This document shows, piece by piece, positions 1-64,000 of a DNA stretch of 64,000 bases. The notes beneath the pieces are model-generated. The model had not been told where the DNA came from, did not search any database, and worked only from the letters and a program-made list of their open reading frames with translations. The translations under genes were made by a program, and so were the position numbers. Numbering within the stretch: the first letter of the stretch is position 1; each line of letters starts with the position of its first letter. The DNA comes from Desulfobacteraceae bacterium (lineage in GTDB: Bacteria; Desulfobacterota; Desulfobacteria; Desulfobacterales; Desulfosalsimonadaceae). Location of the stretch: the NCBI GenBank assembly GCA_014237465.1, contig JABZFM010000001.1, positions 1 to 64,000 of the forward strand, in the 5' to 3' direction.

Positions 1-1702
1 TGGTATCCGGCACTTCAATCTCTGAGGCCTTTCTGGTTAAAACATACTCTTGACCCTTTCTCTGGATAAAGCCGTTTTCCATAAGGCTGTGGGTGATTTC
101 CTCCACAAACAAGGGATTGCCGCCTGCCTTGCTTAACACAAGGTTTCTTAGCTCCGGAACAGCCTCTCCATCCTCAAGAATGGCCTGCACCAGTTCGGCG
201 CTTGAAGCTGTGCCGAGCTGATCAAGGCCGATTTTTGAGTAATAGGACTTGCTCCCCCAATGATGGATATATTCCGGGCGATAAAGAAGAATGAGCATAA
301 TACGGCTGCCGGGCAGTGAATCGATGAGGGATTGAATAAATTCTCCTGATGTTCTGTCCATCCAGTGGAGGTCATCTACAACAACCACGATTGGTTTATT
401 TTCACTCTCGCAAATCAGCAGATCTCTGATCGCTTCAAAGGTTTTTAGTTTTTTTACGGCGGGTTCGAGCTGTAAATATGCCTCATTATCAACTTTAACA
501 GATAAGAGCTCCTGAAAGGGAGACAAGGTGCTTTTAAACCGCTCATCAAGCTGGATGATTTTCTCTTTCATCTTTTTCTTGATGACAAATTCTAAATCCC
601 CCTCTTTGATATCAAAGTAAGACTTTAAAATATCGAGTATGGGAAGATAGGCCATGGAGCCGCCATAGTGGATACACCGTCCTTCAAGCCAGGTGTATTC
701 ATCCAGGGGCAGTCTGTTTCTCATTTCAAGAAGAAGTCTTGATTTTCCTACGCCAGCCTCTCCAACAATGCCCACAACCTGTCCTGATCCTGATTGAACT
801 TTTTCATATGCCTCCATCAGACCGGCCATGGAATTTTCCCGGCCCACAAACCGGGTGAGGCCCTTGGCAATTGAAGCGCCGATTCGGGAATCCACATCCC
901 CCTTTTTGATCAGCTCAAATGCTTCCTGAGGTTCCTTTTTTCCCTTAATCGTAACTTTTCCGAGGGGCTCAAATTCAAAGAACTCCCGGGCGATTTTATA
1001 TGTGTTGCCTGATACCAGAACAGTTCCGGGCTTGGCTGTACTTTCCATTCTGGCAGCTAGATTGGTGGTGTCACCCACTGCCGTGTAATCCATCCTGAGA
1101 TCATCGCCTATGGAAGCCACGATTACCGGCCCGGAGTTAAGCCCGATCCGCATTTTAAAATCTATTCCTCGTTCATTCTTTAGCTTTTCACCATATTTTT
1201 CTATCGCTTTTTGAATAGATAACGATGCATAACAAGCCCGCTGGGCATGATCCTCATGTGCCACCGGTGCACCAAACAGCGCCATGACACCATCTCCCGT
1301 AAACTGGTTGATGGTGCCTTCAAATTTGTGAATCTCATCCATAAGAACCTTGAAACATCCATCCATAATTTGGTGGACCTGCTCAGGATCAAGCTTCTCC
1401 GACATCGAGGTAAACCCAGCCACATCTGCAAAAAGGACCGTCACCAGCTTCCGTTCACCCTCGATGGAACTGCGTGAAGTCAGAATTTTATCAGCTAGGA
1501 ATTTGGGGGTGTAAGATTGGGGTTCGGAGTAGTCGGGGGGTTTTGTTGGTTCTTTCAGGCTGTGGCCGCATTCGCCGCAGAATTTATCACCCGGAATGTT
1601 TTCAGAGTTACACTGAGGGCAAAGCAATAAAAGCTTTGCACCACACTCACGGCAAAACTTTCTTGCCTCCTGATTTTCAGCCTGGCATTTAGGGCATTTC
1701 AT
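1..1702 (-). CDS. Cyclase/ATPase/TPR giant, type B (5' part only, runs off the window)
   Basis: The first 567 codons of a leftward gene are present; the rest lies beyond position 1. The protein starts MKCPKCQ and has two zinc ribbons (CxxC pairs), then a class III nucleotide cyclase domain with the metal aspartate motifs FADVAGFT and NQFTGDG and the motif YTAVGDTTNLAARM. A Walker A (GEAGVGKS) and a Walker B (VDDLHW) of a STAND/AAA_16-type ATPase follow. The reading frame is open from the ATG to the window edge and the last visible residues (EIEVPDT) align with the same stretch in the gene at 15780-19112, its closest relative here. A full copy should be about 1110 residues with a TPR tail. It lies 113 bp downstream of the type A gene and is probably co-transcribed with it. 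Family membership is clear; product (cAMP or cGMP) and stimulus are unknown. Confidence 0.9.
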   Translation of the reverse strand, partial: MKCPKCQAENQEARKFCRECGAKLLLLCPQCNSENIPGDKFCGECGHSLKEPTKPPDYSEPQSYTPKFLADKILTSRSSIEGERKLVTVLFADVAGFTSMSEKLDPEQVHQIMDGCFKVLMDEIHKFEGTINQFTGDGVMALFGAPVAHEDHAQRACYASLSIQKAIEKYGEKLKNERGIDFKMRIGLNSGPVIVASIGDDLRMDYTAVGDTTNLAARMESTAKPGTVLVSGNTYKIAREFFEFEPLGKVTIKGKKEPQEAFELIKKGDVDSRIGASIAKGLTRFVGRENSMAGLMEAYEKVQSGSGQVVGIVGEAGVGKSRLLLEMRNRLPLDEYTWLEGRCIHYGGSMAYLPILDILKSYFDIKEGDLEFVIKKKMKEKIIQLDERFKSTLSPFQELLSVKVDNEAYLQLEPAVKKLKTFEAIRDLLICESENKPIVVVVDDLHWMDRTSGEFIQSLIDSLPGSRIMLILLYRPEYIHHWGSKSYYSKIGLDQLGTASSAELVQAILEDGEAVPELRNLVLSKAGGNPLFVEEITHSLMENGFIQRKGQEYVLTRKASEIEVPDT

Positions 1703-1752
1703 TTTTCCCTCCATCAATGGAGAATTAAAGTTATTCCTTACATTGTCGCCAG

Positions 1753-1859
1753 GTAACTTCTCAATAAGTCCGGGCTATAAATGTGAGTTCACATATAACC
1801 CATGTAGCGGAAGGCTAAAGCCTTCCGCTACATCGCCCGGATTTATTGAGAGAATACGC
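1753..1859. repeat. Hairpin MITE-like element, copy 1, inserted at a gene end
   Basis: The two ends match as inverted repeats: one reads GTAACTTCTCAATAAGTCCG, and the other, reverse-complemented, reads GTATTCTCTCAATAAATCCG. Inside is a strong stem (TAGCGGAAGGC / GCCTTCCGCTA, 1805-1830). CGCCAG occurs on both sides (about 1747-1752 and 1859-1864), compatible with a target duplication. The undisturbed paralogue near 19150 has contiguous sequence here. The element supplies the stop codon of the type A cyclase gene. Confidence 0.75.
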
Positions 1860-4800
1860 CGCCAGTTCCTTTTCATATTTCTCAATCCAGCCGTCAGCGC
1901 CGCATTCTTTGAGAATCTCTATGGCTTTGTTCAGGTTTTCCTTGGCTTTCGGAATATCATCTTTTTGTTTAAAAAGATCAGCGTAAAGAGCGTAATCCTT
2001 TCCTAAACAAAACATCATGCCGTTTCTTTGGTCGGCTTCGATGGCTTGCCTGATCCATTTCTCTGCCTCTGTTAAATGCTCATCATCTATATTTAACAGA
2101 ATTTCTCCGATATATCTTTTCATCCAGCCGTCATAAGCATTAATCTTATTTTCAGAAACAAAGTTGTACATTGTTTTTAGATCAACATTTTTTTCATGAT
2201 TCATCACCATTGATCTTGCAACGGAAATTTTATTCAAATTCATATGCGATGGTAGCATTTTGCTTTGATTAAATAGTGAAATAGCGCCTAAATAATAGTT
2301 TTTTGATTTTTCATAATCGCCACGTTCATAGTATATATCCCCTAAAGTCCATTTTGTGTTAGCCCCAAATGAAATAAGGTTTATACGTTCGCAAAAGTTT
2401 AAGCCGTCAATGAGGTATTTCTCTGCATCGTTTAAAAGCCCCTTGTGGTAACAGGACTGACCATGACAGCTAAAAGTATAGGCCTTTGAAAGAATATCGC
2501 CACTGTCTTCTGCCAACTTTAGTGCTTCGCTGCTGGTTTTATATGCAAGATCAATCTTACCCTGTAAATTAAAAACAAAATAACCTTGAGCGCTTCTATT
2601 TAGTGCCATTCCCCATTTGCTTTTAGTGGTTTTAACGATATCCATCCAGTTTTGAAAATTTTCTGAGGCTTTATCAAATTCACAATTAAGCCCCATGGCA
2701 GGTCCCAGATGCGAAAGGGCTACAATCAATGAAAAATAATTACCAACTTCCGCTGAGTCTCTGATGGCTTTTTTTAATGTCTTGAATGCGTTTGGTACAT
2801 CTTCCTTAATCCAAAACAAATAAGATCCTTCAATCGTGTGTATCTGGCAGAGCCGCTTTTTATAATCGTATCTCAAGGCCAGGTCAACAACAGGTGCTAC
2901 GGCCTCCTTCGCTCTTGTATTATAATTTATTTGCAAAAAATAAAGACCTATTATCGTACGTGCATCGATTATTTTTTTCTGGACATCATCTGTCCGAGGA
3001 AGCCTCTCAAGGCATTCAATTCTTTTTTCCCCATAGGTAATGGCATCGTTAAATGAAGCTTTTTTAATTGCCTTTTTGCATATCAGCTTACAGTACTCTT
3101 CGCCTTTCTCAAAATTTTCTGCTTTTATGAAGTGATCGGATAACAACTCGTAGTGTTCGTCTATATTCTCTTTGTGTAATTCTTCAATGGTTCTTCCTAT
3201 TTTTTCGTGGAGTATTTTTTTTCTTTTGCCCAGTATCGTATCATAGACAACCTCTTGCGTCAGGGCGTGTTTAAAAATATAGGTGGATTGCGGATATATG
3301 CCCCTTTCATAGACAAGCTCCGTGTCTTTTAAAACCGAAAGGCGGGATAACAACTCCCTTTCAGGAAGCTCCGCCACCTTCTGAATCAACTCGTAGCTGA
3401 ACTCACGCCCTAAGACTGATCCGATCTGGAGCAGTTCCTTTGCGCCCTCAGACAGCGAGTCAACCCGGGACATGATCACATCCTGGATTGTTGAAGGGAT
3501 GGCGACATCTTTAAGATCTTTTACCAGACAATATTTCTTCTTCTGCTCTTCAATAATCCTTAAATCTTTTAGTGATTTTAAAAACTCTTCTATAAAAAAG
3601 GGCACACCCTCGGTTTTTTCAAGGACCAGCTCCTCGATTTCTATGTCGATCTCTGCTGTGCCCAAAAGGTGAGAAACCATGGCCAGGCTTTCCCGGTTGG
3701 AAAGCCGGTTTAAGTTGATCTGGCTGTGATATGATTTTCCTCCCCATGTGTGCACATACTCCGGCCTGTAAGTGAATATTAAAAATACCTGTGCCCCGGA
3801 AATGTTCTCAAGCAAGTTCTTAAAATATTCCTCGGAACTTCTGTCAATCCAGTGCAAATCTTCAACAGCGATAATCAAAGGCCTTATTTCGGAACCCTTT
3901 AAGGTAATTAAATGAACCGCAGACATGATGCGATCTTTTCTGGCCTCCGGACTCATGTCGATCTGATCGATACCGCTGTCTTTGACAGATAAAAGCTCAA
4001 GCAGGTAAGGAAGGATATTGGCTTCATCTATATCAATTGTTTTCAGCCACTTGGTGACTTTATTTTTTATTGTTGTGCAGTCATCGGTATCTAAGATATT
4101 AAAGTTTGATTTTAGAATATCGATGACCGGGTGATATGCTATTCCACGGCTATAGGAAAGGCACTTGCCTTCAAAAAAGCTCACATCTTCATTTGATACA
4201 CTCTTTCTAAATTCATACAATAGCCTTGATTTTCCAACACCTGCCTCGGCCATAATCGAAAATGCCTGTCCTCGGCCAGATTTGGACATCTTAAACCCAT
4301 CCAGCAGAATTTCAAGCTCCCTCTCTTTTCCGATAAAAGGAGTAAGGCCTCTTTCAGCACTCACATCAAATCTTGTACGTCTGGAACTGGTAGCGATTAC
4401 ACGATATATTTCAACTGGATCTTTTTTGCCTTTGATTGTTTTTTCGCCCAAAGCTTCAAAACGGAACAATCCTTCGGTGACCTTAAACGTATCCTCTGTT
4501 ACATAAGTTGATCCTGGCTCTGCCAGGCTCTCCATTCTTGATGCCAGATTTACCGTATCTCCCACAGCTTTAAATTCGACCCGAAGATCATTCCCAAGAG
4601 TTCCCACAACAACCGGGCCGGTATGAATGCCGATTCGCATTTTAAGTATTGGCAGGCTTGTTTTTTCCTGTTTTAGCTTATCGCTGAACTTTGACATTTC
4701 CAGATGAATGGCCATAGCAGATCGGATTGCACGCTGAGGGGCGTCTTCAAGTGCGATTGGGGCGCCAAACAGAGCCATTACTCCGTCACCGGTCATTTCA

Positions 4801-5222
4801 TTGACCGTACCCTCAAATTCATGGACCTTGTGGATTAATATTTCATAAACCTGGTCCATGATGCCATAGGCGTCCTCAGGGCCGAGGACCTCTGAAAGGG
4901 GGGTAAATCCGACCATGTCACAGAACATCACGGTGACCTGTTTGCGCTCGCCTTCGATTTTGCCCCTTTGGGCCAGGATTTTCTCAGTAAGTCCTTTGGG
5001 AAGATACCGCTGGATTTTCTCTAATTTATCATCAAAAGAGATTTCTTGAGGGAGTGGCTCGGAAGAGGGTATTGACAATTTGTGGCCGCATTCATCGCAA
5101 AACTTACTGCCGGGAGGATTTAATCTGCTGCATTCCGGACATGAAAGTTCCAATTTGCAACCACACTCGTTGCAGAATTTTGCCTCTTCACGATTATCAA
5201 TCTGGCACTTTGGGCATTTCAT
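1815..5222 (-). CDS. Cyclase/ATPase/TPR giant, type A (copy 1), C-terminus rewritten by a repeat
   Basis: The 1135-residue protein has two zinc ribbons (C3-C46), a class III cyclase domain at about 93-275 and an AAA_16/STAND-like ATPase from about 296. D102 (FCDMVGFT) and D146 (TGDG) are the metal aspartates, and N225/R229 lie in GDTVNLASR. Walker A is AEAGVGKS ending at S332, and Walker B is VEDLHW around D455. The long helical tail is TPR-like. No signal peptide or membrane segment is seen, so it is probably cytosolic. At the substrate-choosing positions it has E142 and K218 rather than the usual Lys/Asp or Lys/Thr of adenylate cyclases, so its product cannot be called. The last 13 or so residues (SLNKSGRCSGRL) come from the inserted hairpin element; the paralogue at 19148 ends EKEMAAM instead. 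It follows the micro-ORF cassette at 5602-6008. Confidence 0.92.
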   Translation of the reverse strand: MKCPKCQIDNREEAKFCNECGCKLELSCPECSRLNPPGSKFCDECGHKLSIPSSEPLPQEISFDDKLEKIQRYLPKGLTEKILAQRGKIEGERKQVTVMFCDMVGFTPLSEVLGPEDAYGIMDQVYEILIHKVHEFEGTVNEMTGDGVMALFGAPIALEDAPQRAIRSAMAIHLEMSKFSDKLKQEKTSLPILKMRIGIHTGPVVVGTLGNDLRVEFKAVGDTVNLASRMESLAEPGSTYVTEDTFKVTEGLFRFEALGEKTIKGKKDPVEIYRVIATSSRRTRFDVSAERGLTPFIGKERELEILLDGFKMSKSGRGQAFSIMAEAGVGKSRLLYEFRKSVSNEDVSFFEGKCLSYSRGIAYHPVIDILKSNFNILDTDDCTTIKNKVTKWLKTIDIDEANILPYLLELLSVKDSGIDQIDMSPEARKDRIMSAVHLITLKGSEIRPLIIAVEDLHWIDRSSEEYFKNLLENISGAQVFLIFTYRPEYVHTWGGKSYHSQINLNRLSNRESLAMVSHLLGTAEIDIEIEELVLEKTEGVPFFIEEFLKSLKDLRIIEEQKKKYCLVKDLKDVAIPSTIQDVIMSRVDSLSEGAKELLQIGSVLGREFSYELIQKVAELPERELLSRLSVLKDTELVYERGIYPQSTYIFKHALTQEVVYDTILGKRKKILHEKIGRTIEELHKENIDEHYELLSDHFIKAENFEKGEEYCKLICKKAIKKASFNDAITYGEKRIECLERLPRTDDVQKKIIDARTIIGLYFLQINYNTRAKEAVAPVVDLALRYDYKKRLCQIHTIEGSYLFWIKEDVPNAFKTLKKAIRDSAEVGNYFSLIVALSHLGPAMGLNCEFDKASENFQNWMDIVKTTKSKWGMALNRSAQGYFVFNLQGKIDLAYKTSSEALKLAEDSGDILSKAYTFSCHGQSCYHKGLLNDAEKYLIDGLNFCERINLISFGANTKWTLGDIYYERGDYEKSKNYYLGAISLFNQSKMLPSHMNLNKISVARSMVMNHEKNVDLKTMYNFVSENKINAYDGWMKRYIGEILLNIDDEHLTEAEKWIRQAIEADQRNGMMFCLGKDYALYADLFKQKDDIPKAKENLNKAIEILKECGADGWIEKYEKELAAYSLNKSGRCSGRL

Positions 5223-5532
5223 TTTTATTCACCAATCATCAAGATGCTTGAACAAAAAACCCCCAAAAAAAGAATTAACCCGGGCGGAACTACTGGTTGT
5301 ATTCGGTATGAATGTTTAGAAGGTAATAAGAAGAGGCGATGATTTTTTTTTGCCGTCGTTTGGGTAGATAGAGTATTCTAGAATTTAGTAATGGGTGTTG
5401 TCAAGAATTACTTTGGCTGATTTGAGAAAGGTTTTACGATCTGCCATATCATAGTATGAATTAATGGTGGTACAGGAGAATGTATTTGTTTTGTTGATTA
5501 TTTTGAAAAATTTATCAGCAATGGGAATTTCC

Positions 5533-5614
5533 CTGGATCGCATTGTACATGATAGCGATCTCAATTTTTTTTCAACTTTTTTTAGATTTGCTGATAATCA
5601 GCTATGCGATCCAG
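5533..5614 (-). promoter_or_regulatory. Conserved leader with mutually exclusive pairings, copy 1
   Basis: Two perfect 11-base arms, CTGGATCGCAT (5533-5543) and ATGCGATCCAG (5604-5614), can pair. A third segment GCGATC (5555-5560) can pair with the same downstream arm in the transcript. The first arm to be transcribed overlaps the stop codon of micro-ORF 4. The block recurs nearly unchanged at 22820-22901 before the other type A gene. This layout resembles a translation-sensitive leader, but that is inference. The 310 bp between it and the cyclase start hold no other gene that I can support. Confidence 0.4.
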
Positions 5615-5658
5615 AAAAATGAATAAATTGTGAAGTGGGTGGTTGGCATCGGGTTCAT
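5602..5658 (-). CDS. Micro-ORF 4 of the cassette, copy 1 (18 codons)
   Basis: The frame encodes MNPMPTTHFTIYSFFWIA. Its ATG overlaps the TGA of micro-ORF 3 (ATGA), which would allow translational coupling, and it has no separate strong ribosome binding site. The copy at 22889 has the same length. There the second half (TIYSFFWIA) is identical while codons 4-9 differ completely. It ends in WIA like micro-ORF 1. It is less certain than its three neighbours and might act only as a leader peptide over the inverted repeat that overlaps its stop. Confidence 0.4.
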   Translation of the reverse strand: MNPMPTTHFTIYSFFWIA

Positions 5659-5717
5659 ACAAACCATCCGAGAGTGAAACAATAAATAACGTTTGTGAGT
5701 ATTGTTAGAATGTCCAT
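5655..5717 (-). CDS. Micro-ORF 3 of the cassette, copy 1 (20 codons, hydrophobic)
   Basis: The frame encodes MDILTILTNVIYCFTLGWFV, a single hydrophobic stretch long enough to span or lie in a membrane. An AGGAGA ribosome binding site lies 7 bases before the ATG. The copy at 22942 differs by one synonymous base in the part compared. No known family is recognised. It lies between micro-ORFs 2 and 4, all reading towards the type A cyclase gene. Confidence 0.6.
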   Translation of the reverse strand: MDILTILTNVIYCFTLGWFV

Positions 5718-5816
5718 TTTATTTCTCCTTTTTTTATGATGTCATTTTGAAAATAAATGATTTGTTCTTTTCATATCGCTTCAGCGTTTCAGCATATCTT
5801 GTTTTCGGGTGATCGG

Positions 5817-5876
5817 TTAAGAGATGAAAAGAATGCCCATGTACAGATAATATCCGATGATCATTAATGTATCCAT
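5817..5876 (-). CDS. Micro-ORF 2 of the cassette, copy 1 (19 codons, hydrophobic)
   Basis: The frame encodes MDTLMIIGYYLYMGILFIS and is preceded by a GGGGGG ribosome binding site 7 bases from the ATG. In the second cassette (23105) the last five residues change to ALLIA, and the stop changes from TAA to TAG, but length and hydrophobicity are kept. It shares an opening M-(D/E)-(T/I)-L with micro-ORFs 1 and 3, suggesting the three arose by duplication. Function is unknown; a membrane micropeptide is the simplest reading. Confidence 0.62.
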   Translation of the reverse strand: MDTLMIIGYYLYMGILFIS

Positions 5877-5948
5877 TTTATTGCCCCCCTTTATAATTTG
5901 TTGTTATTGAAAATAATTGCGTCATCTCTTTGTTTTAGTGATGATCTT

Positions 5949-6008
5949 TTAAGCGATCCAGAGAATGGCATAAACAACGATGTGTCCGATTGTCAGTAAA
6001 GTTTCCAT
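5949..6008 (-). CDS. Micro-ORF 1 of the cassette, copy 1 (19 codons, hydrophobic)
   Basis: The frame encodes METLLTIGHIVVYAILWIA with a GGGGGAG ribosome binding site 5 bases before the ATG, the strongest of the set. The second copy (23259) differs only by Val to Ile. It is the first frame of the cassette after a candidate promoter at 6059-6074. No homologue is recognised. Alternatives include a type I toxin-like peptide or a small regulator of a membrane protein. Confidence 0.65.
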   Translation of the reverse strand: METLLTIGHIVVYAILWIA

Positions 6009-6058
6009 TTTGTCTCCCCCTTTTGTTGTGGTTTTTGTTGCCGTTTGATTATTAATAA

Positions 6059-6074
6059 TCCAATAAGCATGCCA
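6059..6074 (-). promoter_or_regulatory. Candidate sigma-54 type promoter before the micro-ORF cassette, copy 1
   Basis: On the minus strand TGGCATGCTTATTGGA resembles the -24/-12 pattern TGGCAC-N5-TTGCA, with the -12 GC changed to GG. It sits about 50 bases before micro-ORF 1 and is identical in the second cassette (23368-23383). Conservation may reflect recent duplication, so this is only a candidate. Confidence 0.3.
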
Positions 6075-6271
6075 AACCGCACAGGAAACTTTTAATAGCT
6101 TGTTTTGTTTGGGGATAATTTTTTTTCTGGTGAAATTTAGGGGCTGTGGTTGGAATGATTAAGACGCATATAATGAATGCTATGCATGGATTTTTGCGGT
6201 AATGATAGCTGTAGAATTCAGGAATTTCATAATCGGATTTCTCTTCATGGGGGCTGTGACCACATTTGTCA

Positions 6272-6417
6272 GTAATTACTCAATAAATCCGGGCAACAAT
6301 GCTCCGGGAGGGCATAAAGCCCTCCCCTACATGGTTTTGTATTAAATACCGTAGTGGCGGGGTTTATCCCCGCCAGATACTGAATCAACGTTTTGCCCAA
6401 GGTTATTGAGAACATAC
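6272..6417. repeat. Hairpin MITE-like element, copy 2
   Basis: Its ends read GTAATTACTCAATAAATCCG and, reverse-complemented, GTATGTTCTCAATAACCTTG, the same GTA-N4-CTCAATAA pattern as copy 1. The interior is different: one stem is GGGAGGGC/GCCCTCCC and another GGCGGGG/CCCCGCC. It lies between the end of the HD-GYP gene and the promoter region of the next cassette and may act as a transcription barrier there. Confidence 0.65.
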
Positions 6418-6444
6418 ATTTGCCAATGATAACTAACTGAGTAT

Positions 6445-7512
6445 TCAGCCATTATCAGTATAGCGTTGATGGATCGTTTTGAACGTCTCGATATTATCCA
6501 GCATGATCTTTACCAGCTCCGGATCAAACCGGCGACCGGAGCCTTGCCTTATGATTTGAAGCGTTTTATCAATATCGAATGCCTCCTTGTAGCATCGTCT
6601 GGACATCAATGCATCAAACACATCCGCTATGGAGATGATTCGGGATTCAAAAGGGATATTATCGCCTGATAAACCATCGGGATAGCCGGAACCGTCATAC
6701 CGCTCATGGTGGTGCCGAACCAGGTTGTACGCCATTACAAATGTCGGATGATTAACTTGTTCAAGCACCTTTTTCAGGGTCTGGGCGCCAATGGTTGTGT
6801 GAGTTTTCATTTTTTCAAACTCATCTTTTGCCAGTTCCCCCGGTTTCAGAAGAATACTGTCCGGTATGCCAACTTTGCCGATGTCATGCAGAGGGGAAAC
6901 ATTGTAAATATTTTCAATAAAATCATACGTTATTGACTGAGGGTATGTATTCCGGCTCTTTATTCGCTCGGATATAAACATACAGTATGATTGAACCCTC
7001 TTGAGATGCTCTCCGATTTCCGGATCACGGGACTCAGCCAGGTCCGCCAGCGAGAATATCATGGTATGATAGGCATTGATGATCTGTTGATTGGCCTTGC
7101 TTTCTGAGTGAATCAAGCGGTCATTAATGGTTTGAATCATATTCAGGCTGAGGCGATGGTTCTTCTCGACCAACGCCATAAAATCATGCTGATTGATTGT
7201 ATAACAAACCAAATCCGTATGAGCATGCACGGTCGCGGACCGATTGTTACCGGAGAGTAATGACATCTCACCAAAATATTCGCCGGTCTGAATCATGCCC
7301 AGGCTTCTCTCTCCACCGAAAAAATCCTTTACAACTCCGGCCCGGCCTTTGACCAATAAAAACATGGACTGGCCGGCATCCCCTTCTTTAAAGACGGTCT
7401 CTCCTTTTGTATAGGTTACCCGATGAAATCGCTCTGTGATGAGATTTAACTCATCTTCAGAAATTCCATCAAACAGCCTGTTTTTTTTAAGGTATTCGAT
7501 TAAATGATGCAT
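6445..7512 (-). CDS. Cyclic-nucleotide-binding HD-GYP phosphodiesterase
   Basis: Of 355 residues, about 10-125 form a cNMP-binding domain with a phosphate-binding cassette (GEYFGEMSLLSGNNRSA, E82 and R91). Residues about 145-345 form an HD-GYP domain with H169, H209-D210, HHH at 267-269 and the G276-Y277-P278 motif. HD-GYP domains typically hydrolyse c-di-GMP. The cNMP domain makes the enzyme a likely target of cAMP or cGMP made by the cyclases upstream. It starts 88 bp after the end of the cyclase gene at 7601-11185 and closes the operon-like run. It has no membrane segment or receiver domain. Both domains are clear; the signalling connection is inferred from domain logic and neighbours. Confidence 0.93.
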   Translation of the reverse strand: MHHLIEYLKKNRLFDGISEDELNLITERFHRVTYTKGETVFKEGDAGQSMFLLVKGRAGVVKDFFGGERSLGMIQTGEYFGEMSLLSGNNRSATVHAHTDLVCYTINQHDFMALVEKNHRLSLNMIQTINDRLIHSESKANQQIINAYHTMIFSLADLAESRDPEIGEHLKRVQSYCMFISERIKSRNTYPQSITYDFIENIYNVSPLHDIGKVGIPDSILLKPGELAKDEFEKMKTHTTIGAQTLKKVLEQVNHPTFVMAYNLVRHHHERYDGSGYPDGLSGDNIPFESRIISIADVFDALMSRRCYKEAFDIDKTLQIIRQGSGRRFDPELVKIMLDNIETFKTIHQRYTDNG

Positions 7513-7600
7513 ACGCAGCCTCGTTCCGGGAATCTTTCGTGAATCTTTTTGATAAGGGAATAAATTTTAACTCCTCCACGCTTTAAGTTAGAATAGGGTA

Positions 7601-10600
7601 TCACTTGGACGCCATCACCTTATCCAATTCATCCAGGTCCCACTGAAGATCCATCTCTTCAAACAGGGTCCGGGCTTTCTCAAGATATTCTTCTGCGGTG
7701 GTGCCGTTTAATTCTTTGGTTTTGCTGCTTGGTTCAAGCAGACTCTTGCCGACTTCAAAATAGGTGCGGGACAAATCCGGCCGAGCGCCTAACTCTTTTC
7801 CTTTTTTGATTGCTCTATCCCACCATTTGAGGGCTTTTTTCCGTTTACCGATAAGCCAGTAATACTCGCCCACAAGCCTAAACATTTTGGTTTGATAAGG
7901 TGAATATTTTTTCAATTTCTTCAACGCCGTTTTTTCGCTTTGATAGGCTAATTTTCGGTATTTTGATATATCCGTTTTATCTTTTGAGTTGATGGCTTTT
8001 TTTAAATGATAGATATCAACCTTGAATTGAGCGATAAGATAACTTGCATCATAAATTGGAGAAATTAATTTTTTCTGATCAACAATCTTTTTTGCAAAAA
8101 GCAACTGTTCCTTTGCTTCTTCGAAGTTATTTAGCAAAGATTGGATTTCAGCTTTAAGTCCAAAAAAAACTAATTGATGGAGTTCTGTACTGGACTTGCC
8201 TGAAAAAATAAGCCCGCGTTCAGCTTCCTGCATTGCTTGAGTTAATTGTCTCCTGGTCAAAAGGAAGTTTGTTTTGCCAATAAGGGCATTTAAAGAAGCC
8301 AGATCGTAATCGTAAGTATTTCCGATTTCAAATAATTTTAAGATTAGGCGTTCCGCATCTGCAAAGTTGCCTTTTTCAGTAAATACAAAAATAAGAAACC
8401 GAATATAACCTGCCGTATCAAATAATAATCCTATTTTTAAGGCTTTATCTATGAGGCCTTCTTCGAACGTCTCAATTTGTCCCCAATTTCCAGAATTGTG
8501 ATTCGATAAAGTAAAATGAAGATTAAATGGCATGAATGTTTGAAGGTTGTTTTTATCCATTACAGCTTTACTGGTATCAAATAATTTGTAGGGTATTTTA
8601 TATGATAACCCGCTGTGGGCAATGACACCCGCTGTCCCTGTACACATATTAATTGCCGAAGGTGAAAAGGACATATCAATCTTGAAAGACAGGTTAAAGC
8701 CTCTAAGTGCATTAAAAAAGCATCTGACATAATCTGTATAGACGACTGCTGTGCCCAATTTATAAAGCATATCAAAAATTTCTTTTTCTCTCTCGCTTGG
8801 TGGAGCTTTCGTTTTTTTTATTACTTGATCCAATCCAGTAAAAAGATAAAAAATATTTTTGGTAAATACAGCAACGGTAAAAAATCTATTCTGATTTATC
8901 TGGAAGTCCCAGTAGTCAAACACTTTATCAATGTGCTGCACAACCTCTTCCCACCTGCATTTGTTGCAAAGGGCGATGGCGATGTTTTTTTCGAACATGG
9001 CCAGCTTTTCAGGGTCTGCAGTATCTTTACTCGACTGAAGGTATAGTTTTAATCCTTCCTGATAATAATTCAACGCTTCGCTGGATGCCGAGGCCTTCAG
9101 TGCTTCTTCACCGGCTTTTACGAGGTAATTCTCGGCTTTCTCATCATCTTCACCTTTGATATAATGCAGTGCCAGCATCCCGTAAAACTCATGCATCCGT
9201 TCATCAAAAATTTTTTCGATTGACCGGGCCACTTGCAGATGCAGATCTTTTCGTTTCTGGTGCAAAATAGAGTCATAGGCTGCTTCCTGGGCAAGGGCAT
9301 GCTTGAAGAGATACTCCAGTTCCGCCATTCGCCGTCGTTCCCGAATGAGTTCAATCTCTTTTAAATAAGACAGCCGGTTGTCGATCCCATCAACCGTGTT
9401 TGCTACTTCTGTTAAAATCCGATAAAAAAAACTCCGCCCGATCACCGAGGCGACTTTGACAAGGTCCCGGGTATTCTCATCGAGCCGGTCAATCCTGGCC
9501 ATGATCACATCGTTGATCGTGTGCGGAATAACCATTTTCTCTATCTTTTCTGTGACCTTGAACTCGCCGTTTGTTCTTACCACCGCCCCCTCGTCAATAA
9601 ACGACCGCACCACTTCCTCAATAAAAAACGGATTCCCGCCAGCACGCTGGATGATCTGATCAACTATTGCGTGTTGTAGCCCCCTGATATTGAGCATATT
9701 GTTAATAAGTGTTTCACCCATTTGCTCGTTTAGCGGCTGCAGATTGATTTCAACATAATAGACAGGAAGCTTTTCTTTAATAGTTTCAATAATTCTGTCG
9801 CCGGTTTCCGGGTGGCTGGGCCGGAATACATTGATAAATAGGATTCGCTGTGTTTCAGCCAGCCGGAACAGAGATTCAAGGAGTTCTATGGTGCTGGTAT
9901 CCGCCCAGTGCAGATCTTCTATCACAATTATCAGCGGTGTCAGTTCCGTTGATTTGATTAAAAAATCCCGCAAATTTTTAAAAATCAGTTTTTCAAGCGC
10001 CTCTCCCTCAATGCCTTTCACCCTTTCAGCGTGTCGGCCGGACAACTTCATACCCATAAGGGTTGCCATAAAAGGAAATATTTCATTTGTATCTTCCGGG
10101 CATACATTTCTGATTGCTGTTTCCAGTTTGTTCAATGCTGTTGCCGAAGTATCTTCTTCTTTAATATTGGCCCAGTGTTTTAAAAGGTTAATAATAGGGT
10201 GAAAACTTAAATTTCTGCCGATGGAGATGGCCCTGCCTTCAAGAAGGGTGATTCGTTTCATTGCACTGCTGTTTCTAAGCTCGGCAAGAAGCCGTGATTT
10301 ACCGATGCCAGCCTCTCCGATCACGTTGACGACAGATCCTTCACCATCAACAGCTTTATTTACTTGAAGTTCTAATTTGTTGAGGTCATTGTCACGGCCC
10401 ACCATTTCAGAAAAGATCTGCCGCTCCAGACCCAGACGTGGCCTGTCAACTTTGGCTTTAATCAACTCATATACATCTAACGGCTCTTCTTTTCCTTTCA
10501 CCGTCACCTTGCCGAGCGGTTCAAATTTAAAAAACTGGCTGACCCGCTTGTAAGTGATGGGCGAAACAAGAATGGTACCCGGCTGTGCCATGCTTTCCAC

Positions 10601-11185
10601 CCGGGCAGCCAAGTTGGTGGTATCCCCGATAGCGGTATAGTCCATACGCAGATCATCACCGATAGATCCCACGATAACAGGGCCTGAGTTAAGACCGATT
10701 CGCATTTTAAATTCAAAGCCATACTTATTCTTCAATTCTTCACTGTAATTTTTAATAGCATTTTGTATGGATAGCGCAGCTTGACAGGCATTCTGGGCAT
10801 GGTTTTCAATGGCAACAGGTGCGCCGAAAAGGGCCATCACACCGTCACCAGTAAATTGATTAATCGTTCCCTGATGGTTATGAATTTGTTCCATCAGGAT
10901 CTTAAAGCAACCATCCATGATCTGATGAACCTCTTCCGGATCGAGTTTCTCAGCAATAGAGGTATAATTGGCTACATCCGCAAAAAGAACCGTCACCCGT
11001 TTTCGTTCGCCTTCCATGGCGCTTCGGGTGGTGAGGATCTTGTCAGCCAGAAATTTGGGGGTATAGGAGTGGGGTTGAGTGAAGTCTATGGGAGGGGATT
11101 GTGCTGGTTCCTGAAAATTGTGGCCGCATTCATTACAAAATTTGAAATTTTCAGGAATTTCAGATTGACATTTCGGGCATTTCAT
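7601..11185 (-). CDS. Cyclase/ATPase/TPR giant, divergent type B
   Basis: This 1194-residue protein is the longest of the set. It has a single zinc ribbon (C3, C6, C17, C20) instead of two, then the cyclase domain (FADVANYT with D70, NQFTGDG, YTAIGDTTNLAARV). Walker A is GEAGIGKS at about 290-297 and Walker B is IEDLHWADTS, followed by a long TPR-like tail ending MDLQWDLDELDKVMASK. Its ATG is 3 bases after the stop of the preceding gene, with the ribosome binding site (GAGGGA) inside that gene's last codons, so the two are translationally coupled. It differs most from the other type B members in its ATPase and tail, suggesting another input. A relic of a similar tail lies at 23838-23912. Confidence 0.92.
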   Translation of the reverse strand: MKCPKCQSEIPENFKFCNECGHNFQEPAQSPPIDFTQPHSYTPKFLADKILTTRSAMEGERKRVTVLFADVANYTSIAEKLDPEEVHQIMDGCFKILMEQIHNHQGTINQFTGDGVMALFGAPVAIENHAQNACQAALSIQNAIKNYSEELKNKYGFEFKMRIGLNSGPVIVGSIGDDLRMDYTAIGDTTNLAARVESMAQPGTILVSPITYKRVSQFFKFEPLGKVTVKGKEEPLDVYELIKAKVDRPRLGLERQIFSEMVGRDNDLNKLELQVNKAVDGEGSVVNVIGEAGIGKSRLLAELRNSSAMKRITLLEGRAISIGRNLSFHPIINLLKHWANIKEEDTSATALNKLETAIRNVCPEDTNEIFPFMATLMGMKLSGRHAERVKGIEGEALEKLIFKNLRDFLIKSTELTPLIIVIEDLHWADTSTIELLESLFRLAETQRILFINVFRPSHPETGDRIIETIKEKLPVYYVEINLQPLNEQMGETLINNMLNIRGLQHAIVDQIIQRAGGNPFFIEEVVRSFIDEGAVVRTNGEFKVTEKIEKMVIPHTINDVIMARIDRLDENTRDLVKVASVIGRSFFYRILTEVANTVDGIDNRLSYLKEIELIRERRRMAELEYLFKHALAQEAAYDSILHQKRKDLHLQVARSIEKIFDERMHEFYGMLALHYIKGEDDEKAENYLVKAGEEALKASASSEALNYYQEGLKLYLQSSKDTADPEKLAMFEKNIAIALCNKCRWEEVVQHIDKVFDYWDFQINQNRFFTVAVFTKNIFYLFTGLDQVIKKTKAPPSEREKEIFDMLYKLGTAVVYTDYVRCFFNALRGFNLSFKIDMSFSPSAINMCTGTAGVIAHSGLSYKIPYKLFDTSKAVMDKNNLQTFMPFNLHFTLSNHNSGNWGQIETFEEGLIDKALKIGLLFDTAGYIRFLIFVFTEKGNFADAERLILKLFEIGNTYDYDLASLNALIGKTNFLLTRRQLTQAMQEAERGLIFSGKSSTELHQLVFFGLKAEIQSLLNNFEEAKEQLLFAKKIVDQKKLISPIYDASYLIAQFKVDIYHLKKAINSKDKTDISKYRKLAYQSEKTALKKLKKYSPYQTKMFRLVGEYYWLIGKRKKALKWWDRAIKKGKELGARPDLSRTYFEVGKSLLEPSSKTKELNGTTAEEYLEKARTLFEEMDLQWDLDELDKVMASK

Positions 11186-11188
11186 TGT

Positions 11189-14100
11189 TTATCCCTCACC
11201 AGGTGGTAAGTCAGCCAATTCTTTCTTCACTTTGTCTGGCTCGATCAGGATTTCCAAACGTTCAAAGATTTCCAGGGCTTTTTTTAAATAATCCTGAGCC
11301 TGAACAATCTCGCCCTGTTGTTTATGGTATCGGCCATAACCTGCGTATGCCCGTGCCAAATAATACTCGGCCTTAAGATCTTGAAATGTATCGATGCTTT
11401 TTTGAAAGTGCATTGATGCCCGTGACGGATCTGTTTTTAAAGCAACCTCACCTAAAAAGTAGTGCGCATTTCCAAAATGAAGTCTCATATTATATTGTTC
11501 TGCGAGGTCCAACACATTATTAAGTATTTGAGTGGCTTTTTCATATTCTCCAATAAGCCAATAACCTTCACCAAGCCAAAAAATTGTATCAATTATGCTT
11601 GGTGGAAAGCCCACAGCCTTTATCATTGGAAGATTAGCGACTAAAAATTCAATACCTTTTCGAGCTTCTCCAGAACGGCACAAAATCCATGCCTGAAAAA
11701 TTTGAGCCCATAGTTCATCAAAAGGCGTTGGGGCTTTGTCAACCGATATTTTAGAGTGTTCCAGAGCCTGAACCATGTCACCTTTTATTATGTAAGCATG
11801 AGCGATGTGCATGAGCGTATGAGAAATAAGGCTCTTATCTGAAAATTTTTCAGCCATTTTTAGAGCCTCATTCCCCATTGTTATTGCTTTATCCCATTGA
11901 CCAGTATTGATAAAGGAAAGTGAGACAGCACAAAAAGTATATACATACAACTTAAGGTTAAATTGATTTTCCAATAAGTATAGTATATCTTCCTTTAAAG
12001 CATGAACTTTATCATACTCGCATGTCCAAGCATAACCCCACAATATAGATATATATGCATTAGTTGCGTATTCAGGGTGGCCTGCGGCTTTACTCAGATC
12101 AATAGCTCTCGTTCCTTTTTCGATTGCCTGATCCAAATGGCCAAGCGATATTTCACTTGCGGTTAATACAGCATAAAACTTAGCAAGGAGTTCAATATCA
12201 TCTAAATCGACCGCCACAGGTTCGTAGCTGGTCAAAAGGTCATAATATTCTTGAAACCTTAGGAGTAAAGCGAACACGAATGGTTGATTGCATAGCAAAG
12301 AGATACGATGTTTCTGGTTTTCATTTGTTTCATCAAGGGTGTCAAGGAGTTCCATGGCCTCATTAAAATAGCTCATCGCTTCTTGCATCGCGTTGAGCCT
12401 GGCGGCCTTTTGGTTGGCTTTATCCAGATAATCTAAGGCCTTTTTTGCATTGTCACTTCTTCTATAGTGATAGGCAAGGAGTTCGTAATATTCTTCGATG
12501 CGAACTGGATACAGGACTTCGATGGCATCTGCTACTTTTTCATGAATCTCCTTTCTTCTTTTTTGAAGTAAACTATTATACGCCACCTCCTGTGTGAGGA
12601 CGTGTTTAAAGATATATTCCAACTCCGGAAACAGTTGCTTTTCAGCAATAAATTCCAAGCCCTGAAGGTTGAGTAGGTAGGATTTGAGCTCTTCCCTCAT
12701 TCCCATAATGGTCTGCAGGATGCGAAAGGCAAATTCCCTGCCGATGACCGACGCCATCTGCATCACCCGTTTAAGGCTTTCTTCTATTCGGTCGATACGG
12801 GATGCGATAATTCCATGAAGGGTGTCCGGCACCTGAATGTCTGATGCGTTTTTTGTTAAAATATACTGATGATTTTTCTTCGCGATCGAACCGTTTTCAA
12901 GTAAGTTCTGAGTTAGCTCCTCAACAAAGAGCGGATTACCGCCTGCTCTGCTCAGGATCAATTCCCTGAGTTCCGGAACAGCTTTTCCACCTTCAAGAAT
13001 GGATTGCACCAGCATGGCACTGGATTTCGTTGTAAGCTGATCAACTCCGATTTTTCTGTAATATGATTTGCTCCCCCATTGATGGGTGTATTCCGGCCGG
13101 TACAAAAGAATCAGCAGGATTTTTGTGTTCTGCAGCCATCCGATTAAATAGTCGATAAATTCTTCCGAAGTTTTGTCGATCCAGTGGAGGTCGTCTATTG
13201 CAAGAATAAGCGGTCTATTCTGGCTTTCACGAACAAACAGATTCCGAAGGGATTCAAACACCCTGAGCTTTCTTTCTGAAGGCTCAACCTGAAGATACTT
13301 TTCATCACCAACCTTAAGGGAAAGTAAATCCTGAAACGGAGTATGGGCGCTTTTGAGGTTTTGATCGAGGTTTAAGGTTTTCTCCGTGATTTTTTCCTTG
13401 ATAAGCGACTCAGGATCTTCGTCGGCTATCTTAAAATATGATTTTAAAATGTCCAGAAAGGGCAGATAGGCCATAGCGCTGCCGTAGTGGAGGCACCGGC
13501 CTTCAAGGAAAGAAAACTCATCCGGGGTTAATTGATTTCTAAATTCCAGAAGGAGTCTTGATTTCCCGACACCGGCCTCACCAACCATGCCAACCACCTG
13601 GCCCGCGCCTGACTTTGCTTTGTTATAAGCCTGTATAAGATAGGACATGGAATTCTTCCGGCCGACAAACCGGGTAAGCCCCCTGACGACTGAAGCGCCT
13701 AACCGGGTCTCTACACTCCCCTTTTTGATAAGCTCAAACGCTTTCTGCGCTTCATCTTTTCCTTTAACTGCAACCTTCCCCAGAGGCTTAAATTCAAAAA
13801 AATCCTGTACTATTTTGTATGTATTCTCCGATATCAGGACCGCGCCCGGCTCGGCTATACTTTCCATTCTTGAGGCCAGATTGGTGGTGTCGCCGACTGC
13901 TGTGTAATCCATCCTTAAGTCATCGCCGATGGCGCCGACGACCACCGGCCCGGAATTAAGACCGATGCGCATTTTAAAATCTGCATTGAAATCCTTCTTC
14001 ACTTTGCCGCCATATGTTTCAATTGCTTTCCGGATGGATAAGGCTGCATAACAGGCCCGCTGGGCGTGGTCCTCGTGGGCAATGGGAGCGCCAAACAGCG

Positions 14101-14521
14101 CCATCACGCCGTCCCCAGTAAACTGATTGATGGTCCCCTCATACTTATGAATCTCATCCATCAGGATCTTGAAACATCCGTCCATGATCTGGTGGACTTC
14201 TTCCGGATCGAGTTTTTCGGACAGGGACGTGTAGTTGGCAACATCAGCGAAAAGCACCGTGACAAGCTTACGCTCTCCTTCCATGGTGCTGCGTGTGGTC
14301 AGTATCTTATCGGCAAGAAATTTAGGGGTATAGGATTGGGGCTCGGAGTAGTCACCGGGTTCTTTGGGTTCATGAAGACTGCTGCCGCACTTACCGCAAA
14401 ATTTTCGGTCTAAGGGGATCTTTTCTCCGCACTCAGAACAAATTAATTCTAACTTAGTACCGCATTGTTCACAAAATATGACCCCTTCACGATTATCAAA
14501 CTGACATTTCGCGCATTTCAT
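11189..14521 (-). CDS. Cyclase/ATPase/TPR giant, type B
   Basis: The protein has 1110 residues. It contains two zinc ribbons (C3-C46), a class III cyclase domain at about 84-265 and a STAND/AAA_16-like ATPase. Metal aspartates are D93 (FADVANYT) and D137 (NQFTGDG); T207 and N214/R218 lie in YTAVGDTTNLASR. Walker A is GEAGVGKS at 314-321 and Walker B IDDLHWIDKTSEEF. Many TPR-like helices follow. Thr207 fits class IIIb cyclases, but Gln133 replaces their substrate Lys. A GGGGGG ribosome binding site precedes the ATG. The gene is 33 bp after the glycosyltransferase and abuts the next cyclase. It resembles the gene at 15780-19112 along its whole length. Confidence 0.93.
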   Translation of the reverse strand: MKCAKCQFDNREGVIFCEQCGTKLELICSECGEKIPLDRKFCGKCGSSLHEPKEPGDYSEPQSYTPKFLADKILTTRSTMEGERKLVTVLFADVANYTSLSEKLDPEEVHQIMDGCFKILMDEIHKYEGTINQFTGDGVMALFGAPIAHEDHAQRACYAALSIRKAIETYGGKVKKDFNADFKMRIGLNSGPVVVGAIGDDLRMDYTAVGDTTNLASRMESIAEPGAVLISENTYKIVQDFFEFKPLGKVAVKGKDEAQKAFELIKKGSVETRLGASVVRGLTRFVGRKNSMSYLIQAYNKAKSGAGQVVGMVGEAGVGKSRLLLEFRNQLTPDEFSFLEGRCLHYGSAMAYLPFLDILKSYFKIADEDPESLIKEKITEKTLNLDQNLKSAHTPFQDLLSLKVGDEKYLQVEPSERKLRVFESLRNLFVRESQNRPLILAIDDLHWIDKTSEEFIDYLIGWLQNTKILLILLYRPEYTHQWGSKSYYRKIGVDQLTTKSSAMLVQSILEGGKAVPELRELILSRAGGNPLFVEELTQNLLENGSIAKKNHQYILTKNASDIQVPDTLHGIIASRIDRIEESLKRVMQMASVIGREFAFRILQTIMGMREELKSYLLNLQGLEFIAEKQLFPELEYIFKHVLTQEVAYNSLLQKRRKEIHEKVADAIEVLYPVRIEEYYELLAYHYRRSDNAKKALDYLDKANQKAARLNAMQEAMSYFNEAMELLDTLDETNENQKHRISLLCNQPFVFALLLRFQEYYDLLTSYEPVAVDLDDIELLAKFYAVLTASEISLGHLDQAIEKGTRAIDLSKAAGHPEYATNAYISILWGYAWTCEYDKVHALKEDILYLLENQFNLKLYVYTFCAVSLSFINTGQWDKAITMGNEALKMAEKFSDKSLISHTLMHIAHAYIIKGDMVQALEHSKISVDKAPTPFDELWAQIFQAWILCRSGEARKGIEFLVANLPMIKAVGFPPSIIDTIFWLGEGYWLIGEYEKATQILNNVLDLAEQYNMRLHFGNAHYFLGEVALKTDPSRASMHFQKSIDTFQDLKAEYYLARAYAGYGRYHKQQGEIVQAQDYLKKALEIFERLEILIEPDKVKKELADLPPGEG

Positions 14522-14554
14522 TTTGCCCCCCGAAAAGATTTCGCCGCGATAGAT

Positions 14555-15757
14555 TTAATTAATATGGTAATTTATGAGCTCGGCCGCTTTTTGAGCGCCG
14601 AAAGTTGAAATTTGCGCATAATCCTGTTTTTTACCCAGGTTAGAAATAACCATTTCGGCTAAACATTCCGGTGTTGTTTCAGAAAATAGCATTTTGACGC
14701 CCGCCCGATGTCTGGCCACCCGGGAGGAAACATTGCGTTGCTGTTCACAATGTTCCTCAAGAGGAAAATAAAGAAACGGCCGCTTCAGGGCAGTCAGCTC
14801 CAGTGTACTCGTACCGCCACCCAAAACAATGGCTAAATCGCTTGCAGCAAAATGCTCGTAAAGGTCGGGAATATATTCCTTTACTTCCACTCCTTGTGGG
14901 ACTTCAAGAGATTCGGCAGAAAGGCGTGGGCCACAGACTAAAACCATGCGAAGATCAGGAACCTGTTTTCTGATAATAGGGTAGGCTTGCCCACAAAGTT
15001 CTAACAGTTCTTTACCGATGGAAGTGCCGCCAATGGAACATATGATCAGAGTCTCTTTTCCATACCCCAGTTTCTCTCTTACTTTCATTTGATCACCATA
15101 TTCTGCAGGATCAAACGGGAGAACATAGCCTATGAATTTACATCTCGCTTTAGCCCAATCTAAGCGATTGGGGAGGAGAAAGCCGAATTTTTCGTCTGGT
15201 ACGTCTTCGAGTTCGCCGACAAAAAGTTCTAAATTAATCGGAGAAGGAACACGGTGGCAAACTTTTGACCATACGCGATTCCAGTAGTAAATCCCTAGCT
15301 TCTCCAAAGGATTTTTCGTCATGGAATAGAGTCCTATAAAATCGAAAATCATCACAAAGGGCGCTTTCTTGATTCCTGGCTTCTTATGCAAGGCGATCCA
15401 TATTTCATAAGTTTCATCACCAATAACGAGATCGTATTGCTGCTTACTGGTTACCTGTTTGAAGACTTCTACATTCTCATCCCACTCCTTCTTTGCTTTA
15501 AAGGCATATTTCACAATATTTAGCAGCGGGCCTTTGCTGGCTTTTTCTGCCGGAATGTTGTCATTGGCATATAAATCGGCTTCAGGGAGAAGCTTTTCAC
15601 CAGCATTTTTAATTAATATGCTCGCCGGTTGAGACGCCAACCAAAAAATCTCAATCCGGGGATTTTGTTTGCGTAATTGACTGGCTATGGCCAGATCCCT
15701 TGTAATATGCCCCAATCCCAATGATCCGCTGATATATAAAACCCTTTTTGCTGACAT
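14555..15757 (-). CDS. MurG-like (GT28 family) glycosyltransferase inside the cyclase run
   Basis: The 400-residue protein has a two-domain GT-B layout. The N-terminus VLYISGSLGLGHITRDLAIA carries the GxGH motif of the MurG/GT28 group. The C-terminal half has the nucleotide-sugar-binding run VLGGGTSTLELTALKRPFLYFPL and the later HCEQQRNV. It probably transfers a sugar from a UDP-sugar at the membrane face, but acceptor and sugar cannot be told. No transmembrane segment is evident. A strong ribosome binding site (AAGGAGGGG) lies 5 bases before the ATG, 22 bp after the preceding cyclase gene. The tight spacing on both sides puts it in the same transcript as four cyclases. Confidence 0.85.
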   Translation of the reverse strand: MSAKRVLYISGSLGLGHITRDLAIASQLRKQNPRIEIFWLASQPASILIKNAGEKLLPEADLYANDNIPAEKASKGPLLNIVKYAFKAKKEWDENVEVFKQVTSKQQYDLVIGDETYEIWIALHKKPGIKKAPFVMIFDFIGLYSMTKNPLEKLGIYYWNRVWSKVCHRVPSPINLELFVGELEDVPDEKFGFLLPNRLDWAKARCKFIGYVLPFDPAEYGDQMKVREKLGYGKETLIICSIGGTSIGKELLELCGQAYPIIRKQVPDLRMVLVCGPRLSAESLEVPQGVEVKEYIPDLYEHFAASDLAIVLGGGTSTLELTALKRPFLYFPLEEHCEQQRNVSSRVARHRAGVKMLFSETTPECLAEMVISNLGKKQDYAQISTFGAQKAAELINYHIN

Positions 15758-15779
15758 TTTAACCCCTCCTTAACTGGTA

Positions 15780-18700
15780 TTATGGGCCGATTGCCAACTC
15801 GGCCAACTCCTTTTTTACCTTGTCCGGTTCAATAAGAATTTCCAATCGTTCAAAGATTTCAAACGCTTTCGTTAAATAGTCTTTGGCTTGAGACATCTCG
15901 CCCTGTAGTTTGTGGTATCGGCCGTAACCTGAGTATGCCCGTGCTAGATAATATTCAGCCTTGATCTCTTGTAATATATCGATACTTTTCTCAAAGTGGA
16001 TTAATGCCTGCTGCGGATCTGTTTTTAAGGCAATCTCACCTAAGAAGTAGTGAGCAGCCCCAAAATAAAGTTTCATCTTATATTGCTCTGCAAGATCCAG
16101 CACATTTTTAAGCGTCTGAATCGCTTTATCATACTCTCCTGCCAGCCAATAACCTTCACCAAGCCAAAGACTGGTAAAAACTACGCCGGTTTCATATCGA
16201 GCAGTCTGGAACATTGGAAGAGTTGCAGCTATAATTTCTGTGCCTTGATGAGGCTCTCCGGCACGGCATAAAATCCATCCATGAAAAAATTGAGCCCACA
16301 CTATATCTCCTGGAGTTTGGGCTTTGCTAATTGACAGTTCAACGTATTCCAGGGCCCGAGCCATGTCACCTTTTAAATTATAAGCAGCTGCAATGAATGA
16401 GGATGAGAAAGAAATTAAACTATGATTTGAAAATTTCTCAGCCATATTTAGCGCTTTATGACCCGCTTGTACAGCACTGTCAAACTGACCAACATTTATA
16501 AGTGCCCAGGCAACAAAAGAAAAAGTATATGCATATAATCGAAGATCAAAGTGATTCTCCGACAAGCGAAGGATCTCTTCTTTTAATGCAAGAGCTTTAT
16601 CGTAATTAGATGTATGCACATAACTACACAATATTATTATATGTGCATTATATGCGTTTTCAGGGGGGAGACCTGAGTTCTTACAGAGTTCGATCGCTTT
16701 GGATCCTGTTGCGATTGACTGATCATAATGGCAGAAGCAAGTTTCACATGCTGATAAGGCAGTATAAAACCCTACGAGGAGTTCAGGATCATTTAAATCG
16801 ATCGCTATAGGCTTGTATCGAGTCAGCAGGTCGTAATACTCCGGGTACTTCAAAAGCAAAAGGAATACAAACGGCTGATTACATAACAAAGAGATACGAC
16901 GTTTCTGATTTTCAATGGTTTCATCCATGGTGTCCAGGAGAGCCATGGCTTCGTTAAAATAGGTTAATGCTTCTTGCATAGCAATTAGTCTGATAGCTTT
17001 CTGATTGGACAGTTCCAGGTAATCCAAGGTGTTAAGTGTATTTTCACTCCGCCCATAATGGTATGCAAGGAGTTCATAGTATTCTTCGATTCGATCCGGA
17101 TACAGGACTTCGATGGCACTTGCTACCTTTTCATGAATCTCCTTTCTTTTTTTTTGAAGTAAACTGTTATACGCCACTTCCTGGGTGAGGACGTGTTTAA
17201 AGATATATTCCAACTCAGGGAAAAGATGCTTTTCAGTTATAAATTCCAAACTCTGGAGGTTAATGAGATTGGATTTCAGTTCTTCTCTCATGCCCATGAT
17301 GGTCTGTAGAACGCGAAAAGCGAATTCCCGACCAATGACCGATGCCACCTGCATCACCCGTTTGAGGCTTTCCTCTATTCGATCGATACGAGCCGCTATA
17401 ATCCCCTGAATCGTATCCGGCACCTGAATCTCTGATATTTTTTTTGTTAAAATATATTGATGATCTTTCCTTTTAATAGATCCGTTCTCCAACAGATTTT
17501 GAGTAAGCTCCTCAACAAATAGCGGATTTCCGCCTGCTTTACCAAGGATAAGTTCTCTAAGTTCCGGAACGACATCTCCGTCTTCGAGAATGGATTGCAC
17601 CAACATGACACTGGACTTGGATGTCAACTGGTCAACACCGATTTTACCGTAATTGGATTTGCTGCCCCATGGATGCGTATATTCCGGCCGATACAAAAGG
17701 ATCAGCAGGATTTTTGTGTTCTGTATCCATCCCATAAAATAGTCAATAAACTCTTCAGACGTTTTGTCGATCCAGTGGAGGTCGTCTATTGCAAGAATAA
17801 GAAGTTTGTTTTGGCCTTCTCGAACAAATAAATTCCGAAGAGATTCAAAAACCCTCACCTTTCTTTCTCCCGGATCAACTTGAAGATAGTTTTGATCTTC
17901 GACCTTGAGGGAGAATAAATCCTGAAATGGAGGGAGGGCGCTTTTAAGATTTTCATCAAGATTGAGGATTTTTTCCTCAGTTTTATTCTTGATAATAAAT
18001 TCTTGATCTTTTTCGTCTATCTCAAAATAAGACTTTAATATCTCCAGAACAGGCAGGTATGCTATACTGCTGCCATAGTGAAAGCACCGGCCTTCAAAGT
18101 ATGCAAATTCATTCGGAGGCAATTGATTTCTAAATTCCAGAAGGAGCCTTGACTTTCCTACACCAGCTTCTCCAACGATGCCCACAACCTGTCCTGATCC
18201 TGATTGTACTTTTTCATATGCCTCCATAAGACCGGCTATGGAATTTTTCCGGCCGACAAACCGGGTGAGCCCCTTGGCGACTGAAGCGCCTAACCGGGTC
18301 TCTACACTCCCCTTTTTGATAAGTTTAAAAGCCTTCTGCGGTTCCTCCTTTCCTTTAACTGTAATTTTCCCCATAGATTCAAATTCAAAGAAATCCCGGG
18401 CTGTATTGTATGTGTTCTTTGATACAAGGATAGTGCCGGACTCGGCTGTACTCTCCATTCTGGCAGCCAGGTTGGTGGTGTCACCGACTGCCGTATAATC
18501 CATCCTTAGATCATCCCCGATGGCCCCTACGACTACCGGTCCTGAGTTAAGCCCGATGCGCATTTTAAAATTCTCACCGTAATCCTTCGTTACCTTGTCG
18601 CCATATGATTCAATTGCTTTCTGGATGGATAAGGCTGCATAACAGGCACGCTGGGCATGGTCCTCGTGGGCGATAGGGGCACCGAATAGGGCCATCACAC

Positions 18701-19112
18701 CATCACCGGTAAACTGATTGATGGTCCCTTCGTACCTGTGGATTTCTTCCATCAGGATCTTGAAGCACCCATCCATGACCTGGTGTACTTCCTCCGGATC
18801 AAGCTTTTCCGACATAGAGGTAAATCCGGCCACGTCAGCAAAAAGAACTGTTACCAGCTTTCGTTCACCTTCGATTGAACTGCGTGAAGTCAGAATTTTA
18901 TCGGCAAGGAATTTGGGGGTGTAGGATTGGGGCTCGGTGTAGTCGGGGGGGGCTGTGGGTTCCTGCAGGTTGTTGCCGCATTCGCCACAGAATTTATCTT
19001 CAGGAATAATTTCAGCACCACATTGAGAGCAGTTCAGTACAAATTTCGTCCCACATTCACGGCAGAATTTTTTATTCTCTGGATTTTCAGTCTGACATTT
19101 CGGACATTTCAT
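15780..19112 (-). CDS. Cyclase/ATPase/TPR giant, type B
   Basis: The protein has 1110 residues with two zinc ribbons, a class III cyclase domain (FADVAGFT, NQFTGDG, YTAVGDTTNLAARM), Walker A GEAGVGKS, Walker B IDDLHWIDKTSEEF and a TPR-like tail ending EILIEPDKVKKELAELAIGP. It lies 35 bp after the type A gene at 19148-22516, matching the order of the pair at 1-5222. The start region and cyclase domain are particularly close to the edge-truncated gene at 1-1702. A TGGAG ribosome binding site lies 7 bases before the ATG. As with its relatives, Gln replaces the substrate Lys while Thr is kept. It is likely an ATP-gated cyclase responding to a ligand bound by the tail; this is inferred from domain order only. 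Confidence 0.93.
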   Translation of the reverse strand: MKCPKCQTENPENKKFCRECGTKFVLNCSQCGAEIIPEDKFCGECGNNLQEPTAPPDYTEPQSYTPKFLADKILTSRSSIEGERKLVTVLFADVAGFTSMSEKLDPEEVHQVMDGCFKILMEEIHRYEGTINQFTGDGVMALFGAPIAHEDHAQRACYAALSIQKAIESYGDKVTKDYGENFKMRIGLNSGPVVVGAIGDDLRMDYTAVGDTTNLAARMESTAESGTILVSKNTYNTARDFFEFESMGKITVKGKEEPQKAFKLIKKGSVETRLGASVAKGLTRFVGRKNSIAGLMEAYEKVQSGSGQVVGIVGEAGVGKSRLLLEFRNQLPPNEFAYFEGRCFHYGSSIAYLPVLEILKSYFEIDEKDQEFIIKNKTEEKILNLDENLKSALPPFQDLFSLKVEDQNYLQVDPGERKVRVFESLRNLFVREGQNKLLILAIDDLHWIDKTSEEFIDYFMGWIQNTKILLILLYRPEYTHPWGSKSNYGKIGVDQLTSKSSVMLVQSILEDGDVVPELRELILGKAGGNPLFVEELTQNLLENGSIKRKDHQYILTKKISEIQVPDTIQGIIAARIDRIEESLKRVMQVASVIGREFAFRVLQTIMGMREELKSNLINLQSLEFITEKHLFPELEYIFKHVLTQEVAYNSLLQKKRKEIHEKVASAIEVLYPDRIEEYYELLAYHYGRSENTLNTLDYLELSNQKAIRLIAMQEALTYFNEAMALLDTMDETIENQKRRISLLCNQPFVFLLLLKYPEYYDLLTRYKPIAIDLNDPELLVGFYTALSACETCFCHYDQSIATGSKAIELCKNSGLPPENAYNAHIIILCSYVHTSNYDKALALKEEILRLSENHFDLRLYAYTFSFVAWALINVGQFDSAVQAGHKALNMAEKFSNHSLISFSSSFIAAAYNLKGDMARALEYVELSISKAQTPGDIVWAQFFHGWILCRAGEPHQGTEIIAATLPMFQTARYETGVVFTSLWLGEGYWLAGEYDKAIQTLKNVLDLAEQYKMKLYFGAAHYFLGEIALKTDPQQALIHFEKSIDILQEIKAEYYLARAYSGYGRYHKLQGEMSQAKDYLTKAFEIFERLEILIEPDKVKKELAELAIGP

Positions 19113-19147
19113 TTTTTACTCCATCAAAGGAGAATTAAAGTTATATG

Positions 19148-22100
19148 TTACATTGCCGCCATTTCCTTTTCATATTTTTCAACCCACCCGTCAGCGCCGC
19201 ATTTTTTGAAAATATTGATTGCTTTGATCAGGTTTTCTTGGGCTTTTGGAATATTGTTTTTTCGTTTGATAAGATTAGCGTAAAGGGCATAATCCCTGGC
19301 TAACTCAAACATCATGCCGTTTTTTTTGTCAGCATCGATGGCTTTTTGGATCCACTCTTCGGCTTTAGAGATATGTTGGATGCCAAGATTCAACCAAATA
19401 TCCCCGAAAAGCCTTTTCGTCCATCCATCGAGACATTTTAAGTTATTTCGATCCATATAATTATTCATCAACTTTAAATCAAAATTTTTGAACTTATTGA
19501 TCATACGGATTCTTGCAATATTGATTTCAAATAAATTGTGCCAAGAGTGGAATCCTCCAGTTTTTTTACCAAACAATATTGCTTGATTATAATGATCCCG
19601 GGCCTTTTTATAGTCTCCTCGATCAAAAAAGATTTCGCCCAAAAACAAATTCGCCCAACCTCCCCAGGAATACCACATGGTTTTTCCACATAAATCCACA
19701 GCTTCTAAAAGTACATTCTCGGCTTTTTTAAATAGTCCTTTATAAAAACAGCACATGCCAAAGGTTGAAAGTGCCATTCCCTTGAAATGTATATCACCGC
19801 TTTCTCGTGCCAGATGTAGTGATTCTTCACTCGTTTTAAATGCAAGGTCAATTTTGCCTTGAAAAGCGTAGCCAATGACACTCATAGTCCCTTTTGCAAC
19901 AACAATACCATTCGCTTCATTTATTGTCTTCGACAAATCAAGCGACTTAATTAAAAATGAAATGCCTTTTTCAAAATCACAATTAAAACATAAAGCACCC
20001 CCCAAAAAATAGCATGCAAGCCAGTAGGAAAAGAAATCACCAGTTTCTTCAGAAATTTTTATTGCCTTCTGTAAGTCTTCAAATCCTTTCGGATAATCTT
20101 CTTCAACATAAATGCTAAATGATCCGGTTGAGACATATATAATCGGAAGTTTTTTTTGATAATTTAAATTAACAGCCAGATCTACGATTGGAGCGACAGC
20201 TTCTTTTGCTGCAACATGGAGATTAATCACTACGCAATAAGCAGCCAGACTTGTCCTGGCATCAATGATTTTTTTCTGAACAGCATCTGTGTTTGAAAAT
20301 TTTTCAAGGCAGAAAATCGTTTTTTGGGCATATGATATGGCATCACTGAATGCAGATCTTTTTCTCGCCATCCTGCCTGCCAGCTTTGAATATTCAGCCC
20401 CTTTTTCATAATTTTCAGAATTAATAAAATGCCCGGATAGAACCCCGTAATGTTGATTAATATTTTCTTTAAACAGTTCCTCAATCGCGGTGCCAATTTT
20501 TGCATGAAGTTTTTTCTTTCTTTTGGTCAATATCGAGTCGAAAATTACTTCCTGGGTAAGTGCATGTTTGAATATATAGGTTGATTCGGGATATATTCCT
20601 TTTTCATACAGCAGCTCAGAATCCTTTAAGGCTGACAAATGAGAGAGAAGTTCCTGCCCGGATAAGCCTGTCACCAGCTTTATCAATTCATAGCTGAACT
20701 CTCTTTCGATAACCGACCCGGTTTGAAGCAGCTCTTTTGCACCTTCAGGCAGGGAATCAACACGAGCCATTATGACATCCTGAATCGTTGAAGGGATGGT
20801 TATATCCTGAAAATCTTTTGCCAGATGATATGTTTTCTTTTTTTCTTCAATGATCTTCAAATCCTTAAGCGATTTTATAAATTCCTCAATGAAAAATGGC
20901 ACCCCTTCAGTTTTTTCAAGGATCATGTTCCCGATATCACTGACAATATCATCTGTCCCCATAAGGTGTGTCACCACGGCAAGGCTCTCCTGGTTGGAAA
21001 GGCGGTTCAGCGTGATCTGGCTGTGATACGATCTGCCTCCCCAAATGGGCACATACTCCGTCCGGTAAGTAAAGATTAATAATATACATGCAACTGAGAT
21101 ACTATTGAGCAGATTCTTCAGACATTCCTCAGAGCTTTTATCAATCCAGTGAAGATCTTCAATCGCAATAACCAGCGGTTTTAATTCAGAACCTTTAATG
21201 GCGATTCGTTTCACGGATTCCATGATCTGCTCTTTTTTTGCCTGGGGGCTCATTGGTATTTTATCTATACCGCTATCTTTCACAGATAAAAGCTCCAGAA
21301 GATACGGCAGGGTGGAGGCTTCATCAATGTCCAATATGCTCAGACCGTTTATGATCTTATCCCTGATCTCTGAATCATTGTCGTTTTCCTGAATATTAAA
21401 ATTTGATTTCAATATATCTATGACCGGATGATATGCAGCACCCTTGCTATATGAGAGACATCTCCCCTCCAAAAAGGTAATATCTTCATTGATCACAGCT
21501 TTTCTGAATTCATATAAAAATCTGGATTTGCCGACACCCGCCTCAGACACAATGGAAAATGCCCGGCCACTGCCGGCCTTTGAGCGCTCAAACCCATCCA
21601 GCAGCAGCTCAAGTTCCCGCGCTCTGGCGATAAAAGGCGTCAGCCCCCGTTCGGCACTGACATCAAACCGGGTTCGCCGGCTGCTGGGTGCGATTACACG
21701 ATATATCCTAACCGGATCTTTTTTGCCCTTGACCGCTCTTTCACCCAGGGCTTCGAAACGGAAAAACCCCTCGGTGAGCTTAAATGTGTCTTCGGTTATA
21801 TATGTGGCGCCGGGTTCTGCCAGCCCTTCCATTCTGGAGGCCAGATTTACCGTATCGCCCACAGCTTTAAACTCAACCCGAAGATCATTGCCCAGGGTGC
21901 CGACAACAACAGGGCCGGTATGAATGCCGATACGCATCTTAAGAATTGGCAGACCTGCCTTCTCCTGTTTTAGCTTATCGCTGAATTTAGACATTTCTCT
22001 ATGTATCGCCATTGCAACCCTGATCGCACGTTGAGGAGCATCTTCAAGCGCAATGGGCGCACCAAATAACGCCATCACACCGTCACCGGTCATTTCATTG

Positions 22101-22516
22101 ACCGTGCCTTCAAAATCATGAACCTTGTGAATTAATATTTCATAGACCTGGTCCATGATTGAGTATGCTTCCTCGGGGCCAAGGCTCTCGACCATAGGAG
22201 TAAAACCTTCCAAATCGCAGAACATGACCGTGACCTGTTTGCGCTCACCTTCAATTTTGTCTTTTTGGGCCAGGATTTTTTCAGCAAGTCCCTTTGGAAG
22301 ATATCGCTGGATCTTGTCTATTTTTTCATCAAAGGAGAGTTCTTTGGGGGGAGGCTCGGAGGGGGAAGTCAAGTTGTAGCCGCATTCAATACAGAATCTA
22401 CTTGCCGGAGAGTTTGCCTTTCCGCATTCCGGACATGCGATTTCCAGTTTATTGCCGCATGCATTGCAAAATTTTGCCCCTTCAGGGGGAACAGATTTGC
22501 ATTTCGGACATTTCAT
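19148..22516 (-). CDS. Cyclase/ATPase/TPR giant, type A (copy 2)
   Basis: The protein has about 1122 residues, starting MKCPKCKS by analogy with its paralogues; a TTG three codons upstream (22525) is possible but no clear ribosome binding site favours it. Domain order is two zinc ribbons, class III cyclase (FCDLEGFT, NEMTGDG, FKAVGDTVNLASRM), ATPase (SEAGVGKS, IEDLHWIDKSSEE) and TPR-like tail ending EKEMAAM. It is closest to the gene at 1815-5222 and keeps the original C-terminus that the other has lost. As there, Glu and Lys occupy the two base-recognition positions. It heads the run of leftward genes down to 6445 and is itself preceded by the micro-ORF cassette at 22889-23318. Confidence 0.92.
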   Translation of the reverse strand: MKCPKCKSVPPEGAKFCNACGNKLEIACPECGKANSPASRFCIECGYNLTSPSEPPPKELSFDEKIDKIQRYLPKGLAEKILAQKDKIEGERKQVTVMFCDLEGFTPMVESLGPEEAYSIMDQVYEILIHKVHDFEGTVNEMTGDGVMALFGAPIALEDAPQRAIRVAMAIHREMSKFSDKLKQEKAGLPILKMRIGIHTGPVVVGTLGNDLRVEFKAVGDTVNLASRMEGLAEPGATYITEDTFKLTEGFFRFEALGERAVKGKKDPVRIYRVIAPSSRRTRFDVSAERGLTPFIARARELELLLDGFERSKAGSGRAFSIVSEAGVGKSRFLYEFRKAVINEDITFLEGRCLSYSKGAAYHPVIDILKSNFNIQENDNDSEIRDKIINGLSILDIDEASTLPYLLELLSVKDSGIDKIPMSPQAKKEQIMESVKRIAIKGSELKPLVIAIEDLHWIDKSSEECLKNLLNSISVACILLIFTYRTEYVPIWGGRSYHSQITLNRLSNQESLAVVTHLMGTDDIVSDIGNMILEKTEGVPFFIEEFIKSLKDLKIIEEKKKTYHLAKDFQDITIPSTIQDVIMARVDSLPEGAKELLQTGSVIEREFSYELIKLVTGLSGQELLSHLSALKDSELLYEKGIYPESTYIFKHALTQEVIFDSILTKRKKKLHAKIGTAIEELFKENINQHYGVLSGHFINSENYEKGAEYSKLAGRMARKRSAFSDAISYAQKTIFCLEKFSNTDAVQKKIIDARTSLAAYCVVINLHVAAKEAVAPIVDLAVNLNYQKKLPIIYVSTGSFSIYVEEDYPKGFEDLQKAIKISEETGDFFSYWLACYFLGGALCFNCDFEKGISFLIKSLDLSKTINEANGIVVAKGTMSVIGYAFQGKIDLAFKTSEESLHLARESGDIHFKGMALSTFGMCCFYKGLFKKAENVLLEAVDLCGKTMWYSWGGWANLFLGEIFFDRGDYKKARDHYNQAILFGKKTGGFHSWHNLFEINIARIRMINKFKNFDLKLMNNYMDRNNLKCLDGWTKRLFGDIWLNLGIQHISKAEEWIQKAIDADKKNGMMFELARDYALYANLIKRKNNIPKAQENLIKAINIFKKCGADGWVEKYEKEMAAM

Positions 22517-22819
22517 TTTTTTCAACGGAGTGAAAATAAAATGTGAAAAGGTTAATACCCAGGCAGAATCACTGGTTGAATAAAAAATGCAAATTATAGA
22601 AATTATAATGAAGTGGAAATGAATTTATGTTGCCACAGCTTGGGTAGGTATAAAGTAGTTTATGGTGTGGGGGTTCAATTTGTCAAGAATTTCTTTTTGT
22701 TAGTGTTTTAAGAGGCTTCTCTCTTCTACTAATCCGTGGTATGGAATAAAGTAGCAGGCCGGGAAATAGTAAATATTTTTAAAGTAATTTTAAATACCTT
22801 TTCATAGATGAGGACTTCC

Positions 22820-22901
22820 CTGGATCGCATTGTACATGATAGCGATCTCAAATTTTTTTCAGCTTTTTTTAGATTTGCTGATAATCAGCTATGCGATCCA
22901 G
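22820..22901 (-). promoter_or_regulatory. Conserved leader with mutually exclusive pairings, copy 2
   Basis: CTGGATCGCAT (22820-22830) and ATGCGATCCAG (22891-22901) form the same 11-base pairing as in copy 1. The competing GCGATC segment is at 22842-22847. The arm overlaps the stop of micro-ORF 4. The sequence between here and the cyclase start (22517-22819) shows only patchy similarity to copy 1 and no further gene. Confidence 0.4.
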
Positions 22902-22945
22902 AAAAATGAATAAATTGTGCGTTGATTAAATATCGTTGGGTTCAT
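22889..22945 (-). CDS. Micro-ORF 4 of the cassette, copy 2 (18 codons)
   Basis: The frame encodes MNPTIFNQRTIYSFFWIA, overlapping the stop of micro-ORF 3 by ATGA. Same length and same last nine residues as the frame at 5602, with an unrelated middle. The kept length despite the changed middle is weak support for translation. Confidence 0.4.
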   Translation of the reverse strand: MNPTIFNQRTIYSFFWIA

Positions 22946-23004
22946 ACAAACCATCCGAGAGTGAAACAATAAATAACGTTTGTGAGTATTGTTAAAATGT
23001 CCAT
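22942..23004 (-). CDS. Micro-ORF 3 of the cassette, copy 2 (20 codons, hydrophobic)
   Basis: It encodes the same peptide as the frame at 5655 (MDILTILTNVIYCFTLGWFV), with a CTA to TTA synonymous change and the same AGGAGA ribosome binding site. No known family is recognised. Confidence 0.6.
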   Translation of the reverse strand: MDILTILTNVIYCFTLGWFV

Positions 23005-23104
23005 TTTATTTCTCCTTTTTTTATGATGTTTTTTGAAAATAAATGATTTGTTCTTTTCATATCGCTTCAGTGTTTCAGTATATCTTGTTTTGAGGATAGA
23101 TCAG

Positions 23105-23164
23105 CTAAGCGATCAAAAGTGCACCCATGTACAGATAATATCCGATGATCATTAATGTATCCAT
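23105..23164 (-). CDS. Micro-ORF 2 of the cassette, copy 2 (19 codons, hydrophobic)
   Basis: It encodes MDTLMIIGYYLYMGALLIA. Compared with copy 1 the C-terminal residues ILFIS became ALLIA, all hydrophobic or small, and the stop changed to TAG. A GGGGGG ribosome binding site precedes it at normal distance. Confidence 0.62.
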   Translation of the reverse strand: MDTLMIIGYYLYMGALLIA

Positions 23165-23258
23165 TTTAGTGCCCCCCTTTTATAACTTGTTGTTATTGAA
23201 AATAATTGCGTCATCTCTTTGTTTAATGGATCTTTTCATTGACCTGGCGAATGATCCG

Positions 23259-23318
23259 TTAAGCGATCCAGAGAATGGCATAAATAACGATGTGTCCGAT
23301 TGTCAGTAAAGTTTCCAT
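23259..23318 (-). CDS. Micro-ORF 1 of the cassette, copy 2 (19 codons, hydrophobic)
   Basis: It encodes METLLTIGHIVIYAILWIA, one Val to Ile change from copy 1, behind the same GGGGGAG site. The spacer between this frame and micro-ORF 2 carries an insertion of about 20 bp relative to copy 1, whereas the frames themselves have no indels. Confidence 0.65.
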   Translation of the reverse strand: METLLTIGHIVIYAILWIA

Positions 23319-23367
23319 TTTGTCTCCCCCTTTGTTGTGGTTTTTGTTGCCGTTTGATTATTAATAA

Positions 23368-23383
23368 TCCAATAAGCATGCCA
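23368..23383 (-). promoter_or_regulatory. Candidate sigma-54 type promoter before the cassette, copy 2
   Basis: Same sequence as at 6059-6074 (TGGCATGCTTATTGGA on the minus strand), with an imperfect -12 element. The conserved block continues about 130 bp further upstream in both copies. Confidence 0.3.
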
Positions 23384-23558
23384 AACTGCATCGGAAACTT
23401 TTAATAGCTTGTTTTGTTTGGGGATAATTTTTTTTCTGGTGAAATTTAGGGGCTGTGGTTGGAATGATCGAGACGCATATAATGAATGCTGTGCATGGAT
23501 TTTTGCGGTAATGCTATCTATGGAAAGGGGGGTATCCGCTTCATTGTCCTTGGGTATA

Positions 23559-23701
23559 TTGTAGGTTGGGGTTAAGCGGTTATAGTCATCACTTTTGCTG
23601 GGTTCGCCTGACTCGACGTCACCTCGACGCGCTGCGATCACTGCAAAATTAGCGAACCCAACAAAATTAGTTGTAGACCGACGGCTTAACCCAACCTACA
23701 A
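23559..23701. repeat. Nested inverted repeat with GTAGGTTGGG ends
   Basis: The outer arms are TTGTAGGTTGGGGTTAAG (23559-23576) and CTTAACCCAACCTACAA (23685-23701), one base apart in length. Inner arms are GCTGGGTTCGC (23598-23608) and GCGAACCCAAC (23652-23662). The core is visibly GC-richer than the surroundings. It looks like a non-autonomous mobile or hairpin repeat; no gene is inside. Confidence 0.6.
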
Positions 23702-23837
23702 TTTGTCGTTTAGGGTAGCGAAGAGGATAGCCCCTCTATGGAATTCAGAAATTTCATATTTGCGCCGGGGAAAAGGCTGAATTTGATTTGGCAAAAATAT
23801 ATTAAGGTCAATGGTTCTGTGGGGACATCACTTGTTT

Positions 23838-23912
23838 CGGCTCATCCAGATCCCACTGCAGGCAGGTCCATCACTTCAAACAGGATTTTGGCCTTATCAA
23901 GGTATTTTCTGG
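23838..23912 (-). pseudogene. Relic of the 3' end of a cyclase/TPR gene
   Basis: Reading leftward the sequence gives RKYLDKAKILFEVMDL and then, after a one-base shift, LQWDLDEPK. This matches the C-terminus of the 1194-residue protein at 7601-11185 (EYLEKARTLFEEMDLQWDLDELDK). Nothing upstream of it is preserved. It shows that at least one more member of the cyclase family stood here and was lost. Confidence 0.6.
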
Positions 23913-23936
23913 TTCCCACGGTCCCCCGTGGGAACC
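23911..23936. repeat. Perfect 11-bp hairpin
   Basis: GGTTCCCACGG and CCGTGGGAACC flank the loop TCCC. There is no T-run on either side, so it is not a typical intrinsic terminator, although it lies 48 bp past the end of the sulfotransferase gene. Confidence 0.55.
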
Positions 23937-23983
23937 CACATACCGCAGGTTGTTTATTCCTGGGGATTTGCAACTTGTACTTT

Positions 23984-24559
23984 TTATTTTTTGGCGACCC
24001 TGTTCCTGTATAATGTTGGATTGATGACCTGAATCATTTTCTCTGCATCAAGCGGCTCGCCCAGAAAATTAATAATGGTGTTTATTTCCGCTTCCGGAGC
24101 AACGATAAGTGAATTATAATTAACAGAAAGCACGTTTATGTTCTCTTGCGTCTCAAGCCAGGCATGAATTTTTTTAAGGTGTGCATTAAAAAGATTTGCC
24201 ATAATAATATCGTCTGTATCTGATTCAATATTTTTCCGTTCAAGCATTTTTTTTTGAGACCGAAGGACCTCTTCCAGTTCTCTTTCCATAAAAATAATAT
24301 TATAGGTTTCCCCGTAAGGAAGATCGAAAAGAAGCATGGAAATCATTTTAAATACTTTACCGCGGGTATCTTTTAACCAGGTGGCATCCTCTTTAATTTT
24401 TTTTACTTTTTCAAATTCATAATATCCCAAAGGGTTATCGATATCCGCTTCACGAAGGGAGTCTGTAACAATTGGCATACCACCGTATTCCAGCATTTTC
24501 ATCATCATAGAGGTTCCGGAACGGGGCAGACCGCTGACTATGGTAATAAATTTATTCAT
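23984..24559 (-). CDS. Small sulfotransferase-family protein
   Basis: The 191-residue protein opens with ITIVSGLPRSGTSMMMKML, the 5'-phosphosulfate-binding loop of PAPS-dependent sulfotransferases (about residues 6-20). A middle segment (IIFMERELEEVLRSQKKML) corresponds to the region that normally binds the 3'-phosphate. Such enzymes move a sulfate group to a sugar, lipid or protein. It is shorter than most relatives, and the acceptor is unknown. It stands alone between repeats, leftward, 1.4 kb beyond the cyclase region. It may act with the polysaccharide locus, but there is no direct sign of it. Confidence 0.75.
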   Translation of the reverse strand: MNKFITIVSGLPRSGTSMMMKMLEYGGMPIVTDSLREADIDNPLGYYEFEKVKKIKEDATWLKDTRGKVFKMISMLLFDLPYGETYNIIFMERELEEVLRSQKKMLERKNIESDTDDIIMANLFNAHLKKIHAWLETQENINVLSVNYNSLIVAPEAEINTIINFLGEPLDAEKMIQVINPTLYRNRVAKK

Positions 24560-24620
24560 TTATAAAAAAGTTTCCTTTATCGTTGGTAAGTAGATTCAAT
24601 TCGTACATTTAACATAGGCC

Positions 24621-24666
24621 TCAAAGTAGATACCCACAGGCTCACGCCCGTGGGTATCTACTTTGA
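24621..24666. repeat. Perfect 17-bp stem-loop
   Basis: TCAAAGTAGATACCCAC and GTGGGTATCTACTTTGA enclose a 12-base loop. It sits 61 bp before the start of the sulfotransferase gene. It could be a hairpin repeat or an operator; no T-run marks a terminator. Confidence 0.6.
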
Positions 24667-24724
24667 TTTTGTATATAATGAAAAAAGGATTTTACGATAC
24701 ATGATCTTGCCGCGTTAATGCAAC

Positions 24725-25358
24725 AACTCATTTTCACAACTCATTTTCATTGATGGCAATATCCCGACTTTTATGAGCTCTTCGGAAGCCAAAACCCATG
24801 ACATTCATGTTGCCCGATTAGTTGAATTTCCGGCACATTCAATCATTGCTTTTGACAAGGCCTATCTAAATTTTTCATGGTTCAATGCAATGAGCAATAA
24901 TCAGATCAAGTTATATATTTTTGCATACATTGTGCACTAAATGACACACAATATGGGAATTGCTTCTTTGTCATTTATTGCACCAAATCTTTTCTTTTTT
25001 AACGATAATTGCCTTATAACTTAACAAATATTGTCAATTTTGAAACACCTGACGCAGGCTGATATAAGAATATTACCCCGAATAAGCTCCATTAAGGTAT
25101 CAATGTTTTTATAGAAGTTGATTCCAGAGAAGCTTGATTATATATCATTTCAGGCGAATTTATGGTTTGAGGAGTCACTGCAATATATCGCCGGCAGGAC
25201 AAAAAATTCAAATTTGGCATGTGACTTGCACTAAATTTTTTAAATCATGTAAGCGGATTCATTTATGCTGTATCAACATGAGCAAAGAGTATCAAATTTT
25301 TTATTTGACATTATTGAGACGGATATTAAATTTTCATCAAGAAACTACCACATTGTGA
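24725..25358 (+). pseudogene. Decayed IS4-type DDE transposase
   Basis: A frame near 24731-24940 reads LIFIDGNIPTFMSSSEAKTH, then DIHVARLVEFPAHSIIAFDK and AY, ending in a stop. It matches the middle of IS4-family transposases, where a DxxY block carries a catalytic Asp. A second patch around 25195-25350 (KIQIWHVTCTKFFK and LTLLRRILNFHQ) resembles the conserved C-terminal QIWTALI and VALLR regions in another frame. The start, the first catalytic block and the inverted repeats are not found. The rest of the 24560-25512 gap holds no other gene that I can support. Confidence 0.5.
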
Positions 25359-25512
25359 CATATTCTTGCTTGAAATATATTATCGGGAACTGTCAAAATT
25401 TTTATGAAAAGTGATTTTATTATGAAAGTTTGTCGATGAATTCGAGAGCGCAAAAAAACATTCTGTGCTCCGACGGGTAAAATAGGGCCCATCCTCGTAA
25501 AAGGAGAAAGAC

Positions 25513-26187
25513 ATGAAACTAAAAACCTTTATTTCCAACGCCTGCATTATATTTTTTATGTTGGTGCTATTTACCATGGTTCCGGCCTGGGCTGGCACAA
25601 AAATCGTCTATGAGAACGAGATCTTTAATCAAACCCTCAGGCTATACCTTGAGAACGATGAAGTCCTGATAATGAACAATTGCTATTTTGACGGCGGTGA
25701 ATTGAGAGTACGCGGTAAGGGAAATGTTTTTATTGACAAATGCATTTTCCAGTCTCCCCCAAGATCTGCCATGGATATTATGGTGGACGGCTATGTGAGT
25801 ATCCAGTCGGTTGACATTTATGGGACCGGCACAACGCCGAACAATCACAGATATAGCGGGCTTACCCTACACGGGGCCACTCAGGGAGGCTTGATTTCTA
25901 ACGTAATTGTTACGGATTTTCCGGGAAATGGAATCCTTGTCGAAGCCTCTCTCCCAATAAATAGGGTCAAATTCAGTAACATCCAGGTGTACGATTGCGG
26001 CGGCGGAATGTGGCTTTTTAATGCTGACGGCTGTAAAGTGGATGGATTTTATTCCGAAAACTCCGATTACAAACAGCTTCGCAGGTTTGCCTACCGGCAG
26101 GCCTTTCCCTGCATTCTGGACGAAGTTGTGGTAGACGGTGAACGGTATCGCGGGAATACTCTTTTCAGAAATATCACATGTTATTAG
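25513..26187 (+). CDS. Secreted right-handed beta-helix protein
   Basis: The 224-residue protein starts with a signal peptide (hydrophobic run 10-24, cleavage likely after PAWAG). The mature part consists of short beta-strand repeats with Asn, Gly and Asp turns (for example MNNCYFDGGELRVRGKGNVF and SNVIVTDFPGNGILVEA), typical of parallel beta-helix proteins. Such folds often bind or cut polysaccharides, but no catalytic set can be named. A clear ribosome binding site (AAAGGAGAAAG) precedes the ATG. It points rightward towards the polysaccharide genes but is separated from them by a leftward gene. Confidence 0.75.
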   Translation: MKLKTFISNACIIFFMLVLFTMVPAWAGTKIVYENEIFNQTLRLYLENDEVLIMNNCYFDGGELRVRGKGNVFIDKCIFQSPPRSAMDIMVDGYVSIQSVDIYGTGTTPNNHRYSGLTLHGATQGGLISNVIVTDFPGNGILVEASLPINRVKFSNIQVYDCGGGMWLFNADGCKVDGFYSENSDYKQLRRFAYRQAFPCILDEVVVDGERYRGNTLFRNITCY

Positions 26188-26371
26188 ACATTAGCGTTTT
26201 GTGCTTACCGCTAGTACTGAGGTTTTTCCCAACACTTGCGCTCCTGGGTCGCGGATATTCTAATAAACATGATCGTAAAAGATAATCTCTGAGGTTGAAT
26301 GGCAGGTTAATAAACAATATAGTATCTCTGCAACAAACACAAACAATCCCGACTGTTGGCGCATCAAGGAT

Positions 26372-27013
26372 TTATCGTGGCAGATCCTGTCCGTCAAGTT
26401 CCTTCGTGAAAACAACCAATTCAGCAGCACCGACTGAAAGATCTGCTCTTTTAAACCCAAAACTTTCCATCATACGCTGGGAAGCAATGTTGCCTTTATG
26501 AGCTATGCCGATAATCTTTTGCCAACCCAGTTCATAAAGTTTCTTAAATGATTTATCGCTGAGTGCCCTGGAATAGCCGCCTCTGCGGTAATCGGGATGA
26601 ATGCCGATGAGTGAAGCATGTCCGAACTCCGCGTTTTTTTTTAAAAACTCCTCAATCTCCTCAGACCCGAAAAATGATTCAATAACCGTTTTCCAGATCT
26701 GGGGATGAAACACCAGCCATGGACGAAACAATAACGCCCGTATCACGGACAGCTTGTTATTTGAGAAAATCTGTTTGCGATAGGGGCCTTTACAGAAAAC
26801 GCAAAACCCGATGGGCTTTCCATTTACCTCCGCTTCACATACAACAACGTTTTCAGATGTAAGGAACCATTTATAAACATCGCTCATAAATGATTTGCCC
26901 AGGACCATGATCAGATGATCTTTTGGATTGAAACACTGAAAATGCAGCTCTACCAGATTATCCAAATCATCTATCGTTGCAACCTGAACATTGAGCGACT
27001 CGCTCTGCTCCAT
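26372..27013 (-). CDS. GNAT-family N-acetyltransferase
   Basis: The protein has 213 residues. The acetyl-CoA loop is visible as SLIGIHPDYRRGGYSRALSD (about 134-153), followed by the typical later segment KIIGIAHKGNIASQRMMESF. An amino group on a small molecule, sugar or protein would be the acceptor; which one is unknown. It is transcribed away from the polysaccharide operon, with 348 bp between them that must hold both promoters but where no convincing element is seen. Confidence 0.8.
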   Translation of the reverse strand: MEQSESLNVQVATIDDLDNLVELHFQCFNPKDHLIMVLGKSFMSDVYKWFLTSENVVVCEAEVNGKPIGFCVFCKGPYRKQIFSNNKLSVIRALLFRPWLVFHPQIWKTVIESFFGSEEIEEFLKKNAEFGHASLIGIHPDYRRGGYSRALSDKSFKKLYELGWQKIIGIAHKGNIASQRMMESFGFKRADLSVGAAELVVFTKELDGQDLPR

Positions 27014-27361
27014 GTTTCGCCCCCTGTGGCCTTAAGCAGAAAAGAATTTAAGGAATAGAATTTTTTTTAACTAAGTTATATAGTTGAAATTGTATAGTAT
27101 GTCAAAATATTATTTACTTCTTATGCATTGATATCGAAATAGAGGCCAATGGTATTATCGCGTAACTGTATCTGATGGCGTATAAAATTTTAATTAAATG
27201 ACTTGCTGATTCGATAATATAATGAGATAGATAACGAAATCATTTTCAAAAAAAATGTTATACTGCAATGGGAATAACATGTCCTAATGAGCAGAAAAAT
27301 TTATTGATAGAATAACAGATGTTTAATAGTAAAATTCTGAAACAAATTTTTTGAGATCAAA

Positions 27362-28564
27362 ATGCGAAAAAATTTTCTGCCATTTCATTTGCCTTCGATC
27401 GATCAAGATGACATTGAAGCGGTTGTTGATTCATTAAAATCAGGATGGCTGACAACAGGGCCGAAGACACAGTTGTTCGAGCATGAATTTAATGAATATG
27501 TGGGCTGCCGGCATGCCATCGCGGTCAACTCTTGCACATCTGCACTCCATCTGGCCCTTGAAGCGGTGGGGGTGGGAAAAGCAGATCTGGTCATTGTGCC
27601 CGTTCTTACCTTTACATCAACAGCGGCCGCTGTGTGCTATACGGGAGCTACGCCCCTATTCGTGGATATATGCCCCAATGATGCCAATATGGACTCTGAC
27701 AAAATCGATGCCCTTCTATATCGCTTAGGCACGGATGCTAAGAGAGCAAAGGCTGTAATACCTGTGCACTACGGCGGATACCCATGTGACCTGAACAGTA
27801 TCCAGGAAATTACACGGCAGCATGGGCTTTACATCATTGAAGATGCCGCCCATGCGCTGCCGACGAAATACAATATGCAAATGATCGGCACTATCGGTGA
27901 CTTGACGGCTTTCAGTTTTTACGCCACCAAAAACATCACGACCGGCGAAGGCGGTATGGTCACCACTGAAAACGACCAGTGGGCTGAAAATATCAGAAAA
28001 AACAGCCTCCATGGGATGAACCGGGACGCCTGGAAGCGATACAGAGCAGAGGGCAGCTGGTATTATGAAGTGACCGATTTGGGCCACAAATACAACATGC
28101 CGGACACGGCTGCTGCGTTGGGGCTGCAGCAACTGAGAAAATGCGACTTGTTTCATGAAAAACGATGCGCCATCGCACATCAATATACTCAGCATTTCAG
28201 CAGGATGGAAGCCATTGAGCTGCCGGGATCTACGGTGAATGCCATCAACAGTTGTCCGGATGGATATCAGCATGCCTGGCATCTATTCCCGATCCTTGTG
28301 TCTCCGAATAGGCTTAAAATAGACCGGAATCGGTTTATCCAGGAACTCCAAAAACGAAACATCGGGTCCAGTGTTCATTTTATTCCGCTTCACTTTCATC
28401 CCTATTATGCCGAAAGGCTGGGATATCAGAAAGGTGATTTTCCAGTGGCCGAATCTTTTTATGAGCGAACCGTGTCGCTTCCCATCCACCCGCGCATGAC
28501 GGATGAGGATGTCCGGGATGTCATTGAGGCCGTTTATGACATCACTATTCAATTCAAAAGGTAA
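27362..28564 (+). CDS. DegT/DnrJ/EryC1-type sugar aminotransferase
   Basis: The 400-residue PLP enzyme has the family landmarks GWLTTGPKTQLFE near the start and EDAAHA (D161, cofactor ring). K190 in FYATKNITTGEGGM is the Schiff-base lysine. It would aminate a nucleotide-bound keto sugar to an amino sugar. It is the first gene of the rightward polysaccharide locus and ends 2 bp before the epimerase/dehydratase gene, which could make its keto-sugar substrate. The ATG follows an AT-rich leader without a strong ribosome binding site. Confidence 0.92.
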   Translation: MRKNFLPFHLPSIDQDDIEAVVDSLKSGWLTTGPKTQLFEHEFNEYVGCRHAIAVNSCTSALHLALEAVGVGKADLVIVPVLTFTSTAAAVCYTGATPLFVDICPNDANMDSDKIDALLYRLGTDAKRAKAVIPVHYGGYPCDLNSIQEITRQHGLYIIEDAAHALPTKYNMQMIGTIGDLTAFSFYATKNITTGEGGMVTTENDQWAENIRKNSLHGMNRDAWKRYRAEGSWYYEVTDLGHKYNMPDTAAALGLQQLRKCDLFHEKRCAIAHQYTQHFSRMEAIELPGSTVNAINSCPDGYQHAWHLFPILVSPNRLKIDRNRFIQELQKRNIGSSVHFIPLHFHPYYAERLGYQKGDFPVAESFYERTVSLPIHPRMTDEDVRDVIEAVYDITIQFKR

Positions 28565-28566
28565 CT

Positions 28567-30450
28567 ATGAATAAAATTCAATACCGTATATCGGATAATG
28601 GAACCATACAGCGACTGTTTGAGTTTGGTATTCACCATCGGTTATGGGTGGTCGTTTCACTGCACATCATCGTCTTTTTCCTTTCCTATTATTGCGCATA
28701 TTTTCTCAAGTTCGACCAAGTAATGCCTTTGGATATTCTCATCCGAACTTTACCAATATTGATTATACTGCGACTGGTCGTCTTTTCGTATTTCCAAATT
28801 TTTCAAGGCATGTTCAGGTATACATCATTTTATGATATTATGAATATATTGAAAGCTGCCACCCTGAGCAGTTTGATATTTGTGATTTATTTAATATTTT
28901 CAATTCATTTATACCTTCTCGCAGTGGTCATCATCGACTGGATACTGCTGCTGCTGTTGGCTGGTTTTATTCGTTTATTACTTAAATATATTCGGTTTAG
29001 CCTCTATCGTCTTCCGTTAAAAAAGAGAACGCTGGTGGCCGGGAGCATGGACGAATGTATTACCATTGTCGGACTTCTCAAAGAGAGTGAGGATGTGCCT
29101 TTGTATCCGGTCGCCTGTCTGGGTTTTAGGTCTCATCAAAACTTGCAGCATGTGCAGGGAGTAGAAATAGTAAGGCAAACTGACGAAATAGAAAAAATCT
29201 TTATTAAATATAATGTGCAGGAAGTTCTGATCGGCTCTTCATTGAGATATTCTAAAGAGCTGAATCGTATTGCTGAAGCCTGCGGACTAACAAACATCTG
29301 TATCAGAATATTGCCGCCTCTGAGTGACTTTTTTGATGACTTTAAATTTACGGAAGTTATGCACAATATCAATGTGGCGGACCTTATTGAACGTGAAGCT
29401 GTTAATCATGATGACGAGAATATAAAGACTTATATAAAAGGGAAAAGTATTCTGGTTACAGGCGCCGGGGGGTCCATCGGCCGGCAACTATGTCTCCAGA
29501 TTGCAAGATACCATCCTCGCCTCATCATACTCCTGGAACGGTTTGAAAATAATTTGCATAGAGTAGAAGTCGAATTAAAGGCAGAATTCTGCTTTCAGAA
29601 TGTTAGATCATTTCTGACAAGCATAAACAATTCAGAAGAGATACTCAAAGTACTCAAGGAGGAATCGGTTGACATTATTTTCCATTGTGCCGCACATAAA
29701 CATGTCCGGTTTCTGGAAAATCATCCAATGGAAGCCGGTTACAACAATGTAATCGGCACAAGAAGCGTGGCAATGGCAGCCGAAAGGGCGGGGGTAGAGA
29801 AATTCATCATGGTCTCCACAGATAAGGCGGTTCAACCGACAAACATCATGGGGGCCAGCAAAAAAATTGCCGAGATGTATATACAGTCTCTAAACAATCA
29901 TAGCCGCACGAAATATATTACCGTTCGCTTTGGCAATGTGTTGAACAGTGAAGGCAGTGTCATTCCAATTTTTACTGAACAGATAAAAAAAGGTGGCCCG
30001 GTGACGGTTACGCATCCGGACATGGAACGATTTTTTATGACCATTCCGGAATCATGCCAGCTGATTCTGCAGGCGCTTTTTATGGGGCAAGGGGGCGAGA
30101 TATTCGTTCTGGAAATGGGTAATCAGGTAAAAATACTTGAGATAGCAGAAAGAATGATCCGGATGGCGGGCAAAATGCCTAACACAGATGTACCCATTGT
30201 TTTTATTGGACTGCAAGAGGGGGAGAAGCTGAAGGAAGAACTGTTTAATTCGGATGAAATTCCTGAACCGACGGCAAGCCCCTTTATTTTAATGGCCAGC
30301 AGTCAAAGAAATGACCACAACTGGCTGGTGCAGGAGGTCCAGGAAATCGAAAAATTAATTTTTCAAAGAAATGAGATCGGCCTTGTCCAAAAATTCCGAG
30401 ATATTTTACCGGGATACACATCGGAAAAGTTTTTCTCTCAAAAGAATTAA
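28567..30450 (+). CDS. CapD/WbpM-like membrane nucleotide-sugar epimerase/dehydratase
   Basis: The 627-residue protein has four hydrophobic segments between about 25 and 140, then a CoA-binding-like domain, then an extended SDR domain. The cofactor loop is ILVTGAGGSIGRQL (about 294-307). The catalytic motif reads MGASKKIAEMY, with Met in place of the usual Tyr of YxxxK, as in the WbpM/CapD group. These enzymes are UDP-GlcNAc 4,6-dehydratases that feed amino sugar synthesis. It fits directly with the upstream aminotransferase. Confidence 0.92.
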   Translation: MNKIQYRISDNGTIQRLFEFGIHHRLWVVVSLHIIVFFLSYYCAYFLKFDQVMPLDILIRTLPILIILRLVVFSYFQIFQGMFRYTSFYDIMNILKAATLSSLIFVIYLIFSIHLYLLAVVIIDWILLLLLAGFIRLLLKYIRFSLYRLPLKKRTLVAGSMDECITIVGLLKESEDVPLYPVACLGFRSHQNLQHVQGVEIVRQTDEIEKIFIKYNVQEVLIGSSLRYSKELNRIAEACGLTNICIRILPPLSDFFDDFKFTEVMHNINVADLIEREAVNHDDENIKTYIKGKSILVTGAGGSIGRQLCLQIARYHPRLIILLERFENNLHRVEVELKAEFCFQNVRSFLTSINNSEEILKVLKEESVDIIFHCAAHKHVRFLENHPMEAGYNNVIGTRSVAMAAERAGVEKFIMVSTDKAVQPTNIMGASKKIAEMYIQSLNNHSRTKYITVRFGNVLNSEGSVIPIFTEQIKKGGPVTVTHPDMERFFMTIPESCQLILQALFMGQGGEIFVLEMGNQVKILEIAERMIRMAGKMPNTDVPIVFIGLQEGEKLKEELFNSDEIPEPTASPFILMASSQRNDHNWLVQEVQEIEKLIFQRNEIGLVQKFRDILPGYTSEKFFSQKN

Positions 30451-30489
30451 GATTTGGACAATCCCTTGATTAAAAAGGAGTCTGAGTAG

Positions 30490-31683
30490 ATGTCATCAAA
30501 CAGGAAACCGGATAAGATAAAAGTTGTTCATCTTAGCAACCACGACATGGGCTTACGGGTTCATGCGCGAAATCAGTTATTGTATTTAAAACAACGGGGC
30601 TATGATGTGTCAATGATATGTAATCCCGGCGATTACTTGAAAAAAGACATGGTGACTTCCGACGGAATTTTCGTTAAAGCCATCCCATTCCCTTCCAGCT
30701 TAGCTCTGAAGCAGGATCTCATAACTTTTTATCAATTGTGGCGGTATTTTTCCCGCAACGGTTTTCATATTGTGCATACGCATATGATTAAACCCGGCCT
30801 GCTGGGACGGCTTGCCGCTCGACTGGCAGGCGTTCCAGTGGTTGTGCACACCATACACGGGTTTCATTTCCATGATGAAATGAGTCCGGTAAAGATAAAG
30901 TTCTATTCAAGTATTGAGAGATTTGGGACTCTGTTTAGCGACATGATGCTCAGCCAGAACAGAGAAGATATGAAGACAGCGATTGGTATGAAAATATGCA
31001 AGCCGGATATGCTCAAATTCCTGGGTAATGGCATAGATATCAACAGGTTCCACCCATCAAGGATTCACCCTCAAATCATTGATGCCAAAAGAAAAGAACT
31101 GGGAATTGATCCGGGAAAAAAAGTTGTCGGCATGCTGGCGCGCGTGGTTCGCGAAAAAGGGTATTATGAATACTTACAAGCGCTTAAAATTTTAAGGGAA
31201 CGAGGTTTGCCGGTTCTTTTCCTGGCAGTTGGGTTCAGACACTACAAGAAAGGGGCTATTGACCCCATGGCAATGGCTCAGGAAATGGGTCTCAATGGCC
31301 ATTTTCAATACTTAGGCACGCGGGATGATATTCCGGACTTTATAGCAGCCCTCGACTTGGTGGTGCTGGCTTCATGGGCAGAGGGAATCCCAAGAAATCT
31401 CATGGAAGCGGCGGCCATGGGAAAACCCGTAGTTGCCACGGATGTCAGAGGAACACGGGAAACCGTGATTCATGGTAAAACCGGTTTGCTGGTTCCTGTG
31501 AAAGATTCGCTGAGCCTGGCCGATGCGATTGAAGAAATGCTTTACTCCCCGGAAAAGGCTCAAGGCATGGGGCTGGCAGCTCGAAAGCATGCCGAAGAAA
31601 TGTTTGATGAACGGGAATATTTCAAAAGAACAGACAAATATTATCGTTGGCTTTTGCAAAATAAGATGCAAACAAAACTTTAA
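30490..31683 (+). CDS. GT4-family glycosyltransferase
   Basis: The 397-residue GT-B enzyme has an N-terminal half with HTHMIKPGLLGRLAARLAGV. The C-terminal half has GMLARVVREKGYYEYLQAL and the nucleotide-sugar motif EGIPRNLMEAAAMGKPVVAT, a variant of the family E(x7)E pattern. It adds a sugar to the lipid-linked repeat unit on the inner face of the membrane. An AAAAGGAG site precedes the ATG. The initiating transferase starts 15 bp later, so the two are co-expressed. Confidence 0.9.
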   Translation: MSSNRKPDKIKVVHLSNHDMGLRVHARNQLLYLKQRGYDVSMICNPGDYLKKDMVTSDGIFVKAIPFPSSLALKQDLITFYQLWRYFSRNGFHIVHTHMIKPGLLGRLAARLAGVPVVVHTIHGFHFHDEMSPVKIKFYSSIERFGTLFSDMMLSQNREDMKTAIGMKICKPDMLKFLGNGIDINRFHPSRIHPQIIDAKRKELGIDPGKKVVGMLARVVREKGYYEYLQALKILRERGLPVLFLAVGFRHYKKGAIDPMAMAQEMGLNGHFQYLGTRDDIPDFIAALDLVVLASWAEGIPRNLMEAAAMGKPVVATDVRGTRETVIHGKTGLLVPVKDSLSLADAIEEMLYSPEKAQGMGLAARKHAEEMFDEREYFKRTDKYYRWLLQNKMQTKL

Positions 31684-31698
31684 GTTGCCACAAATCCA

Positions 31699-32319
31699 AT
31701 GAAAACAAAAAGGATTTTTGACTATTTTGCTTCCCTGGCCGGGGTAATTGTGCTTAGCCCGTTGCTGCTTATGATTGCTGTTTTCATTAAGCTTGATTCA
31801 GTGGGGTCCGTGTTTTATCGAAGCAAACGAATTGGAAAAGGGGGCAGAATCATCCGGGTTTTAAAATTCAGGACAATGGTAGAAGAGGCAGAGCACTTGG
31901 GACCGCCAGTCACATATGCCGGTGACCATCGCATTACCCGGTTCGGTAAAATCCTCAGAAAAACAAAATTAGATGAGATTCCTCAGCTGTTTAATGTCAT
32001 AAACGGCGATATGAGTCTTGTAGGCCCACGTGCGGAGGATCCTAAATTTGCGCGTTATTTTGAAGGTAAATATCAGCCGCTTTTGAGCGTTCAACCCGGT
32101 ATGACCGGTATGTCATGGGTAAAACTCAAACATTTTCATGAAGAACGCATCGATGCCGGATCAAACTGGGAAAAACACTATGTCGAAGTTTCTTTACCCC
32201 GCAAATTAGAAATGGATCTGCTATATGTAAACAATAAGTCCTTACTACTGGATGTCTGCCTTATTATTCAAACAGTTGCCGGACTGTTAAAAAATTTTAT
32301 TCATCCCTCCAAGGGATAA
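31699..32319 (+). CDS. Initiating phosphoglycosyltransferase (bacterial sugar transferase family)
   Basis: The 206-residue protein is a short monotopic type with one N-terminal hydrophobic hairpin (about 9-30). The cytosolic core has KFRTMVEEAE, RITRFGKILRKTKLDEIPQL and the signature NGDMSLVGPRAE. It transfers a sugar phosphate from a UDP-sugar to undecaprenyl phosphate and so starts the repeat unit. It lacks the large N-terminal membrane domain of WbaP-type enzymes. Confidence 0.93.
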   Translation: MKTKRIFDYFASLAGVIVLSPLLLMIAVFIKLDSVGSVFYRSKRIGKGGRIIRVLKFRTMVEEAEHLGPPVTYAGDHRITRFGKILRKTKLDEIPQLFNVINGDMSLVGPRAEDPKFARYFEGKYQPLLSVQPGMTGMSWVKLKHFHEERIDAGSNWEKHYVEVSLPRKLEMDLLYVNNKSLLLDVCLIIQTVAGLLKNFIHPSKG

Positions 32320-32386
32320 GTTTGACAAATCTATGGCGGTATGAAAAATACTCATGAAAGGGTTAATGCAATGAAAGGTTTTTGGC

Positions 32387-33361
32387 ATGCATCGATGGCA
32401 AATAAGGCACTGGGATGAAGCTGATTCAGATCAGATTTTATCGCTGATTAATCTGGTTCAGCCGCATATGCCATTTTCAAAGGAAAAATGGCGATGGGCA
32501 TACACCGATCATCCTGATGGACCGTTTGCAGCATGGGTTTGTGAGGAAAAAAATCGCATTGTCGGCTTTTACGGTTTGGCAAGGTATCGCTGGTATATCC
32601 AGGGAAAAGAAGCTGATTGCCTGATGCCGGTTGATGCCATGACCCATCCCGACTACAGGATGCAGGGTATGCATGACGCCATGGTCAAGGTGGCCATGAA
32701 GCATATCCTGGAAAGCCAGGTACCTTTGGCGTATGTATTCCCGAACGAAAAATCCACCCGGTCGCTGCTCAACCACCAATGGCAAATGATTTTCCAGATA
32801 CCACTGTTGAAAAAATCGATCGGTGAGCAGGAATCTTTCGTAAATCATGACAAAATTAATGTAAAGGAAATCTTTTCTTTCGATGAGCGGTTCGATGACC
32901 TCGACGCTTCCCTTAAAGAGTCATTGCCACTCCGACTGGCAAGAGACCGACACTACTTGACCTGGCGTTATCTTGACAACCAGTCTCAAACATATCGAAT
33001 CTTCGTGGCCGGTGATGAAAAATACTTACATGGATACATGATATTCAAGGTTTATCAGCATGCCGATGAAGAAGTAAGGGCACACATTGTGGATTTTTTT
33101 GCCCGACCCGATTCTGAAAATGAAGCCAATGCACTTATACGTAAGGCGATTCTGCTTTCTGCCGAAGAAAATGTGAACGAGCTGTCTTGCTGGATGCTGC
33201 CGCATGTTCCATTGTGTCAAAATTTTAATCGTTTTGGATTTAAACACCAAGAAATTGATCGTTTCTTGTTTGTCCATCCAACTGCTTCCGAATTAAACCG
33301 GGATCAGGAGGATATAACTCAAAACTGGTATTTGACTATGGGAGACTCCGATATTTACTAG
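32387..33361 (+). CDS. GNAT-type acetyltransferase of the polysaccharide locus
   Basis: In this 324-residue protein, the first half has a GNAT domain (VDAMTHPDYRMQGMHDAMVK at about 85-104 carries the acetyl-CoA loop). The second half is a further domain with RLARDRHYLTWRYLDN. Long GNAT proteins like this occur in polysaccharide loci and may N-acylate amino sugars such as those made by the DegT enzyme. The ATG chosen follows an AAAGG site. Confidence 0.75.
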   Translation: MHRWQIRHWDEADSDQILSLINLVQPHMPFSKEKWRWAYTDHPDGPFAAWVCEEKNRIVGFYGLARYRWYIQGKEADCLMPVDAMTHPDYRMQGMHDAMVKVAMKHILESQVPLAYVFPNEKSTRSLLNHQWQMIFQIPLLKKSIGEQESFVNHDKINVKEIFSFDERFDDLDASLKESLPLRLARDRHYLTWRYLDNQSQTYRIFVAGDEKYLHGYMIFKVYQHADEEVRAHIVDFFARPDSENEANALIRKAILLSAEENVNELSCWMLPHVPLCQNFNRFGFKHQEIDRFLFVHPTASELNRDQEDITQNWYLTMGDSDIY

Positions 33362-33431
33362 GGAGATTATATTTTGCACCCTTAAACAACTTATTTTTCG
33401 ATTCTGTCACACTTGAGAGAGGAGTTTGTCG

Positions 33432-34094
33432 ATGAAACGAGATGAGCAGGTCGTTGTGCTGGTCTCACATGCGGATGATGAATCTGTGGGTTGCGGCGGC
33501 TATATCCCCCTGTTGAAGCGCAAAGGGTTTGAAGTGATCGTGGTCATAGCTTCCAATTGCCGGTTTGACAGGAAGGGTAAGGCGATCAATAATAAGGATA
33601 GCAGCTTCGAAGCCTGCCGCGAACTGGGAGTAGATAAGGTTTTTTTTCTGGATCTGAATGACCAGGAATTCGAGACCTACCCCACACAGGAGATTATCAG
33701 GCGACTGACAGCACTTGACTTGAAGCCGGGTTTGATCATAACGCATTCTGCGGGAGACCTTAATAGAGACCATCGCATCATTCATGAAATCGCCATGCTC
33801 TTTGGCAGATCCATATATCGGCAGATTTGCATTCTTGGTTGTGAAATTCTCAATGGCAATGAATATTTTGGTGGCGCTTTTCATCCTAATTTTTATGTGG
33901 ATATCGGCGAATCCATTGAAATAAAAAAAAGAGCTTTTAGTTGCTACCAAAATGAAGCTCGTGATTTTCCAAACCCCTATTCACCAAACGGACTGGAGAT
34001 TAAAGCACGACAGAGAGGCTTGGAAGTCGGATTTCAATATGCTGAAGCATATCAGGTCCTGCGCTGGTTTCCGGGAACCGGAGATGGTTTCTAA
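33432..34094 (+). CDS. PIG-L family zinc deacetylase
   Basis: The protein is 220 residues from the ATG that follows GGAG by 7 bases. The metal motif is SHADDE (H13, D16), with a later NRDHRIIHE supplying another His. Members remove acetyl groups from N-acetyl sugars such as GlcNAc units. Its presence next to an acetyltransferase suggests that acetylation of the repeat unit is adjusted. It ends 1 bp before the sulfatase-like gene. Confidence 0.87.
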   Translation: MKRDEQVVVLVSHADDESVGCGGYIPLLKRKGFEVIVVIASNCRFDRKGKAINNKDSSFEACRELGVDKVFFLDLNDQEFETYPTQEIIRRLTALDLKPGLIITHSAGDLNRDHRIIHEIAMLFGRSIYRQICILGCEILNGNEYFGGAFHPNFYVDIGESIEIKKRAFSCYQNEARDFPNPYSPNGLEIKARQRGLEVGFQYAEAYQVLRWFPGTGDGF

Positions 34095-34095
34095 T

Positions 34096-35490
34096 ATGAA
34101 AAAAAAACCGAATATTATTCTTATCAGTATGGATGCGACGCGCTGGGACCATTTATCCTGCTATGGATATCGTCGAAATACCACCCCCAATATTGATCGA
34201 CTGGCCTCCCAGGGGGTCATTTATCAACAGGCGATTTGTCCGGCGTGCTGGACACTCCCTTCACATGCTTCCATGTTTACAGGTCTTTACGTGTCCCAGC
34301 ACGGCACTCATTTCGACAACCCGGTCTTGAGTCGAAAGGTAGTCACTATTTCGGAATTTCTTAAACAGAGCGGCTATCAGACCATTGGATTTCCATGTAA
34401 CGAGTGGCTTTCCGATGCCTTTGGGTTTCATCGCGGTTTTGACACCTATCGTTTCAGAGAGCCCTGGATGAACCAGATGGTCCAATATTCAAAAGCCGGC
34501 TCCTTGATCGTTAAGGCTTACAACAAATTATACAGATCGAAAAAAGGGCGCATGAGCAGGAAAGTGAATGAATGGGTACAACAGCAGTTTCAAAAAACAT
34601 ATAGCGCCGACACTCCGTTCTATTTATTTGTTCTTTTCAGCGACCCTCATCTGCCGTACAATGTTTATCCATCTACCAAGCGCTATTTGGGGGGAAAACT
34701 GCCGCGCGCCCTTAAAGTCAATCAGGATCCCCATAAATACATAGTTGGAAAGGCAGACATGAAGCCTGAAGAATTCGACTTGCTCAACGGATTATACGAC
34801 GGCGAGATATCATTTATGGATGAGAGAATCGGCGATCTATTAAAAGTGATCAGCAGCTATGTCCCTTTAGAAGATTGTATGATCATCATTACTGCCGACC
34901 ATGGTGAGAATATCGGGGATCACGGTTTAATGGCTCACCAATACTGCCTTTATGATACGCTGATTCACGTCCCGCTGATAGTTAAATATCCGGAAAATGC
35001 GGATGCCGGGACAAGCGTCCCGGCCATGGTTCAAACAAATGAAATAGTAACGACCATTCTGGATGTTATCGACATCCCGAAATCAAGTATTGACAGCAGC
35101 CTGCAAGGCCGGAGCCTCAAGCCATCGATCGTTGAGCAGTCGCCACTGGCCTTTGCCGTTTCTGAGGAACCGGCTCCGAATTTGCGCCGGATAAAGTGCG
35201 TATATCCGGATTCTGACTACAGTTCGTATGACCGTCAATTACGAGCCATTCGAAGTGAGGAATACAAGTTCATATGGGCTTCCGACGGTAGACACGAACT
35301 GGTCAATTTAAAGACGGATCCACAGGAAAAAACCAATATAATCAACGATCAGCCGGAAAAGGCCCGTGAAATGGAATCAACTCTTGAGCAATGGCTGGCC
35401 TCAATCGACACGGATGCCCTGTCCGAGAAAACAGTGGCAACCTGTGACGATGCCGTTGTCCATCGTTTGAAAGATCTGGGCTATTTATAG
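34096..35490 (+). CDS. Sulfatase/alkaline-phosphatase superfamily hydrolase with Thr at the nucleophile site
   Basis: The protein is 464 residues from the ATG at 34096; an in-frame ATG at 33952 would overlap the deacetylase gene heavily and adds no homologous sequence. Metal ligands appear at D13 (LISMDATRWDH) and in TADHGENIGDHG. At the place where sulfatases carry Cys or Ser in C/S-x-P-S-R, this protein has T53 (CWTLPSHASMFTG). It may therefore be a phosphodiesterase or phosphotransferase rather than a sulfatase needing formylglycine. The C-terminus ends RLKDLGYL, shared with two later proteins. No signal peptide is seen. Confidence 0.85.
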   Translation: MKKKPNIILISMDATRWDHLSCYGYRRNTTPNIDRLASQGVIYQQAICPACWTLPSHASMFTGLYVSQHGTHFDNPVLSRKVVTISEFLKQSGYQTIGFPCNEWLSDAFGFHRGFDTYRFREPWMNQMVQYSKAGSLIVKAYNKLYRSKKGRMSRKVNEWVQQQFQKTYSADTPFYLFVLFSDPHLPYNVYPSTKRYLGGKLPRALKVNQDPHKYIVGKADMKPEEFDLLNGLYDGEISFMDERIGDLLKVISSYVPLEDCMIIITADHGENIGDHGLMAHQYCLYDTLIHVPLIVKYPENADAGTSVPAMVQTNEIVTTILDVIDIPKSSIDSSLQGRSLKPSIVEQSPLAFAVSEEPAPNLRRIKCVYPDSDYSSYDRQLRAIRSEEYKFIWASDGRHELVNLKTDPQEKTNIINDQPEKAREMESTLEQWLASIDTDALSEKTVATCDDAVVHRLKDLGYL

Positions 35491-35498
35491 GTAAGTCA

Positions 35499-37313
35499 AT
35501 GGAATTCAAAAACAATCGTATTGCCTGGACAAAACGATATATATTGTTTTATCTGATACTCTCCGGATTGGGAATAGTGTTAAGCACCACGCCGGCATTC
35601 GGAGCGCTTTCGATATATTACGTAGAACCATTCACGCCGCTGCTTCCTGAAAATAATATCACCGACGAACTGCTGGAAACCGCCTACCCGGATCCACTGG
35701 AGCTGAATGCGTCTCAGGGAGAAACGACTTCATGGGCGATCATCGCCCTCCGGGCGGATAAAGACTACGGCCTGATTGATGTTGGTGCTTCCGAAGTATC
35801 CGGTGCAGACGGCTCAGGCGGCAGATGGATTGACGTACGGCTCATAAAAATACTGCCGCGCAACAACAGGTATTTGCGTAACCTTTATAGAGATCGCCCT
35901 GAATACCAAAATTCGCGGATGATACCGGATATTCTGATCTACAACGAGCCGTTATTCGAAAAACAGATAAAAAATCTCACTCAAGGCAAGACGCTCTCCG
36001 TAACACAGCGGGAATCTGCCCTGGCATATTTAGAATCGGGGCTGACCCATTATTTTTTGCTTACCGCCAGGGTACCGGATTCCGTTAAGGCAGGTCTTTA
36101 CAATTGTTCGATAGTTATTCAAAATCAGGTTAAAGACGATATCAGGCGCATCCCCGTTAAAATCAACGTTCTGCCTTTTTCGCTTCCCCTGCCTGGGAAA
36201 ATGCTGGGTGTTGGCAATGATTTCGGTAGTTCGACGAGTCCGTATTATCATGTTGCCCTGAAGGATTTGGCAGATCACGGTATGAATGTTACCCGTATCG
36301 ATGCCTCCATAACAGGCAAAACCAGCAAAATGATGTTAAACGAGCTGAATCAGTATGGTTTTAAAACCATTATTCATCGCTACGAACCATCCGGCAAAGA
36401 ACAGACAGCTCCCGTTCAGTCTGGAATCAGGCATTATTTCTACGGCGTGGATGAACCCCAGCCCAAAAAACGCCGGGGCAGGGATTCATGGGATCGGATG
36501 GCTGAGCATGTGAAGCTTTCGCATAAAATACATACATTGGGCGGGAAAGTGGTGACATCCATTCGATACCCTCTGGCGATCGAATTAAGCATTAAAAACA
36601 GCTTATTATATCAAACCTTAAACGATGTGGGGGTTGAAGGAATGTTCGAGCCGTTGGATTGGGCGAGCTACGGCCTGGGGCTTCAACGCATCGGACGCCG
36701 GGAATATGGCAAACATCAAAAATCTGCAACCGACAATCAGGAGTTATGGAATTATATCGCTCGCCTGCAAAAAGACTACGACGAGGGCAAAATAAATGAC
36801 AAGGGAGTACCACTCTCTAAACACAACTGGGTGGAGACCTACTATTTCCCGCTGGGATTCTTCAAGTCACCGTTTTGGGGAAGGTTTCTTTTTGGTTATT
36901 TTTTGTTTGAAAGCCATTTTGACGGTGTCATGGCCTGGACTTTATATCGCCCCAAAGGTGACCCTTTCACGGATACGGACGGACCGGATTCCATCATCGC
37001 TTATCCGACACCTGAAGCAATGGCTTCAACCTACTACTGGGAAGCGCTTAGAGAAGGGGTCAATGACCTTCGCTACTGCCGTCTTGCCGAAACTCTCTTG
37101 CTTTCAATGAAAGGGAAAAGTCCGCAGAAAATGCGAATCATGTCGGATCGATTTCGAAAAATTCTTGCGCCTTATCAAAAAATCGCCGTTGACGGTCAAA
37201 GGGCAGATCGTCTCCTTCAAACCGGCACGTTCCGCGAAACCAGGGAGCAGCTTATTGAATTAATAAAAGATTTATCAGACGACAGCGTAAAAATGATGGG
37301 CGATGATACATGA
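35499..37313 (+). CDS. Secreted DUF4091-like glycoside-hydrolase-type protein
   Basis: The 604-residue protein has a signal peptide at the N-terminus (hydrophobic run about 15-33, PAFG). A beta-rich N-terminal part is followed by a TIM-barrel-like middle (ADHGMNVTRID, YFYGVDEPQ, VVTSIRYP). The ending YYWEALREGVNDLRYCRLAETLL is typical of DUF4091-type proteins. These are thought to act on carbohydrates outside the cytoplasm; the catalytic residues are not established. It starts 9 bp after the previous gene. Confidence 0.75.
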   Translation: MEFKNNRIAWTKRYILFYLILSGLGIVLSTTPAFGALSIYYVEPFTPLLPENNITDELLETAYPDPLELNASQGETTSWAIIALRADKDYGLIDVGASEVSGADGSGGRWIDVRLIKILPRNNRYLRNLYRDRPEYQNSRMIPDILIYNEPLFEKQIKNLTQGKTLSVTQRESALAYLESGLTHYFLLTARVPDSVKAGLYNCSIVIQNQVKDDIRRIPVKINVLPFSLPLPGKMLGVGNDFGSSTSPYYHVALKDLADHGMNVTRIDASITGKTSKMMLNELNQYGFKTIIHRYEPSGKEQTAPVQSGIRHYFYGVDEPQPKKRRGRDSWDRMAEHVKLSHKIHTLGGKVVTSIRYPLAIELSIKNSLLYQTLNDVGVEGMFEPLDWASYGLGLQRIGRREYGKHQKSATDNQELWNYIARLQKDYDEGKINDKGVPLSKHNWVETYYFPLGFFKSPFWGRFLFGYFLFESHFDGVMAWTLYRPKGDPFTDTDGPDSIIAYPTPEAMASTYYWEALREGVNDLRYCRLAETLLLSMKGKSPQKMRIMSDRFRKILAPYQKIAVDGQRADRLLQTGTFRETREQLIELIKDLSDDSVKMMGDDT

Positions 37314-37597
37314 AGACTGGCTCGTTTTATTCATTTTCGACAAAAACACATGAAATATCTATAAGTAAAGCGCTAAAGCGTTACCGTATCAGCAATTTTC
37401 TTTAAGAGCGCTTTGCGACCGATTTTTACGACGATTGCAATAAAAATCAGTGTGTTGTTGTGGACAGGGCGTTTATGATAAATTGTAATATTGATGAGAA
37501 CTGCTGTCACTATATGCCGGAGTTTGAACCTGACGCTGAGATTGTATAATGTAAAACGTTTGGAAACAGGATCAAAAGATTATCATTGGAGGTAAGA

Positions 37598-39328
37598 ATG
37601 GATCATCCGATAAGAAAAGATTATAGTTTTTTACAGAGGTTTAAGAAAAAAAAAGATCTTTTTTTTATCCCATTTATCACGCTTATGACCATCACGACTG
37701 CCCTGGCTTTCTCTCTTCCCGTTTTTTACGAATCCGTCACGACGATTCTGGTGGAAGAAAGCAATATCCCGGAAAGCATTGTTGATGAAAGTATAACCGG
37801 TTTCATCAACCAGAGACTGGAAACAATTACTCAGCGAATTATGAGCCGGACCAAGCTATGGGAGATTGTCGAACAACACGGTCTTTACAAAGATTCGCGA
37901 GAGAAGCTATCACGACAGGAACTTGTGGATACCATTAAAGACAGGATCGAATTAAACACCATTACTTCGGATCTATTCCAGGCGGGATCCGGATCTCCCC
38001 TCAGTATCGCCATCTCGTTCAGCTTGTCATTCGAAGATAATGATCCTCATATGGCCCAGCGAATTACTTCGGAATTGGCAAATCTTTACATCCAGGAGAA
38101 CGAGGCGAAAATTGAGAAGATTATTGAAGATTCGACCGGATTCCTGGACCGGGAGAGGAAACGGCTGGAAGAAAAATTACTGAATACTGAAAGCCGGATC
38201 GCTGAATTTAAGAAGCGCCATATTTATGAGCTTCCTGAACAGTTGCAGGAAAACATCAAGCTTGTTACCGACCTGGAGGATGAGATCGAGCAACTCTCCA
38301 TTGAGCTGAAGTCATTACTGATAAAGCAATCTGAAGTCAAGGGAACGTTGCGGCAGACAAAACCATATTCATCCATGATTACGCCGACCGGCGAAAAAGT
38401 GATGGGACCTGAAGAAATGTTGGATGCACTGCGTTTGGAATACCTCAGCAAGCGGGCGACGCTTTCTCCTCATCATCCGGACCTGATCTCAATAGATCGG
38501 CAGTTAAAGGAATTTGAGAAGGTCGTAAGCCGGAAAGCCCAGGAAAAAAATATTGAAAAGCATTTAGAGAACCTCAAATCTGATTTTTTGGGCAAATCCG
38601 GTAGTCTTTCCGACCAGCATCCGGATATGGTGGCCTTGAAAAGACAAATTGATGTCGCACAGCAGGAGTTGAACAAACTCAGTCAATCAGATGGAGAGAC
38701 TGCCCACCTAACGGCGAGGGAGCCGGACAACCCGGCCTATATTGAACTGGAAACCAATTTAAAGACCCTGGCTGTGGATATTCAGGCAACGGAGCAGAAA
38801 ACAGCCCGACAAAAGGACAGGCTGAGCATATATCAGGAGCGCATTAACCGGACGTCCGGGGTTGAGAAAGCGTATCTTTTGATGACTCGCGAATATGAAC
38901 ATCTTAAGGGCTCTCACGAAGAGCTGCTGTCCAAAATAAAGGAGGCCCGTGATGCCAGGGAAGTCGAGAAAAGCCAGCAGGGCGGGAAATTTGTTATCAT
39001 TGATGCAGCAAATTTTCCGGAAAAAATATCCAAACCGAATGTGTTGCTGATCATTTTCTTAGGCCTTATCATCAGTTTCAGCGTTTCCATGGGCATTATT
39101 TATCTTTCAGAGTATTTGGATGCCTCTGTCAAGTCCAAAGATGATCTTACGGCTGTAACGTCTCGTCCGGTGCTGGGCTCCATACCCTACCTGACGAACT
39201 CACAGGATGAGATGAAACACCTCCGCCGCAAGACTCTCGATATCGTGGTCCTTTTTTTAATTCTATCAGGTGCGGTATGGTGCGTTTATCAATATTATAC
39301 AAAATATTATCTTCCCCTCCCTTTATAA
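37598..39328 (+). CDS. Wzz/GumC-type polysaccharide co-polymerase
   Basis: The 576-residue protein has an ATG 5 bases after GGAGG. An N-terminal membrane segment (about 21-41) is followed by a long periplasmic coiled coil rich in Glu, Lys and Leu (about 150-460), then a second segment (LLIIFLGLIISFSVSMGIIY). An extra third segment at the end (IVVLFLILSGAVWCVYQYY) is unusual. It controls chain length together with the kinase-like protein encoded 20 bp later. The cytosolic kinase is a separate gene, as in many Gram-positive and deltaproteobacterial systems. The 284 bp before it show no clear promoter. Confidence 0.9.
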   Translation: MDHPIRKDYSFLQRFKKKKDLFFIPFITLMTITTALAFSLPVFYESVTTILVEESNIPESIVDESITGFINQRLETITQRIMSRTKLWEIVEQHGLYKDSREKLSRQELVDTIKDRIELNTITSDLFQAGSGSPLSIAISFSLSFEDNDPHMAQRITSELANLYIQENEAKIEKIIEDSTGFLDRERKRLEEKLLNTESRIAEFKKRHIYELPEQLQENIKLVTDLEDEIEQLSIELKSLLIKQSEVKGTLRQTKPYSSMITPTGEKVMGPEEMLDALRLEYLSKRATLSPHHPDLISIDRQLKEFEKVVSRKAQEKNIEKHLENLKSDFLGKSGSLSDQHPDMVALKRQIDVAQQELNKLSQSDGETAHLTAREPDNPAYIELETNLKTLAVDIQATEQKTARQKDRLSIYQERINRTSGVEKAYLLMTREYEHLKGSHEELLSKIKEARDAREVEKSQQGGKFVIIDAANFPEKISKPNVLLIIFLGLIISFSVSMGIIYLSEYLDASVKSKDDLTAVTSRPVLGSIPYLTNSQDEMKHLRRKTLDIVVLFLILSGAVWCVYQYYTKYYLPLPL

Positions 39329-39348
39329 CGTAAAAGGAGTCATTCTGA

Positions 39349-40077
39349 ATGAAAGACAGCAAAAGAATTACTGAAAAGAGCGGCACGTTGGCTCGAGAAT
39401 TCAATGAAAGAGTCATTACATTAAATCCTTTGGAACTGGACCATCACAGAATTTACGTTGGGAGAAAAGAGGAGGAAAGCGTCAGCAATTATTACAAAGT
39501 CCTGCGGACCCAACTGATTCAAACTATGGATAAAACGTCGCAACGCAAGATTTTAGTTACCAGTGCCTTAGCCGGCGAGGGGAAAAGTGCCACCGCACTT
39601 AACCTGGCCATTGCCTTTGCCCAAAACATCAACCAGCTTGTCATATTGGTCGAAGCAAATTTAAGACGGCCTTTTTTGCAAAGGGTTTTAAGTCTTGGCA
39701 AAGATTGCGCCGGTCTCACCGATTACCTGCTGGATGAGATATCGATTGAAACACTGTTGCTGAATCCTGAAGTCGGGGAGCTTCGGATTCTACCAGCCGG
39801 CAGTTCGATTCCCAACGCTGCGGAATTGATTGGATCCAACCGCATGAAAATGCTGCTGACCGAATTAGAGCAAAAATATAAGGACAGTTATATTCTCATT
39901 GATGCGCCCCCGGTTCTCACTCATCCGGACACCTTGATCCTGTCTGAATTGGCAGATGCCGTTTTGATGGTTGTGGCGGAAGGAGCGACACCCTCCCAGA
40001 AAATTCGGGAAGCGGAGGAAAAGTTAAAAGGACAAAAGCAAATTTTTTACGTGATGAATAAATGTTGGGTCCCTTAA
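39349..40077 (+). CDS. BY-kinase-like partner of the chain-length protein, with degenerate Walker A'
   Basis: The protein has 242 residues, with Walker A at SALAGEGKS (K79, S80) and Walker B at YILIDAPPVL. The Walker A' motif, normally hhhDxDxRxP, reads ILVEANLRRP, with E102 and N104 in place of both aspartates. The C-terminus (MNKCWVP) lacks the tyrosine cluster that such kinases phosphorylate. It probably binds nucleotide and the Wzz-like protein, but it may not be an active tyrosine kinase. A clear AAAGGAG site precedes it. Confidence 0.85.
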   Translation: MKDSKRITEKSGTLAREFNERVITLNPLELDHHRIYVGRKEEESVSNYYKVLRTQLIQTMDKTSQRKILVTSALAGEGKSATALNLAIAFAQNINQLVILVEANLRRPFLQRVLSLGKDCAGLTDYLLDEISIETLLLNPEVGELRILPAGSSIPNAAELIGSNRMKMLLTELEQKYKDSYILIDAPPVLTHPDTLILSELADAVLMVVAEGATPSQKIREAEEKLKGQKQIFYVMNKCWVP

Positions 40078-41252
40078 AGCACTTTTGGCCACGCCATACT
40101 CAATTGTAAATAAACGCGGTTACGCCCCATGCTTTGGCTGGTCATATCATTTTTTGTAAAATTATGAATATAGCCCAACTGCAGAATCATGTTTTCATTA
40201 AAATGATACATGGGAGACAGATGAATGGATAGCGCTTTGCTTTTCTGTTTCGGGCTAACCAGCCCCCTTGTTTCGCTGTGATGATACTTGACGTCCAATA
40301 AATATGACGATTTTTCGGTCATCTGATGATTCAAAAAAATTCCTGCAAAATTTCTGAGGATCCCTTCCCCGAAAAGACTGGGAAAGACATCTCGTTTAAT
40401 TATTCCTTGAATCTGTATATACTCGAATGACCATGACGTTGAAGCAGAAAATAGAAACAGAGTATCGGAAACCACAGAAGAACGATCAGCAGTTTGGGAT
40501 TCGTTAAAATGTGAGCGTGTATGTCCGGCGCCTGCTATGAAAGTGAATTTAAGGCGTTCAAACGCCTGATGATCAAATCCGAAAAGGGTTTTAAGTATTT
40601 CTTCTTTTTCCAGTGCGTTCGAGGATTCGTAATCGGTTCGGTTACCGGATAATAAAAATCCAAAGGTGGTTTGTTCTGTCAGCTGATAATCATAATTTAG
40701 ATCCATATTATGATATTGATGATCGGGATAATCCTCAGAATCATAATTGTCTTTTCTGAAATTATATATTAAATCCAGATTTGTTTTTGGATTGAGTTCA
40801 AATGTGACTCCGGTATCAAATGTAAAAAAAACACGGTCGGATTGCTCAATTACAATCCCCAGCTCGTCAAAAGCGGATTGAATCGTATTGTCCATGACAT
40901 AGCTTCCGGAAATATCCATCTCCGAGGCAGGTGTCAGCAACCGTTTGTAGGCCATCTGATAAAATTGATCCAGGTGGTCGAAGTCATGGTACTTGTTGTA
41001 TTTATAAATATTCCATTCCAGCAGGGTATTTACGGAGCCGATTTCTGAAAGTGAATAAAATTCACACGCAGGATTAATGAGATGCTCGAAATCGCTCACT
41101 TTTTTAAAAAAAACATTGTCATCATAAGTCTCTTGGAGTTTGAGGGATGGGGTGAGGACTGTCTCTGCCGGTTCGGCACACGGCAGATCTAAAACACATA
41201 TAAGAAAGAACAGAAGCGGAAGCGCATTTTGAAGAAAACGGCGAGTGTTCAT
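40074..41252 (-). CDS. Outer-membrane beta-barrel protein of the polysaccharide locus
   Basis: The 392-residue protein has a signal peptide (hydrophobic 10-24, LPCA). The remainder alternates aromatic and polar residues in strands (for example LDLIYNFRKDNYDSEDYPDH and YQLTEQTTFGFLLSGNRTDY) and closes with the strand RVYLQLSMAWPKVL. It resembles barrels associated with exosortase or polysaccharide clusters and may form the outer-membrane pore or anchor. It overlaps the kinase gene by 4 bp tail to tail and is in one leftward unit with the exporter and PP-loop genes to its right. Confidence 0.75.
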   Translation of the reverse strand: MNTRRFLQNALPLLFFLICVLDLPCAEPAETVLTPSLKLQETYDDNVFFKKVSDFEHLINPACEFYSLSEIGSVNTLLEWNIYKYNKYHDFDHLDQFYQMAYKRLLTPASEMDISGSYVMDNTIQSAFDELGIVIEQSDRVFFTFDTGVTFELNPKTNLDLIYNFRKDNYDSEDYPDHQYHNMDLNYDYQLTEQTTFGFLLSGNRTDYESSNALEKEEILKTLFGFDHQAFERLKFTFIAGAGHTRSHFNESQTADRSSVVSDTLFLFSASTSWSFEYIQIQGIIKRDVFPSLFGEGILRNFAGIFLNHQMTEKSSYLLDVKYHHSETRGLVSPKQKSKALSIHLSPMYHFNENMILQLGYIHNFTKNDMTSQSMGRNRVYLQLSMAWPKVL

Positions 41253-41288
41253 GAAAAAATCATTCCAAAAATCTAATTAATTTTACAA

Positions 41289-41876
41289 TCAGGGAATTAC
41301 AAGGGTATCCGCAGGTTCGAGCTGGATATTCTGTTCGAGCTCCTTTCCTTTTGAGACCTTTGAATAGTCAAACTTAAATACTTTTTGCCCGTCATCACCG
41401 GTTCTGATGATCAAGATGTCGTTTTTATCTGCAAAAGTGGTCAAACCGCCGGCCATTGACAAAGCCTGCATAACGGTAATTGGCCTTCCCATGAGGTAAA
41501 CGCCCGGATTGTCGACTTTGCCCACAATATAGACCTTAGGACTGGATACTTTGGTGAGCATCACAGTGACCCTTGCATCAGGAACATAACTTCTGACTCT
41601 TTTTTCAACCTCCTGACTCAGTTCATCAACCGTACGTCCGCCGGCCATCACTTCGCCGATAAGGGGAAAGCTGAACTTGCCGTCCGGTCTTATTACGACA
41701 TTTTTCGTTAAACTTTCGTCTTTCCAGGCCGATATTTCCAACTCATCTTCAGGGCCTATAAGAAAAAGCACGTTGGGTTGGGATGGGTTAGCGTCTTCAG
41801 CCGCATACACATCAACTAAAAGCCCTTGAACGACACATATAATAAGCAAAAAACAGCAGAAAAACGATCTTCGCAT
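41289..41876 (-). CDS. Wza/GumB-like polysaccharide export protein
   Basis: The 195-residue protein has a signal peptide (about 1-25). The polysaccharide export domain has the typical ISAWKDESLTKNVVIRPDGK and FSFPLIGEVMAGGRTVDEL, followed by one SLBB domain (VYIVGKVDNPGVYLMGRPIT). It would form the periplasmic/outer-membrane export channel. It is the short form without the C-terminal helix barrel of Wza, so the neighbouring barrel protein may complete the channel. It lies 36 bp upstream of the barrel gene. Confidence 0.9.
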   Translation of the reverse strand: MRRSFFCCFLLIICVVQGLLVDVYAAEDANPSQPNVLFLIGPEDELEISAWKDESLTKNVVIRPDGKFSFPLIGEVMAGGRTVDELSQEVEKRVRSYVPDARVTVMLTKVSSPKVYIVGKVDNPGVYLMGRPITVMQALSMAGGLTTFADKNDILIIRTGDDGQKVFKFDYSKVSKGKELEQNIQLEPADTLVIP

Positions 41877-41902
41877 GAAAAATCCTCCTCCATTTATAAG
41901 GA

Positions 41903-42967
41903 TTATAATAGTTCCATTCGTTCGATAAAAAAATCCGGGTCAATGCCAATTTGATTCAGCACCTGCCGGACCTCATCCATGTATATCTTTTTTTCAATTT
42001 CTGCTTTTTGAATGGCTTGTTTCCGTCCCATGCGACCTTCCCGGACCAGTTTTGAGTAGAAGTCTTCTTTATCCGAAATATCCAACGTCTTTTTATACAT
42101 GTAATCTACCAGCTGCTTTACCCGGCAATCGAATCGCCAGGTAGATTCCATGTGGGCCGGCTGTGACCAGTTCAATTCTGACCGGATGCGATTCAGAATC
42201 TCCTCTTCGTCCCACTGGATATAGTCATAGAATTGAATCCATCCGATCCCCCGGCCATAGAACCGATTTCCCAGCGCAAAAGGCGCCCCGAAGAAATAGG
42301 CCAAAAGCATCATCCGCACAAAAGCCGGCTTGAAATAGCCTGCATTTCTGAAAATTCCTTTTGCGGCATAGGCATATTTCATAAACGCACGTTCGCGGTC
42401 TTCATCGGCCGATATGTTCATCAATGTTCTTTTAAAAGTCATCACTTCGTAGGGATTTCCTCCGGTTACAATACATGGAATCCCGTACTTCCGGGCAATG
42501 CGATAAGTACTCAGCCAGGCCGGCTTGCATCCGAGACACATGATCGGAATCATGCTGGGCGAAGGCTGCGTTATCCATGCTTTAACGGCGGTTTGCAGTC
42601 CCTTTCGATGCCGGTCCCCTTCGTCCTTGAACGAGATGAAATCAATCCCCAAAATACGGACGGCATTTTCCATATTGGTTCTGGCCTGTTCGACGGTAAA
42701 AGGATTCTCGTAATTTACGGCCAGCACATTCATGCCGTAATCCTTGACCAGTTTTAACAATATGTAACTGCTGTCCCGGCCCCCGCTGATGCTGACCAGA
42801 CATTCGTACCCACCGTCCTGTCGCCGAAGCCTTTCGAGCTCGCGGGCCAGTGATTCCTCGCCCTTTACGGTTTCTTCCTTGTAATCATGACAATAATTAC
42901 AGATACCGTGATCATCGAAAACGATTTTCGGCGTATTATCCGAAAGGATGCATTGATTACATCTCAT
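41903..42967 (-). CDS. WbpG-like PP-loop amidotransferase-type enzyme
   Basis: The protein is 354 residues from the ATG behind an AAAGGA site; nine more in-frame codons upstream are possible but look untranslated. A zinc ribbon (C3, C6, C23, C26) is followed by the PP-loop SISGGRDSS and later MCLGCKPAW. Relatives (N-acetyl sugar amidotransferases) use ammonia to turn a sugar N-acetyl group into an acetamidino group. It fits a repeat unit with modified amino sugars. A companion glutaminase (HisH/HisF-like pair) is not in this window. Confidence 0.83.
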   Translation of the reverse strand: MRCNQCILSDNTPKIVFDDHGICNYCHDYKEETVKGEESLARELERLRRQDGGYECLVSISGGRDSSYILLKLVKDYGMNVLAVNYENPFTVEQARTNMENAVRILGIDFISFKDEGDRHRKGLQTAVKAWITQPSPSMIPIMCLGCKPAWLSTYRIARKYGIPCIVTGGNPYEVMTFKRTLMNISADEDRERAFMKYAYAAKGIFRNAGYFKPAFVRMMLLAYFFGAPFALGNRFYGRGIGWIQFYDYIQWDEEEILNRIRSELNWSQPAHMESTWRFDCRVKQLVDYMYKKTLDISDKEDFYSKLVREGRMGRKQAIQKAEIEKKIYMDEVRQVLNQIGIDPDFFIERMELL

Positions 42968-43339
42968 TTTTTTTCCTTTTGCGATCATAATCAAACCAGC
43001 GATACAGTGCAGCCCCCCATCCCAGCCCTCCTCCCGGGGTAAATCTAAGAAATAAGAGGTATCGTAACAGGTTTTATGTTTGAAATAAATCTCATATAGA
43101 CCGTGCGGTTTTTTATAAACTCATTATTATACTTTTTTAAGGAATAGGGAATAAAGTGATAAGATCCTGCTTTTAAATCAAAATAATATCACATAAGTTT
43201 GTTTGTGTGTCAATGTGAAAAAATCCATTTAGTTGTGATAATCATTCCATTACGCTGAACCCTTCACCACACCAAAATGCTTGCAAGAACTTGACGTACA
43301 ACCCGATTCATGCAATATATATAGGCTCGAAAAGCACCC

Positions 43340-43483
43340 ATGCCTTATTCTTCACACCGGAAAACACACCCCGATGGCGTCGGGATTATAGTATCCCATG
43401 CGGATGAAGGAGTTAATGCCGGACCAGCTATGTTTTATACTAAGGCCAAACGTCTTAATTTGCATAGATGCATTGACACATGA
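43340..43483 (+). other. Unassigned 47-codon open frame
   Basis: The frame MPYSSHRKTHPDGVGIIVSH continues ADEGVNAGPAMFYTKAKRLN to a stop. The composition looks protein-like, but there is no ribosome binding site and no recognised family. It may be a fragment of a lost gene. The rest of the 43010-43538 gap is AT-rich and must hold the two divergent promoters. Confidence 0.2.
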
Positions 43484-43538
43484 AATTTTCCTTTAAAGAA
43501 AAAAATATGCCAAGACCGGCTAAAAAACGGACTCTACA

Positions 43539-45026
43539 ATGACGAAAAATGAAATCGGAAAATCTCATAGCCAGGCTGACGCACAAAGGCGAGTCGGAAA
43601 AAATTTTGTAGTCCGGATAATTGGCCGGATAATCAGCATATGCATCAGCATAATCACCATGGCAATGCTGGGCCGTTATCTTGGAGAGATTGGATATGGA
43701 GAATACGCCTTCTGGTATTCGCTCATTTTTACCCTTCAGATGTTTGGCGACCTCGGTCTCCAAGTCATTATTGTCCGGGAAATCGCCAAGCATCGTAATC
43801 AGATTTCCCTTTTGTTCGGCGATGCCATCATATTGAAAGTGTCCATTTCAGCCCTTTTTTTCATGATCCTTTTGATTATCTCCTTTGCCCTTCCAAAATC
43901 ACAGCAAATCTTTTTCCTCATCATCGGCGCAGCTTCCATTGTCGGCGCATCACAAGATATTTCAATCTGGGTCTTTCGCGGAATAGAAACCATGGAGTAC
44001 GAAGCGTTTCTCACTATTTTCAGCCAGATCCTCTGGATCTCTCTGATTTGTTTTTTTATTTCCATGGGACAGGGAATAGCATTATTTTTAAGTGCGCAAT
44101 TAATTGCGTCTCTCGCCAGAACGTTTTTTGGATTCCTGATAGTAAAATCCAAGGGAATAAAACCGGAATTTTCCATAAATACGGATAGGTTTCGAAAGGT
44201 TTTGTCGCAATCGATCCCTGTTGGAGCGGCATTTATTGTCGCCGCCTTATACAACCTGGAAGCGATCTTTCTACTTAGAATATTCGCCGGACCCAAGGAT
44301 GTCGCATCTTACAGCGTCGGTGCTACCATCACTTTCGGATTCCTGTTTATTGCGGTTTCCCTTACGACTTCGGCATTTCCGGTATTTTCACAATTTTCAT
44401 ATTCAAAGCGGGAAGCGTTGCCCGCATTTTATTCCAAGGTATCAAAATACCTTTTGACTATCGCCGTGCCCATTACAATAACACTTATTGTATTGTCAGA
44501 TGAAGTGATATCATTAATGTTTAAAAAAGGATTTGAAGATTCCATCATCAGCCTTCGCATGTTGAGCCTGGGGCTGGCATTCGGCTTTATGAACCGGATG
44601 TATAGATTCCTGTTCCCGGCAATCAACAGACAGGTCATCTATTTGAGAATTGAAATTTTTACGGCTGTATTGCTGTTGATAGTATGCTTGTCGGTTATTC
44701 CGGCATATGGGTTTAAAGGAGCAATTCTGGCCTTTCTCTGTACGGAGCTTGTAAAATTTTTAACAAGCTACCTGTACATCAGACGCAAGATTTCCCCGCT
44801 GCCCTTTGTTGAAGTGTTTTGCAAACCGATTACCGCCGGGCTGTTTATGGCTTTGGTGCTTTTTTCAGGCAGAGGAATAAATCTTTACGTTATTTTATTT
44901 GCCGGGTTTATCATCTACCTTCTCGGATTGACGATATTAAAGATTTTTTCACGCGAAGAGATCGAGATGATGAAACAAACCATTTTGATGTTAAGTAAAA
45001 AGGTCGGCAAACGCGTTCGGATATGA
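43539..45026 (+). CDS. Wzx-type lipid-linked oligosaccharide flippase
   Basis: The 495-residue protein has about 12-14 hydrophobic segments spread over its length. The N-terminus RVGKNFVVRIIGRIISICIS and the following MAMLGRYLGEIGYGEYAFW match the polysaccharide transporter family of the MOP superfamily. It moves the finished undecaprenyl-linked repeat unit to the periplasmic face. It starts a second rightward unit, and the ligase/polymerase gene follows after 31 bp. Confidence 0.9.
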   Translation: MTKNEIGKSHSQADAQRRVGKNFVVRIIGRIISICISIITMAMLGRYLGEIGYGEYAFWYSLIFTLQMFGDLGLQVIIVREIAKHRNQISLLFGDAIILKVSISALFFMILLIISFALPKSQQIFFLIIGAASIVGASQDISIWVFRGIETMEYEAFLTIFSQILWISLICFFISMGQGIALFLSAQLIASLARTFFGFLIVKSKGIKPEFSINTDRFRKVLSQSIPVGAAFIVAALYNLEAIFLLRIFAGPKDVASYSVGATITFGFLFIAVSLTTSAFPVFSQFSYSKREALPAFYSKVSKYLLTIAVPITITLIVLSDEVISLMFKKGFEDSIISLRMLSLGLAFGFMNRMYRFLFPAINRQVIYLRIEIFTAVLLLIVCLSVIPAYGFKGAILAFLCTELVKFLTSYLYIRRKISPLPFVEVFCKPITAGLFMALVLFSGRGINLYVILFAGFIIYLLGLTILKIFSREEIEMMKQTILMLSKKVGKRVRI

Positions 45027-45057
45027 ATAACCATTATTAAAATTTGTGGGGGCTGGT

Positions 45058-46473
45058 ATGTTGCCGATAAATGATTTGGTCACAGCTTTATTTTTATTCA
45101 TTGCCATTGTTGCCCCTTTAAGTGTCGTATTATTTATTTTTATTACGAAATGCCATGTTCCTTTGAATCGCCTGTTTATCATGCCGATTGTCTTCTGTCT
45201 GCCTTTGCTGAATGCCACCCTGCTGGGCACCATTTTCAAATCCGGTTCTTTCGTGAACATCAGCCTTTCAGATATTTTTCTCGTGCCTGCTTTTTTTTAT
45301 GTTTGTCATGACAAGTTTCTGCGATCACGCAATTTTAATCTTCCCATGTTTTGGCTGTTCTGGATATATTTTCTTTGGATAATTTTAAGCCTGTATGTGG
45401 GGACACATAAGTATGACCTTCAGTTTTTTACTCTTCCAAATGTAGTCGCCGTAATCAAGTTTCCCACCCTTTTGGCATATTTTTACGTATTTGAACATTT
45501 CGTAAAAAATGATGCCGACCTGAAGACGTATGTGACCGCATGGGGCCTTTCGGCTTGCATTGTCGCCATGATGGGCATCGCCGGTTCTTTGCTGTATCTG
45601 TTTTTTAGAATAGATACCCCCTTTGCCGGCCATTTCAGGGCACTGGGAACTTTCGGGAACCCGAATATGTTTGCCGGGTACATGACGATGACTTTTTGCC
45701 TGTCCTTTATCTATCTTGCACTGGGGGGAAAAAGGTGGTTGTTTATGATAATCATTCTCCTGAGTGTTTTAAGCGTTGTCATGGCTGCATCCAAGGGTGC
45801 TTTTATTGCTTTTTTTTGTGCTTTTATGGTTATTGGCTTACTGTTTCCCAGATTTCGTTTCAAGTTTATCGTAACTGGCGCAGCAGCCATGGCCGTCCTA
45901 ATATCGACCTTTTTTTTGGATAGCACAATACAGATATATTCCAAAAGGTTGTTTGATATTGAAGGCGGCATAGCCACATCTTTTGATACAAGAACCTATC
46001 TGTGGGGTGAGTCGCTGAAGGTTTGGGAAGAAAATTTCTTATGCGGAGTTGGAAAGGACAATCTTGTAAAAGTATTAACAGGTGCAACAGAGGAATTGGG
46101 CGAAATTTCACAAGGCAAAAATAAAGACAATTCCGGTAAAGATACCAAAGTCCAGCTCGTGAGTCATTCAACATACATTGGACTTCTCTGCGAAATGGGA
46201 ACAATCGGCCTTATTTTGTTCCTCGCGCTGCTGGCCGTCTTTCTCGCAAGACTCATAAGCACTATTATTATGCTCAATCCTTATTCAAACGCGTACCTGA
46301 TTATGGTTTCAATGCTCGCGGCGCTGGTCGGCGTTATGACTCAGGGCGGTGTGACGAATGTGGAGGATTCGAGAAGTTTTTGGATGCTGCTGGGACTGAT
46401 CTATTCGGTTTCGGAAAGGATCCGCAGTCAGGAATTTGATAAAACCATGTTAAAACCAAGTTCAAGCGTATAA
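45058..46473 (+). CDS. O-antigen ligase/polymerase (Wzy/WaaL type)
   Basis: The protein has about 471 residues, with an ATG 7 bases behind GGGGG; a GTG four codons earlier is an alternative. It has ten or more membrane segments and one large periplasmic loop (about 290-360) with YLWGESLKVWEENFLCGVGK and the conserved VSHSTYIGLLCEMGTIGL, the O-antigen ligase domain pattern. With the flippase just before it, it is more likely the polymerase of this locus. Confidence 0.87.
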   Translation: MLPINDLVTALFLFIAIVAPLSVVLFIFITKCHVPLNRLFIMPIVFCLPLLNATLLGTIFKSGSFVNISLSDIFLVPAFFYVCHDKFLRSRNFNLPMFWLFWIYFLWIILSLYVGTHKYDLQFFTLPNVVAVIKFPTLLAYFYVFEHFVKNDADLKTYVTAWGLSACIVAMMGIAGSLLYLFFRIDTPFAGHFRALGTFGNPNMFAGYMTMTFCLSFIYLALGGKRWLFMIIILLSVLSVVMAASKGAFIAFFCAFMVIGLLFPRFRFKFIVTGAAAMAVLISTFFLDSTIQIYSKRLFDIEGGIATSFDTRTYLWGESLKVWEENFLCGVGKDNLVKVLTGATEELGEISQGKNKDNSGKDTKVQLVSHSTYIGLLCEMGTIGLILFLALLAVFLARLISTIIMLNPYSNAYLIMVSMLAALVGVMTQGGVTNVEDSRSFWMLLGLIYSVSERIRSQEFDKTMLKPSSSV

Positions 46474-46486
46474 ACAGGGATACGAA

Positions 46487-48166
46487 ATGAGTTTAGCAGA
46501 AAACAAAAAAACGGAAATCCCCAAAAAGAAAGTCTTTATCATCGGGCTTGACGGGGCCACATTCGACCTTATCAGGCCATGGGTGGATGCGGGTAAACTG
46601 CCCGCACTGTCCCGGCTAATGGAACAAGGCACGTATGGTGTTTTAAAGTCAGTCGTTCCACCCTTTACTGCACCTGCCTGGGCCTCTTTTCTCACCGGCA
46701 AGGCCCCGGAAAGCCACGGCATATTTTTTTTTCTAAACAGGAATGAAAAAGATTACCACCTGGTGCCTTCCAACTCAAGCCGAATTCAAGGCCAGGATCT
46801 GGGAAGTATTATCTCCCGGCATCATCGCCGGGTTGCCCTGGTCAATGTTCCGGTGACATATCCCCCGCGACCCGTGAACGGAATCGTTGTCTCGGGTCTG
46901 GGCACCCCCGGCCAGCACAGCCGATTTACTTATCCCGATCATTTGCGGGAGCAACTGATCAGTAAATACGATTATGAAGTCGAAAGAACAAGAAGATACC
47001 ACACCGGTATTGAAAAAGAATTTATCAGTACTGTGAACAGGGTTGAGGAAAAACGATTCCGCGCTGTCAGGTACCTTATGGAAACCACTGACTGGGACCT
47101 TTTTTCAGTCGTATTCCGGGGAACAGACATTCTTGGCCATGCCCTGTGGCGCTTTATGGATCAAACGCATGCAAAATACGAACCGGATCTTCATAAAATA
47201 TATGGGCAGGCGCTTTTAGAGCACTATCAGATGATGGATAATTTCATATCCGACATTTGGCGCCGGTTGGATGAAGACACGACGTTAATTGTTATGTCGG
47301 ATCATGGCATGGGGCCGTTACACAGATATGTCTACCTTGACGGCATGTTTTACGATTGGGGGCTTTTGAAAATTAAACCCGGATTCATCTCCAGGCTTAA
47401 ACTGGTTCTTTTCAAACATGGCCTGGCGCCCCATAATATCATCGATTTTCTCACAAAAACAGGCCTCCGTGAATGGATACGCAAACACCTGTCTCGTCAA
47501 AAAACCTGGAAGGCCGGGCTGAAGCTTTTCAGATTAGACATCGATTGGGAGCGAACTTTGGCTTATCCTTTCAGCAGCACAAATCTCATATACCTTAACG
47601 TGGCAGGACGCGATCCACAGGGCATCGTGAAGCCCGGCGAAGAGTATGAACGGCTGGTAAAATACATTACCTCAAAACTTCTCAAGCTGCGGGATCCATT
47701 GACCGGGGATCTTCTCGTTGAAAAAGTGTTGAGAAAAGAGGAGATATATCCGGGAAATTGTGTTACACACACGCCCGACTTATGGGTGCAATGGAAAGAC
47801 GACCGCTATACAGCTATGTCAGGCTATAGCTCCCGGAATATTTCGGAAATACTTCGGGAACCCTCGGGTACTCACACCATGTCCGGAATATTTCTCGCCG
47901 CAGGTTCAGGCATTAAAAACGGTGATAAAGTAGATAACGCTTCAATTATTGATATCGCCCCCACAGCACTTCACATCATGGGGGAGCCTGTACCCGTTGA
48001 CATGGATGGACAAGTACTGAAGGAAATTTTCAAAAGCGGTTCAGTTGAAGACCGTCAACCGGCATACGAAGGTGAAAGTATGAGCGGCGAGAATGACTTC
48101 AAATTTACTGACACTGAAAAGTCCATGATTGAAAAGCGTTTAAGGGACCTGGGATATCTTGCATAA
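46487..48166 (+). CDS. Alkaline-phosphatase superfamily phosphodiesterase-like protein 1
   Basis: The 559-residue protein opens VFIIGLDGATFDLIRPW (D22 a metal ligand), with T61 as probable nucleophile in PPFTAPAWASFLTG. VMSDHGMG follows in the middle. This matches the type I phosphodiesterase/nucleotide pyrophosphatase group. No signal peptide or membrane segment is seen. It ends RLRDLGYLA. The paralogue that follows is similar throughout, so this is a tandem duplication. It may act on a phosphorylated lipid or sugar; the substrate is not known. Confidence 0.85.
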   Translation: MSLAENKKTEIPKKKVFIIGLDGATFDLIRPWVDAGKLPALSRLMEQGTYGVLKSVVPPFTAPAWASFLTGKAPESHGIFFFLNRNEKDYHLVPSNSSRIQGQDLGSIISRHHRRVALVNVPVTYPPRPVNGIVVSGLGTPGQHSRFTYPDHLREQLISKYDYEVERTRRYHTGIEKEFISTVNRVEEKRFRAVRYLMETTDWDLFSVVFRGTDILGHALWRFMDQTHAKYEPDLHKIYGQALLEHYQMMDNFISDIWRRLDEDTTLIVMSDHGMGPLHRYVYLDGMFYDWGLLKIKPGFISRLKLVLFKHGLAPHNIIDFLTKTGLREWIRKHLSRQKTWKAGLKLFRLDIDWERTLAYPFSSTNLIYLNVAGRDPQGIVKPGEEYERLVKYITSKLLKLRDPLTGDLLVEKVLRKEEIYPGNCVTHTPDLWVQWKDDRYTAMSGYSSRNISEILREPSGTHTMSGIFLAAGSGIKNGDKVDNASIIDIAPTALHIMGEPVPVDMDGQVLKEIFKSGSVEDRQPAYEGESMSGENDFKFTDTEKSMIEKRLRDLGYLA

Positions 48167-48205
48167 ATAAAACAAGAACCAAGGAATACAAGGAGTGCAA
48201 ATATA

Positions 48206-49855
48206 ATGGCTGACCGAAAAGGTAAAATAATTATTGTTGGATTGGATGGCGCATCATTTAACATTATCGATCCTCTCATAACAGCGGGCAGATTGCCCAA
48301 CCTGGCCTTTCTGAAAAATACCGGGGCATGTGGCCCTTTAAAAACCATTTATCCGCCATTGACTCTGCCGGCATGGGCTTCATGCATTACCGGCACCCAT
48401 CCCGGGAAGCACGGCGTCTATTCATTTGAAACGCTCCAGCCAGGTTCATACCATTGCAAGCCGGTAAACGGAAGCGATCTTCAGGTAGAGCATATCGGCC
48501 GAATTTTAAGCCGCAAGGGGAAACAAGCAGGATTAATGAACGTGCCCTCCACTTATCCGCCGGAACCCCTGAACGGGTTTATTGTCTCCGGAATGGAAAC
48601 CCCCGGGCGCCACAGCGAATTCACCCACCCCTTAGATCTGAAGAAGGATTTAATCAATAAATTTGACTATCAGCTGGAAATTGCACAGAAGTACGGGCAG
48701 GGAGATGAAAAATCATACAGAGATAACGTTGTCTCCATTGAAAATAAACGAAAAAAAGCATTTTATTATTTGATGGAGGAATATCCTAAATCTGATTTTT
48801 TAATGGTTGTTTTCCGAGGTACGGACGTTCTTGCTCATCATTTCTGGCGTTTTCACGATTCGACGCATCCGAGACATGATCCTGAGATGGCAAAAGAATG
48901 GGGAAACACGATTTCAGAGCATTATGTAATGATGGATGGGGTCATCGGTGAAATCCTTTCGAAAATGAGTAAAGAGGATTCGTTGTTTATCGTTTCGGAC
49001 CATGGATCCGGACCCAGGTTAAGAGATATTTACCTGGATAGCTACTTTGTGGAATGCAGCCTGATGACCATTAAGCCCAACTTGAAATATTGGCTGTACC
49101 GGCATGGTTTGAATGCAAATAATTTAATCAAATTCCTCAGAACGATTGGACTTCCAAGCCTTTACCGAAAACTGCCGATGAAAACCCGTATTCGAATGCG
49201 TCAACAATTCAGGCCATATGATGTGGATTGGGCGAATTCAAAAGCACTCCCTTTAGGGGGATGGGGCCAGATATTTATTAATGTGACCGGCAGATTCCCT
49301 GAAGGATTTATTAAACCAGGAAGTGAGTACGAGGAAGTGATAAGTCTAATTACTGAAAATCTTTTAAAATTACAGGACCCTGAAACAGGGGAGAGAATCA
49401 TAATAGATGTCAAGCGAGGGAATGACGTTTATCCGGATGCCATTGTGGGTCACCTGCCGGATCTCTTTGCCTACTTTAACGATGATAAATATGTGGGAAT
49501 CGGCGCTCAAGCATTTACAAACGATATTATGTCTCCGATGTTGAGAGAACCAAGCGGAACGCATACGGAAGAAGGTATTTTTTTTGCCTGTGGTCCTGAC
49601 ATTCGGAATGGACATGTTGTTGGAGCTGCGGATATCACAGATGTGACCCCGACAGCCCTTCATCTTATGGGACTGCCTGTAATGGATTATATGACCGGAA
49701 AGGTACTCAGCGAAATATTCAGGCCGGGCTCAAGTCCGGACAGACCGCCTGAAATTGAAAAAAATGATCAGCGCACCGCAAAGGAAAAACACATTCTCTC
49801 TGAGGACGACCAGGAAAAGATAAAAGAGCGACTCCGTAATTTAGGATACTTATAA
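48206..49855 (+). CDS. Alkaline-phosphatase superfamily phosphodiesterase-like protein 2
   Basis: The 549-residue protein is a paralogue of the preceding one: IIIVGLDGASFNIIDPL (D14), T53 in PPLTLPAWASCITG, and IVSDHGSGPRLRDIYLD. The C-terminus is KIKERLRNLGYL. Divergence between the two copies is spread over the whole length, suggesting an old duplication and different substrates. It is the last gene of the polysaccharide block, followed by an 820-bp gap. Confidence 0.85.
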   Translation: MADRKGKIIIVGLDGASFNIIDPLITAGRLPNLAFLKNTGACGPLKTIYPPLTLPAWASCITGTHPGKHGVYSFETLQPGSYHCKPVNGSDLQVEHIGRILSRKGKQAGLMNVPSTYPPEPLNGFIVSGMETPGRHSEFTHPLDLKKDLINKFDYQLEIAQKYGQGDEKSYRDNVVSIENKRKKAFYYLMEEYPKSDFLMVVFRGTDVLAHHFWRFHDSTHPRHDPEMAKEWGNTISEHYVMMDGVIGEILSKMSKEDSLFIVSDHGSGPRLRDIYLDSYFVECSLMTIKPNLKYWLYRHGLNANNLIKFLRTIGLPSLYRKLPMKTRIRMRQQFRPYDVDWANSKALPLGGWGQIFINVTGRFPEGFIKPGSEYEEVISLITENLLKLQDPETGERIIIDVKRGNDVYPDAIVGHLPDLFAYFNDDKYVGIGAQAFTNDIMSPMLREPSGTHTEEGIFFACGPDIRNGHVVGAADITDVTPTALHLMGLPVMDYMTGKVLSEIFRPGSSPDRPPEIEKNDQRTAKEKHILSEDDQEKIKERLRNLGYL

Positions 49856-50402
49856 ATAAACACAGAATCGTCCGGTTATAACATGTTGAAATTTAATAAT
49901 AATTGTTTTTTATCGAGAGCGCTCTTCTTTGGCGGATCTGTTTCGTACAATCTCCAAATACTTCTTCGTTCGAAAAGATTTAATTGCAGCAAACAGAGTA
50001 TTCCGGAAAGATTTTCCCCGAGCTTGGCCTTGTATTTATAATAGGACAACATGCAAAGAAATTCATGCATTAATCAAATCAGGAGAGGCAGCATGTGAAT
50101 AATAAGATTTTTTTATACGGTTGATTTTTGTTTTTTCCCACAAAACGATACCAGCCGGTATAATTTTTTCCCGCACCCGTGATCTGGAAAAGCAATTTAA
50201 CTAATATAATAAATATGTTATACATTTATCCCCACAATCGTGAAAGGCGCCCGTAATAAGATGGATGGGCGGTATTTTTTCCTCCCTGATCGGGTAAATA
50301 AAGTTATAATTTGGGAGTCATTGCAACTATCTGTTTAAGCTTGACATTAGATTCAATCAATGCAATAAAATAAAAAATCACTTTATAAATTCTTTTTTAT
50401 GG

Positions 50403-50426
50403 CTTGATCAAGATATCTTGATCAAG
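50403..50426. repeat. Perfect 24-bp palindrome
   Basis: CTTGATCAAGAT followed by ATCTTGATCAAG is fully self-complementary and contains the 10-base palindrome CTTGATCAAG twice. It lies 250 bp before the IPTL-CTERM gene and may be a regulator binding site. No T-run follows. The rest of 49856-50675 has a weak TTGACA at 50341 and no gene. Confidence 0.6.
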
Positions 50427-50510
50427 CGGTTTATTGAGATTTCGAGGCAAGGAAATTTAAAAAAGCGGCATCCGGCGATGGCGCTTAGCTGGTTGCGGAG
50501 TAAAGTATAC

Positions 50511-50570
50511 CCGGGTTTATGTCCGGGTTTATGTCCGAGTTTATGTCCGGGTTTATGTCCGGGCTTATAT
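50511..50570. repeat. Five tandem 12-bp repeats
   Basis: Five units of CCGGGTTTATGT, the third and last each with one or two changes, occupy 60 bp upstream of the IPTL-CTERM gene. There are no spacers, so it is not a CRISPR array. Copy number could vary by slippage. Confidence 0.85.
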
Positions 50571-50675
50571 CAAGAATTATTTAAATGCAAATAACGGAAT
50601 GCCTAAAAGGTTTCTAAAAACAAAAAAGCAATATTCTCTATGCAGATAACCTGAATACCAAAAGGAGGATTTATT

Positions 50676-51590
50676 TTGAAAAAGATTTTAATGCTGATCG
50701 TTTCATTGAGTTTCATTCTGGCGTTTTCCATAAACGCTAATGCTGCAGGCAATCTTTTTTGGGCTGACAGTACGACCAATGCAATCATAGAAGTCGATCC
50801 GGATACCGGCGCAGAAATCAATTCTATGAATCCTCCTGTACCCGTTAGTAACTGTACCGGGTTGGCGTATGCTGATGGTCGGCTCTTTTATACTGTCTGC
50901 GGTGATGATATTTATGAGTTAAACCCGACCTCTGGTGCGGTGATTAATTCATTTTCAAGCCCTGTCCCGCCCATAGGTACTGACGCCCTTGGTTTTTCAG
51001 GTACAGAACTCTATGTACAGGATTGGGAAAATGATGTCATTTATGTACTTAACCCCGGAACAGGCGCTATTATCAGAACGCTCAATCCGACCCTGCCTCC
51101 TGATACTTCTCTTCGTGGCGGCATTTCTTACGCAGGCGGAAGAAACAGTATTTTTGCGACGGACGTGGATCAGAATTGGATTTTTGAAATCAACGCATCA
51201 ACCGGAAGCGTGATAAACTTTTTTAATACACCGGCTCCCAGGATTTTTGGTGTGGGGTTTTCATATGCTAATAATATACTCTTTGTGGGGTCCGCCGGCA
51301 GGCAGATAGTACGAGAACTAATTTCTTCAGAATTTATAAATAATGATGCTTATGACCCTCCGGATGGAAGTATACCCGATGGGGACACCCATACGATATA
51401 TGCATTAAACCCGGATAGCGGGGCAACCATTTATACGTTGGATATTGCGCCGGTATGGGGACTTGCAGCAGATGAGAATGTTATATTTCAGGGATCAATT
51501 CCCACCCTAAATGAATGGGGCATGATAATATTTATCGGATTGGCAAGTATTATTGCATTTTACTTTATTAGAAGAAGAACATTTGCTTAA
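50676..51590 (+). CDS. IPTL-CTERM surface protein with beta-propeller-like repeats
   Basis: The 304-residue protein starts with TTG, 8 bases after AAAGGAGG. A signal peptide (about 1-23) is followed by five repeats of some 45 residues around (V/L)(D/N)P-x-(T/S)GA-x-I (EVDPDTGAEI, ELNPTSGAVI, VLNPGTGAII, EINASTGSVI, ALNPDSGATI), which suits a small propeller. The end is IPTLNEWGMIIFIGL, a hydrophobic helix and RRR, the IPTLxxWG-CTERM sorting signal. Exosortase H is the known partner of this signal and is not in the window. The product is expected at the cell surface or in the matrix. Confidence 0.9.
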   Translation: MKKILMLIVSLSFILAFSINANAAGNLFWADSTTNAIIEVDPDTGAEINSMNPPVPVSNCTGLAYADGRLFYTVCGDDIYELNPTSGAVINSFSSPVPPIGTDALGFSGTELYVQDWENDVIYVLNPGTGAIIRTLNPTLPPDTSLRGGISYAGGRNSIFATDVDQNWIFEINASTGSVINFFNTPAPRIFGVGFSYANNILFVGSAGRQIVRELISSEFINNDAYDPPDGSIPDGDTHTIYALNPDSGATIYTLDIAPVWGLAADENVIFQGSIPTLNEWGMIIFIGLASIIAFYFIRRRTFA

Positions 51591-51619
51591 TTTAAATTGT
51601 TTAGTGTAATATCTAAAAA

Positions 51620-51650
51620 GGGTGAGAGATGTTCTCTCGCCCTTTTTTTT
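51620..51650 (+). terminator. Intrinsic terminator of the IPTL-CTERM gene
   Basis: GGGTGAGAGA and TCTCTCGCCC form a stem with a short loop (one G-T or mismatch pair), followed by nine T. It lies 30 bp after the stop codon. Confidence 0.85.
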
Positions 51651-51828
51651 GTGCGCCCGGCAGGGTGCATCATTCTTCTTTGTTGGAATAGTTACTTGAT
51701 CATTTAAGGACGTCTTCTTTACATGCTATTTTGTAAAAGAAGCGAATAATCTATTTGCCTGTTGCTTTCTGCGGTTGTATTTGTATAATTTTAATATTAA
51801 ACCACAATAAATTGAGGGGAATTTATAA

Positions 51829-52116
51829 ATGAGCCATCACCATCACCATCATGATGATCACGATCATCATCACGATCACGATCATCATCACCACGGCACC
51901 GCTGAAATGTCAATTGCGGAAAAACTGTTAAAGCTGCTTGATCACTGGATCAAGCACAACGATGACCATGCAGAAACTTATCGGGACTGGGCAGGCAGGG
52001 CCAGACAAAACCACCTGGAAGATGCCGCCGGATTGATAGAAGAAGCAGCGGAGGTAAGCCTTGAGGTTAACAAAAAGTTTGAACAGGCCAGGGAACTCAT
52101 AAAGGGAAATGGGTAA
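51829..52116 (+). CDS. Small protein with a His/Asp-rich N-terminus
   Basis: In this 95-residue protein, residues 3-22 are almost only His and Asp, a typical nickel, zinc or cobalt buffer. The rest (EKLLKLLDHWIKHNDDHAET and later AAGLIEEAAEVSLEVNKKFE) is an amphipathic helical domain seen with similar His-rich heads in related bacteria. It is probably cytosolic and metal-binding. A GAGGGG site lies upstream. The next gene starts 3 bp after its stop, so the two are coupled. Confidence 0.8.
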   Translation: MSHHHHHHDDHDHHHDHDHHHHGTAEMSIAEKLLKLLDHWIKHNDDHAETYRDWAGRARQNHLEDAAGLIEEAAEVSLEVNKKFEQARELIKGNG

Positions 52117-52119
52117 CCG

Positions 52120-52812
52120 GTGATAAAGATGGCTTACCCGAAACGCAATCCCCGGCTTGCACTTGTTTGTGCAACCCTGGCCGCAGCAGTAGCCACTCTT
52201 GGCGATTTTTTGATGCTTTATGCTGTCAACGCTGGGAGAGTCGAACTTGGGCTGCCTGCTCCCGGTGCAGCTATACTCCCGTGCGGTTATTTTTTGGGGG
52301 TCATTGCAATTCCACTTTATGGGGTCGGGTTTTGGGCGGTTGCACAGATGCTTGCGTCAAAGGCACCTCGTGCCGGTCGCGTGGTGCTGATTTCCGGCGT
52401 AATCATGGCCGTTCTCGGAAGCGTTATTCATGGTGTTACCGGATTATCTATTGAGGCCCAGATGAGAGCCGGGGGCGCGATGCCGGATCCTGTCACAGCA
52501 ATTTTCGATTATGGAGTTTATCTTATTCCCCTGTGGGCCGCCGCATCCATTTTTTCCTGTTCAGGCTCGGTTGCATTTATATGGGGTGTCGCAAAAGGGA
52601 ATTCGATTCTTCCCCGTTTTGTTGCAGTATTTAATCCCGTGATCCTCACGGCATGCATTGGACTGGCAGGTGCAACGACGCCTATGCTACGGGCGTTTCT
52701 TATACCCGCTTCACCAAATGTTGCCCATATAATCTTTTTCGGGCTGCTTACGGTGATATCTTTTGCGGGCAGGCCGACCGGTGGGAAAAAGAAGCGTCGG
52801 GATTTGTCTTAA
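52120..52812 (+). CDS. Six- to seven-span membrane protein of unknown function
   Basis: The 230-residue protein starts with GTG; an ATG three codons later (52129) is equally possible. Hydrophobic segments cover most of the length (LALVCATLAAAVATLGDFLM, GYFLGVIAIPLYGVGFWAV, VVLISGVIMAVLGSVIHGV, YLIPLWAAASIFSCSGSVAF and two more). No enzyme motif is recognised. Coupling to the His-rich gene suggests a shared task, possibly metal handling, but this is only neighbourhood evidence. Confidence 0.75.
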   Translation: MIKMAYPKRNPRLALVCATLAAAVATLGDFLMLYAVNAGRVELGLPAPGAAILPCGYFLGVIAIPLYGVGFWAVAQMLASKAPRAGRVVLISGVIMAVLGSVIHGVTGLSIEAQMRAGGAMPDPVTAIFDYGVYLIPLWAAASIFSCSGSVAFIWGVAKGNSILPRFVAVFNPVILTACIGLAGATTPMLRAFLIPASPNVAHIIFFGLLTVISFAGRPTGGKKKRRDLS

Positions 52813-52856
52813 CTTTAAGATCCGGCCATCTAACACAGGTAATGACTCAAGAGCAG

Positions 52857-52872
52857 CCCCCCCCCCCCCCCC
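52857..52872. repeat. Run of 16 C
   Basis: An unbroken C tract lies 54 bp before the sulfotransferase start. Such runs slip in replication and in sequencing, so the length is uncertain. It falls at the border where the sequence becomes GC-richer. Confidence 0.9.
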
Positions 52873-52926
52873 AGCGCGTGACCCCCAACACGGGGTGGGT
52901 ATGCCCTATTGGACTTGGAGAAAAAG

Positions 52927-53736
52927 ATGTACGCATTCATTCACATTCCCAAAACGGCCGGCACCACCATGCGTGCCCTGTTGAGGCGATCATTCGGGGC
53001 GTGGCATCTCGACATTCGGCCACCCATGCACAAGCGGACGTCAAAAGCCTGGATTTCCGCGGAGGATTTACGAAAAGCCCAACGTGTCTACCCAATCCTG
53101 GATGGAATCTGCGGTCACCGGGTGACGCCGTTCAACGGACTGGAAAAGCGCCACCCCGAACTCCGATATTTTACCTTTCTGCGCGACCCGCTCCGACGCT
53201 TTGTTTCCGACTTCCTGGGTTCCCACCGCAAGCAGTTGGAACAATGTTCGCGAGTGGACCTGGAGCGATTTTGCGCTGACCCCGAACAACGCAACGTGCA
53301 GACCCGCTGGCTGTGCGGTTCGGAAGATCCCGGGGAGGCGATTCGGATCATGGAAGAAAAGGTGGGCTTCGTGGGGTTGACCGAGCAGTTTGACGAATCG
53401 CTGGTCCTGTTCAGCGCATGGCTGGGCAACGACAGGCTCCAGGACAGATACCTGCGAAAAAATACCGGCAGGGGAAAAATCACCTGGCCCATCCTGGAGG
53501 ATCCTGACCTCCGCGCCCGCGTCGAAGAAGCGAACACCGCCGACATCGAGGTGTACCGGTATGCAACGGAAGTCATTTTTCCCACCCAGGCCGAGGCATA
53601 TGGTCCGGGCCTGGAACGGGACGTGGAAGCTATGCGCCGGCGAAACGCCGACTTTATCGAGTCCCGTGAACCGGTCTGGGGCCAGACAAAGCGGAACTGC
53701 ATTTACAAGCCCCTGCTCCATTTGCGCATGATTTAA
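52927..53736 (+). CDS. GC-rich sulfotransferase (Sulfotransfer_2-like)
   Basis: The protein is 269 residues from the ATG 5 bases after GGAG. The PAPS loop is FIHIPKTAGTTMRALL (about 4-19), and the 3'-phosphate region is FTFLRDPLRRFVSDF. This is the family that sulfates carbohydrate chains. Codon use is strongly GC-biased (for example CGC, GAC and CTG runs), unlike the AT-rich genes on either side, so recent transfer is likely. It stands alone, without operon partners. Confidence 0.85.
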   Translation: MYAFIHIPKTAGTTMRALLRRSFGAWHLDIRPPMHKRTSKAWISAEDLRKAQRVYPILDGICGHRVTPFNGLEKRHPELRYFTFLRDPLRRFVSDFLGSHRKQLEQCSRVDLERFCADPEQRNVQTRWLCGSEDPGEAIRIMEEKVGFVGLTEQFDESLVLFSAWLGNDRLQDRYLRKNTGRGKITWPILEDPDLRARVEEANTADIEVYRYATEVIFPTQAEAYGPGLERDVEAMRRRNADFIESREPVWGQTKRNCIYKPLLHLRMI

Positions 53737-53798
53737 CCATTTGAACTGAGTCGCTATTATAAATTCAGCTTTTTAATCTTTTACAACCGGTCCATCAA

Positions 53799-53992
53799 TT
53801 AACTGTTCCCTCCCCAAAAAAAATCCTCTGCTATTTCACGGAACTGCTCAAGGGCGGCTTTGTCCGCTCGTCTGCCATTTTGAGAAACAACAAATAAGTC
53901 AACTGCTCCACATAATCGCCGTACGCCATGCCATCATCCCGGAGGACGTTACAGTAATTCCACAATTTTTGAACAATTGCAGAAGTATTCAT
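53799..53992 (-). pseudogene. hsdM: Fragment of a type I modification subunit (HsdM N-terminus)
   Basis: Reading leftward: MNTSAIVQKLWNYCNVLRDD, then GMAYGDYVEQLTYLLFLKMA and DE, the well-known HsdM N-terminal domain. After 43 codons the frame ends; a one-base shift gives AALEQFREIAEDFFWGGNS and a stop. The methyltransferase domain, HsdS and HsdR are absent. A start ATG is present but the product would be non-functional. Confidence 0.75.
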
Positions 53993-54000
53993 ATTTTTAG

Positions 54001-54850
54001 TTACTTGTCTAAAATCCCTGATTTAAGATTTTGTAATAATTTAAGGCCTCTTTCATAATTTTTATCCGGCAGCCAGCGTGTTATCGCCTGAATCAGGCGA
54101 TCATTTCTGTCCGGATCCGTATGAAGGTCTAAAATTTCCAATACCGTTTTTTTTGTTTGAGGGCTCATGATTTTCACTATGTCACGGCCCAGCATTCGTG
54201 CACCTGCCATTTCAAAGTCAAAATCCGCTGTCTCCATCAAGTCCGCGTGCTCCTCAAACATTCTACCCGCCTGTGGATAGTATTTTAACAGGGTGGCAAT
54301 ATCAACCAACAGCGTCTTTTGTAGGAAATTCATTATGCTGGCCATGCCAGGCAATTAATTTTAAAATTGCCATCCCGGGAAGAGACGCAAACCGGACATC
54401 CAGTTTATCGGATAGACGCACAAGGATTGTGTCATTTAACGCATCCTGAAAACCGGTTACATTCATTTCAATAGACTGATCAGGCGGCCATCGGATCAAC
54501 CCTGCCGATGTTTCCACAGCCCCGAACGGGATTAAATCTACAGGATATTTATCTTTGAACCACAGGCGATGATATACTTTGTGATCTGTTATAAAAGATC
54601 TGTTTAAGATTAAAGACTCTTTCAATTTTGTGTAATGTGCCCAGTCAATTACGGCAATCCCGATATCAATATCAAGGGTAGCCACGTCTGTTGATATTTT
54701 ATAATATTGTTCAAGAATCAGAATGCGGACCTGGGCACCCACCACAAAAAAGTCCATATTCAGTTCTCTGGCTTTATAATTTAGATCCGTCAGGCAGTCG
54801 ATTGTTGACTGATCACAATTTTTCGATAAATCGATGGATGAATTTGTCAT
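54001..54850 (-). pseudogene. Nucleotidyltransferase gene broken by a 4-bp duplication
   Basis: Codons 1-182 (54302-54850) give a nucleotidyltransferase-like protein with FFVVGAQVRILILE and TLDIDIGIAV, ending early after FPTKDAVG. The continuation is open in another frame down to 54001 (DIATLLKYYPQAGRMFEEHA and AGARMLGRDI). At 54303-54310 GTTG is present twice (minus strand); with one copy the two parts join as KDAVDIATLL. Related intact genes often accompany restriction systems, as does the neighbouring HsdM fragment. The N-terminal product lacks the C-terminal domain. Confidence 0.7.
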
Positions 54851-54924
54851 AAATCATTCTTGCAGCTTCAATATTTCTGCCATTTCCTGTTGCGATAAGA
54901 TCCGCATAGACGAGCAGGACAATA

Positions 54925-55991
54925 GGGGTCAAATCTTTAATCTTGACAATTCGTCTACTATATTCTCAAACTTTTGTTTTAAAGATGTATCCTTTTTTAT
55001 TTTCAATCGCAATCTTTTCCGGGCATAACTAACGGCGCTGTAATCAATCCCGCCAACCAAAAGACCAATCTCAGGCTGCTTTATATTACAGTAACGATAG
55101 AGGAGTTCCATCAGGATTGCCCGGTCAGTTGAGTTCCGGCCCCGTCTGCAGATTTCAGTTTGATCTTCTTTAATGATTTTACAAAACCACGCGATCAGTT
55201 CGTCCGGCGTGTACTTTACGCTTACTGCTTTTATATACGGCTGCTCTCTTTGAGCTTTCAGGGGAACTTTTTCAAGATATTTTTCACGTATATATTCCGT
55301 AAAACCCGAAGATCCGACAATGCCATACCCCTTTCCCACTTCCAGCGGGCTGTCCGGGTCTTCTTTAAGACCCTTATATACGAACTGCCTGTATTTTCTT
55401 CTACCTTCAGTGGTATCCCCGCTAAAACAGTCAAGGACCTTATTGTAGCTGATAAAATTAACCCTGTTTCTCACATTTACATATCCGCTGAAACTGCTGT
55501 ATTTAAATTCAGAAAGAATTTTAATTTTATCCTTAACCGACTTCTTGGAATGCTTTTTAATTCGTACAGGGTTCAGATGAATATAGCGGGACACTTCTTT
55601 CAAGTAGCTGTCGGCATCAATGAGAAAAGATTTGTACCGCCCTTGATACAAATGCCCGGATCGGTCATGGCGGCAATTAAACGCTGATGTGTAGGAAATA
55701 TTAAAACGGCGCATAAACTCGGATAGATTTCCATCCGGAGTTGTCAGAAACAGATGAAAATGGTTGGTCATGCATACATAGGCAAGCAGGGACACATTAT
55801 AAACCTCCAGAGAATCAGCAAGTGTTTCAAGAAAGATTTCGTAATCTGCATTGTCCCTGTATATATCCTGCCTCTCATTACCGCGGCAGGTTACATGGTA
55901 AAAAGCACCGGTGTATTGGATTCTGAGTTGTCGGGCCATATTCGGTTCTTATCAAATCCACATGATTTGTCAAGATTAAAGATTTGACCCC
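54925..55991. mobile_element. RAYT element with perfect 25-bp inverted ends
   Basis: The left end begins GGGGTCAAATC and finishes ATCTTGACAA (54925-54949); the right end (55967-55991) is its exact reverse complement. They enclose a single transposase gene whose stop codon lies inside the left end. A further partial CCTTGACCCC lies just outside on the right. The arrangement marks a self-contained single-gene unit. Confidence 0.8.
54929..55939 (-). CDS. REP-associated tyrosine transposase (RAYT)
   Basis: The protein has 336 residues. The N-terminal Y1 transposase domain has YHVTCRGNERQDIY, the HUH motif MTNHFHLFL (H60, H62) and the RYIHLNPVR block, with the likely catalytic Tyr at about 112 in SYLKEVSRYIHLN. 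The C-terminal extension (TDRAILMELLYRYCNIKQPE and IDYSAVSYARKRL) looks like a helix-turn-helix for DNA recognition. Such enzymes cut and join single-stranded DNA at hairpin repeats. The frame is intact. Confidence 0.92.
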   Translation of the reverse strand: MARQLRIQYTGAFYHVTCRGNERQDIYRDNADYEIFLETLADSLEVYNVSLLAYVCMTNHFHLFLTTPDGNLSEFMRRFNISYTSAFNCRHDRSGHLYQGRYKSFLIDADSYLKEVSRYIHLNPVRIKKHSKKSVKDKIKILSEFKYSSFSGYVNVRNRVNFISYNKVLDCFSGDTTEGRRKYRQFVYKGLKEDPDSPLEVGKGYGIVGSSGFTEYIREKYLEKVPLKAQREQPYIKAVSVKYTPDELIAWFCKIIKEDQTEICRRGRNSTDRAILMELLYRYCNIKQPEIGLLVGGIDYSAVSYARKRLRLKIKKDTSLKQKFENIVDELSRLKI

Positions 55992-56118
55992 ATTCCCTTG
56001 ACCCCAATTCAGAATTAGACTTCGAAACCCTCGCCCCAGATCAAGAGTCCTGAAGGTAGAAGGCTGAAGGGGAAAAGGACGGAGCGTTTTAAAAGATAAT
56101 GGCCCAGGTCATGCCGGA

Positions 56119-58716
56119 TCATGCCATCAGTGATTCAACGATCTTTGGCAAAACCTCGGGCAGAGAATGTGCGTCGTTGATCAAGAGGTAACTTTTGGGG
56201 TCGCTTACAAATTTAAGGCGGTCATTTCCTGTGTTATCCACAGTAATACAAAAAGGCTGAATGCCTTCTCTTCTTGCTTCAGCAAATGCCATCATTGTAT
56301 CGTTGATGGCATATTTTTTTGAGTTTCTGTCTTCACCATAGTCAAGATCCTGGGGCAGCCCGTCACTTAAAAGAATCAACAGCCGGGTTTCGGATTCTAT
56401 CTGTTTTAATTTTCCGGATGCATGTCTGATTGCACATCCCATGCGGGTACTCTGTTTTGGCTGTATGTTGCAGATCTTTCCCTTAACCGACTCATTAAAG
56501 GGCTCGGTAAATTCTTTAAGCGGGAATATATCCACCTGATGCCTTCCTTGTCCTGAGAATCCGAAAACGCCTACTTGTTCCCCTAATTCGTTTAACGCCT
56601 CTAATATGACAACAAGCGATTCTCTTAGAATATCAATAATTTTTTTATTTTTTTGAAAGTAGACATCTGGCGAATAAGAAGGGCGCATACAAGCGCAATC
56701 CGCTTTATTTATAGTCTTTTCGGGTAACGCGATCTGCTCATCAGTAGAGGCACTGAGATCAATTAAAATGATAATGGCTGTTTTTTGCGGCCTTTTTTCT
56801 TTTCTTATGAATAGTTTTTCAGAAGGGCTTCTTTTTTGTTTGCGATCTACTGCCCACTGAACAACTTCATCCAGATCCAGTTCTTCCCCCCATTCAACTT
56901 TTCTTACCGTTTCCATCACAACCGGTTTAATTCTCTGAAACTGCTTTTTTACTTTATTGATGAGCAAGCGGTATTGTTCCGTTATTCTATTATAGCGATC
57001 AATATGCCCGGGAGCAGTGGCATTTTCAAACGCACGACACCATTTATTACGGTATTGCCCATGAATATAGTCCCACTCGTCATAATAAAAGGGCCCGTCG
57101 CATCCAGAAGTTTTAGCAACGCGCTTGGGAAACGAATATTTTTTCGCAATCAAATCATCGGGCTCCATCACATTGTCTTCATTGATCGATTGAAACCCCT
57201 TTTTTTCCGTTAAGGGGCGGCCTTGCGCGTTATTTGCTGATTTTAGATTTTTAATTAATAAATTCTTTATCGGTACCATCAACTGATCATTGTCTGTTCC
57301 GGTGTCGCCTTCGATGATCTCGTTTGGATTTTTTTTTGATTTTCCGGGGAAAAGAATTTCCGGAAGATCAGGACGTTCCGGAACCAGCTCCGGCCGGGGC
57401 GGTGAATAACTGTTTTTTTCGGCCAGAGGAGCCAGGTATTCATAAACTTCTTTCGCTTTTAGAAAAGAATCCCATGAAGATTCTGATTTTTCAGAAAACC
57501 CGTCCATTGATATTTTTAGGGCTTTCTTTAGAGATGACATTTTATTTTCAATTTTTGGAAATTTTTCCTTTCCGTTAAAAAAATCAAGAGGCCAATAATC
57601 AAGGCTCAGGCACAATAAAACCTCGAGTGCTTCAGACAGCAGATTATTGCCGCGTGAATCTCTGTTTTTCATTTCAAGAAACAACGATTGATCCAGTTGA
57701 TGGCAAATCCCGCGATACTGTTTTTTCAGCATTCGGCCAATTCTGGCATCTTCTATGATGAAAAAAATATCTTTTGCAAGATCATGTATCCTAAACCTGT
57801 TCAGCGTTTTCCAGATAATATCAAATCGATGATTAAATGTTCCGAACTCTATATATCCTGCCTGATGCGCTACCGCTATTTTATATAACCTGAAATTTTC
57901 CTCTTTCGTTCGCCCGATTGCATAATGCGGCGGAAGCAGGACTTTGCTTTGACTGCCTGTCATGTATATTGAATAAAATCTATTGGGTTTTTCTGCTTTA
58001 TCAACTTTTTCAAAAAGCATCTTTTTCCCGCATAAAGCAGTGGCGAACACCGAAAGAATGCCCTTGATATCTTCATAAGCAACAGCAAATTTCCATTTGT
58101 TAAATTCCGCCGCCCCTTGTTTTTCTTTTAGCGAAAAATAGTCAACGCCCTGTCCTTCATTTTTTTTAAGGACAGCCAATCCCTGGTTCACCCAATACGG
58201 AAGAAAACATTCACTGATCTCTAAGGATAAGAGAGCGGCATTCTTTAAAAAAGCTTTTGCTGCATCAAAAGAAATTCCGCCGATTTCATCTGCAAATTCA
58301 GATATTCGATCCTGGTCCGGATAACTTAAGGGGGATAAAACAGCAATAAATTTATTAAAGATTTGTATCAGGGTGTCTGCGTCGCCATCGCTAAAAGCGA
58401 TGCTCATCTCGAGTATGGTATCCCGAACATTCGGGTTCAGCTCTAAAAGTCTTTCCGGGCCGTTTTGATAAAATCTAACGGTCTTTTGGGTATCTGATGC
58501 TGAAATTAAACGAAGCGCTTTAAAAAACTTCTGGTGTCCAGTGACATATAATGAATTCAGCCCGTTGGGAACAGATGAAAAATATTCAACAGACAATTCC
58601 CGGGACTGTTTGGCCAGTTGAAGGCCAATGCTTTTCCACTCCTGAAATTCTTTCAAACGCATAAATTTAAGAATAACAGAATCTGTGTTTTGTGAAGTTC
58701 CGTCGTAAGACATCAT
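56119..58716 (-). CDS. NorD/CbbO-like von Willebrand factor A protein
   Basis: In this 865-residue protein, the C-terminal third is a VWA domain with the MIDAS motif DLSAST (D653) and later LLSDGLPQDLDYGED. The N-terminal two thirds are a long helical region with the DYWPLDFF and DIFFIIEDARIGRML segments seen in NorD/CbbO-type proteins. Together with the MoxR ATPase encoded just upstream (6 bp gap), it should remodel a metalloenzyme or insert its cofactor. No nor or cbb structural gene is in the window, so the target is unknown. Confidence 0.87.
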   Translation of the reverse strand: MMSYDGTSQNTDSVILKFMRLKEFQEWKSIGLQLAKQSRELSVEYFSSVPNGLNSLYVTGHQKFFKALRLISASDTQKTVRFYQNGPERLLELNPNVRDTILEMSIAFSDGDADTLIQIFNKFIAVLSPLSYPDQDRISEFADEIGGISFDAAKAFLKNAALLSLEISECFLPYWVNQGLAVLKKNEGQGVDYFSLKEKQGAAEFNKWKFAVAYEDIKGILSVFATALCGKKMLFEKVDKAEKPNRFYSIYMTGSQSKVLLPPHYAIGRTKEENFRLYKIAVAHQAGYIEFGTFNHRFDIIWKTLNRFRIHDLAKDIFFIIEDARIGRMLKKQYRGICHQLDQSLFLEMKNRDSRGNNLLSEALEVLLCLSLDYWPLDFFNGKEKFPKIENKMSSLKKALKISMDGFSEKSESSWDSFLKAKEVYEYLAPLAEKNSYSPPRPELVPERPDLPEILFPGKSKKNPNEIIEGDTGTDNDQLMVPIKNLLIKNLKSANNAQGRPLTEKKGFQSINEDNVMEPDDLIAKKYSFPKRVAKTSGCDGPFYYDEWDYIHGQYRNKWCRAFENATAPGHIDRYNRITEQYRLLINKVKKQFQRIKPVVMETVRKVEWGEELDLDEVVQWAVDRKQKRSPSEKLFIRKEKRPQKTAIIILIDLSASTDEQIALPEKTINKADCACMRPSYSPDVYFQKNKKIIDILRESLVVILEALNELGEQVGVFGFSGQGRHQVDIFPLKEFTEPFNESVKGKICNIQPKQSTRMGCAIRHASGKLKQIESETRLLILLSDGLPQDLDYGEDRNSKKYAINDTMMAFAEARREGIQPFCITVDNTGNDRLKFVSDPKSYLLINDAHSLPEVLPKIVESLMA

Positions 58717-58722
58717 TATACT

Positions 58723-59556
58723 TTAAGGAAATATAGAGTTGATAATTTCATTAATGGCGCTTTGAACTTCTTTTTCCTCAGAAAGCAATGAAGTGGCAGC
58801 CACATGACATGCTCTTGCCGGTGGTATTCCCTGTTTGATCAGTCTGGCCGCATATATTAACACCCGGGTGCTTGCGCCCTCATTTAAGGCATGCCCTTTC
58901 AGGTTTCTGATTTTTTCACCCAGCAATGCAAGATCGTTTGAAAGTTCTTCAGTTGTTTCACTTTCATTACAAATTATTTGCGTCTCATTCTCCCTGCCCG
59001 GATAGTCAAAATCTATGGCGATGAATCGTTGTTTGGTGCTTTCTTTCAGATCCTTGATAACGCTTTGATAGCCCGGATTGTATGAAATAACGAGGAAAAA
59101 ATTTTCATGGGCCTTAATAATCTTACCCTTTTTATCCATCGGAAGAATTCGACGATGGTCGGAAAGCGGATGAATAATGACCGTGGTATCCTTACGCGCT
59201 TCGACAATTTCATCAAGATAACAGATTCCTCCGGATGTGACCGCAATGGTCAAAGGGCCGTCAATCCAAACCGTTTCCTCACCTTTTAAAAGATATCTGC
59301 CCACCAGATCGGTCGTTGTCAAATCTTCATGACAGGCAACCGTTATAAGCGGGATGGATCGTTTTAATTCCTTGCCCAGAAGGTAAGTCATGTATTCAAC
59401 AAAACGGGTTTTCCCGGTACCTGTGGGGCCTTTGAGAATAACCGGGATTTTCGATAAATATGCCGCACGAAATATTTCAACTTCATCACCCACAGGCAGG
59501 TAATACGGTTTTTGATTGATCATATATTGATTCATGTCCAATTCGATATTAGTCAT
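58723..59556 (-). CDS. NorQ/CbbQ-like MoxR-type AAA+ ATPase
   Basis: The 277-residue protein has Walker A GPTGTGKT (43-50), Walker B-like ICYLDEIVEARKDT, and the sensor region VISYNPGYQS. It matches the CbbQ/NirQ/NorQ group, which forms rings that use ATP to remodel partner enzymes through the VWA protein. It is the first gene of a two-gene leftward operon with the NorD-like gene. Confidence 0.9.
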   Translation of the reverse strand: MTNIELDMNQYMINQKPYYLPVGDEVEIFRAAYLSKIPVILKGPTGTGKTRFVEYMTYLLGKELKRSIPLITVACHEDLTTTDLVGRYLLKGEETVWIDGPLTIAVTSGGICYLDEIVEARKDTTVIIHPLSDHRRILPMDKKGKIIKAHENFFLVISYNPGYQSVIKDLKESTKQRFIAIDFDYPGRENETQIICNESETTEELSNDLALLGEKIRNLKGHALNEGASTRVLIYAARLIKQGIPPARACHVAATSLLSEEKEVQSAINEIINSIFP

Positions 59557-59662
59557 TCTCTCTCCTTGTATATATAGACATTATATGTAACAACGACCAG
59601 ACGCGACACTATTATTCAGTCGGAAATAAATCTTATAAAATATTTATTAAAAAGGAAAGAAG

Positions 59663-59947
59663 ATGGGAAAAATTTTTAACGGTATAAGAGCGGCGAAATT
59701 AGGTACAGAGAAGATGCCCGCTGTTGTTCAGGTCCAAACAGAAGAACGATTGAAAGAAGTGGGATCAATATTTGAAGAGCACGGGTGGAAATATTCAATT
59801 GATTTGGAACCGGATAAACCGGAGGATATTACTGATTTAGAAATTTTATTGAATCCACCCGAACAAAAGAGAGCTGAAAAGAAAATTGGCCGCAATGATC
59901 CCTGCCCATGTGGAAGCGGGAAAAAGTATAAAAAATGCTGTGGGTAA
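59663..59947 (+). CDS. Small SEC-C motif protein
   Basis: The 94-residue protein ends with [19 protein letters not shown], the zinc-binding SEC-C motif. Upstream is a compact domain starting [21 protein letters not shown], like the PBPRA1643-type SWIM/SEC-C proteins. The role is unknown; zinc binding is very likely. An AAAGGAAAG site precedes the ATG. It is convergent with the helicase gene, with a terminator between. Confidence 0.87.
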
Positions 59948-59967
59948 CGATGTCATTACAAAAAAAA

Positions 59968-59993
59968 CTCCGCCGGACTGTCCCCGGCGGAGT
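59968..59993 (-). terminator. Intrinsic terminator of the helicase gene
   Basis: CTCCGCCGG and CCGGCGGAG form a nine-pair stem with T7 after it on the minus strand. It could also serve the convergent SEC-C gene in part. Confidence 0.85.
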
Positions 59994-60027
59994 CGTATAA
60001 CGATATAACGGATTCGGCTATGTTTTT

Positions 60028-61246
60028 TCAGGCCTTCGGTCTGTTGTCCCGGCCCTTGTTCACTCCGGAGAAATTACGACGCGGTTTCCATTTCCTCTGC
60101 GGACGGTCGTTACGAGCGGGTCTTGGGGGACTGTAGTCAAAAGTTGATAAGGTGCGCTGCTCGATCTCCGAACCGATGATTCGATTGATGGTGCGCACCA
60201 TATCCCGGTCGTCGCCGGTAATAAGGGTGAACGCTTCGCCGTTGCGTGCGGCCCTGCCGGTCCGTCCGATGCGATGAATGTATGCCTCGGGGGTGGAAGG
60301 GATATCGTAGTTGATGACATGAGAAATCTGAGTCACGTCAATGCCGCGAGCGGCGATATCAGTCGCTACCAGGATCTTAAATGTTCCGTCTCGAAAACCG
60401 TCCAAAGCGGCCTGGCGGCGTCCCTGTGAAAGGTTTCCCTGAAGCGAAGCCGACCGGTAGCCGGCCACAGCCAGCTTTTTGTCTAAGCTCTTGGCACGGT
60501 GTTTGGTCCGGGTAAAGACCAGGACCGACTCGGTATGGATGTTTTCCAGCATTTTTAACAGCAGCGCGGTCTTTAAATGCTGTGCCACCGGGTAGAGTGC
60601 GTGACGAACAGTATCCGCCGGCGCTGTGGTTCCAATCTTTACGGTGACCGGATCTCGCAGAACATCTTTTGCCAGGCGACGTATTTCGCCTGGCATGGTC
60701 GCTGAGAAAAGCAGCGTCTGGCGATTTTGTGGAATAGATCTCAAAATTCGTCGGATATCGGGGAAAAAACCCATATCGAACATATGGTCGGCCTCGTCGA
60801 GAACCAGTACTTCGAGTTTGCGAAGATCAGCGGTATGACGGCCAATATGGTCAAGAAGCCGACCGGGGCAGGCAACAACAATATCGGCTCGCTTCAATTT
60901 TTGAATCTGCGGGTTAATCCCCCCACCTCCGTAAACAGCCACACTTTTTAAGCGGGTTTTTTGCCCCAGAATTTCTATTGCCTGATGAATCTGTTCGGCT
61001 AATTCTCGTGTGGGAGCTATGATCAGGGCGCGGATGCAACCATGTTTCCCCCCCCATCAGGCGATTGAGTATGGGCAGGACAAAAGCAGCCGTTTTACCG
61101 GTTCCGGTTTGGGCCAGTCCCATCACATCTTTTTGATTCAGGACATGCGGCATTGCCTGCGCCTGAATCGGGGTTGGGGTTACATAGCCTGCCGCTATGG
61201 CGCCTGCTGTAATAGCAGGATGCAAATCAAATGTTTTAAACTTCAA
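60028..61246 (-). pseudogene. rhlE: RhlE-like DEAD-box RNA helicase, frame broken in a G8 run
   Basis: The first 84 codons give the Q motif and Walker A ([20 protein letters not shown]). The frame changes at eight consecutive G (minus strand) near 61050. With seven G the sequence would continue [20 protein letters not shown]. The remainder, open from about 60942, has VLDEADHMFDMGFF, SATMP, ARGIDV, HRIGRTGRA and a basic tail. A full-length protein would have about 406 residues. The break may be a true mutation, a reversible slip or a sequencing error. As written, no complete helicase is made. Confidence 0.8.
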
Positions 61247-61271
61247 TAAATACCTTCTTTCAGTGTTCCAA

Positions 61272-61302
61272 TAAAAAAAGCCCCGGAACCATTCCGGGGC
61301 TT
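61272..61302 (-). terminator. Intrinsic terminator between tRNA-Glu and the helicase
   Basis: AAGCCCCGGAA and TTCCGGGGCTT form an 11-pair stem with a run of T on the minus strand. It stands 26 bp before the helicase start. It either ends the tRNA transcript or acts as an attenuator in the helicase leader. Confidence 0.8.
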
Positions 61303-61517
61303 ACGTAATTTTTAGTTGACAACCAAGAACACTTTAAATTTGAAGAGAAGATATACACTGCAGTATCCGCTGTCAAGCTGTTTCTTGAAGCTGGTCTGAA
61401 CTGATTATAACAATGTATTTGAAGGATAGAGACTTGTCCTCCTGAAAGGTCAAAAAAACCGGAGAAGGTCCCAAAAGAAAAAGGATTAAGCATGATCGCT
61501 TAACCCTTTGTTTTTAT

Positions 61518-61593
61518 TGGTGACCCCAGCGGGGTTCGAACCCGCGCTACCGGCGTGAGAGGCCGGCGTCCTAGACCACTAGACGATGGGGCC
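61518..61593 (-). tRNA. tRNA-Glu (anticodon CTC)
   Basis: The 76 bases fold as a full cloverleaf: acceptor GGCCCCA/TGGGGTC, anticodon stem CCGGC/GCCGG with loop CTCTCAC, and T-arm GCGGG-TTCGAAC-CCCGC. CCA is encoded. T33 precedes CTC and A37 follows it. Confidence 0.95.
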
Positions 61594-61714
61594 CAAAGAT
61601 ATAATTTTTATTTAACTATTTGTTATTTCAATTGTATTTGAAACAATCAGGTAATTGCTTCAAATGATGACACATACATATTTTGACGAAGATATTTTGT
61701 CAAACACTATTTTG

Positions 61715-61924
61715 TTACTCATTAACCGGCTTTTTCCCCCTTCTGAATCCGAAAATCAGATAGATGAGCCAGCCGATAAAGGGGACCAGGGCAAGCAGCC
61801 ACCAGACCGCTTTTTCTCCCGGTGATTTGAACTGTTTTATTGATATATCAACCAGCATCCAGATGGTCAGCAAAAGAAACGGGATGGTCATGGCGATGAA
61901 GGTTACGATGGTTTTGAGTTCCAT
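61715..61924 (-). CDS. Small membrane protein with a PLDc_N-like domain
   Basis: The 69-residue protein has two membrane segments (IVTFIAMTIPFLLLTIWMLV and AVWWLLALVPFIGWLIYLIF), a Lys/Arg-rich end (GFRRGKK) and the LVPFIGWLIYLIFG pattern of the phospholipase D N-terminal family. It has no enzyme domain. It stands alone; its function is unknown. Confidence 0.75.
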   Translation of the reverse strand: MELKTIVTFIAMTIPFLLLTIWMLVDISIKQFKSPGEKAVWWLLALVPFIGWLIYLIFGFRRGKKPVNE

Positions 61925-62006
61925 TAAAGTCCTTTTTTACCTGTTGAAATCAGTGGATCTTCCCTTCAGTCTTCTACCTTCAGCCTTCAACCTAAGCCCC
62001 TATCCC

Positions 62007-62921
62007 TTATCCTGTTTTCAGTTTTTCGGTAATATTTAAAACGGTTTCCACATAATACGAGCTGTGGTTGTAGTGATAGACAACTTTGCCGGCTTCTTCC
62101 CGGGTGATGCCGGGCTTCCATCCGTAATATTTCAGGTAATTGGCAATGCTGGCAATGGCGTCTTCATGGTGGAACAGGTTCACACTGCCGTCTTTGTTCC
62201 CGTCTTCTGCCAGAATGATGATATTGCTGGGCATAAACTGGGCAAGTCCCATGGCGCCGGCATAGGAACCGTTGATGTTATACGGGTCCATGCCTTCCTT
62301 TTCCACATATGTGATAAAGGCGATGAGTTCTTTATATGCCCATTTTGATTTTCGGGCTGCTTTTTTTTCATACGCTTCTCTGGTCACCCGGTTTTCTGTG
62401 GGGATTTTTTTCCAGAACCGGTCCCGGATGGTTTTGTCTTCTAAGACGGCCATGGTCGACAGAATGCTGATGACCGGACGATTGCCCACATAAGCGCCGA
62501 AACGGGTTTCCACCAGCATGATCGCCGTGATGACTTCCTTATCCACACCGTAATTTATTTCCGCCTTTAGCAGGTCGGCATGGTGTGCGCGCATATAGTC
62601 ATTGGCTTTTTTAATGGATTTGGTTGAAAGAAACTGATCGTAGTTGAGTTTACCCTCCTGGTGCCGGAAATAGGAAGAGACCCCTTTGATATCAAAAAAT
62701 ACTCCCGGATTGTTGTAAATGCGATTGATCTGTTCTGGGGTGAAATTTGCCTTTTTGTCATTGATCAACCGGGTTTCGAGGGTTTGAAAACTGATATTTT
62801 CTTCAGAGGAACAGGCGGTTGTTGGAATTGCAGCAAAAAGTAATATGATAAGAAACACATTGTTGATCCAATTGTTGATATGGGAAAATGAATCCGGCAA
62901 CAGGGTCAGAACGTTTCTCAC
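62007..62921 (-). CDS. MltB-like lytic transglycosylase, probably a lipoprotein
   Basis: The protein is about 304 residues from a GTG 5 bases after GGAGG; an ATG four codons earlier overlaps that site and is less likely. A hydrophobic segment ends IPTTACSSEE, where the Cys may be lipidated. Catalytic Glu lies in ITAIMLVETRFGAYVG, and AGAMGLAQFMPSN and VVYHYNHSSYYVETVL match the SLT_2/MltB family. It cuts the glycan of peptidoglycan in the periplasm. It is followed by repeats and faces the same way as the PHP gene. Confidence 0.88.
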   Translation of the reverse strand: MRNVLTLLPDSFSHINNWINNVFLIILLFAAIPTTACSSEENISFQTLETRLINDKKANFTPEQINRIYNNPGVFFDIKGVSSYFRHQEGKLNYDQFLSTKSIKKANDYMRAHHADLLKAEINYGVDKEVITAIMLVETRFGAYVGNRPVISILSTMAVLEDKTIRDRFWKKIPTENRVTREAYEKKAARKSKWAYKELIAFITYVEKEGMDPYNINGSYAGAMGLAQFMPSNIIILAEDGNKDGSVNLFHHEDAIASIANYLKYYGWKPGITREEAGKVVYHYNHSSYYVETVLNITEKLKTG

Positions 62922-62951
62922 AAGCACCTCCATTTTGGATTTTCAGGATTG

Positions 62952-63075
62952 ATGGCTTCGTAAAAAGTCCAACTTCTGCGTTGCGCTGCATCCTTCGTTT
63001 TTTCAAAGTACGATAAGTACGAATCATCACTCAGGATTTGCGCGCCTTGAATTTGTAACTTTTTTTTTTGCCATC
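62952..63075. repeat. Repeat-like segment with ATGGCTTCGTAAAAA at one end
   Basis: The 15 bases ATGGCTTCGTAAAAA occur here (62952-62966) and in the same orientation at 63907-63921, on the two sides of the PHP gene. The other end, ACTTTTTTTTTTGCCAT, is an imperfect inverted match. The segment encodes the last residues of the PHP protein. Confidence 0.45.
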
Positions 63076-63902
63076 GAAATCTGACTTTTAAAGAGTTTGT
63101 CATGATTGCTTAGGGTTAGGGGTATATCATACGGTTTCCGCCGGGTAAATGCCGAGATATGGCAATAGCCGGTTTTTATGAGCAGGTCGATCGCCTTGTC
63201 AAAATGCCGGGCCACCTGATGCGGCTGATGGGCGTCTGATCCGATGGTCATGCGGATATTTTTTTCATGGCATTTTTTTAACAGTGAAGTTTTTGGGTAA
63301 AATTCGTTTGCCTTATGATTGTAGCCACTTGTATTTAGTTCCACTGTAAGGTTTTTATAGCTGATTTTAGACAATATTTCATCAAATTTTTTTTCAAATT
63401 CAGTAGAAGGGCGGCGTCCGAATTTTTTGATGATGTCCAGGTGGCAGATGATGTCCAGATCCATGTTTTCGATCATCTCATCTAAGAGCGAAAGGTAATT
63501 TTTGCATATCACATCAATGCATTCATTTTCACGGGCCTCGGTGTCCTTGGAGCTGACAATGTTTATGTCGTCAATAAAATGCACTGATCCGCCGATCACA
63601 TCAAAATCAAATGGCGAAATAATTTTTTTTACATCATGTGCGTTTTTCGGGTCATAATCGACTTCAAGTCCCACTTTTACCTGGATATGGTTTTTATATG
63701 TGTGCGCCAGTTGTCGGGCGGACTGATAATAAAAAGGCACATAATCCGGTGTCATGGACAGGTGCCTGCCGCTTTCATGCAGGGTCAGGTGATCCAGAAA
63801 ACAGATTTCCGCCAGTCCGGCGTCAATGGCATTTTGGATGTATTGGTCCATGGTGCCGTTTGCATGGTTGCAAAGGGATGTGTGGACGTGGTAATCAATC
63901 AT
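63027..63902 (-). CDS. PHP-domain phosphatase, HisK (histidinol-phosphatase) type
   Basis: The protein is 291 residues from the ATG that opens MIDYHVHTSLCNHANG, the first metal motif (HxH); further codons upstream to 63989 do not resemble the family. Other ligands are visible in EICFLDHLTLHES, VKVGLEVDY, IGGSVHFID, DIICHLDII and TIGSDAHQPHQVA. It matches histidinol-phosphate phosphatases of the PHP group. The tail after KPYDIPL (about 30 residues) runs into a repeat and is probably not native. Confidence 0.83.
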   Translation of the reverse strand: MIDYHVHTSLCNHANGTMDQYIQNAIDAGLAEICFLDHLTLHESGRHLSMTPDYVPFYYQSARQLAHTYKNHIQVKVGLEVDYDPKNAHDVKKIISPFDFDVIGGSVHFIDDINIVSSKDTEARENECIDVICKNYLSLLDEMIENMDLDIICHLDIIKKFGRRPSTEFEKKFDEILSKISYKNLTVELNTSGYNHKANEFYPKTSLLKKCHEKNIRMTIGSDAHQPHQVARHFDKAIDLLIKTGYCHISAFTRRKPYDIPLTLSNHDKLFKSQISMAKKKVTNSRRANPE

Positions 63903-64000
63903 AAATATGGCTTCGTAAAAAATTAAAAAACATTTGCACCGATGTTTAAAATGGCATGCCAATCTGTCTGGTGTCAAACTCCAAATCAAGAAAGTTGAAT

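Follow-up and report, generated by a model that had tools for sequence, protein, structure and literature searches.

A multi-copy family of putative cyclase–STAND receptors with divergent sensors, arrayed beside a cyclic-nucleotide-binding HD-GYP gene in a Desulfobacteraceae genome

The window, a 64,000-nucleotide stretch comprising positions 1–64000 of contig C50, carries an array of six giant genes (lettered A, B and E–H) together with D, a gene for a cyclic-nucleotide-binding (cNMP-binding) HD-GYP protein (Table 1). The first-pass annotation had described five complete giants and one cut by the contig end, all pointing leftward, with the HD-GYP protein closing the longer run. The minus-strand ORFs and Pfam domains confirmed the former, and the latter was borne out by the place of D and its intact motifs. 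The intergenic gaps in the array measure 3–97 bases; the single exception is the D–B interval, which spans 1,222 bases. For giant H, a TTG at 22525 lies three codons ahead of the ATG at 22516, which opens MKCPKC and is more likely the true start. Pfam recognised a zinc ribbon, AAA_16 and a single stretch of the PF00211 cyclase domain in 6/6 window giants (91–113 bits for PF00211, Pfam cut-off 21.9), as well as TPR families in all but one of the five complete giants. The exception, giant E, gave no Pfam TPR match, yet its predicted structure forms a solenoid of all-alpha repeats. That a single array should hold six paralogues is far from chance.

Table 1. Features of the array and its surroundings in the window
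Feature	Position	Strand	Description
Contig end common to C50 and C17	1..144	.	Exact match, reverse strand, to the end of contig C17
Giant A	2..1717	-	N-terminal 572 aa, cut by contig end; Q/T class, F-type
Giant B	1815..5222	-	1135 aa; E/K class
Micropeptide element 1, upstream of B	5475..6216	-	Three hydrophobic ORFs of 19–20 aa, starts 6008, 5876 and 5717, strong ribosome-binding sites
D	6445..7512	-	cNMP-binding domain fused to HD-GYP domain with intact motifs; last gene of run H-G-GT-F-E-D
Giant E	7601..11185	-	1194 aa; Q/T class; structure modelled
Variable sensor block of giant E	7931..8893	-	aa 765–1085
Giant F	11189..14521	-	1110 aa; Q/T class
GT, inside run	14555..15757	-	Glycosyltransferase family 28-like gene, from sequence-profile matches
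Giant G	15780..19112	-	1110 aa; Q/T class
Giant H	19148..22525	-	1125 aa; E/K class; first giant of longer run
Micropeptide element 2, upstream of H	22762..23525	-	~85–95% identical to element 1

In the whole genome, 23 giants of this zinc-ribbon/cyclase/STAND/helical-repeat type and one broken copy were found. The 144-bp contig end appears to mark an assembly repeat joining the array to contig C17, and since the contig ends share it, about 15 giants are suggested to lie in one locus, a superarray running C50–C17–C39. On recurrence in relatives, a point raised at first pass, 30 relatives have 0–3 such giants each, and the full-length D fusion was not found in these 30 genomes; the link to D is thus local, and the best matches to D elsewhere span mostly the HD-GYP half. 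The giant architecture is widespread, being retained across phyla including Thermodesulfobacteriota, Chloroflexota, Rokuibacteriota and others. For outside comparison, 80 loci out of 568 confirmed giant stretches were used, and 91 outside giant ORFs were scored. In the literature listings searched, no paper was found that assigned signals or products to cyclase–STAND–TPR giants or described such arrays.

The catalytic residues of the cyclase (the two metal Asp and the transition-state Asn and Arg) are intact in 21/21 of the genome's own giants covering those columns, and the Walker A K/S and the acidic [E/D]DxH occur in 23/23, in line with a STAND NTPase, which is marked by Walker A Lys/Ser and an acidic Walker B with LHW after it. 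These data bear on the possibility that the giants are recombining repeats spread by duplication, many of them decaying and of little function. Several copies are indeed damaged, as two giants on contig C3 are missing their N-terminus, a copy on C8 is broken and C17_2 is frameshifted; A and C17_5A have an exact stretch in common at contig ends, and transposase-like genes, judged by eye, stand near some copies. Selfish amplification of this kind is nevertheless unlikely in view of the catalytic residues kept in every scorable copy, the omega of 0.05–0.13 in engines where dS is unsaturated, and the same architecture in different phyla.

Base-recognition columns were fixed through gap-free alignment to CyaB and Cya2. 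The own giants carry 16 Q/T, 4 E/K and 1 D/K pairs (two are truncated), and 46 Q/T and 30 E/K pairs occur among the 91 outside ORFs. Both Q/T and E/K form one clade each with support of 100 (tree of 107/114 rows). The canonical pair is absent from all of these combinations, which is a substrate feature and no bar to class III membership. In the passages available of PMC4215837, the canonical pairs are Lys with Asp/Thr for ATP and Glu with Cys, Ser, Gly and others for GTP. Q/T and E/K are absent from the pairs listed there, so it is uncertain what these enzymes make, and they may be inactive; by the same list, the E/K class suggests a base-recognition pair not recorded for characterised cyclases. 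Because Q/T and E/K are separate clades, the family may produce two different cyclic nucleotides; the two classes probably do differ in product, that of the E/K enzymes being more likely cGMP-like. In the own genome, the giant next after an E/K-type one is of the Q/T class in 5/5 cases, a regularity that was set aside, as with 4 E/K among 15 array places it is expected ~24% of the time by our own arithmetic.

In each giant, a variable sensor block with sharp borders sits between a conserved engine and tail, and these sensor regions are the fast-diverging parts of the proteins. Among the ten own E-type members, identity is 32–38% at aa 761–1080 versus 74–99% at aa 41–720 and 76–85% at aa 1121–1194. 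The discordance between block and engine is drawn from these identities, from the block tree, which rejected monophyly of the own sensor blocks (p 6e-48), and from an order of synonymous divergence that is reversed between the two regions. A topological conflict between engine and block was set aside, as the engine trees do not reject the ordinary orthologous grouping (AU p 0.118 and 0.207). Positive selection in the sensors was likewise set aside as not shown, omega over the C-terminal third being 0.17–0.34 (14 pairs), that is, purifying on average. A tentative and rather unlikely proposal is that of a diversifying receptor repertoire, in which recombination within the conserved parts, engine and tail, would exchange sensor cassettes, or homogenise the engines around them, placing many ligand specificities on one engine, with two distinct cyclic nucleotides (Q/T and E/K) serving different cNMP receptors. 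With its ten E-type giants, the genome provides natural variants in which a single engine is fitted with different sensors, and this makes ligand identification by sensor swapping testable.

The solenoid model of giant E is confident in the variable region, with block means of pLDDT of 75–97. Its Foldseek best match is a STAND protein whose sensor is made of TPRs, and the nearest solved folds to the predicted solenoid include MalT domain III and the peptide-sensing Rap, NprR and AimR; among the structure matches listed, no solved chain spans the whole cyclase–STAND–solenoid. The modelled resemblance to RapF, NprR and AimR (Z 20–23) raises the question of whether the solenoids read the micropeptides as peptide signals, comparable to Rap–Phr or arbitrium. 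Micropeptide clusters stand upstream of B, H and C17_2, and where the copies have diverged most, the coding stretch is still better preserved than its flanks. Against such a role, helical repeats score highly versus many unrelated proteins, one copy (C69) lies away from any giant, generic hydrophobic micro-ORFs were found upstream of 2/91 outside giant ORFs versus 1 in the reverse-strand control, and the genome_contigs collection held 0 exact peptide-level matches. On the last two results, the idea of the micropeptides as conserved partners of the giants was rejected, and it is very improbable that array-borne micropeptides are among the giants' ligands. The element looks like a local one and no partner of the giant family. 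The micropeptides, mentioned at first pass as perhaps effectors, look like real ORFs but are not conserved with the family. In the leader region, no Rfam family was worth keeping (three sub-threshold matches to unrelated families), folding was no better than in shuffles (z -0.73), and promoter-like sites were unspecific at ~2x chance.

The candidate receptor D matches cNMP_binding at 77 bits and HD_5 at 102 bits (Pfam). Its HD-GYP motifs HD, HDIGK, H and HHERxDGxGYP align with the solved enzymes 4mcw and 4r8z, and its phosphate-binding cassette, FGEMSLLSGNNRSATV, lies inside the Pfam match and contains the Glu and Arg that we take to be the cassette residues. Outside this genome, cNMP-binding ORFs cluster near giants, with 8/166 at less than 1 kb, 3/174 at 1–3 kb and 0/332 farther away in the 80 loci (Fisher p 1.4e-4 for <1 kb and 9e-4 for <3 kb, 11/340; 11 genes in 10/80 loci, with distance bins chosen by us). 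All 11 are co-oriented with the neighbouring giant. Because the cNMP-binding genes of these outside loci stand only near giants and always on the same strand, a pairing of cyclase and receptor is supported. In passages of PMC6717892, Bdellovibrio Bd1971 is a proven cNMP-EAL protein that responds to cAMP and cGMP alike, and by analogy, cNMP-gated breakdown of c-di-GMP by D is plausible. D would be a ready in-operon reporter for the giants' product.

The nearby polysaccharide locus had been put forward as the output of this signalling. That idea rested on closeness and was not sustained, as none of 20 neighbouring proteins scanned with Pfam contains a c-di-GMP effector domain. The statement that no effector is seen holds beside the window giants, where Pfam revealed no TIR or membrane effector, but not at what is taken to be the right-hand end of the superarray, where a cNMP x2-NTE P-loop-patatin gene lies ~4.3 kb past the last giant on contig C39. 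This patatin, or else the micropeptides, could be the toxic effector fired by a cyclic nucleotide if the giants sensed infection in an anti-phage, Pycsar-like defence. Pycsar cyclase (PycC) models match the cyclase part of the giants at up to 98 bits, Pycsar effector models hit the cNMP portion of both D and the patatin, and diversified STAND sensors are in keeping with arms-race biology. However, these matches span generic cyclase or cNMP domains only, with the PycC-type models covering the giants partially at the catalytic core, and general adenylyl and guanylyl cyclases match the giants better than the cytidylate cyclase 8jsf, whose match is weak. Moreover, the predicted output of D is a c-di-GMP phosphodiesterase, and the CRP-HTH and rhodanese fusions among the neighbours of outside giants indicate ordinary regulation. 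Together with the purifying omega of the C-terminal third, the lack of a cNMP-gated TIR or membrane effector among the window neighbours and the poor conservation of the micropeptides, this makes defence a quite improbable function.

On balance, the array is somewhat more probably than not a set of related single-protein receptors producing cyclic nucleotides, a many-input signalling system partly draining c-di-GMP via D. Each giant runs from an N-terminal zinc ribbon through one class III cyclase domain and a STAND ATPase to a long helical-repeat sensor. Binding of a ligand to the variable central part of the solenoid may cause the STAND module to bind ATP and assemble. Class III cyclases work as dimers, and STAND assembly could pair the cyclase domains and switch on the synthesis of cAMP, cGMP or a similar molecule. 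The product would be read by cNMP-binding receptors, here D, which would in turn hydrolyse c-di-GMP through its HD-GYP domain. The genome has amplified this receptor type to 23 copies, most of them apparently at a single locus; their engines are conserved, whereas their sensor blocks diverge strongly and have histories unlike those of the engines. The first-pass view that several inputs are integrated into cAMP or cGMP is retained in part: the intact catalytic and P-loop residues, the fast-diverging sensors and the clustering of cNMP genes with giants in unrelated genomes support several inputs into cyclic nucleotide, with at least two product classes likely rather than one.

Several known systems resemble parts of this arrangement. 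Mammalian soluble adenylyl cyclase ADCY10 has two cyclase domains and probably an NTPase/TPR likeness to the giants; by sequence, the giants share its class III catalytic domain, but they have one such domain with Q/T or E/K base pairs. Mycobacterial Rv0386-type proteins combine a cyclase, in which Gln replaces the adenine-binding Lys, with a STAND-like ATPase and an HTH, whereas the giants lack the HTH and possess a helical-repeat sensor and a zinc ribbon. The cyclase and STAND parts of the five complete giants align over ~660 residues with the TOMM system kinase/cyclase fusion protein (TIGR03903). The scores of 312–350 bits lie far below its curated cut-off of 705.75, and the match begins at model position 277–280; the giants contain an N-terminal zinc ribbon instead of a kinase domain (Pfam), and no TOMM genes were identified nearby. 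The passages of PMC2887384 mention only a kinase adjoining TOMM clusters. Domain III of the STAND transcription activator MalT matches the modelled solenoid of giant E (Z 27.1, 335 residues, rmsd 3.4), although the output of MalT is a DNA-binding domain and that of the giants a cyclase. Finally, D resembles Bd1971, as described in passages of PMC6717892, in fusing a cyclic-mononucleotide domain to a c-di-GMP phosphodiesterase, but it uses HD-GYP rather than EAL and stands co-oriented in a run with cyclase genes.

The window forms the left end of contig C50 in a genome of 5.09 Mb and 70 contigs. On its minus strand, the giants H and G are followed by a glycosyltransferase-28-like gene (GT), the giants F and E, and D, a protein in which a cNMP-binding domain is fused to an intact HD-GYP domain; beyond a 1.2-kb gap lie B and the cut giant A. 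Because the intergenic gaps of the run H-G-GT-F-E-D measure only 3–88 bases, this run may constitute one transcription unit. Pfam searches detected the zinc ribbon, PF00211 and AAA_16 in every giant (six of six); of the five complete giants, four also had matches to TPR families. Together with the ORF positions, these matches confirmed the leftward giant array with a cNMP/HD-GYP protein described in the first-pass annotation. Two neighbouring type I phosphodiesterase/nucleotide pyrophosphatase-family genes (window:46487-49855) were observed beside a Wzy-type gene, where the polysaccharide locus ends.

The genome yielded 28 PF00211 match rows, which by our own classification fell into 23 giants, three small cyclases and a broken copy on C8 that accounts for two rows. 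Five giants lie on contig C17, where one of them runs off the contig end, and four on C39. Exactly 144 bases are common to the ends of C50 and C17, and likewise to the starts of C17 and C39, a pattern typical of assembly repeats. If the contigs are ordered C50-C17-C39, roughly 15 giants would lie within approximately 60 kb; alternatively, C17 could be a separate circle. A search with protein F (E <= 1e-60) returned 25 places in this genome, two C-terminal fragments being left out, and 0–3 places in each of 30 relatives, many of whose assemblies are fragmented. In 13 other genomes, picked because they had many candidates or were related, the highest count was 25 PF00211 matches, scattered across 7 Mb. 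The best 80 of 568 confirmed outside stretches contained short tandem runs of three giants (L143, L181) or two (L107, L152, L166, L170), and L156 had no tandem run by our criterion. By eye, two neighbouring N-terminally truncated giants on C3 (L031:7734-9923 and 10191-13343), beside transposase-like genes, start with identical sequence inside the cyclase domain, and the open frame of a related giant at L190 (G016:C46) starts with apparent response-regulator receiver sequence instead of a zinc ribbon.

Class III cyclases dimerise, in ADCY10 one half is ATPase/TPR, and Rv0386 is a mycobacterial cyclase-ATPase-HTH protein. Residue classes were read at positions 133 and 207 of F; in gap-free alignments, these correspond to the base-recognition residues of CyaB and the guanylyl cyclase Cya2. 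The own giants comprised 16 Q/T, four E/K, one D/K and two truncated copies, and the 91 outside ORFs comprised 46 Q/T, 30 E/K and 15 others. A tree was built from the 107 rows, out of 114, whose sequence was long enough. In it, Q/T and E/K (joined by the D/K row) each made up one side of a branch supported at 100; a further 13 rows had neither the Q/T nor the E/K label, some of them within the two clades. A and C17_5A, whose sequences were too short to be included, were assigned to the F-type by identity. According to PMC4215837, ATP cyclases pair Lys with Asp, and in GTP cyclases the partner of Glu is Cys, Ser, Thr, His, Ala or Gly, a list that lacks Lys. On this basis, the E/K class would more likely be guanylyl-like.

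Within each own subfamily, identity dropped steeply near residue 760 and recovered near the C-terminus. The ten E-type members shared 74–99% over residues 41-720, 32–38% over 761-1080 and 76–85% over 1121-1194, and the F-type (four) and E/K-type (five) gave a similar, less steep profile. For 14 pairs, omega was 0.05–0.13 ahead of residue 720-740 (or undefined, dS being saturated) and 0.17–0.34 beyond. The predicted model of E contains a helical-repeat solenoid from ~645 to 1194, and this sensor half is similar in fold to MalT domain III and Rap/NprR/AimR, but also to repeat proteins unrelated to them, for example APPBP2 and an anaphase-promoting-complex subunit.

E-type blocks, the variable sensor parts, form types just 22–34% alike, and the engines, the conserved N-terminal parts of the same giants, are 76–91% alike. 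The C57 and C9 blocks share 56–60% identity with L179 from a different genus; their engines share 83–91% with most own E-type copies, 78–79% with C17_1 and C50f_2 and 73–74% with L179. The C39_4 block is 60% identical to L189 from a different family and <=46% to own blocks, and its engine is closest to own engines. The block tree grouped C57, C9 and L179 (100/99) and C39_4 with L189 (100/100), rejecting own monophyly. Synonymous differences, with values near saturation, were 0.54 (engine) and 0.77 (block) for C57 and window giant E, and 0.75 and 0.60 for C57 and L179, so their order is inverted between engine and block. These comparisons point either to movement of blocks or to homogenisation of engines, although AU tests on engines did not reject orthologous groupings (p 0.12, 0.21), which counts against a mosaic reading. 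The outside tandem pair L152 gave 83 for engine and 32 for block, and L166 gave 85 and 66, a weaker block divergence.

The cNMP-binding domain carries a phosphate-binding cassette with Glu and Arg. ORFs were called in the best 80 outside stretches, which were searched with the cNMP domain of D and afterwards with a profile. When non-giant ORFs of at least 100 aa were counted, cNMP domains occurred in 8/166 within 1 kb of a giant, 3/174 at 1–3 kb and 0/332 farther (Fisher p 1.4e-4 for <1 kb and 9e-4 for <3 kb, with bins set while viewing the data and loci non-independent), and 11/11 matched the giant's strand versus 171/340 of all ORFs within 3 kb. These neighbours lie beside both enzyme classes, and their outputs differ: stand-alone cNMP domains, CRP-HTH and rhodanese. 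In the own genome, whose 18 cNMP match rows are mostly away from giants, D ends a giant run. Past the last C39 giant, a protein at C39:23070-25307 (L185:5071-7308) combines two cNMP-binding domains, an NTE-type P-loop and a patatin-like phospholipase domain, and would sit near the end of the joined C50-C17-C39 locus.

A further element consists of tandem 19–20-aa hydrophobic micro-ORFs, each preceded by a strong ribosome-binding site. A pattern search gave 13 own-genome matches versus 0 in the control; the C34 match was judged to be chance, and an additional C39 copy was spotted by eye.

Locations of the micropeptide element in the genome
Contig	Position	Setting
window	5475-6216	upstream of B
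window	22762-23525	upstream of H
C17	5277-5875	upstream of C17_2
C39	20424-20841	beyond C39 giants
C39	22735	beyond C39 giants
C69	161422	single copy on C69

The first ORF of C39b, the copy that has diverged most, matches the other five copies at 54-58/60 bases; agreement in the flanks mostly lies between a quarter and two thirds (minimum 3/52, downstream). The genome_contigs collection contained no exact relative of the element, and neither there nor among outside giant ORFs was a tie to the giant family found elsewhere. The micropeptides may represent a leader or else a local element, mobile or toxic.

The component parts of the array are of known kinds, and the interest lies in its size, the pair of uncharacterised residue classes, the cNMP receptors in the neighbourhood and the mosaic make-up of the sensors.

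What the first reader, a model, noticed from the sequence alone, without database searches (positions are those of the whole stretch)
5602..6008. Cassette of four micro-ORFs in front of a cyclase, present twice
Seen: four tiny frames of 18-20 codons in a row, at 5602-6008 and again at 22889-23318, all reading towards a type A cyclase gene. Three have strong ribosome binding sites and encode a hydrophobic stretch opening M-(D/E)-(T/I)-L; the fourth overlaps the third by ATGA. Between copies, indels fall only in spacers, and the changes within frames 1-3 are synonymous or hydrophobic for hydrophobic. Inference: membrane micropeptides that signal to, or sense for, the cyclase/ATPase protein, or type I toxin-like peptides. 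I recognise no described family.
Basis: partly seen in the sequence, partly recalled or inferred. Interest (0 to 1): 0.9.

Follow-up and report, generated by a model that had tools for sequence, protein, structure and literature searches.

The report
Enhancer-controlled cassette of membrane micropeptides
A short DNA unit, found in six full copies in this Desulfobacterales genome and in only three known relatives, appears to switch on one to three different 19-20-residue membrane peptides from one special promoter, next to genes for cyclic-nucleotide signalling and a phospholipase; the peptides belong to no family I could find.

Summary
Both copies carry three minus-strand frames of 19, 19 and 20 codons with strong ribosome sites, and they are real genes: profile searches recover them at E 1e-8 to 1e-13 in three other genomes of the same family, codon changes preserve the peptide, and random sequence does not produce them. 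Frame 4 is not a gene: its conserved end is one arm of an inverted repeat that closes the cassette.

New here: all 13 cassettes that contain frame 1 start with a sigma54-like promoter (TTGGCAYRNNNATTGG) and an enhancer-like motif about 120 bp upstream. In two genomes a sigma54-activator gene stands divergently beside a cassette. In all four cassette-bearing genomes one cassette adjoins a rare phospholipase gene with cyclic-nucleotide-binding domains. Cassettes also sit at arrays of cyclase-ATPase-TPR genes. The cassette is its own unit: 90% alike before cyclases only 64% alike, sometimes without a co-directional downstream gene, and the cyclase has its own promoter-like site. So 'signals to the cyclase' is only weakly supported. 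Best reading: a stress-switched set of single-pass membrane micropeptides acting on the membrane or its lipids, tied to cNMP signalling. Function is inferred, not shown.

The parts
6172..6195 (-). Enhancer-like element (UAS), copy A: AAAAATCCATGCATAGCATTCATT, 120 bp upstream of the -24 element
   Evidence: motif found blind at -118 to -121 in 12 of 13 distinct loci and at -106 in one; score 213 against 138-146 in shuffles
6060..6075 (-). sigma54-like -24/-12 promoter, copy A: TTGGCATGCTTATTGG
   Evidence: TTGGCAYRNNNATTGG in front of ORF1 in all 13 cassettes
5949..6008 (-). ORF1, copy A: METLLTIGHIVVYAILWIA
   Evidence: Shine-Dalgarno site; profile A1 recovers it in 4 genomes; substitution test
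5817..5876 (-). ORF2, copy A: MDTLMIIGYYLYMGILFIS
   Evidence: Shine-Dalgarno site; homologues in G003, G024, G015
5655..5717 (-). ORF3, copy A: MDILTILTNVIYCFTLGWFV
   Evidence: Shine-Dalgarno site; profile A2 recovers it in 3 genomes and in a remnant; substitution test
5602..5658 (-). 'Frame 4', copy A: rejected as a gene; its 3' part is an arm of the closing inverted repeat
5533..5614 (-). Closing inverted repeat, copy A (exact 11-bp core CTGGATCGCAT: arms 5604-5614 and 5533-5543; about 17 bp as folded RNA)
5375..5404 (-). sigma70-like promoter (TTGACA-N18-TAGAAT) between cassette and cyclase, copy A
   Evidence: 11 of 12 consensus bases
1815..5222 (-). Neighbouring cyclase-AAA_16-TPR gene (cycA)
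   Evidence: Pfam
23481..23504 (-). Enhancer-like element, copy B
23369..23384 (-). sigma54-like promoter, copy B
23259..23318 (-). ORF1, copy B: METLLTIGHIVIYAILWIA
23105..23164 (-). ORF2, copy B: MDTLMIIGYYLYMGALLIA
22942..23004 (-). ORF3, copy B: MDILTILTNVIYCFTLGWFV
22820..22901 (-). Closing inverted repeat, copy B (includes the end of 'frame 4')
22657..22686 (-). sigma70-like promoter before the cyclase, copy B
19148..22525 (-). Neighbouring cyclase-AAA_16-TPR gene (cycB)
   Evidence: Pfam

Best explanation
It is a self-contained operon, copied around the genome, for one to three kinds of single-pass membrane micropeptide. Proposed working: (1) a sigma54 activator (bEBP; encoded at G000 contig 39, L010:6122-7627 minus strand, with a Walker A motif and GAFTGA) binds the motif about 120 bp upstream and opens the -24/-12 promoter when its unidentified N-terminal domain senses a signal, probably envelope or lipid stress; (2) the transcript gives ORF1, ORF2 and ORF3 from their own strong ribosome sites; (3) the 19-20-residue peptides insert as transmembrane helices, each with a conserved polar or aromatic residue in mid-membrane (His9 in ORF1, Tyr-Tyr in ORF2, Asn/Asp/Lys9 in ORF3) and in ORF1 and ORF3 a Trp near the C-terminus, and so probably assemble with each other; (4) they alter the membrane or a membrane-bound partner in the same response as a cNMP-binding, NTE-like patatin phospholipase and the class III cyclases at the same loci. 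Steps 1-2 are supported by sequence conservation; insertion in step 3 follows from composition; assembly and step 4 are inference.
For: ORF1-3 are under protein-level constraint across three genera and are recovered by profiles with a wide gap to noise (E 5e-8 or better against 0.05 or worse). Promoter and enhancer occur in the ORF1 cassettes at nearly fixed spacing. The sigma70 alternative is disfavoured because the would-be -10 hexamer is not conserved between genera. The bEBP gene is divergent from the cassette in G000 C39b and in G015:C244 (85% identical). Homologous bEBPs in G005, G009, G012 and G037 have the same promoter type beside them, ahead of VIT/VWA genes or a lysophospholipid-type MFS/acyltransferase gene. 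rpoN is present in all four genomes. The NTE-type patatin is rare (5 of 40 relatives over cut-off) but present in all four cassette genomes, directly beside a cassette each time (in G003 only its N-terminal 345 residues are on the contig). In G003:C56 an AMP-binding (acyl-CoA synthetase-like) gene follows ORF3 by about 0.1 kb.
Against: The -12 element reads TTGG, not the usual TTGC, at every site. No expression data. The neighbouring proteins have no recognised membrane domain, so a physical target is not identified. ORF1 of G015:C244 has a nonsense codon. G003 lacks a close bEBP homologue in its assembly (best 55%). Cassettes are found in only 4 of 60 relatives, so whatever they do is dispensable to most of the family.
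Confidence: 0.5

Rival explanations
1. Type I toxin-like peptides: an induced burst of short hydrophobic peptides depolarises the membrane and stops growth, as IbsC (19 aa) or ShoB do, held in check by an antisense RNA.
For: Length and hydrophobicity match IbsC, which is 19 aa and lacks the positive C-terminus common to other type I toxins (PMC8309996). Several copies per genome. Inducible-looking promoter.
Against: No antisense gene recognised: opposite-strand promoter-like sites in the cassettes have only 9 of 12 matches, and total counts are within about 2 sd of shuffles. Three different conserved peptide types with constant order and conserved polar residues are more than lysis requires. 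Repeated pairing with a phospholipase gene.
Confidence: 0.2
2. Micropeptide subunits or sensors of the cyclase/ATPase/TPR proteins.
For: ORF3 stands directly upstream of a cyclase at five loci, including G015:C291 and a remnant where only ORF3 survives (C50:189683).
Against: Cassettes at C39b, C69, G024:C238, G015:C244 and G003:C189 have no adjoining cyclase. The same cassette precedes cyclases only 36% identical (C17 against A). The cyclases carry zinc ribbons and no Pfam membrane domain. A sigma70-like promoter lies between cassette and cyclase.
Confidence: 0.15
3. Part of a cNMP-triggered defence (Pycsar-like) in which phospholipase and peptides damage the membrane on phage infection.
For: The cyclase domain matches PycC models (best 7e-22) and the patatin's cNMP domains match Pycsar effector models. 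A DUF4143 ATPase (PADLOC candidate PDC-S01) lies beside C39a.
Against: These matches cover only the generic cyclase and cNMP-binding domains. The patatin's lipase domain matches CBASS phospholipase models weakly (about 1e-6 to 1e-8). No compact PycC-effector operon. The same promoter type drives VIT/VWA and lipid genes elsewhere.
Confidence: 0.1
4. Leader peptides or attenuator for the downstream gene.
For: Short frames with strong ribosome sites upstream of a gene; a stem near the end.
Against: At C39a, C39b, the G024:C243 pair and G015:C244 the next gene is convergent, so there is nothing to attenuate. Constraint is on the peptide sequence. Several peptides per transcript.
Confidence: 0.05

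Closest known systems
Type I toxins IbsC/ShoB/LdrD of E. coli
   Same: short (19-35 aa) hydrophobic single helices, several copies per genome
   Different: no antisense RNA found; three peptide types in one sigma54-like operon; toxicity untested
PSM-alpha operon of Staphylococcus (own knowledge)
   Same: several ~20-residue leaderless peptides in tandem, each with its own ribosome site
   Different: PSMs are amphipathic, lysine-containing and secreted; these are uncharged apart from one or two acidic residues and would stay in the membrane
Multi-peptide leaderless bacteriocins (aureocin A70, garvicin KS)
   Same: tandem related short peptides without leader
   Different: those are longer and cationic with immunity/export genes (own knowledge); no exporter was found beside the cassettes
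sigma54/bEBP-controlled operons of Desulfovibrio vulgaris (PMC4641369)
   Same: one-component bEBP, promoter with a tGGcacg-like -24 element, upstream inverted repeat
   Different: D. vulgaris -12 is tTGCt, here TTGG; the passages read do not report such peptide genes

Membership tests
sigma54 (RpoN)-dependent operon | -24 element TGGCAC/T with the -12 element starting 10 bp after GG | tested here: met
   GG-N10-GG register in all 13 cassettes and 4 bEBP-linked sites
sigma54 (RpoN)-dependent operon | -12 element ending in GC | tested here: not met
   TTGG at all sites; D. vulgaris consensus is tTGCt. Hence called 'sigma54-like', not filed as a member
sigma54 (RpoN)-dependent operon | upstream enhancer, a bEBP with GAFTGA, and rpoN in the genome | tested here: met
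Type I toxin-antitoxin (Ibs/Sib, Ldr/Rdl, Hok/Sok) | short hydrophobic peptide with one transmembrane helix | tested here: met
   GRAVY 1.2-1.7, 19-23 aa; the helix itself is inferred
Type I toxin-antitoxin (Ibs/Sib, Ldr/Rdl, Hok/Sok) | antisense RNA antitoxin | tested here: inconclusive
   no Rfam match; opposite-strand promoter-like sites are weak
Type I toxin-antitoxin (Ibs/Sib, Ldr/Rdl, Hok/Sok) | toxicity on overexpression | not testable with these tools
   bench test needed
Phenol-soluble modulins | amphipathic, lysine-containing secreted peptide | tested here: not met
   no Lys/Arg in window ORF1-3
Leaderless multi-peptide bacteriocins | cationic peptides with immunity/export genes | tested here: not met
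   net charge -1 to -2; neighbours are cyclases, patatin, bEBP
Pycsar defence | two-gene unit of pyrimidine cyclase and cNMP-binding effector | tested here: inconclusive
   domains match but the arrangement differs; nucleotide specificity not testable

The most novel reading that the evidence does not exclude
Three co-expressed, mutually different transmembrane micropeptides form a hetero-oligomeric membrane device (sensor, pore or lipid-handling helper) that is switched on by a dedicated sigma54 activator and coupled to a cyclic-nucleotide-gated, NTE-like phospholipase and cyclase arrays: a membrane-stress module of a kind not described before.
Probability: 0.25. Interest if true: 0.85.

Novelty: new variant of a known kind. 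Interest (0 to 1): 0.62.

Why it matters
Genes of 19-20 codons are missed by annotation. Here their reality is supported by cross-genus conservation, and one defined control region suggests that all copies are switched on together. If the pairing with a cNMP-binding phospholipase is functional, it would offer a tractable case of how very small membrane peptides take part in lipid or stress responses, and a handle on the poorly understood cyclase-STAND-TPR gene arrays of Desulfobacterales.

Tried and rejected
Frame 4 as a gene: rejected. Leader/attenuator: rejected as a general explanation because several cassettes have a convergent next gene. sigma70 reading of the cassette promoter (TTGGCA-N16-AATAAT, 10 of 12): disfavoured because the -10 is not kept between genera. 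Wider distribution: an exact-pattern scan of 84,980 species gave 55 stretches; reading the translations, only those of three Desulfobacterales MAGs are real, the rest chance. IMG/VR gave two chance hits; plasmids and phages none. No PHROG or convincing PDB relative. Literature searches found no description. No structure prediction was run: the peptides are below the 30-residue minimum.

Full report
1. Observation. All frames are on the minus strand. Copy A has ORF1 6008-5949, ORF2 5876-5817 and ORF3 5717-5655; copy B has 23318-23259, 23164-23105 and 23004-22942. All six have strong Shine-Dalgarno sites. A scan of the full window on both strands for ORFs of 17-24 codons with such a site and GRAVY >=1.2 finds nine, six of them these; in 5,000 Markov shuffles of the cassette none had three.

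2. Are they genes? BLAST in the genome found further cassettes on contigs 17, 39 (two) and 69, and in three relatives: G003 (same genus), G015 and G024 (same family). Profiles of ORF1 and ORF3 find these and one remnant at E 5e-8 or better; the next-best matches among 60 genomes are at 0.05 or worse, apart from the interrupted ORF1 of G015:C244 at 0.4. Placing the observed base changes at random shows that the peptides are kept better than expected: in ORF3 14 of 15 pairs and in ORF1 most pairs have p below 0.05, in ORF2 the divergent pairs mostly do, and in frame 4 none does. Pairs share ancestry, so the p-values are not independent. One G024 row was a duplicate of its neighbour; one search used the correct sequence.

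3. Frame 4. Its conserved part TTTTTCTGGATCGCAT pairs with ATGCGATCCAGGGAAA about 60 nt downstream. The folds of copies A, B and C17 have z about -3.4 to -4, and G003:C189, with the changed stem TTTTCCGGATCGC/GCGATCCGGAAAA, has -5.5; the C69 fold is not significant (-1.0) though it has the same 11-bp stem. The CTGG/CCAG to CCGG/CCGG change keeps pairing. Whether this acts as RNA or DNA is unknown. No classical terminator was found.

4. Control region. All 13 ORF1 cassettes carry TTGGCAYRNNNATTGG, about 50-57 nt before the ATG. An unsupervised motif search in 13 distinct upstream regions returned one motif, ATGTATACAT or CCATGCAT followed by a CATTCAT-like half, at -118 to -121 (-106 once), score 213 against 138-146 in shuffles. 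Some of the regions are homologous, which helps the score, but four of the 13 come from loci with unrelated downstream genes (L049, L050, L051, L055). This layout and a divergent bEBP indicate sigma54. The caveat is TTGG instead of TTGC at -12 at every site.

5. Composition of cassettes. ORF1 is always first. Orders: 1-2-3 (A, B, G003:C189, G015:C244), 1-3 (C17, C39a, G003:C56, G015:C291), 1-1' (C39b), 1 alone (C69), and 1-2 followed by a different, mostly cationic third frame (G024 cassettes). ORF1 of G015:C244 has an in-frame TGA (GGA to TGA). At C50:189683 only ORF3 remains before a cyclase, with an inserted transposase-like gene where ORF1 and the promoter should be (that gene was identified by eye only).

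6. Neighbours. Cyclase-AAA_16-TPR genes adjoin A, B, C17, G024:C243 and G015:C291 and lie one gene away from C39a; G003:C56 has one about 4 kb away. G000 has 28 cyclase matches, so chance adjacency is not negligible there, but G003, G015 and G024 have only 4-5 each. The patatin (two cNMP-binding domains, NTE P-loop-like domain, lipase with GTSMG and DGG motifs) adjoins a cassette in all four genomes. PF24179 is over cut-off in 5 of 40 relatives; adding the truncated G003 copy gives 6, and four of four cassette genomes have it. A simple hypergeometric estimate, computed by hand, is 1.6e-4, or 0.004 without G003. Relatedness is not corrected for. G009 has the gene at a contig end, so its flank cannot be read.

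7. Cassette and cyclase evolve separately. A and B are 90% identical over 650 bp of mostly non-coding DNA, while their cyclases are 64% identical; C17's cassette is 87-89% identical to A, its cyclase 36%. So the cassette has been copied or homogenised independently. A sigma70-like promoter stands between cassette and cyclase.

8. Mechanism and novelty. See best explanation. Shown: conservation, coding, common control region, neighbours. Inferred: bEBP binding, membrane insertion, assembly, role in lipid or membrane stress. No described family was found in the libraries and papers searched, which does not prove absence.

Noticed in passing
L213:3684 (G000:C50:189683): Remnant cassette: ORF3-type peptide MEILTTLTDLIIYFSAGWIFWPV before a cyclase, with a transposase-like gene inserted where ORF1 and the promoter would be.
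   Followed up: partly
L021/L124 (G015:C244:1145-1201): ORF1 carries an in-frame TGA while ORF2, ORF3, promoter and enhancer are intact; real nonsense change or MAG error.
   Followed up: partly
L050, L051, L055; L049: bEBP homologues with the same enhancer and promoter type stand divergently from VIT/VWA genes, or in L049 from a short frame and an MFS/acyltransferase gene, instead of micropeptides.
   Followed up: partly
L010:3773-5113 (-): DUF4143/AAA_14 ATPase matching PADLOC candidate PDC-S01 (5.5e-170) between the cyclase array and cassette C39a.
   Followed up: no
window 6445-7512 (-): cNMP-binding domain fused to an HD domain (HD_5), directly upstream of cassette A among cyclase genes: a second possible cNMP reader.
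   Followed up: no
L164, L165 (G024 cassettes): Third frames are cationic, e.g. MLTTIKSIVQKNEKRSQSLFAIGYLKFVGVIWLQ, unlike ORF1-3.
   Followed up: no
L216 / L154 (G000:C34:43632-43648 -): Promoter-like TTGGCATGCTTCTTGGA with a GTACAG..CTGTAC palindrome upstream but no recognised micropeptide: possible further regulon member.
   Followed up: no
L053, L063 and others: More distant bEBP paralogues (about 57% identical) mostly lack this promoter and enhancer; L053 and L063 share a divergent long gene that looks related.
   Followed up: no
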